A stretch of 20,604 nucleotides of DNA from a virus: IMG/VR virus record IMGVR_UViG_3300032323_002072, positions 1 to 20,604 of that record. One strand, 5' to 3'. Numbering within the stretch: the first letter of the stretch is position 1; each line of letters starts with the position of its first letter. This document shows, in pieces, positions 1-20,604 of the stretch. The translations under genes were made by a program, and so were the position numbers. Below the pieces are notes generated by a model that was not told the origin of the DNA, did no database searches, and saw only the letters and a list, made by a program, of their open reading frames with translations.

Positions 1-44
1 AAAACTTGAACTGCATCTTCGTTTAATAGATCTTTAATTTTCAT
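1..44 (-). CDS. N-terminal start of a probable prohead scaffold/core protein (partial)
   Basis: Only the first 14 codons are visible (MKIKDLLNEDAVQV), running off the left edge. The ATG at 44-42 lies three bases after the TAA of the upstream gene (stop at 50-48). The reading is tight and in the direction of all neighbours. In T4-type genomes the gene after the prohead protease is the main scaffold (gp22), and its homologues often open with a similar short amphipathic stretch. The scaffold assignment is therefore positional inference only. No TTAAATA-type box and no clear Shine-Dalgarno sequence precedes this start, so it is probably co-transcribed with, and coupled to, the preceding gene. Confidence 0.45.
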   Translation of the reverse strand, partial: MKIKDLLNEDAVQV

Positions 45-47
45 GTG

Positions 48-500
48 TTAGAATAGAGGTGTATCCAATTCTTTTTCAATTCTCGCTTGAAGTTTTGAAT
101 TAAGAATGCTTGTTAAGTATTTACTCGCGTCGTCGTATTTTTTTTCTAAAATACAATCGATAAAGTTTAAAATTGGAGATTCTGTTAAAGTCTCGTCGCC
201 TTTCTTTTTGCGAGAGTATGATCCTTTACCTTTTTTAGTTTTTTGGACTTGTGTAGCAGGTGCTGTTTTCTTACGATCTTTTGGTTTCTTAACGGTAAAT
301 TCAGCCTTTCCGGTTTTTTTAATCTTCTTAGCTACGGATTCTGAATCTTCTTCACCTTTAATCTTTAGAAATTTTTTAATTTCTTTTTTGGGCATTTGTT
401 TGGCTATTTTCTTAGCGGCTCCAGACACTCCCTTCTGACCTTTTTTCGCTCCCATTGCAGCGCTAAAAATACCTTTTTGTTCTTTACTTGTAGATGGCAT
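48..500 (-). CDS. Lys-rich DUF3008-like / prohead-core-like protein
   Basis: This is a 150-residue, very basic protein. Residues 1-50 (opening MPSTSKEQKGIFSAAMGAKK) resemble the small DUF3008 family of phage and bacterial proteins, which start MPxxSKxQ and carry a KK-rich 'MxKKExKxF' segment. Residues 50-105 are a Lys/Thr/Ser-rich linker. Residues 106-150 form a predicted helical unit (ILNFIDCILEKKYDDASKYL and onward) like T4 gp67-type prohead core proteins, with 'I..KY.DA...L..IL..KL..RI..E' spacing. It follows the prohead protease directly, where T4-type phages keep core and scaffold genes, so a role as an internal core protein packaged in the prohead is likely. Its own role is inferred. 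A TTAAATA box sits 5 bases before the ATG, and the protease stop codon lies inside that box. Confidence 0.6.
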   Translation of the reverse strand: MPSTSKEQKGIFSAAMGAKKGQKGVSGAAKKIAKQMPKKEIKKFLKIKGEEDSESVAKKIKKTGKAEFTVKKPKDRKKTAPATQVQKTKKGKGSYSRKKKGDETLTESPILNFIDCILEKKYDDASKYLTSILNSKLQARIEKELDTPLF

Positions 501-505
501 AATTT

Positions 506-512
506 TATTTAA
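506..512 (-). promoter_or_regulatory. TTAAATA late-promoter-like box before the core-protein gene
   Basis: The minus strand reads TTAAATA, then 5 bases, then ATG (500-498). The protease stop TAA (511-509) is nested in the box. It matches the core of the T4 late promoter (TATAAATA) and the CTAAATA form reported for related phages. Promoter function is inferred. Confidence 0.5.
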
Positions 513-1177
513 CTTAATGAGTTGATAAATTTAAGAATTTGATCTTTCAAATAAGCATCCATGTTTTTACTTGGAAGAGTCTTGATTGATTTCTCGAAAT
601 TTTCATACACTTCTTCGAATTCACCATCATCAGACACCACCCATTGTTTTGATTCAAGAATACCATTTACAAAAGCTTTCGGGAATGATGGATCTGCAAC
701 TGCATCAACAGCAACTAGTCTCATATTTTTAACAACGCTGTGTGTTGATTCTTCTTGGATAGAACCAAGGGCTCTTGTTGACATACCAACTTTAACTCCA
801 TCATTGATAAGAGATCTGAGAATTTGGCCCATTGGTGTTGATAACACTTTCGCTTTTCCAAAGAAAGTATCACCTTCTTCGTATAGATCAGTTACCAAGT
901 GGCATGCTCTTTCGAGATTGACATCAGCACTGCTTGGGTGATTCAATTCACCCATGGCTCTTCCGGGAATTACCATTTCTTCAATATATCTATTAACCTC
1001 AGATCGTGTATCATCCAGATTGTATAATCTTCTGTTTTTATTGACCTGATTGCATCCTATGAATGGTCCTTTAACATATAATGAATTACCTTTTTTTAGG
1101 TTATCTTGCTCTTCGATTATTTCGAATCTTTCAAAAAGATCAGGATTTTCTGAGATTAATTTCAATTTCAATGACAT
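509..1177 (-). CDS. 21: Prohead maturation protease (T4 gp21-like)
   Basis: This 222-residue serine protease matures the prohead by cleaving scaffold and capsid proteins. The gp21 family pattern is clear. A strand around residues 33-51 ends in N-x-N-R-R-L-Y, followed by GELNHP with probable catalytic His80, GMSTRALGS with probable nucleophile Ser133 (T4 has GVSSRGLG), and VDAVADPS around 157-164 carrying the acidic residue(s). The length is close to T4 gp21 (about 212). The tail after residue 175 is acidic then basic and may be removed by self-cleavage, as in the family; that is inference. The ATG at 1177 is preceded by TTAAATA with 5 bases between. It sits next to a core-like protein and a probable scaffold gene, as in other T4-type genomes, but here an adhesin block separates it from the portal. 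Confidence 0.93.
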   Translation of the reverse strand: MSLKLKLISENPDLFERFEIIEEQDNLKKGNSLYVKGPFIGCNQVNKNRRLYNLDDTRSEVNRYIEEMVIPGRAMGELNHPSSADVNLERACHLVTDLYEEGDTFFGKAKVLSTPMGQILRSLINDGVKVGMSTRALGSIQEESTHSVVKNMRLVAVDAVADPSFPKAFVNGILESKQWVVSDDGEFEEVYENFEKSIKTLPSKNMDAYLKDQILKFINSLS

Positions 1178-1182
1178 GATAT

Positions 1183-1189
1183 TATTTAA
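1183..1189 (-). promoter_or_regulatory. TTAAATA late-promoter-like box before the protease gene
   Basis: TTAAATA is followed by 5 bases and the protease ATG (1177-1175). No Shine-Dalgarno sequence is visible between box and start. The surrounding 1178-1245 gap is AT-rich and holds nothing else convincing. Confidence 0.55.
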
Positions 1190-1245
1190 TGTATGATATG
1201 TAAAAATATATAATAGAATAAAAGTAATGACGATTATAAGCCATT

Positions 1246-1596
1246 TTATTCTTCGATATTTAGACTTTCATTTTCTGGTAGTAAATTCATGTACTCTTCT
1301 TCACTTAATTCAGCTACATCGGAAATCACACCTTGCTCTATAGCATCTAATAATTTAACTGACCATAGCGCTGTGTATGCCTTTCTACCATCTTTTAAAT
1401 CTGTTAAAGATACAGTATCTGGAAATCTTAAAGCTCTTAATTTTGTATGTTCAGAATCATCCCATCCACATGCGATGGTTTTAACTGTTAAGTGTCCATC
1501 TTGAGCTTCTTCACCATATTGTTCTACCAATTCTGGTAACTGTATTACTAATGTGTCTGGAAAAGCGAATGTTTTAAATGTTGTTAAAAAGTTCAT
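1246..1596 (-). CDS. Unidentified small acidic protein
   Basis: This is a 116-residue acidic protein that I do not recognise. It opens MNFLTTFKTFAFPDTLVIQL and contains a Trp-rich middle (CGWDD at 43-47, ALWSVKLLDAIE around 76-87). It ends with a very acidic helix (ELSEEEYMNLLPENESLNIEE). It has no signal peptide or membrane segment. It lies between the last tandem adhesin and the prohead protease, with 29 bases upstream and 68 downstream, so it is expressed with late genes. A degenerate ACAAATA box lies 14 bases before the ATG, and no Shine-Dalgarno sequence is seen. It could be a small head-assembly, chaperone-like or connector protein. This is only a guess from position. Confidence 0.6.
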   Translation of the reverse strand: MNFLTTFKTFAFPDTLVIQLPELVEQYGEEAQDGHLTVKTIACGWDDSEHTKLRALRFPDTVSLTDLKDGRKAYTALWSVKLLDAIEQGVISDVAELSEEEYMNLLPENESLNIEE

Positions 1597-1625
1597 ATAT
1601 TATATTAGTTTATTTGTTTACATAT

Positions 1626-2423
1626 TCAATATACCCACTGGAATAATCTATCTGAAAATAGAGTATTTCTTAATAAAGTTTCCAGAGATTTATAGTCGCT
1701 TCGTTGGAAAATGTTATTATTTATGTGTATTAAAAATGAATTCATACCACCATTCATAAAAGTAGAACTTGTATTTGTTGTTAAGCCTGTAAGTGTTTGT
1801 GTAGTTGTTCCATAATTTGAACCAATTACATTTGGATTTGATACATATACTGTCGTATCACCAACAACATTTCTAGAAAATCCTGAGAAGGCTATGAAAT
1901 CTCTAATATTAGAAGATCCTATCGAACCACCATAAAATACAGTACTTCTCACAGTATCAAAATAATTAAACCAACTGGTATTTGTCGATACAGTTCCTAC
2001 CATCCAACCACCAGCGTTAATATTATGACCAATAAGACGTTGATTAAATACAGTGAATAATCCTCCGACACAACACATCGTTCCAGTAAAATTATTAGGG
2101 ATATAAGTTAAACTTGTAAAAGTAGGTGTGTTAGTTCTTAGCGTTATTCCATTCGATGTCCATTGTGTAATGTCTGCAATAGAACCATTGAAGATACCTA
2201 ACCCGCCAAGACTGTATATAACAGTTCCCTTACCAGCGTTATGTATACTTCTCATAGGCCAACAAACCATGGAATTCCAAAGTCCTAACTTCTTAACCCC
2301 TAAAACGAATTTATTTAATTGCTTAAGAGGTTCGGGTAAAATAGTAACACCAGATCCTGCCTTTACTCTAGCAGCATAAGCAAGTGTATCTGAATCAAAT
2401 CCGTATGTTCTTGGTCTTGGCAT
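1626..2423 (-). CDS. Tandem LamG-like adhesin paralogue 5
   Basis: This 265-residue protein is the last of five paralogues. Residues 1-90 carry the shared family head: an aromatic 'Y.FD.DT..Y' opening, then FVLGVKKLGLWNSMVCWPMRS, a 'N.G.GT.I.SLGGLGI.NGS' turn, and 'W...GI'. The remainder is Ser/Thr/Asn/Gly-rich beta sequence compatible with a concanavalin A/LamG-like sandwich, but it is more diverged than the siblings. It also lacks the usual LGLP C-terminus, ending instead in LFQWVY. The ATG lies 4 bases after the stop of paralogue 4. The upstream AGGA seen at two sibling junctions is AGCA here, so initiation probably depends on coupling. Proposed role: surface-exposed receptor-binding or decoration protein of the virion. 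The ligand is unknown. Confidence 0.75.
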   Translation of the reverse strand: MPRPRTYGFDSDTLAYAARVKAGSGVTILPEPLKQLNKFVLGVKKLGLWNSMVCWPMRSIHNAGKGTVIYSLGGLGIFNGSIADITQWTSNGITLRTNTPTFTSLTYIPNNFTGTMCCVGGLFTVFNQRLIGHNINAGGWMVGTVSTNTSWFNYFDTVRSTVFYGGSIGSSNIRDFIAFSGFSRNVVGDTTVYVSNPNVIGSNYGTTTQTLTGLTTNTSSTFMNGGMNSFLIHINNNIFQRSDYKSLETLLRNTLFSDRLFQWVY

Positions 2424-2427
2424 AATA

Positions 2428-3240
2428 TTATGGTAATGCTAAATTTTTTCCAACTGTATCTTTAATTAATCTGTGAATAGATGATATTTGATTGGCTGAG
2501 AATCGTCGTTTAGCTATAAATGATACAGCAGCAGTTCCTTCATAAAGACCGCCTCTAGTGAAAGATAGTGTAATAGATGCTGAATTATAGGGAATAGTTG
2601 CAGCATTCGTTCCAGATGTAGATGTTAATACACCATTTCTATATACAGCTGTTCTCTCACCGAATTTACCAGTATACATCCATGAATTAAAACCAGTTAG
2701 CGTATTATCAGCAATACCAAGAGCTGAACCAGCAAATCTAAATTCACCACCAAATCCACTCCTTGGAGCAAACCACATTAAAGTGGTATCTGATACACCA
2801 TCAACTCGTATACCAGTTGCTAATATCCAATTTCCAAACCCTCCCGATGTTGGCATCGTTCCAATAAATCCGGCTGATATCTCTGTTAAATCTACAAGAA
2901 ATGATGGACCTGTCATAGTCGCTCCTTGAGGAAATATACATCCACTAACACTCCCTGTTACGGTTGATGTGAATGTACTTAACTGTCGATTGTATCCATA
3001 ATTTAAGGTTTTAAGAGGCACGACTCGACGATCTGCTATTGAATTATACTTTGCACTGTATAGCCAAATTATCATATCATCCCATACACCTAAACTTTTT
3101 AATCCAATTACAAAGCTATCGATATCTATAGCATCCTCATTAGATATATCAGAGAGACCACTTGCTATTCTATAAGTATTAACGATATTAAGATATCGTT
3201 TTGTATCTACATCAAATGTATATTTTCTTTCTGTTGGCAT
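2428..3240 (-). CDS. Tandem LamG-like adhesin paralogue 4
   Basis: This 270-residue paralogue has the shared head: 'Y.FDVDTKRYL', then IDIDSFVIGLKSLGVWDDMIIW around residues 40-62. The central part (about 80-230) is beta-rich with many Gly/Ser/Thr, including FGGEFRFAG and 'AVYRNGVL', a LamG/ConA-like strand pair. It ends with a helix and KNLALP, a variant of the family's GLGLP tail. Its central region differs strongly from the siblings, which fits diversification of a binding surface on a conserved anchor. The ATG is 1 base after the stop of paralogue 3 (TAA-T-ATG). Initiation may use AGGA 10 bases upstream and a stronger AAGGGG 16 bases upstream, both inside the last codons of paralogue 3. 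Confidence 0.78.
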   Translation of the reverse strand: MPTERKYTFDVDTKRYLNIVNTYRIASGLSDISNEDAIDIDSFVIGLKSLGVWDDMIIWLYSAKYNSIADRRVVPLKTLNYGYNRQLSTFTSTVTGSVSGCIFPQGATMTGPSFLVDLTEISAGFIGTMPTSGGFGNWILATGIRVDGVSDTTLMWFAPRSGFGGEFRFAGSALGIADNTLTGFNSWMYTGKFGERTAVYRNGVLTSTSGTNAATIPYNSASITLSFTRGGLYEGTAAVSFIAKRRFSANQISSIHRLIKDTVGKNLALP

Positions 3241-3241
3241 A

Positions 3242-4054
3242 TTATGGTAGTCCTAACCCCTTTCCGATTGTGTTTTTTACTAATGCTTGTAATATAGGAA
3301 AATCAATATACTGTGTTGATACGATAACAAATGACTGAGTACCAATCCAGCCTACGCCGAAGCTACCTACAGAACATTGCACAACATTATTAAACCATCT
3401 ACCGCATATTAATATACGATCAAAAGATAAATTATTCACAATAACAGCATTTGTATTAGCATAGGTACTATTAAGATAATTTTGAACGCCACCACTAAAT
3501 AATCTACCTCCGTTAAGTCTAATTTGCTGACTATTTATATTCGGTGATGATGCTAAATTACTCCCTGCAAACCATGTATTTCCGTTAGCGCTATTGCTTA
3601 ATATGGAAAAATATGGATGAGTCGTGTAAGATGAACCGCCTATAAATATTTGGTGAGGATATCCATTAGTAAATCCCGGCTGTGGACTAACAGAATTAGC
3701 AACAGAAGCTATAGAAACTACAGATGTTTGTAATGGTCTCCTTAAAAAAGCGGTTATATAATTTGTACCACTGAAAGTTATACCACTCAACCCCCAAGTT
3801 GGTGAATTGACAAGCGTTCCATTAATATTTTGTTCTCCTCCTAAACTTAATATAGTATTACCAGTGCCGATGTTATGCTGACTTCTCATCAAAAAACAAA
3901 TACTAGTTTGCCATAAATTTAGTTGTTTTAATCCTTTAATGAAATTATCAATATCTGATACATCAGATAAATTCAATTCTCTACCGTAAGCATATAATCT
4001 TCTAAGATACTGCCTTGTTTCATTCTGTAAACCATATGATTTAGTCTGTATCAT
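3242..4054 (-). CDS. Tandem LamG-like adhesin paralogue 3
   Basis: This 270-residue protein has a clear family head: 'YGLQNETRQYLRRL', FIKGLKQLNLWQTSICFLMRS, then 'N.GTGNTILSLGG..NINGT' and 'WGLSGITFSGTNY' (about residues 1-100). The rest is beta-strand-rich with tryptophans and short polar loops. It finishes with a C-terminal helix and TIGKGLGLP. It is most like paralogue 1 in the first 100 residues. The ATG is 1 base after the TAA of paralogue 2 (TAA-C-ATG). A strong AGGAGGA lies 22 bases upstream, too far for a normal Shine-Dalgarno sequence, while a weak GAAAAG lies 10 bases upstream. It probably sits on the virion surface as a fibre tip or decoration. Function is inferred from the fold type and the array. 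Confidence 0.78.
   Translation of the reverse strand: MIQTKSYGLQNETRQYLRRLYAYGRELNLSDVSDIDNFIKGLKQLNLWQTSICFLMRSQHNIGTGNTILSLGGEQNINGTLVNSPTWGLSGITFSGTNYITAFLRRPLQTSVVSIASVANSVSPQPGFTNGYPHQIFIGGSSYTTHPYFSILSNSANGNTWFAGSNLASSPNINSQQIRLNGGRLFSGGVQNYLNSTYANTNAVIVNNLSFDRILICGRWFNNVVQCSVGSFGVGWIGTQSFVIVSTQYIDFPILQALVKNTIGKGLGLP
3251..3262 (-). promoter_or_regulatory. Shine-Dalgarno-like AAGGGG/AGGA embedded in LGLP codons (paralogue 3 to 4)
   Basis: The codons of the terminal Lys-Gly-Leu-Gly-Leu-Pro of paralogue 3 contain AAGGGG (16 bases from the ATG) and AGGA (10 bases). The next gene starts one base after the stop. Confidence 0.5.
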
Positions 4055-4055
4055 G

Positions 4056-4883
4056 TTAAAAAAACTTTTCTATAAGTCCTCCTGTTGTCGCTGGAGTAAA
4101 CGTAGGTAATAAATGATTACTCCCCCACCAGTCATATCTAATTCCGTTACTCTCACTTAGCTGCCAATAACTCACTAAACCTGTTAGTAAAGATGGTTGA
4201 TATGCTAAGACTTCAAAAAATGATACTCCTCTACCTAAATTATATAAAAATGTATATTCAGTTTCTGTGAGTATCCTATCCCATCTACCAACTGAGTCTA
4301 CTAAACCATTAGCAGGTCTGCCATTATCTTGCCAGTCTCCAATACAAAACTCCGAGTTGCTAATATTCTGAGTGGCTTGATTTGTTGTTATGGGTATATT
4401 GTTATTGTTAGATAAAAAAATGTTATTGGTAGTAGCATTTCTTCCTAATCTTACAAAATGCCAATTGTTAAGAGGAGCACTCACCGCAGCCGTGCTTATG
4501 TAAGATACTCCTGTCGCAGCAGCATGTATAAATCCATTATTATATCTTAAAGAAAACTCAAAACTGCTAGGAGTATTTGCCGCCTTACTGATAACCTCTT
4601 GAAGATTCGAACTTCTAGGAAAACACCATATGACAACTTCCCATTCGGGCTTAACCTGTAAAGATGAATTACTCAATATTCTAAGTTTTTGTGTACTATT
4701 GCCGTTAAAGACTGGTGATATTTTATTTCTAGTTGATAATAATAGACCAACACCTTTACGCTTCACTATATATTCATTCAATCTTTGAATGCCATTTAGA
4801 TCAGGAGACACACCTCTAGTCTCATCCATTCTTTTAAGAAAATCTTTCGTTTCCTTTTCTAAATTGTAATATCGTTTAGCCAT
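4056..4883 (-). CDS. Tandem LamG-like adhesin paralogue 2 (canonical LamG domain)
   Basis: This 275-residue protein shows the clearest LamG/concanavalin A-like features of the set. It has a polar strand block, NNWHFVRLGRN near residues 140-150 (the 'W.hva...' strand), a variable loop, FCIGDWQDNGRPANG, then VDSVGRWDRILTETEY and a helix. That is the usual 'G.ID.v..w.raLt..Ei..ly' ending of LamG domains. The N-terminal helix (YYNLEKETKDFLKRM) matches its siblings, but the middle of the shared head is replaced. About 50 extra residues follow the LamG end (YWQLSESNGIRYDWWGSNHL), another LamG-like strand set. It ends in LIEKFF, not LGLP. The start is 1 base after paralogue 1's stop, with AGGA at 10-base spacing. 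Its role is likely sugar or surface binding. Confidence 0.82.
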   Translation of the reverse strand: MAKRYYNLEKETKDFLKRMDETRGVSPDLNGIQRLNEYIVKRKGVGLLLSTRNKISPVFNGNSTQKLRILSNSSLQVKPEWEVVIWCFPRSSNLQEVISKAANTPSSFEFSLRYNNGFIHAAATGVSYISTAAVSAPLNNWHFVRLGRNATTNNIFLSNNNNIPITTNQATQNISNSEFCIGDWQDNGRPANGLVDSVGRWDRILTETEYTFLYNLGRGVSFFEVLAYQPSLLTGLVSYWQLSESNGIRYDWWGSNHLLPTFTPATTGGLIEKFF

Positions 4884-4884
4884 A

Positions 4885-5793
4885 TTAAGGTAATCCTAAT
4901 CCGTTGCCTAATGTTAGTTTATAGAGATTATGTATATTTGAATTTAATTGTGATGTTGGAGTATCATTTATACGTATAACTGCTGAAATCAATCCATCAA
5001 AAGGTGCAACTCCAGCTGGACTTCCAAAAGCGCCAATAGCACAACTACCACCACTTTTATTTAAATTGTTTGATAAAGAAAAACTAGAAACTGTCCCACC
5101 ATCCTTACCTCTAAAACCAATATTGGTATTACCTATCAATATTGATTTCCATGACAATGATCTGGCAGCTATATTAGAAGAGGTGAACGCTATTTGAACG
5201 GCGTCGTTCGATGCAAATGAAGGTGATTCTAGTGAAAATGCATCCGTAGCAGAATTATTATCACCTTGTGATAAAACTACCTGTCTGTTTAATAATGTAT
5301 CATTTTTAAGAAATGCCAAGATAGTGGTAGGAGCATTGCCTATTCCAAATGAATTATTCGGTAGAGTTACTCTATCATCAATACCATCAAAATCAATACC
5401 ATTTATTGACCAACTTGCTCCATTTACAATCGTTCCGTTAAGTATGCCTAGATTTCCTAAACTGAAAACAGTTGACCCAGTGCCAGCGTTTTGATAACTT
5501 CTAGTTGGCCAACATACTGTGTTATTCCATAAATTAAGAGCTTTCATTCCTCTAGTAAACCAGAGAACTTCACATCTTCCAACAGCATCATTAACATTCG
5601 CTCTAGTTAGATAAGCATCTCCATCAACATCATTAAAACCTAAACTAAATCTAGACCAATCTCCAGACCTTTTTAATCCTTCAACTCTATCATTTATAGT
5701 CTTTACAGTGGATGGAGAAACATATATATTATTTTCGTCTTGAAGACGATTTATATATGCTTTAACTTCATTCTGTATACCGTAATATTTCAT
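4885..5793 (-). CDS. Tandem LamG-like adhesin paralogue 1
   Basis: This 302-residue protein is the first and longest of the five. The helical opening 'YYGIQNEVKAYINRL' is followed by about 40 extra residues (roughly 48-90, rich in acidic and aromatic residues) absent from its siblings. The family block MKALNLWNNTVCWPTRS, 'N.GTGSTVFSLGNLGILNGT' and WSINGIDFDGIDDRVTLP then matches the start of a LamG/ConA-like domain. The end is a helix plus TLGNGLGLP. The ATG follows the C1q-like gene by 1 base, with AGAAG 8 bases upstream as a plausible ribosome-binding site. The array position and domain type suggest a receptor-binding or virion-decorating protein. Whether it sits on the head or the tail cannot be told. 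Confidence 0.8.
   Translation of the reverse strand: MKYYGIQNEVKAYINRLQDENNIYVSPSTVKTINDRVEGLKRSGDWSRFSLGFNDVDGDAYLTRANVNDAVGRCEVLWFTRGMKALNLWNNTVCWPTRSYQNAGTGSTVFSLGNLGILNGTIVNGASWSINGIDFDGIDDRVTLPNNSFGIGNAPTTILAFLKNDTLLNRQVVLSQGDNNSATDAFSLESPSFASNDAVQIAFTSSNIAARSLSWKSILIGNTNIGFRGKDGGTVSSFSLSNNLNKSGGSCAIGAFGSPAGVAPFDGLISAVIRINDTPTSQLNSNIHNLYKLTLGNGLGLP
4894..4897 (-). promoter_or_regulatory. AGGA embedded in LGLP codons (paralogue 1 to 2)
   Basis: AGGA is 10 bases upstream of the ATG at 4883, inside the Leu-Gly-Leu-Pro codons that end paralogue 1. The geometry is the same as at the paralogue 3/4 junction. Confidence 0.45.
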
Positions 5794-5794
5794 A

Positions 5795-6262
5795 TTACAA
5801 ACTTCTTATATAAGATCCATTGAATTGTGGACTGACATTTGGACTTGATGATTCGGTTATAACAGTGTCTCCAGATCCTTGTATTAGAAACATTTCATAA
5901 AAATCCGTCGTACCATTCGCTGATACAATAGAAGAAAATGTAAGCCCTAGACCTGATGTTGAGTTAACTAATCTAGAACCTCTCTGAAACTCCACGCCAT
6001 TTCTATACAAAGCGAAAATCGAAGTACCTACCGATGGAGCAGCGGAAATGGATAATTGGATACTACTATTCAATTGATAATAGCCGGGAACTGTTGGAGT
6101 GAATCTACTGCTCAGAGTGGAAAAATTATTATTAGTATTAAAATACGTAATATTAAAATTCACCTTAGTCCAAGTTGAATTTGGAAATGTTGTCGGAGTT
6201 CCACCATAAGCAGCGAAAGCTGGACCGTTAAATGTATTAAACCCAGAAAAATATATAGGCAT
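5795..6262 (-). CDS. C1q/TNF-like trimeric domain protein
   Basis: This 155-residue protein consists almost entirely of a C1q-like jelly-roll. Visible signature elements are PAFAAYGG near residue 14, 'WTKVNFNITYFNTNNNFS', the key 'FTPTVPGYYQLN' strand (residues 53-64), 'FALYRNGVEF', then 'TDFYEMFLIQGSGDTV' and a final 'F.G.YI'. C1q-like domains form trimers and are common at the tips of phage fibres and on surface proteins. The length fits a single domain with no stalk, so it probably attaches to another virion protein. The start is supported by an excellent Shine-Dalgarno sequence (GGAAGGAG, 8 bases upstream) inside the last codons of the previous gene. The next gene begins 1 base after its stop. 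Confidence 0.75.
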   Translation of the reverse strand: MPIYFSGFNTFNGPAFAAYGGTPTTFPNSTWTKVNFNITYFNTNNNFSTLSSRFTPTVPGYYQLNSSIQLSISAAPSVGTSIFALYRNGVEFQRGSRLVNSTSGLGLTFSSIVSANGTTDFYEMFLIQGSGDTVITESSSPNVSPQFNGSYIRSL

Positions 6263-6265
6263 AAA

Positions 6266-7006
6266 TTATACTCCTTCCCAAAAAATGTATTGTGCTGATA
6301 CTCCAGATACAGTATTCACGGATACATCACCTTTATATCTATCATCAGAGAATTTTTCACCTCTGCCGTCATATGCTACAACACCCGGATATAACATAAA
6401 ATTGAATGAGTTCTGGTTACATCCCAATCCATACTTAACATACAGCGGAAGTGTTCCTAAATTTTGTCCGAATAAAGTAATACGATTTGAGTTCGCTGAC
6501 AGCACTTGTGTACCAACACCTGTTATAGCAGTTCCTAGTGTGTTACCAGATAGATAGTTAGAAACTGATCCATATCCAACATCGAATGTTGTCACACTAT
6601 CAATATCTTTATCAAGATCTCCCTGTAGTGCCATCAACCCACCGGTTTGAGCATCCACGGTCATGAAAGCATTTGTACCAGTTAGAGCTGGCACAGCTGA
6701 TATGGAAGTTACTGGTGAATAAGATGTAGAGTCAAAATATCTAGCATAAACAGGAACGGTTAAATCATCAATGAATATCTGTAATCTATCCGAGCTTAAC
6801 ATTGAAGTTGTACTAGCACTCAGTACCAATACATTACCCTGTAAATAACCACCTCTTGTGGGATCAGAAAAATTGTAAATAATATTATTACTGGTAACAT
6901 TTGTCACAAGCAATATCTGATCAAGCGATATAGTAGGATAACTTAAAAGCTGTATCCTTCCTACTGGCGATGCTGTAAAGGCATAATTTGTTGTTAGTAT
7001 CTTCAT
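6266..7006 (-). CDS. Beta-rich virion-type protein, function unknown
   Basis: This 246-residue protein is rich in Ser/Thr/Val/Asn with a strong beta pattern and no membrane segment or coiled coil. It opens MKILTTNYAFTASPVGRIQL and has a central MTVDAQTGGLMALQGDLD segment. The C-terminus reads YPGVVAYDGRGEKFSDDRYKG and then YIFWEGV. That last type of ending ('D.YKG.VS......YI.WE') is familiar to me from small head-decoration or fibre proteins of environmental phages, but I cannot name a family. A CTAAATA box lies 13 bases before the ATG with a purine run (GAAAGA) between. Its last codons carry the Shine-Dalgarno sequence for the C1q-like gene. It is probably a structural or decoration protein of the particle. 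Confidence 0.65.
   Translation of the reverse strand: MKILTTNYAFTASPVGRIQLLSYPTISLDQILLVTNVTSNNIIYNFSDPTRGGYLQGNVLVLSASTTSMLSSDRLQIFIDDLTVPVYARYFDSTSYSPVTSISAVPALTGTNAFMTVDAQTGGLMALQGDLDKDIDSVTTFDVGYGSVSNYLSGNTLGTAITGVGTQVLSANSNRITLFGQNLGTLPLYVKYGLGCNQNSFNFMLYPGVVAYDGRGEKFSDDRYKGDVSVNTVSGVSAQYIFWEGV
6271..6278 (-). promoter_or_regulatory. Strong Shine-Dalgarno (GGAAGGAG) for the C1q-like gene
   Basis: GGAAGGAG lies 8 bases upstream of the ATG at 6262. It is encoded by the Trp-Glu-Gly-Val codons that end the preceding gene. It shows that this phage can use classical Shine-Dalgarno initiation, which makes its absence at the box-led genes notable. Confidence 0.75.
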
Positions 7007-7019
7007 CTATATCTTTCGT

Positions 7020-7026
7020 TATTTAG
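7020..7026 (-). promoter_or_regulatory. CTAAATA late-promoter-like box before the 246-residue protein
   Basis: CTAAATA is 13 bases upstream of the ATG at 7006. The wider gap includes a GAAAGA purine run that could act as a weak ribosome-binding site. It probably serves the downstream C1q-like and adhesin genes too. Confidence 0.45.
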
Positions 7027-7033
7027 TTGTATT

Positions 7034-7270
7034 TTAGCCTAAAGCAATGGCCATGGCGACAGCGAAGTTCTCGGATGCTAGTTTAGCACCATTAGCATAA
7101 ACAATGTTTGAAGCGCTGATATTACCAGAGACAGTTAAGAGTTCATTAGGAGTCGATGTTCCAATACCAATTCTATTTGTAAGTATATCACCGTTTGATG
7201 ATAAATTACCGGTTAATGTTATAGTACCACTAATGCTCTGATTCCCTGTATCTATGATATGTCTTGGCAT
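7034..7270 (-). CDS. Short fibre-like protein sharing the fibre repeat
   Basis: This 78-residue protein reads like an isolated tip of a beta-structured fibre. The 'ISGTITLTGNLSSNGDI' strand-turn segment is followed by RIGIGTSTPNELLTVSGNIS, the same repeat found in the 908-residue fibre immediately upstream. It ends in a hydrophobic Ala-rich stretch (NFAVAMAIALG). It may be a separately translated accessory or tip subunit, or a remnant split from the end of the large fibre. I see no frameshift that would rejoin them: the fibre ends in its own TAA 23 bases upstream. A GTAAATA sequence lies 12 bases before the ATG. Confidence 0.6.
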   Translation of the reverse strand: MPRHIIDTGNQSISGTITLTGNLSSNGDILTNRIGIGTSTPNELLTVSGNISASNIVYANGAKLASENFAVAMAIALG

Positions 7271-7289
7271 AATATTTTATTATATTTAC
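7083..7289 (-). promoter_or_regulatory. GTAAATA box (7283-7289) upstream of the short fibre-like gene
   Basis: The box itself occupies 7283-7289 and reads GTAAATA, 12 bases upstream of the ATG at 7270, in a 23-base AT-only spacer. The spacing differs from the 5-6 bases seen elsewhere, so this is a weak call. The span given extends into the 5' half of the gene only because no other signal delimits it. Confidence 0.2.
7113..7171 (-). repeat. Fibre repeat copy in the 78-residue gene
   Basis: A copy of the roughly 60-base unit encoding 'IGIGTSTPNExLTVSGNIS'. It is close in sequence to copies at 7430-7491 and 8120-8181 in the large fibre gene, with scattered third-base differences. The similarity is enough to allow recombination between the two genes. 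Confidence 0.7.
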
Positions 7290-7293
7290 TATA

Positions 7294-10020
7294 TTAAATC
7301 GCTGTCGTAGTTAAAGCTCCATCATCTCCAACAGTTACTCGGAATCGTGTACCGTTAGGTGACTTTAAGATAACACCCTTCGTCAAATCTGTTACTTCTA
7401 TATCATTATTGTTTGTGATCGTGCCTGTAGCACTGATATTACCAGAAACAGTCAATCGTTCGTTAGGAGTTGTCGTACCTACACCGATATTACCCGAGCT
7501 ATTAACGAGTGTTAGCCCAGCATTTCCAACAGAGAATCTTAAGTTACGACCTACTCCAGTTCCGCCTTGTAATGTTTGAAATAAAAATTCATTACTTATA
7601 GGCATAAATCTAGCCATCTCAAAATTACCAGAGTAATTTCCTTGGCCTAGATTATACATTACAAATCCGTTACCACTGCCGTATGTTCCAATATTTCCAT
7701 TTGTTACTTGAAGTCGTTCATTAGGTGCTGAAACACCCACACCAACAAATCCACCACTAGTAATATTAACTAGGGTGCTGTTGTTTGAATCTCTCCACTC
7801 ATGTAAACTAGCACTCTGCCCAACAGCACCTCTAGTTACTTGTACAGGAGCTGATACGGTCGTTCCTACCACTGTTAATGAAGCGTCTGAACCAGCGCCA
7901 CCTTCGAATGATAATGGGGTCAATGTCTGTCTACTTCCTGCAATTACTATACCCCAATATCCTTGAAGTTGCATTCTTCCAGCGAATTGGTTTTGAATAC
8001 TATTCAAGGCGTCGCCGAATTGAAACCTAGCGGCATTACCGGTTTGTATGTTACTTACTCCTAAAATTCGAGGAGAAGCGGTACTACTACCTGTACTTGA
8101 AGCAATTATATTACCAGTAGCGCTGATATTACCAGATACGGTAAGTCGTTCATTTGGCGTTGATGTTCCGATACCGACATTACCACCACTGCTAATGGTC
8201 ATTCTACTTAAACTATTAGTCTCAAAAATTAAGTCCTGATTTGTATTAGTTCCTACAGATAGCGGAGCAGCTGTAGTATTACCGCCATCATAAACTATAT
8301 TATTTCCGAATACAGAACCACTAGCGCTGATACTGCCTTGAACAGTAGCATCTCCTTGAACATTAAACCCGCTTAACTCATACTGTTTAATGTCAATGAC
8401 AGTTATATTAGCACTGAGCGCTTCGATCATTGTAGCGGATAATGTACCAGTTATACTAACATTACCAGTTACAACACCACCGCTCAAAGGTAAGAAATCT
8501 TGTCTAGGAACAGGAATGCCAAGATACTGTGATGCTGAGATAGTCCCAACAACAGTTAAGTTACCATTCATGGTACCACCATCGGCAAATTGCTGAGCGA
8601 CCGAACCACCGCCGCTGGAATACACAGCTATAAATTTCTTTAATCGTATTACCTCGTCGGAAATCTTCGATGAAATTTTCTTATCCAGCTCTGAATTTAT
8701 AGAATCGAAACTTTTAACTTCTCTTTTTCCAGAAGACTCTATAACATATTCGACTGGAGTTTCCTTTTGAAGTTTTCGTATTTCTTTAATCAGCCCATCT
8801 CGGGATTCTTGTACTAACTCCGTTACGTATTTTCTAGACTTTTCATTTAAATCATACGCCTGCTCTTCTATGAATTTGAGTTTATCTGAATAATAATCTG
8901 ATATATTAGATGACGCAATTTCAATTTTTTCATCAATTTGAGATATGATATCTGATGATGTATCGTGAATTTTTTTATCAACTTCAGATATGATATCAAT
9001 CGCTACTTTATCAATTTTATTGTTTGTGTTTCCGACTCTTGAAAGAGCTTTATTCAAACCTTTATTGATGGTTGAATTAAGCTCTAGGGTGCTTTCTTGA
9101 AGAGCATGTACAATATCAGCATCCGCTTTATTTTCTAATTTTTCGTAGAAGTCTTCTTTTATACCTTGTTCAATCGAAGAAACTTTTGATACAATATCAG
9201 ATGCTATGTCTGTAAGATTTTTTCTAACTTCTGGCAGAGTGCTGTTTTCGTGGAGACTTGTAACAAACTCACTTACGCTTTTTTCAAATTTTCCAGCAGC
9301 ATCTGAAAAATTATCACTTATTGAATCTCTTAAAGATTCAGCAAGATCTACTATCTTATTATCAACAGTTTGTGATATTTCAGAATATCTATCGTTGTTA
9401 ACTTTTAATATATCTTCTCTGATTTTCTTTGTAATATCTACAAATTCAGAAACAAGATCAGCTTTAGCGTTATCCAATGTATTTTTCAATACTCGCTCGC
9501 GCTTTTTGATATCTTGAGTCGCTTCGTTTATTTTTTGAGATTTTATCTTCTCTGCATATTCAGCAGCTGTTTTTTTCGCTTCTTTTAGCTGTTTAGCGAT
9601 GTCAAGTTTCAACGAAGCTTTCGCATCTTCAGTTATAGTATCCTCGATCTCAAATTCTGGAATGTTAATATCTTCAAACCCTTCAATATCAGGTTCGACT
9701 TCGTGAATGATTTGTTCAGATACAAGTTCAACATTTTCATTATCTTCCGATGGTATGTATATATTATTCTCATTGAAAATAATATTACAATTTCCTTTCG
9801 TTAAAATAAAGGGATATTTTTGCTCCTTTTCGCCTATTACCACAGGAACAGATACCACAGGGCTCCCCTTGTATTCGGAAACCTTTTCGACTGGATATTT
9901 GATCTTGTTAAGCTCTATCTCATAGACATCGAAGAAAATCTCATGAAAATTTTCAACTGTTAAGATGTTAAAAGAAGAGTTAGTAAAGGTTGGAGTTACC
10001 TTTTCGCTAAACAATTTCAT
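7294..10020 (-). CDS. Large coiled-coil fibre protein with GIGT-STPNE repeats
   Basis: This 908-residue structural protein has three parts. Residues 1-125 are a globular N-terminal domain, probably the virion anchor. Residues about 130-455 are a long, charged, heptad-like coiled coil (many 'DIxxxIxxKIxD' stretches). After SSGGGSVAQQFADGGTMNGN near residue 466 comes a beta-rich shaft with repeated 'GxLxVxGxISAS' strands. The unit [VI]G[VI]G[TV]S[TA]PNERL.V recurs at about 614, 759 and 844. Such shafts are usual in trimeric phage fibres of environmental phages. The C-terminal Peptidase_S74-type self-cleaving chaperone often found after such repeats is absent; it ends VGDDGALTTTAI. It may need a separate chaperone or be trimerised by the coiled coil. 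An AATAAATA box is 6 bases before the ATG. Confidence 0.8.
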   Translation of the reverse strand: MKLFSEKVTPTFTNSSFNILTVENFHEIFFDVYEIELNKIKYPVEKVSEYKGSPVVSVPVVIGEKEQKYPFILTKGNCNIIFNENNIYIPSEDNENVELVSEQIIHEVEPDIEGFEDINIPEFEIEDTITEDAKASLKLDIAKQLKEAKKTAAEYAEKIKSQKINEATQDIKKRERVLKNTLDNAKADLVSEFVDITKKIREDILKVNNDRYSEISQTVDNKIVDLAESLRDSISDNFSDAAGKFEKSVSEFVTSLHENSTLPEVRKNLTDIASDIVSKVSSIEQGIKEDFYEKLENKADADIVHALQESTLELNSTINKGLNKALSRVGNTNNKIDKVAIDIISEVDKKIHDTSSDIISQIDEKIEIASSNISDYYSDKLKFIEEQAYDLNEKSRKYVTELVQESRDGLIKEIRKLQKETPVEYVIESSGKREVKSFDSINSELDKKISSKISDEVIRLKKFIAVYSSGGGSVAQQFADGGTMNGNLTVVGTISASQYLGIPVPRQDFLPLSGGVVTGNVSITGTLSATMIEALSANITVIDIKQYELSGFNVQGDATVQGSISASGSVFGNNIVYDGGNTTAAPLSVGTNTNQDLIFETNSLSRMTISSGGNVGIGTSTPNERLTVSGNISATGNIIASSTGSSTASPRILGVSNIQTGNAARFQFGDALNSIQNQFAGRMQLQGYWGIVIAGSRQTLTPLSFEGGAGSDASLTVVGTTVSAPVQVTRGAVGQSASLHEWRDSNNSTLVNITSGGFVGVGVSAPNERLQVTNGNIGTYGSGNGFVMYNLGQGNYSGNFEMARFMPISNEFLFQTLQGGTGVGRNLRFSVGNAGLTLVNSSGNIGVGTTTPNERLTVSGNISATGTITNNNDIEVTDLTKGVILKSPNGTRFRVTVGDDGALTTTAI
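7430..7491 (-). repeat. Fibre repeat copy (3' copy in the large fibre)
   Basis: Encodes 'VGVGTTTPNERLTVSGNISA' near residues 844-863. It is nearly the same as the copy at 8120-8181 at the protein level, with synonymous changes. Confidence 0.75.
7705..7748 (-). repeat. Degenerate fibre repeat copy
   Basis: Encodes 'GVGVSAPNERLQVTN' near residue 760. It is more diverged than the other copies but keeps PNERLxV. Confidence 0.6.
8120..8181 (-). repeat. Fibre repeat copy (5' copy in the large fibre)
   Basis: Encodes 'VGIGTSTPNERLTVSGNISA' near residues 614-633. It is the best match to the copy in the separate 78-residue gene. Confidence 0.75.
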
Positions 10021-10026
10021 TATTAC

Positions 10027-10034
10027 TATTTATT
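10027..10034 (-). promoter_or_regulatory. AATAAATA late-promoter-like box before the large fibre
   Basis: AATAAATA matches 7 of 8 positions of the T4 late consensus TATAAATA. Six bases separate it from the ATG at 10020. No Shine-Dalgarno sequence is present between them. Confidence 0.55.
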
Positions 10035-10057
10035 GCAAACCTTAAAAATAACAAGAA

Positions 10058-10480
10058 TTAATTATCTTGTATAACTCGAAAATCTATTGTATCATTGTTT
10101 AGAACTTGATCGTATACTATTGTAAATTCTATATCACCACTGTCAGTTACAACAGTTGTCAATCCAGCAATCTTACTTAAATCTTCAAACGGTATGATAA
10201 ATGACTGAAAATCAGGAGCAGATGTCATATACCCCTGAACGTATAAATTTTCTGATATATTTAAACTTGGTATCTCCGAAGATGTAAATATCATTTCATT
10301 ATCAGCACCACTTACGGACTTGGTTACACCGAATAAAGTTAGGGTAATACCGCCGAGTGATCCCATAACGAATCTCAAATTAATAGATTTCCCAGATTGA
10401 GAATCTCCCCTTGTATTTAAAAATAGAGATGCTGAATTTTCAAAAGGTAAACCAGATCTTATACTTGGTATTGAAATCAT
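10058..10480 (-). CDS. Small virion-type protein, function unknown
   Basis: This 140-residue protein is beta-rich and slightly acidic, with no coiled coil or membrane segment. I do not recognise a family. It opens MISIPSIRSGLPFENSASLF and later reads 'NLYVQGYMTSAPDFQSFIIPFEDL'. Its ATG overlaps the stop of the preceding 100-residue gene (ATGA at 10480-10477), which indicates translational coupling and a possible shared structure or complex. It sits directly upstream of the large fibre. It could be a decoration protein or a connector for the fibre. This is inference from position only. Confidence 0.6.
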   Translation of the reverse strand: MISIPSIRSGLPFENSASLFLNTRGDSQSGKSINLRFVMGSLGGITLTLFGVTKSVSGADNEMIFTSSEIPSLNISENLYVQGYMTSAPDFQSFIIPFEDLSKIAGLTTVVTDSGDIEFTIVYDQVLNNDTIDFRVIQDN

Positions 10481-10779
10481 CGTTGATTTAAATTGGAGAA
10501 ATACTGGGTTCTGTAATATATATCGCCCGAACCACTAGCGGTTTTTGCAGATACCATAGAAGTATTTGTTATACCTCTGAATGTAAATGACTCACTATCT
10601 GCGAGAAGAAACTCATTAGCAGCGCTTGAAAAATTATTATCATATACAAATATATTCTGACCTGTGCGGTTGATGATAATAACTTCAGAACAAGGCTGGC
10701 TTGATAGCGATGTTAGAGCCGTGGTTAATGTTTGCTTAAAAGACCTACATACATTGTTGTTGTAATGAGATGATGACAT
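10477..10779 (-). CDS. Small virion-type protein, function unknown
   Basis: This 100-residue protein has a Ser/Thr/Asn-rich beta pattern: 'EVIIINRTGQNIFVYDN', 'FLLADSESFTFRGITNTSMV', then 'GDIYYRTQYFSN'. The arrangement (strand, 'N.TG..I.VYD', 'F..RG..N...V.AK..SG..YYRTQ') is one I associate with short head or fibre-associated proteins in environmental phages, but no role is established. It is the first gene of the block left of gp4. An AATAAATA box precedes the ATG by 5 bases, and its stop overlaps the start of the next gene. Confidence 0.6.
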   Translation of the reverse strand: MSSSHYNNNVCRSFKQTLTTALTSLSSQPCSEVIIINRTGQNIFVYDNNFSSAANEFLLADSESFTFRGITNTSMVSAKTASGSGDIYYRTQYFSNLNQR

Positions 10780-10784
10780 AAAAG

Positions 10785-10792
10785 TATTTATT
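10785..10792 (-). promoter_or_regulatory. AATAAATA late-promoter-like box
   Basis: AATAAATA, then 5 bases (CTTTT), then the ATG at 10779. It lies in the 29-base gap after gp4 and is a 7/8 match to the T4 late promoter. Confidence 0.6.
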
Positions 10793-10808
10793 AAATATAC
10801 GGATATAA

Positions 10809-11261
10809 TTACTTCAATTCTTTCTCAGTTAAAATTAAAAACTTCCAACCCCTGTCTTTACAATACTTTTCAGCAGCGGGCCATTTACCTTCCGCGTTTA
10901 TAATCCATTGAGTTTGTTCGTATAACAAACTGCTTTTCTTTTTACCTCGTTTAGCTTCTGGTTTTTTAGTTTGTTTGTGTGGTTTAATCTCGATGAGATA
11001 TTTCACCACCGTGTTTCCTTCTAAAATCTCAACATAATTATCAACATAATACTTATGCCACTTTCCGTCAACTTTTGACACATACGGCACAATAACATTT
11101 TCACTACCCCATTTCAAAACATTCGGGTTGTTATCACAGAACATAAAGAATTTACACTCTAACCCACTTCTATATATGGCAGTTTTGCCCATATATTTTT
11201 TAGGATTTTTGGGAGTGTATATTCCCTGTCTGAATCGTTTGTCTCTTTTAAGAGGAAGCAT
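10809..11261 (-). CDS. 4: Head completion nuclease (T4 gp4-like)
   Basis: This 150-residue protein is the same length as T4 gp4 and co-linear with it. Matching blocks are 'G.Y.PKNP.KY.G', 'YRSGLE.KFF...D.NP....WGSE...VPY', 'DGK...Y.VD', 'YLIEIKPHKQTK.P', and the ending 'KW.AAEKYC..RG.KF.ILTE..L'. Glu35, Asp74 and the EIK at 91-93 give a PD-(D/E)XK nuclease-like pattern. In T4 this protein (gp50 and gp4 are the same product) helps complete filled heads before tail joining, probably by trimming DNA at the portal. It starts 8 bases after the homing endonuclease stop. A TTAAATA box lies 5 bases before the ATG, and the endonuclease stop codon forms part of that box. Confidence 0.92.
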   Translation of the reverse strand: MLPLKRDKRFRQGIYTPKNPKKYMGKTAIYRSGLECKFFMFCDNNPNVLKWGSENVIVPYVSKVDGKWHKYYVDNYVEILEGNTVVKYLIEIKPHKQTKKPEAKRGKKKSSLLYEQTQWIINAEGKWPAAEKYCKDRGWKFLILTEKELK

Positions 11262-11266
11262 GTTAA

Positions 11267-11273
11267 TATTTAA
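11267..11273 (-). promoter_or_regulatory. TTAAATA late-promoter-like box before gp4
   Basis: TTAAATA, 5 bases, then the gp4 ATG. The homing endonuclease TAA (11272-11270) is inside the box, so the insertion ended without disturbing, or while recreating, the gp4 signal. Confidence 0.55.
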
Positions 11274-12961
11274 ACATTGTAATGTTTAACGAATACATAA
11301 TTGCCGCAATCCCAAATTCGATCATATCCATTATTCATCATGTTTTTCCATTCAGAATCATCGGGATTATACTTATCAAGCAGTTTATTTAAATGATGCT
11401 TTGCGAATTTGTATCTGTGATACAAATTCAAAGTGTTCGATTTGTGAAAATACCAATAGTTGGGCTGTGATATCTTAGTAAGAGTAAATCCCAACTTGTG
11501 ATACACATCGCCCACGCTCCACCGTCTATCAGCATATGATAATAAATAAGTTGGGTTATATGTTCGCTCAAAATATTTAAGTAATTTCGAAGAACCACCG
11601 ATAATATTAAATCCTCTAACTGACGCTACTCTAGCGAGTTCATATGAGCCTTCTTTATTCGCATTTCCCAATGATTTTCTCAATTTGGAAAATGTCATCA
11701 CCTGAACCAATCTATTTTTATAGAATAATCCCAAATTTATACAGGACACAGTATCGCCTTGGATGTGATATTTTTCATTGAATTTCTTTTTGACATCTTT
11801 TGATATTTCACGAATCTCACATTTTCTAGCAAATATTTTATGCCGATTGAGTCCCAAAATATTTTTTATTTTATGTTTGACCAAGTTTGAATTTTTTATC
11901 CATTCCCCTTCAAATATATGAATCAAACGAACGCCTTGTATTTCACAGCGTTTGGTTTTTGTTATATGATATTGTCTGTCTTTTCCTTGTATTTCAGAGT
12001 GGAAATAATGACCGTTGTATTCGATTGCTAACTTATGATCTGGTATATACAAATCAACCTCCAGCGGCTTTATAAGCTGCCTGTGATTTTTAATGTAAGG
12101 AACTCCGTAATCGGATAGAAACTGCCGGATCTCAACTTCCGCTTTGGTATCACTTTTTGAACACGCCTGACATCCCTTCCCATTTAAGTGATCATATGCT
12201 CTGATCTGAAAATTTCCGTGTTTTTTACACACTATATCAACTTTATCATGCGCGATGGTATAATTCACAAATGAATAATCATATAAGTCTCCGTGCTTTA
12301 AAATTGACTTTCTGATAAATTCATCTGTGGTTGACCTATTTAATTTGCTGAGTTTTTCACCTTTACACTTAGGGCATCCCGATGAGCTATTGATATGAAG
12401 ACTTGGAGCGCATTTAAATATTCCATGCTTTTTACATTGGATATCGACTAGTTGATCGTTTGATTTATATACTACACTGGAATAGTCATATTCATCACCA
12501 TGAACAAACCTCGCTTTTTTGATAAATGAGCTTGTATCATCTCTCAATGCATCTTTTCGCACTTCGTATGAGCATTTTCTACATCCAATTCCAGATAAAT
12601 GAACATTAGGTAATTGTTTAAATTTTCCGTGATCTTTGCAAATTATAATAACATTATCATTGGATGTTTTGTATTCAACTTCTGAATAATCATACATATC
12701 ACCGTGTGTAATTCTGCATCTTTTTACAAATTCATCAGTTCCAATTCTTTTATTTTTCCCATTCGACAGTCGGGCGCATTTTTGACATCCCATGCCTCTG
12801 AGGTGATCGGATGCAAGTTGTTCAAATTCACCGTGTTTGGAACATATTATCTTAACTTTTTTTGAAGATGAAACATATTCGCTTAAACTGTAATTGTATT
12901 TTTCGCCATGTATCTCTTTAGATCGTTCTAAGAAATCACATTGGGATAGACGCTTGCTCAT
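11270..12961 (-). CDS. Free-standing homing endonuclease, Vsr-like with four zinc-type repeats
   Basis: This 563-residue protein has three parts. Residues 8-270 contain four repeats of about 65 residues (DUF723-like). Each has 'HG..Y.YS...Y', then a putative zinc site CxxH-x9-H-x5/6-CxxC (C40/H43/H53/C59/C62; C108/H111/H121/C127/C130; C176/H179/H189/C196/C199; C245/H248/H258/C264/C267). Residues 273-370 form a Vsr-like nuclease with Glu275, EVD at 301-303, 'IEYNGHYFHS' at 313-322 and 'YH..K...CE..G.RLIHIFE..W'. Residues about 375-563 are a further domain resembling the GNAT-like module of related phage endonucleases ('ELARVASVRGFNIIGGSSKLL', then 'SYADRRWS.GDVYHKLGF'). It is intact, lies between two head/neck genes, and has its own promoter. 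It is a selfish mobile gene, dispensable for the virion. Confidence 0.85.
   Translation of the reverse strand: MSKRLSQCDFLERSKEIHGEKYNYSLSEYVSSSKKVKIICSKHGEFEQLASDHLRGMGCQKCARLSNGKNKRIGTDEFVKRCRITHGDMYDYSEVEYKTSNDNVIIICKDHGKFKQLPNVHLSGIGCRKCSYEVRKDALRDDTSSFIKKARFVHGDEYDYSSVVYKSNDQLVDIQCKKHGIFKCAPSLHINSSSGCPKCKGEKLSKLNRSTTDEFIRKSILKHGDLYDYSFVNYTIAHDKVDIVCKKHGNFQIRAYDHLNGKGCQACSKSDTKAEVEIRQFLSDYGVPYIKNHRQLIKPLEVDLYIPDHKLAIEYNGHYFHSEIQGKDRQYHITKTKRCEIQGVRLIHIFEGEWIKNSNLVKHKIKNILGLNRHKIFARKCEIREISKDVKKKFNEKYHIQGDTVSCINLGLFYKNRLVQVMTFSKLRKSLGNANKEGSYELARVASVRGFNIIGGSSKLLKYFERTYNPTYLLSYADRRWSVGDVYHKLGFTLTKISQPNYWYFHKSNTLNLYHRYKFAKHHLNKLLDKYNPDDSEWKNMMNNGYDRIWDCGNYVFVKHYNV
11270..12961 (-). mobile_element. 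Homing-endonuclease gene insertion between gp13 and gp4
   Basis: The reading frame is intergenic and not inside an intron. It carries its own promoter on the upstream side and ends 8 bases before the gp4 start. Related phages place gp13 and gp4 in other orders, so the empty-site junction cannot be defined from this sequence alone. Confidence 0.6.
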
Positions 12962-12969
12962 TATACATG

Positions 12970-12999
12970 TATTTATAAAGTATGATCTTTTTATGTCAA
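12970..12999 (-). promoter_or_regulatory. Hybrid sigma70 / late promoter of the homing endonuclease
   Basis: A perfect -35 TTGACA (12999-12994) is followed by 16 bases and TATAAATA (12977-12970). TATAAATA is an exact match to the T4 late consensus, and its first six bases (TATAAA) also serve as a 5/6 sigma70 -10. The ATG follows 8 bases later. It is the only site in the window where I found a full TTGACA at proper spacing. Confidence 0.65.
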
Positions 13000-13015
13000 A
13001 TTATTTTTAATAACA

Positions 13016-14158
13016 TTAGGAAATAAGGAACATCGGAGGCTCAAAGTCACCATATCCACCTTCGACCAGCATTTGTTCCAATGCTTCTTTTTCTTTATTT
13101 CCTTCAGCTAGGATTGTATCTCCACTAAAATTTCCACCTCCAAGTAAAGAAACTCCAGTTATTTTTGTTAGGATTCTTCCCCACATAACTTTCGTTAATG
13201 CTATACTATAATCAAGAACCCATTTTTCTTTAATTATATCTCGGATTGGTTTCTCTACATAGCAAGACAACACACCATAGAATCTTGTATTTTTTGGTTG
13301 TGGGTACATTTTGAGATACTGTGTTCTTGGATCAAAATGCAGATCTCTTCTTATTGCTAAGAGCTTCTCTCTTGTATCAATCCAATCTTTCATAGTGTGC
13401 CATGAAAGAAGATCGAATCCATAATTACCCATCGCATAACTGAAATATGTCTGCTGTGCCAATGTTTGTTCCAATGTGAACAATGTGTTGATACCAGTTG
13501 TGCTGCCTTCTTCAAAGTCGGTGACTGAGATTACTTTACGGTAATCCATCACATCATAATCAAACATGTTGTTATATTGAACAGCGTTTGCAACTGGTTG
13601 ACACTGAGAAGAAATCACTCTCTGCGGTGACATCTTAAACACTGAGCTGAGTGATGGGCTATAATTTACAAACTCTTTATATATAAGATCATCAATCACT
13701 TGCATTTCATAGATACCATCTGACGCAACTGCTGAACTCAATGAACTGCTACCAGAAAAATATGATTGCGGTATTGATGTTAATGATACATAGAGAGCTT
13801 TCGGAATGTCAACTGTGAAGTCTGGATTTGATCTTGCTGGTTCTGCTAACCGCTGTGATAATGTGAATCCAGTGTTCGCCACCGTAAACAGGTGATCTAA
13901 TCTCAACCCTTTATTCGGCTCATATAAATTGCTATCGAAAATTAAATATTCTCTTGTATAGCCCGCATACTTTGTGAAGAATTCAACAGACATTGATATT
14001 GCATCATATAATTGATCGGGGTGTATTTCCACATTGATGATGGGATGTCCCAACATTCTCATTATGCGTTCACCCAACTGTTGGTAACATTCAATTTTCG
14101 AATTGAGATTAGTTGACATGAATGCACTAATCGGAGTAATTTGACAAAGTTCGGACAT
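13016..14158 (-). CDS. 13: Neck protein (T4 gp13-like)
   Basis: This 380-residue neck protein joins the portal of the filled head to the tail. The N-terminal region after residue 25 reads 'LGERIMRMLGHPIINVEIHPDQLYDAISMSVEFF', the typical gp13 pattern ('..LG.Pvi.v.v...Q..daI..Al.yf..Y'). The C-terminal third has 'REKLLAIRRDLHFDP..QYLKMYPQP', 'IIKEKWVLDYSIALTKVMWGRILTKI', then 'LLGGGNFSGDTIL' and a short acidic end. All of these are expected in gp13 homologues of environmental T4-like phages. It is somewhat longer than T4 gp13 (about 309). The extra length lies mainly in the Ser-rich middle (about 95-200). A TTAAATA box is 5 bases before the ATG. The usual partner gp14 is not in the window. Confidence 0.85.
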   Translation of the reverse strand: MSELCQITPISAFMSTNLNSKIECYQQLGERIMRMLGHPIINVEIHPDQLYDAISMSVEFFTKYAGYTREYLIFDSNLYEPNKGLRLDHLFTVANTGFTLSQRLAEPARSNPDFTVDIPKALYVSLTSIPQSYFSGSSSLSSAVASDGIYEMQVIDDLIYKEFVNYSPSLSSVFKMSPQRVISSQCQPVANAVQYNNMFDYDVMDYRKVISVTDFEEGSTTGINTLFTLEQTLAQQTYFSYAMGNYGFDLLSWHTMKDWIDTREKLLAIRRDLHFDPRTQYLKMYPQPKNTRFYGVLSCYVEKPIRDIIKEKWVLDYSIALTKVMWGRILTKITGVSLLGGGNFSGDTILAEGNKEKEALEQMLVEGGYGDFEPPMFLIS

Positions 14159-14163
14159 GTTAT

Positions 14164-14170
14164 TATTTAA
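14164..14170 (-). promoter_or_regulatory. TTAAATA late-promoter-like box before gp13
   Basis: TTAAATA, 5 bases (ATAAC), then the ATG at 14158. Unlike three other boxes, it is separate from the upstream stop codon (portal TAA at 14181-14179). Confidence 0.6.
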
Positions 14171-14178
14171 TGGTTATA

Positions 14179-16011
14179 TTATTCTGGTTGACCTTCTCCT
14201 GTAGGTGGAGTTGTATTTGCCTCCCCGCCAAACGGTTCAGGCGTTTCTCCTCCACCAGCTTCAACTGCTGGTCCGCCACCAAACGGTGGTGGCATTTCGC
14301 TGCCACCTGAAGGCATTCCACCGCCTCCCATCGGAGATGGTTCAGCGCCACCCTCCACGGGCGCTGCTTGCGCTGCCATTTGAGCTTTCCAGCCCGGTCC
14401 CATTGCAGCGATCTGTTGAAGCTCCCACTGGAATTCAGCATCTTTTCTTCTAAACTCTCTATCAGCTAATATATCCTTGTCACTCCATTCTAGATATTTC
14501 TTCTTGGCGAAGATATCAGAAACATTCTGCGTACCGATAACACTGTTATACATTTCGACCTTTAATTGCTTCTTTTGATTTTCGCGCATCTCGAAGAATG
14601 TGCCGGGCTTGACAAATTCAATATCGATGTGTTGCTCTTCGATATCGTATTCTTCAAATTTTTCTCGTAATTTAAGATGTGTTATAAATCCTTTTTTAAT
14701 GCCTGCTGCGAATTTTTGCTGTTGACGAACAATCATCTTGGCAAATTTCAATTCTTCATTCAGCATTTGAGAACCATCAGACACTCCAGAATCTTCTTTG
14801 AGTCTGTTGGTTGGGACTTTTAGAGAGCGGTATAATTTCTTCAGGAACCAATCCAGAACATCTAGATTGCCATCACTTGGTTGACCTCCAAATGTCTGAA
14901 CATTTGTAGCTTCCTGTCCCTGTCTCTTGGCGAACCAATAACTATCCAACATGCTCTGTGGATTGTATTTTTTAACAATGTCGTTTTGATCACTATCAAA
15001 TGTTTTTGTTGACCAATATTGTTGTTGAAGTTTTCTCAAGTATGACTCCGCTTGAGGAACAGGCATTCTTCCTACATCGACATTGAAGATGAATCGAAGA
15101 GGAGCGTGTACAAGTCTATGAATGACAACACTGTCTTCGATCATGGAAAGCTGACGATATGAGCGTCTGCAATTTTCAATGAATGGAATTACGAAATCTT
15201 TAGTCTCGTTGTATTGTTCGTTATTGACATATATAATTTGATTCTCCTCAAAAGGTATATACTCATATCTATCGATTTGCTTCTTGTCTTTAGAATCAAA
15301 AATTGGTTTTTTATACAAGAATCCCTTGATCAACATGTTCTGTATGTTGCCATACACTGGATCTATATTATCCGCTGGTAAATTTTGAACTGCTAAAATA
15401 CCTTGCTTGGTATAATCCTTGTGAATGATATTCTCAAAGAATATTTCTCCTTCAATTAAAAATTGTCTAAAATAACGCCAGCCTTTATTTTTTAAATCAA
15501 AGTACTCAATGAATTTGCTGAATTCATCATGCAAGTCTTCTTTTTCTGTTGATTTTAAATTATCATTTATGAAGTTTAAAACTACAATTTCTTTATTGTC
15601 ATTGTAGTTGATACACTCATCGCAGATTTCATCCAAAGCATCAGCGACTTCTGAATACGCCGCAACCGTTCTATAGTCTCTGAGACGACCCGGTTTATCC
15701 TCAGATACAGTTGCGTACATGATGTCTCCGAAACTGGAATCATTGTGCATGAATCCATATGGAGTGTTATTGAATTCGCTGCTGAGAGCTATTGAATTTT
15801 TCGCAATAGCCTCCGGTCTTCGCATCCCAACCTTTTTGAAATACTTATATTTTGTATTTTTATTTTCGTCGGTGTCTAAAACGTCATAAGCATATGGCGA
15901 TCTTGCTTTTAGAAATGATGTCATAGATCTATCAAAAGTTGATGATCTTCCATCTCTAGCTACAAAATTTTTATTGTTGCTTTGGGTGCTTGAACTATCG
16001 GAGCCTGCCAT
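14179..16011 (-). CDS. 20: Portal vertex protein (T4 gp20-like)
   Basis: This 610-residue dodecameric portal protein forms the DNA gate at one head vertex, initiates prohead assembly and binds the packaging motor. Family blocks are 'RTVAAYSEVADALDEICDE' near residues 112-130, 'YFDLKNKGWRYFRQFLIEGEIFFE', and 'VIHRLVHAPLRFIFNVDVGRMP....AE.YL'. Further blocks are 'PSDGNLDVLDWFLKKLYRSLKVP.NRL', 'EELKFAKMIVRQQ..FA.GI' and 'FEMRENQKKQLKVEMY'. T4 gp20 is about 524 residues. The surplus is mostly a Gly/Pro/Glu-rich disordered tail from about residue 545 to the end (MGGGGMPSGG-type sequence). The ATG at 16011 follows a CTAAATA box by 6 bases; the stop of the gp15-like gene is inside that box. The flanks are gp15-like and gp13 genes. 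Confidence 0.95.
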   Translation of the reverse strand: MAGSDSSSTQSNNKNFVARDGRSSTFDRSMTSFLKARSPYAYDVLDTDENKNTKYKYFKKVGMRRPEAIAKNSIALSSEFNNTPYGFMHNDSSFGDIMYATVSEDKPGRLRDYRTVAAYSEVADALDEICDECINYNDNKEIVVLNFINDNLKSTEKEDLHDEFSKFIEYFDLKNKGWRYFRQFLIEGEIFFENIIHKDYTKQGILAVQNLPADNIDPVYGNIQNMLIKGFLYKKPIFDSKDKKQIDRYEYIPFEENQIIYVNNEQYNETKDFVIPFIENCRRSYRQLSMIEDSVVIHRLVHAPLRFIFNVDVGRMPVPQAESYLRKLQQQYWSTKTFDSDQNDIVKKYNPQSMLDSYWFAKRQGQEATNVQTFGGQPSDGNLDVLDWFLKKLYRSLKVPTNRLKEDSGVSDGSQMLNEELKFAKMIVRQQQKFAAGIKKGFITHLKLREKFEEYDIEEQHIDIEFVKPGTFFEMRENQKKQLKVEMYNSVIGTQNVSDIFAKKKYLEWSDKDILADREFRRKDAEFQWELQQIAAMGPGWKAQMAAQAAPVEGGAEPSPMGGGGMPSGGSEMPPPFGGGPAVEAGGGETPEPFGGEANTTPPTGEGQPE

Positions 16012-16017
16012 ATATCT

Positions 16018-16024
16018 TATTTAG
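16018..16024 (-). promoter_or_regulatory. CTAAATA late-promoter-like box before the portal gene
   Basis: CTAAATA, 6 bases, then the ATG at 16011. The TAA stop of the gp15-like gene (16023-16021) forms the centre of the box. Confidence 0.55.
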
Positions 16025-17127
16025 ATAATATTTAGATTAAAAGGCCAATAAGTCCACCCTGCACTATTAGAAGTTACAAAAGTAAAATTATTAAGCGCTG
16101 AAAGTGAATTTACAGGAAGATTTATTCTAGCTGTGTTGTCAGATTCAACTGTGATTAATGAATCTGGCAAACGATAAGCTGATATTGTCGGGAAATTATC
16201 CATTTTAATTTCTTCGAATGTTCCGATGGAATAATTTGAATTTGAACTCAAATACCAACTATTTGTATAGCTAAATCTCTTACCCAATATTAAAAACGAA
16301 TTATCGTAATTTGATCTGATGGTTATCGGTTCTGTAATTGGTAATATGGTTGCAGATCTGGCATAATACAAATTCGTGAATGTTGGATATGCTGATATGG
16401 ATATAGTTTCACTCTCGGTGTATTTTGCTGATAGTGCGGGGTAGCTATCATACACACTCAAACGACCAGCTAAACTAGCATTTATAAATTTATTATCTAT
16501 TTTATAAATTATACCTTCTGGATTAACGGTGGGTGGGAATAACCATCCCTTGATCGTAAAGTTGGCATCTGCTGTGATTCTATATTTATCATCTTTTGAA
16601 AGCGTAGTTGGAGCGGAATATGAAACGCTTCCAGCCCACTCAACTTGGATTCGCAATTCATCAATGAAATTGAATCCAAATTCCTCTGGAATTTTCCAAG
16701 AAACTACAAAATACGGATTACAAACAGTTGCGAAATTTTGAACTATCTGATCAATATCTTCTTTATATTTTGCAATAATGGAAACTTTAACATCCATCGT
16801 GACCGGTATGGGAGTTGGCAACTTACCCATTCGGGTGTTGTCATTCGCCATCGGTCTGTATATGTTTTGATGCTTGTGTACTACTCTGTCTGGATCTCTA
16901 GCAAGTCCAGTTTGTTCAATTGCAACAACTGGTAATGTTAGATTTTTTTCTTTGGATACAATATCATGAATTACTCGATGCTTTGGTCCATGAACATACC
17001 GAACATCTATTCTACTTTCGCTTTGTTTTGTAACTTGATTGTATCTATATATAAACGCATCGTCGAATGCTGCGGTGAACAGCATAAGCATGTCTATTTG
17101 TTCTCTATGATATGAGTATTGTATCAC
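16021..17127 (-). CDS. 15: Tail-sheath stabiliser (T4 gp15-like) with C-terminal extension
   Basis: This 368-residue protein's first 210 residues follow the gp15 pattern of environmental T4-like phages. It has 'YSYHREQ...LMLFTAAFDDAFIYRYN', 'RIDVRYVHGPKHRVIHDI', then 'LTLPVVAIEQTG' with a Leu-Pro block near 103-107. 'VTMDVKVSIIAKYKEDIDQIVQNFATVCNPYFVVSW' follows, then a strand-rich end before GWLFP. gp15 caps the sheath and tail tube at the neck end. T4 gp15 is about 272 residues; about 155 extra Ser/Thr/Tyr-rich beta residues follow here. The start is GTG: an in-frame TGA directly precedes it, and a TTAAATA box sits 5 bases upstream, the same spacing as at ATG-starting neighbours. It is the first virion gene after the replication block. 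Confidence 0.72.
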   Translation of the reverse strand: MIQYSYHREQIDMLMLFTAAFDDAFIYRYNQVTKQSESRIDVRYVHGPKHRVIHDIVSKEKNLTLPVVAIEQTGLARDPDRVVHKHQNIYRPMANDNTRMGKLPTPIPVTMDVKVSIIAKYKEDIDQIVQNFATVCNPYFVVSWKIPEEFGFNFIDELRIQVEWAGSVSYSAPTTLSKDDKYRITADANFTIKGWLFPPTVNPEGIIYKIDNKFINASLAGRLSVYDSYPALSAKYTESETISISAYPTFTNLYYARSATILPITEPITIRSNYDNSFLILGKRFSYTNSWYLSSNSNYSIGTFEEIKMDNFPTISAYRLPDSLITVESDNTARINLPVNSLSALNNFTFVTSNSAGWTYWPFNLNII

Positions 17128-17132
17128 TCAAA

Positions 17133-17139
17133 TATTTAA
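17133..17139 (-). promoter_or_regulatory. TTAAATA late-promoter-like box marking the start of the virion block
   Basis: TTAAATA, 5 bases (TTTGA), then the GTG start at 17127. It sits in the 33-base gap after the helicase gene and is the first such box met when reading from the replication genes. It supports the GTG start. Confidence 0.55.
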
Positions 17140-17160
17140 GAGAAACGATGGCTTATCGCG

Positions 17161-18777
17161 TTATTGAAGTCTATCTAAGAAATATCTTGGCAACTTTTTC
17201 TTATTTTTTGCAATAGAATCAAAAATACCACCATCTAGAATGTATGTGACACATTCATCACTTTCACTTCGAACACCTCGTCCACAAGCCTGTACGAGAG
17301 TACACAGCATCTTATTCACATACCAAGATGCATCGATTTTCATCATTTTCTCAATTCTCGACTCCTTTGTTGGAAGCCAAGGTGCTTTCATGACAATTTG
17401 AAACATAGCTAGATCTCCCTTCAGGTCAACACCATATGTCATCGATGGTGAGACCAATACAGTGCCTTTACTTGATTGCGTGTGTTTTTCTAGAATGTCT
17501 TCATTTTTAACACCGGCTTCTCGGCAAAGCAATCTATCGCTTTTTACATTATCTCTAATGTAGTCAGTGATGTATTGAGTGTGAGTGTGGATAATTCCCT
17601 TCTGACCAGCGTGTTCTTCCAATATTCCCTCAATCTGCTTGCAAATTGTAGGCAGAAGAGATTTCAAATTCTGGAAATTTATTTTTTGCTTGGCGAGAAT
17701 ATAAATGGGAGATTTCGAAGCTTCGAAATTTGAATCTACTTCTATGTAATTATAATTTTGAATGCCTAGAGTTCTGGCAAATGACGATGGATCGATGATT
17801 GTAGCACTGAGCAAAATAACATGATCAGCATTGTCAAACAGATACTTGCTGAGTTTATCAACCTTGAGTGGTGTGAATTTAATAGCTTTGTCAACTCTAT
17901 CTACGATATATTGACTATCGTAGTATGTCGATATCAACAAATCAATACTAGCCTGTAGTCTTTGAAGCTTGTTACACTCTCCATTTTTCTTGTGGAATTC
18001 TGAATCTTTATTCTTCTTATTTTTTAGATATTCCATGTATGAGCTGACATTGGATGCAATTGAAGCTGACAATTTCGTCAGCCAATTGAGTATACTGATA
18101 GCCTTATCATCCGAAGGAAATGCAGAGACTGAGGTTTCAGTCTTCATCAAAAATGGAATATCAATCTCGCAAGTAAACTGATTGACAAGTTGTTCTTCCA
18201 ATTCACTTGCTTCATCAAGCACTAGAATTTTACGACGCTTGAGATGTTCAGGCAGAGAGAAATACATGCTGTAGTTCAGAGTAGCAAATGAACTTTTCAA
18301 CATGGAGTTTCGATCATTGTAATATGTGCAACGATTACATTCCCAGCACTCTTTCTTCAATCCCTTGACATACAAACAAGGAGCATTGTCAACACTGACT
18401 TCTGGATCGTATTCGCACTGATAATTACTTTTCCCTTTCAACAGAGTTGCAAAATCGAAACTTTCTTTGTATTGATCTTGAAGAGATTTGGTGATGGTCA
18501 ATGCATACACACCAAATGGTTCAATTTCGTTGACGAATTCAACTGCATCGTCATGAAAAATACTGTAATTATTGACCTTCTCCTTCCATTCGTCAGAAGG
18601 ACCACCGGCATAGTTTGCCAATGTTGGAGCGAAAAACGATTTACCAGATCCTGTTGGCGCATTACAGATAATGAACTTTTCATTATTCGCAATACTCTTC
18701 TCAATAGAATTGAGGATCTTGACCTGATTATCATTTGGCTGATACGGCTCGGGGAAGTTTAAAATCAATTTTGACAT
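17161..18777 (-). CDS. DinG/XPD-type superfamily 2 DNA helicase with Fe-S cysteines
   Basis: This 538-residue ATP-dependent DNA helicase shows Walker A APTGSGKS at about 40-47, a cysteine cluster (C121, C134, C144, C147, C150) where XPD/DinG proteins hold a 4Fe-4S cluster, and 'ILVLDEASELEEQLV' at 184-198 (DEAS, a DEAH-type Walker B). 'VILLSATIIDPSSFARTLG' is motif III-like, and QACGRGVRSESD near 496-507 is motif VI. The family unwinds 5'-3' and removes R-loops or restarts replication. In this phage it may take the place of a T4 dda/UvsW-type helicase, which is inference. The ATG at 18777 lacks a Shine-Dalgarno sequence and a late box. The neighbours are replication or accessory genes. It is separated by 31 bases from the upstream unknown gene. 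Confidence 0.9.
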   Translation of the reverse strand: MSKLILNFPEPYQPNDNQVKILNSIEKSIANNEKFIICNAPTGSGKSFFAPTLANYAGGPSDEWKEKVNNYSIFHDDAVEFVNEIEPFGVYALTITKSLQDQYKESFDFATLLKGKSNYQCEYDPEVSVDNAPCLYVKGLKKECWECNRCTYYNDRNSMLKSSFATLNYSMYFSLPEHLKRRKILVLDEASELEEQLVNQFTCEIDIPFLMKTETSVSAFPSDDKAISILNWLTKLSASIASNVSSYMEYLKNKKNKDSEFHKKNGECNKLQRLQASIDLLISTYYDSQYIVDRVDKAIKFTPLKVDKLSKYLFDNADHVILLSATIIDPSSFARTLGIQNYNYIEVDSNFEASKSPIYILAKQKINFQNLKSLLPTICKQIEGILEEHAGQKGIIHTHTQYITDYIRDNVKSDRLLCREAGVKNEDILEKHTQSSKGTVLVSPSMTYGVDLKGDLAMFQIVMKAPWLPTKESRIEKMMKIDASWYVNKMLCTLVQACGRGVRSESDECVTYILDGGIFDSIAKNKKKLPRYFLDRLQ

Positions 18778-18808
18778 CGGGGTCAGTCTAGTCGATTTTC
18801 AGGCAATG

Positions 18809-19147
18809 TCAATCACCATTCGCAACGATGGTCAAATATCGGTTGTGAATCTTCGCAGCGTTGCTCTTGTCGCAAAGCAGCAACTTGTAATACATTTCGT
18901 CTTTGAATGGGCAGAAGGCGCTCAAGCAATAATCAAACATCACACCACCGTTTATTTTTTTAATTTTATACGGATACGGCAATTCATAATCTTTTTCAGC
19001 TCCATTCACTGATAATTTAAATTTAATGAAGAATTGTTTAGTATTGAAGATTTGCATTTTACCAGTTCTTAAAACCTTGTTATCGATCTTAAAAGTAACA
19101 TTTTTAAGAACTAACTTTTTCAATTCATCTTCTACGTGATCCATCAT
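18809..19147 (-). CDS. Conserved-looking unknown protein in the replication block
   Basis: This is a 112-residue basic protein. Residues 12-60 look like a small beta barrel: 'LVLKNVTFKIDNKVLRTGKMQIFNTKQFFIKFKL' then 'YELPYPYKI'. After that come FDYCLSAFC and a Lys/Tyr-rich helix. The pattern 'kNk.fki.nkvlr.Gk..iFn.k.f.i.F.l' resembles small unknown proteins I recall from marine T4-like phages, but it has no known function. It begins with tandem ATG codons (19147 and 19144); either may be used. The stop of the upstream gene is 2 bases before. No late box is present, consistent with early or middle expression. Confidence 0.6.
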   Translation of the reverse strand: MMDHVEDELKKLVLKNVTFKIDNKVLRTGKMQIFNTKQFFIKFKLSVNGAEKDYELPYPYKIKKINGGVMFDYCLSAFCPFKDEMYYKLLLCDKSNAAKIHNRYLTIVANGD

Positions 19148-19149
19148 AA

Positions 19150-19542
19150 TTATATAGTGTTTCTGAAATTTTCTTTTTGATCCGCTGTCATGGTATATAA
19201 ATTATCATTGAAATATTTCCAGAAAGTATCATTCGCTGGGAATTGATTCACTAAAAAACAAGCATCCATGGAAACATTCCGATAGTCTTGCATAAAAATA
19301 TCCCATGTAACCACGACATTATGTTTAACATCATCTATTTTCTTGGGGCCTTTTTGGGGCCTGAATCCTAAAGATGTTTTACCATTCAATGAATTTAAAA
19401 GCGATCTGGATTTAGTACACAGCATTCGACATATTAATTTATTTCGATGTTTTGTGCGCTCAGGTCGTCTTCTAACGAAGATGATTTCACAAACATTAAA
19501 TGCTAAGAGAACTTCCAGTTCTACTCTATCAACCTTTCTCAT
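19150..19542 (-). CDS. SH3-like beta-barrel small protein (DUF2693-like)
   Basis: This 130-residue protein has a core pattern similar to the SH3-barrel/DUF2693 proteins common in phages: 'LEVLLAFNVCEIIFVR', a basic insert, 'ICRMLCTKSRSLLN', a Pro/Lys loop, then 'NVVVTWDIFMQDYRNVSMDAC'. Family members typically read 'L..gvceV.FtK.dGt.R.m.cT', then 'V.VwDl....wR....d.i'. Here the first loop carries an Arg-rich insert (RRRPERTKHRNK) and about 30 extra C-terminal residues follow. Function in the family is not settled; nucleic-acid binding or host-takeover roles have been suggested. Its ATG overlaps the stop of the GroES-like gene by 14 bases, showing tight coupling. Confidence 0.55.
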   Translation of the reverse strand: MRKVDRVELEVLLAFNVCEIIFVRRRPERTKHRNKLICRMLCTKSRSLLNSLNGKTSLGFRPQKGPKKIDDVKHNVVVTWDIFMQDYRNVSMDACFLVNQFPANDTFWKYFNDNLYTMTADQKENFRNTI

Positions 19543-19942
19543 TCAATTTACAAATTCCAAACATTCTTTGTTCATTGATGAATAACCCATTTTTAAGTTT
19601 TCCATATCCCTCAACTTCCAAATTGGTGATTGGAATACCCATATTGTTCGGGAATACTACAATCTCACCAACACTGGTATACTTCACATTGGGTCCGATA
19701 AGAACCACAGTTCCTTTTCTCCAAGCATTGTGGACTTGGTTGATCGGAACTGCGATTCCTCCTCTGAGGATGTATTCAGAGCCATCCTCGGCTCCATGAA
19801 CATCGCAATATTCAATCAAAATGACATCATCAAATACTTTTGATAACTTGTAATCATCCAATCCGAAATCGCTTGGAAGTGCGCGATCTGCTAAATCAAT
19901 GTGGGACTTTTGTGGCGTTAATACATCTACGGATACTGACAT
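19529..19942 (-). CDS. GroES/gp31-like co-chaperonin
   Basis: This 137-residue protein has residues 35-133 that read as a GroES barrel: 'KVFDDVILIEY' (strand 1), a loop of about 15 residues, GGIAVP at 61-66, 'WRKGTVVLIGPN', then 'VGEIVVFPNNMGIPI' and 'NGLFINEQRMFGIC'. GGIAV occupies the place of the GroES mobile-loop GGIVL that docks onto GroEL. 'VG.IV.FP' and the final 'E.R..GI' are also standard. T4 gp31 lets host GroEL fold the major capsid protein. A similar job is inferred here. About 35 N-terminal residues precede the barrel. It lies directly after the clamp-loader gene, and its stop overlaps the next gene. A near-box TTAAATT lies 5 bases before the ATG. Confidence 0.68.
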   Translation of the reverse strand: MSVSVDVLTPQKSHIDLADRALPSDFGLDDYKLSKVFDDVILIEYCDVHGAEDGSEYILRGGIAVPINQVHNAWRKGTVVLIGPNVKYTSVGEIVVFPNNMGIPITNLEVEGYGKLKNGLFINEQRMFGICKLNEKG

Positions 19943-19954
19943 GTATAAATTTAA

Positions 19955-20302
19955 TTATACATTCGTATTTGTCAATGATTCCCATTCCTTTATAGAATAA
20001 AAATCAGGTATTTGTTTTTGCGCTTCGTCTTTATTTTGCGTTTTCTTAGGACGCTTAATATAATTTATTTTCTTTCTTTTAACTTTAGGAATCACATGTT
20101 CGAAAAACTTATACTGCTCTTCCGGGGTTTTAAAGATTGAATGGTATGTATTCGTAGTTTCGTTGATGTAATCAACATAATCGCAATTTCCATAAAATGA
20201 AAAATACCGATTTACCATATAAGGAGAGAATTCGTCAAGTGCGCCCGCGTCGATTTGGGCGTTCGGTTTTTCGAACAGTATGTGGTTAATTGCGTTAAAC
20301 AT
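19955..20302 (-). CDS. 62: Clamp-loader small subunit (T4 gp62-like), short form
   Basis: This 115-residue protein matches the short gp62 homologues of environmental T4-like phages in pattern. It opens MFNAINHILF, then 'EFSPYMVNRYFSFYGNCDYVDYIN', 'EEQYKFFEHVIPKVKRKKINYIKR', and a C-terminal 'DFYSIKEW' segment. Family members show 'f.Pyi.Nr.lSy..d....an..N', then 'q..fl...i.kkkRf.ki.Y'. With gp44, gp62 loads the sliding clamp on DNA. T4 gp62 is 187 residues, so this is a short form. The ATG at 20302 is chosen because it overlaps the upstream stop (ATGTTTAA) and gives the usual N-terminus. An in-frame TTG at 20323 would add 7 residues but has nothing to favour it. Confidence 0.58.
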   Translation of the reverse strand: MFNAINHILFEKPNAQIDAGALDEFSPYMVNRYFSFYGNCDYVDYINETTNTYHSIFKTPEEQYKFFEHVIPKVKRKKINYIKRPKKTQNKDEAQKQIPDFYSIKEWESLTNTNV

Positions 20303-20604
20303 ATGGAATTGAGATCTTACCAAGACCTTCGTGTTTTACAATGATATTTTTTCCTTCTTTTTTGTACAATTCGTCCAAAATCACAAATTTATTATACTCT
20401 TCGAAATTTGGAATAATATTGTATTCTTTTCCAACCAAATTTAACTCAACAAGTTGATCAAATGCTATTTTGATTATATCGGATTCTGATGTACATGTTG
20501 TGTGATAATTCAATCCTCCAAAATTATAAACATAATCTATATTAGATGAATCATCTCCTATTAGTTTATTTGATAACTTGTCATAAAATTCAGTATCTTC
20601 CCCG
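20295..20604 (-). CDS. C-terminal part of an unidentified protein (partial)
   Basis: The frame is open from the right edge through 102 visible residues to a TAA at 20297-20295, so the start lies outside the window. The in-frame TTG at 20513 is only an internal codon; the sequence before it (ending YVYNFGG) is equally protein-like. Visible sequence includes SDIIKIAFDQLVELNLVGKE, 'PNFEEYNKFVILDELYKKEGKNIIVKHEG' and the end ISIPYV. I see no motif that identifies it. The C-terminus does not look like T4 gp44, which would be the expected neighbour of a gp62-type gene. The stop overlaps the next gene's ATG by 8 bases. Confidence 0.7.
   Translation of the reverse strand, partial: GEDTEFYDKLSNKLIGDDSSNIDYVYNFGGLNYHTTCTSESDIIKIAFDQLVELNLVGKEYNIIPNFEEYNKFVILDELYKKEGKNIIVKHEGLGKISIPYV

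Follow-up and report, generated by a model that had tools for sequence, protein, structure and literature searches.

The window analyzed here, a stretch of 20,604 bases, is an entire IMG/VR virus record and a fragment of a T4-superfamily myovirus. Its genes lie on the minus strand throughout (Table 1). Homologues of gp20, gp21, gp13, gp4, and the sheath stabilizer are present in T4-like order, which places the virus in the T4 superfamily, and the right end carries a helicase, a GroES-like gene, and a clamp-loader-like gene. The portal protein has no close phage record, the best identity to any being ∼29%; IMG/VR holds 78 related loci with portal identities of 50–99%.

Table 1. Genes of the window and the predicted late boxes beside them ("gap" is the number of nucleotides between a box and the start codon)
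Feature	Position	Strand	Remarks
Late box TTAAATA	506–512	−	Gap 5 to ATG of 48–500; box TAA doubles as stop codon of 509–1177
Gene in gp22-scaffold position	48–500	−	No family match
Head maturation protease (gp21-like)	509–1177	−	phrog_207, E=3.7e-57
Late box TTAAATA	1183–1189	−	Gap 5 to ATG of gp21
Virion protein-like gene	6266–7006	−	
Late-like box CTAAATA	7020–7026	−	Gap 13 to ATG of 6266–7006; predicted leader 8 nt
Weak late-like box GTAAATA	7283–7289	−	Gap 12 to ATG of 7034–7270; predicted leader 7 nt
Tail-fibre-like gene, 908 aa	7294–10020	−	
Late box ATAAATA	10027–10033	−	Gap 6 to ATG of 7294–10020
Late box ATAAATA	10785–10791	−	Gap 5 to ATG of 10477–10779 (no family match)
Head closure protein (gp4-like)	10809–11261	−	phrog_218, E=1.2e-48
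Late box TTAAATA	11267–11273	−	Gap 5 to ATG of gp4; TAA is the homing endonuclease stop codon
HNH/homing endonuclease	11270–12961	−	phrog_559, E=1.3e-148; insert between neck and gp4 genes
Perfect late box TATAAATA	12970–12977	−	Gap 8 to homing endonuclease ATG; predicted leader 3 nt
Neck/head-tail adaptor (gp13-like; neck Ad2)	13016–14158	−	phrog_211, E=6.4e-21
Late box TTAAATA	14164–14170	−	Gap 5 to ATG of neck gene
Portal protein (gp20-like)	14179–16011	−	phrog_213, E=3.6e-87
Late box CTAAATA	16018–16024	−	Gap 6 to portal ATG; TAA is the stop codon of 16021–17127
Second, upstream late-like box CTAAATA	16029–16035	−	Gap 17 to portal; inside end of 16021–17127; conserved only in close relatives
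Tail sheath stabilizer-like gene, GTG start	16021–17127	−	phrog_227, E=4.3e-18; matched by T4 gp15
Late box TTAAATA	17133–17139	−	Gap 5 to GTG of 16021–17127

The word TAAATA recurs at a nearly fixed distance from the start codon. Among 24 gene starts in the window it stands at gap 5 before six, at gap 6 before two, and at gap 8 before one. The original prediction, made from the letters of the window, had assigned such boxes to the genes starting at 500, 1177, 10779, 11261, 14158, 17127, 10020, 16011, and 12961, and every one of these coordinates is correct. Boxes at gap 5–6 precede 8 of the 24 gene starts versus none of the 444 remaining minus-strand ATGs (Fisher P∼1e-11), and shuffling the 20 nt upstream yields 0.24 such boxes where 8 are observed. 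A plain count of HTAAATA shows no over-representation (29 matches in the window vs. 32 expected from shuffles); occurrence alone would thus have missed the effect, and what departs from chance is the position. In the window, Shine-Dalgarno motifs (gap 4–12) precede 3 of the 25 called starts; no boxed gene is among these, in line with the earlier claim that no such motif lies between box and start. The same holds for its statement that the replication-type genes at the right (leftward, 17161–20323) lack the box.

For comparison, ten larger relatives were analyzed in full (contigs of 144, 139, 185, 93, 85, 83, 74, 67, 50, and 48 kb); the lineage consists of uncultured T4-like water viruses with a GC content of 30–37%. 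Gene starts in all records were called mechanically by one simple script, and are as such computational calls. Together with the window this gave 11 records and 1,338 called genes, over whose starts every 6-mer was scored at each distance. Several of the records are fragments, and two pairs are near-duplicates (G001 and G002, which come from lakes; G010 and the window); these were removed for the count of virion against replication genes and handled by protein-family grouping for the count of families.

Across the 11 records TAAATA stands at gap 5 in 159 of the 1,338 genes against 4.8 expected, the strongest of all combinations of 6-mer and position. Enrichment of the 5–6 nt spacing, the lack of which had been named beforehand as a refutation, is therefore present genome-wide. 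The 159 genes span 98 unrelated protein families, so this is not a single inherited gene counted repeatedly. Gap 5 is a sharp mode in nearly every record, and in each record taken alone TAAATA at this gap ranks first or close to it, except that in G011 the shorter AAATA comes first at the same gap. Words of the same composition reach at most 65 at gap 5 (a shifted TATAATA), most of them staying below 20, and the reverse complement of TAAATA occurs there 3 times. The core is preceded by A/T and sometimes C, the first two box positions being looser than in T4; a C before the core is known for phage Aeh1 (PMC1524935). In the ten larger relatives, 0–10% of starts are preceded by a Shine-Dalgarno motif (gap 4–12).

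At orthologous genes the box persists. Every relative with a complete portal gene start has a portal box, at a gap of 5–12 nt and with diverging flanks; in marine relatives it lies 9–12 nt from the ATG, for a predicted leader of 4–7 nt. The gp21 box is found at gap 5–8 in all relatives holding gp21, and the neck gene box in 7 of 8 non-duplicate relatives. The GTG start of the T4-gp15-like gene is boxed in the window and in its near-duplicate G010; in G001 a similar TAAATA sits inside the coding sequence of that gene and was not counted. An "exact" spacing of 5–6 nt, as originally proposed, thus describes the gap 5–6 genes of the window and is slightly too strict across the relatives, as the portal box shows. 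The proposed sorting of virion genes from replication genes by the box fared similarly: with near-duplicates removed, virion core genes are boxed in 27 of 55 cases and replication genes in 2 of 64 (P=2e-9), and some virion genes have no box, namely gp23, gp15, and gp4 when it is operon-internal.

Here, gp4 is instructive. When it directly follows the neck gene, as is usual, it has a box in 0 of 17 relatives; when more than 1 kb of insert separates the two, a gap-5 box is present in 3 of 6. In the window the intervening insert is the homing endonuclease, whose stop codon the box overlaps, and L049 and L061 have other inserts of 3–4 kb before a gp4 that again carries the gap-5 box; L018, L026, and L051 have gp4 separated by more than 1 kb and no box. 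A translation signal is needed in both arrangements and a promoter only in the broken operon, so the pattern favors a promoter. In T4, promoters for downstream genes are embedded in inserted homing endonucleases (PMC2988022). Throughout the lineage, boxes are rare before overlapping genes (3%) and frequent where there is room or the neighbor is divergent.

Bacterial transcripts tend to begin at a purine preceded by a pyrimidine. Of the gap-5 genes (n=155), 94% have C or T at −1; the share is 59% among genes lacking a box (n=868) and 46% in T4. This initiator-like bias supports transcription initiation at the start codon. Published placements put T4 late boxes at −13 to −6 (PMC1524935; PMC2988020), as the original prediction had stated, and for a box at gap 5 this geometry makes the A of the ATG the +1 position. 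The box itself, TATAAATA or a close variant, occupies the −10 position expected of a T4-type late promoter. No information content was found at −36 to −29 among 263 box genes, where a −35 element would lie; T4 late promoters likewise have none (PMC2988020).

A gp55-like sigma gene, which the original prediction had suggested looking for, was found in 8 of the ten relatives with the phrog_234 profile (E 2e-24 to 8e-30). It is absent from the window, a 20.6 kb fragment that stops short of that region. The gp45 sliding clamp was recovered in six relatives by iterated profile search, and in one directly with phrog_223. For gp33, the co-activator of the T4 late system, neither phrog_254 nor a small profile gave a match in the relatives; the protein is divergent and short, and the records include several incomplete ones. 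By eye, no T4-like clamp-binding C-terminus was evident in the gp55 of the relatives.

There is also a second class of start-proximal box. TATAAT stands at a gap of exactly 6 nt in 84 genes against 3.4 expected (1,338 starts), 42 of the 84 have TTGA upstream of it with a 16-nt spacer, and 94% have a pyrimidine at −1. Judged by its motifs, TTGA-16 nt-TATAAT-6 nt-ATG is a sigma70-type promoter class whose predicted +1 falls again on the ATG, and this suggests that early transcripts may be leaderless too. The class is strongest in G003, among small early-type genes at 0–7 and 145–184 kb, where an extra AAGGAA element occurs at −23 to −18; a further early motif, its −10 some 7–9 nt from the ATG, occurs in G001 and G002. 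Because these early classes also lie near the ATG, leaders that are very short or missing altogether seem to be a general feature of the lineage, beyond the late genes. A −10 box ∼12 nt before the start codon is an accepted in silico sign of leaderless genes (PMC3160421), and a −10-type box that would place +1 on the start codon is what we find both in the late class (gap 5) and in the TATAAT class (gap 6). The apparently leaderless early promoters had escaped the original prediction.

As regards the host, testing for WhiB gave a negative result for Actinobacteria, and scans of genome contigs with the portal protein and the portal alignment returned no related sequence. A Bacteroidota host was considered on account of the missing Shine-Dalgarno motifs, and was not adopted: Bacteroidota promoters are of a different type (−7/−33), and the early class resembles TTGA/TATAAT.

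How does this arrangement relate to known systems? With the T4 late system (gp55, gp33, and gp45; TATAAATA) it shares the TAAATA core, the lack of a −35 element, the association with virion genes, and, in the relatives, homologues of gp55 and gp45. Unlike in T4, where the box typically lies 17–30 nt or more upstream and the leader carries a Shine-Dalgarno sequence, boxes in the lineage lie 5–8 nt from the start and boxed genes have no Shine-Dalgarno sequence. Run through the same script, the controls T4, S-PM2, and Syn9 had no box at gaps 5–7 and had theirs 17–30 nt or more upstream; the dominant start signal of T4 was the Shine-Dalgarno motif, at 54% of starts (24–54% in T4 and the cyanophages). 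The cyanomyoviruses S-PM2, Syn9, and P-SSM4 have late promoters NATAAATA upstream of late gene homologues (PMC2984593), and so have the core box in common with the lineage, but S-PM2 and Syn9 have 0 boxes at gap 5–9 and P-SSM4 has 3, the boxes of all three lying mostly 17–60 nt upstream.

The closest parallels come from cultured isolates, the Pelagibacter phages HTVC008M and Mosig and the Methylophilales phage Melnitz, which show the gap-5 geometry of the lineage. Boxes at exactly gap 5 number 11 in HTVC008M, 6 in Mosig, 3 in Melnitz, and 2 each in P-SSM4 and AG-345-O18; all five have few or no boxes at 6–12 nt and a second group at 13 nt or more. HTVC008M and Melnitz have Shine-Dalgarno motifs at 45–50% of starts, whereas the window lineage uses close boxes almost exclusively. 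From these positions, HTVC008M, Mosig, and Melnitz would appear to mix leaderless and leadered late genes. Phage-encoded bS21 was considered as a cause and rejected: it is present in these three phages but absent from the window lineage. In the leaderless genes of Actinobacteria and Deinococcus-Thermus, a −10-like box has its first T 11–12 nt before the start codon (PMC3160421). The rule by which leaderlessness is recognized is the same there, but the box there is that of the host housekeeping sigma factor, and those of the lineage belong mostly to a phage late-sigma class together with the sigma70-like class. Within the open literature we found no earlier report that T4-like phages, cyanophages, or pelagiphages make leaderless late mRNAs; subscription papers may differ.

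Taken together, the boxes are very probably T4-type late promoters served by a gp55-family sigma factor, with +1 at the start codon and leaderless or nearly leaderless late mRNAs. Host RNA polymerase carrying the phage sigma factor would read the late boxes; the message would open with the start codon itself at gap 5, and a few nucleotides ahead of it at gaps 6–12; and ribosomes would recognize a 5′-terminal AUG or GUG instead of a Shine-Dalgarno sequence. We infer all three steps, namely use of the box, +1 at the site given by T4 geometry, and initiation on the 5′ end. It is the box placement, setting +1 at or near the start codon, that would leave the late mRNAs without a leader or nearly so. 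Strict leaderlessness is predicted for the gap-5 mode, and leaders of 1–8 nt for the other boxes. Many virion genes, gp23 among them, lack a box next to them; these must be read from upstream promoters and use another route of translation initiation.

Could the box instead be an A/U-rich translation-initiation element, contacting the ribosome or S1 on longer mRNAs, as has been suggested for hosts that do not rely on Shine-Dalgarno sequences, and no promoter at all? The setting is congenial to such a signal: genomes of 30–37% GC nearly free of Shine-Dalgarno motifs, with A/T-rich bases directly upstream of starts in all classes. Yet the effect is specific to one word, anagrams of TAAATA not being similarly enriched; operon-internal and overlapping genes also need translation and have no box, as do the replication genes of the same genomes; and gp4 is boxed only if cut off from its operon. 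No ribosome signal explains a parallel class with a −35 hexamer at a 16-nt spacer, and the pyrimidine at −1 fits transcription initiation. We therefore think this reading improbable and, of the two readings offered in the original prediction, the late promoter the better supported, on geometry, gp55, the −1 pyrimidine, and the second promoter class. Less probable still, to the point that we give it hardly any credence, is a packing artefact in which TAA stops and A/T-rich spacers of fixed length spell TAAATA by chance. The TAA of the box is indeed often the stop codon of the upstream gene (40 of 291 boxes, three of them in the window), and 81% of the 8–9 nt spacers between genes carry a box. 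However, some 100 boxes precede genes whose upstream neighbor lies on the opposite strand, with no stop codon involved, which contradicts the artefact; enrichment is not seen for other A/T words or at other spacings, and T4-like controls of similar GC lack the pattern.

A closer competitor accepts the late promoters and differs in their product: mRNAs with short leaders (1–8 nt) or mixed start sites, strict leaderlessness being no rule. RNA polymerase is flexible in its choice of start site, orthologous genes such as the portal have gaps of 6–12 nt, and gap-7 genes show a T/A pair at −3/−2, where a short-leader start would be expected. Against this stand the sharpness of the gap-5 mode in nearly every record and the pyrimidine-before-A signature, which is strongest there. 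We regard this variant as a serious minority option.

The late-promoter reading with +1 at or near the start codon would, from the motif geometry, make the arrangement a new variant of T4-type late transcription. Going further, we lean toward the view that a whole T4-like lineage has dispensed with 5′ leaders and Shine-Dalgarno sequences, its late and early transcripts starting at or near the start codon; besides the TTGA-16-TATAAT-6-ATG class, the early boxes of some members would fit, standing 5–9 nt from the ATG. If the whole lineage is leaderless, the ribosomes of the host or of the infected cell would be specialized for leaderless initiation, and operon-internal genes would be translated by coupling.

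In the textbook case of T4 late transcription, the promoter and the ribosome-binding site are two distinct modules. In this lineage promoter and translation start would be fused, the position of the promoter alone fixing the start codon. In genomes of this kind, the position of the box would then offer a practical guide to the true start codons and to the transcription units. Since HTVC008M and Mosig (on Candidatus Pelagibacter ubique HTCC1062) carry gap-5 boxes beside leadered genes, the two modes could be compared in one infection. If the leaderless reading is true, the lineage would rank among nature's clearest examples of abundant virion proteins being expressed from leaderless mRNA, and may serve as a marker for hosts, or infected-cell ribosomes, that favor such messages.

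The gap between the late box (a probable T4-type late promoter with a TAAATA core) and the start codon is bimodal in HTVC008M, Mosig, Melnitz, P-SSM4, and AG-345-O18 (L146-L235), being either exactly 5 nt or at least 13 nt, with few or no boxes between these values. The bimodal spacing is present in cultured pelagiphages. HTVC008M, Mosig, and Melnitz, which combine both spacings, carry bS21 ribosomal protein genes (L236-L238); unlike them, the window lineage has no bS21 gene.

In the window, one perfect late box lies upstream of the homing endonuclease start and a second overlaps its stop codon, where it would act for the downstream head closure gene, gp4. In relatives that carry no insertion there, gp4 has no late box. 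The start of the major capsid gene, gp23, has neither an adjoining late box nor a Shine-Dalgarno sequence in the relatives G001, G002, G008, and G010, and a similar stretch, GAAACAGA..ATACGT..ACAT, precedes its ATG in all four.

Coordinates of the features in the window and in its larger relatives G001 and G003
Feature	Location	Locus
Homing endonuclease with both late boxes	window 11267-12977	
Tandem array of four genes	window 1626-6262	
tRNA genes	G001 C1:128-138 kb	L088
tRNA genes	G003 C1:50-59 kb	L104
TATACT-like promoters	G001 86-119 kb	L086, L087
Sigma70-type promoters	G003 0-7 kb and 145-184 kb	L102, L109-L111

The four tandem genes (265-302 aa) resemble one another in their N-terminal motifs (G-D-TK-YL / VxGLKxLGxW) and have no family match; they form a repeated array, probably of tail-fibre or adhesin type. 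G001 and G003 each carry ~20 tRNA genes, an almost full set.

G001 and G002 have a separate early promoter family, in which CTAATAARAAACTA[GA]A is followed by a TATACT-like -10 located ~7-9 nt upstream of the ATG (~12-17 copies). The early-type genes of G003 have sigma70-type promoters of the form TTGA-16 nt-TATAAT-6 nt-ATG, with a conserved AAGGAA[A/C] element within the spacer at -23 to -18. Such promoters, element included, also occur in G001, G004, G006, and G007, and G011 has ACGAACT at that position. This spacer element is possibly the binding site of a phage activator.
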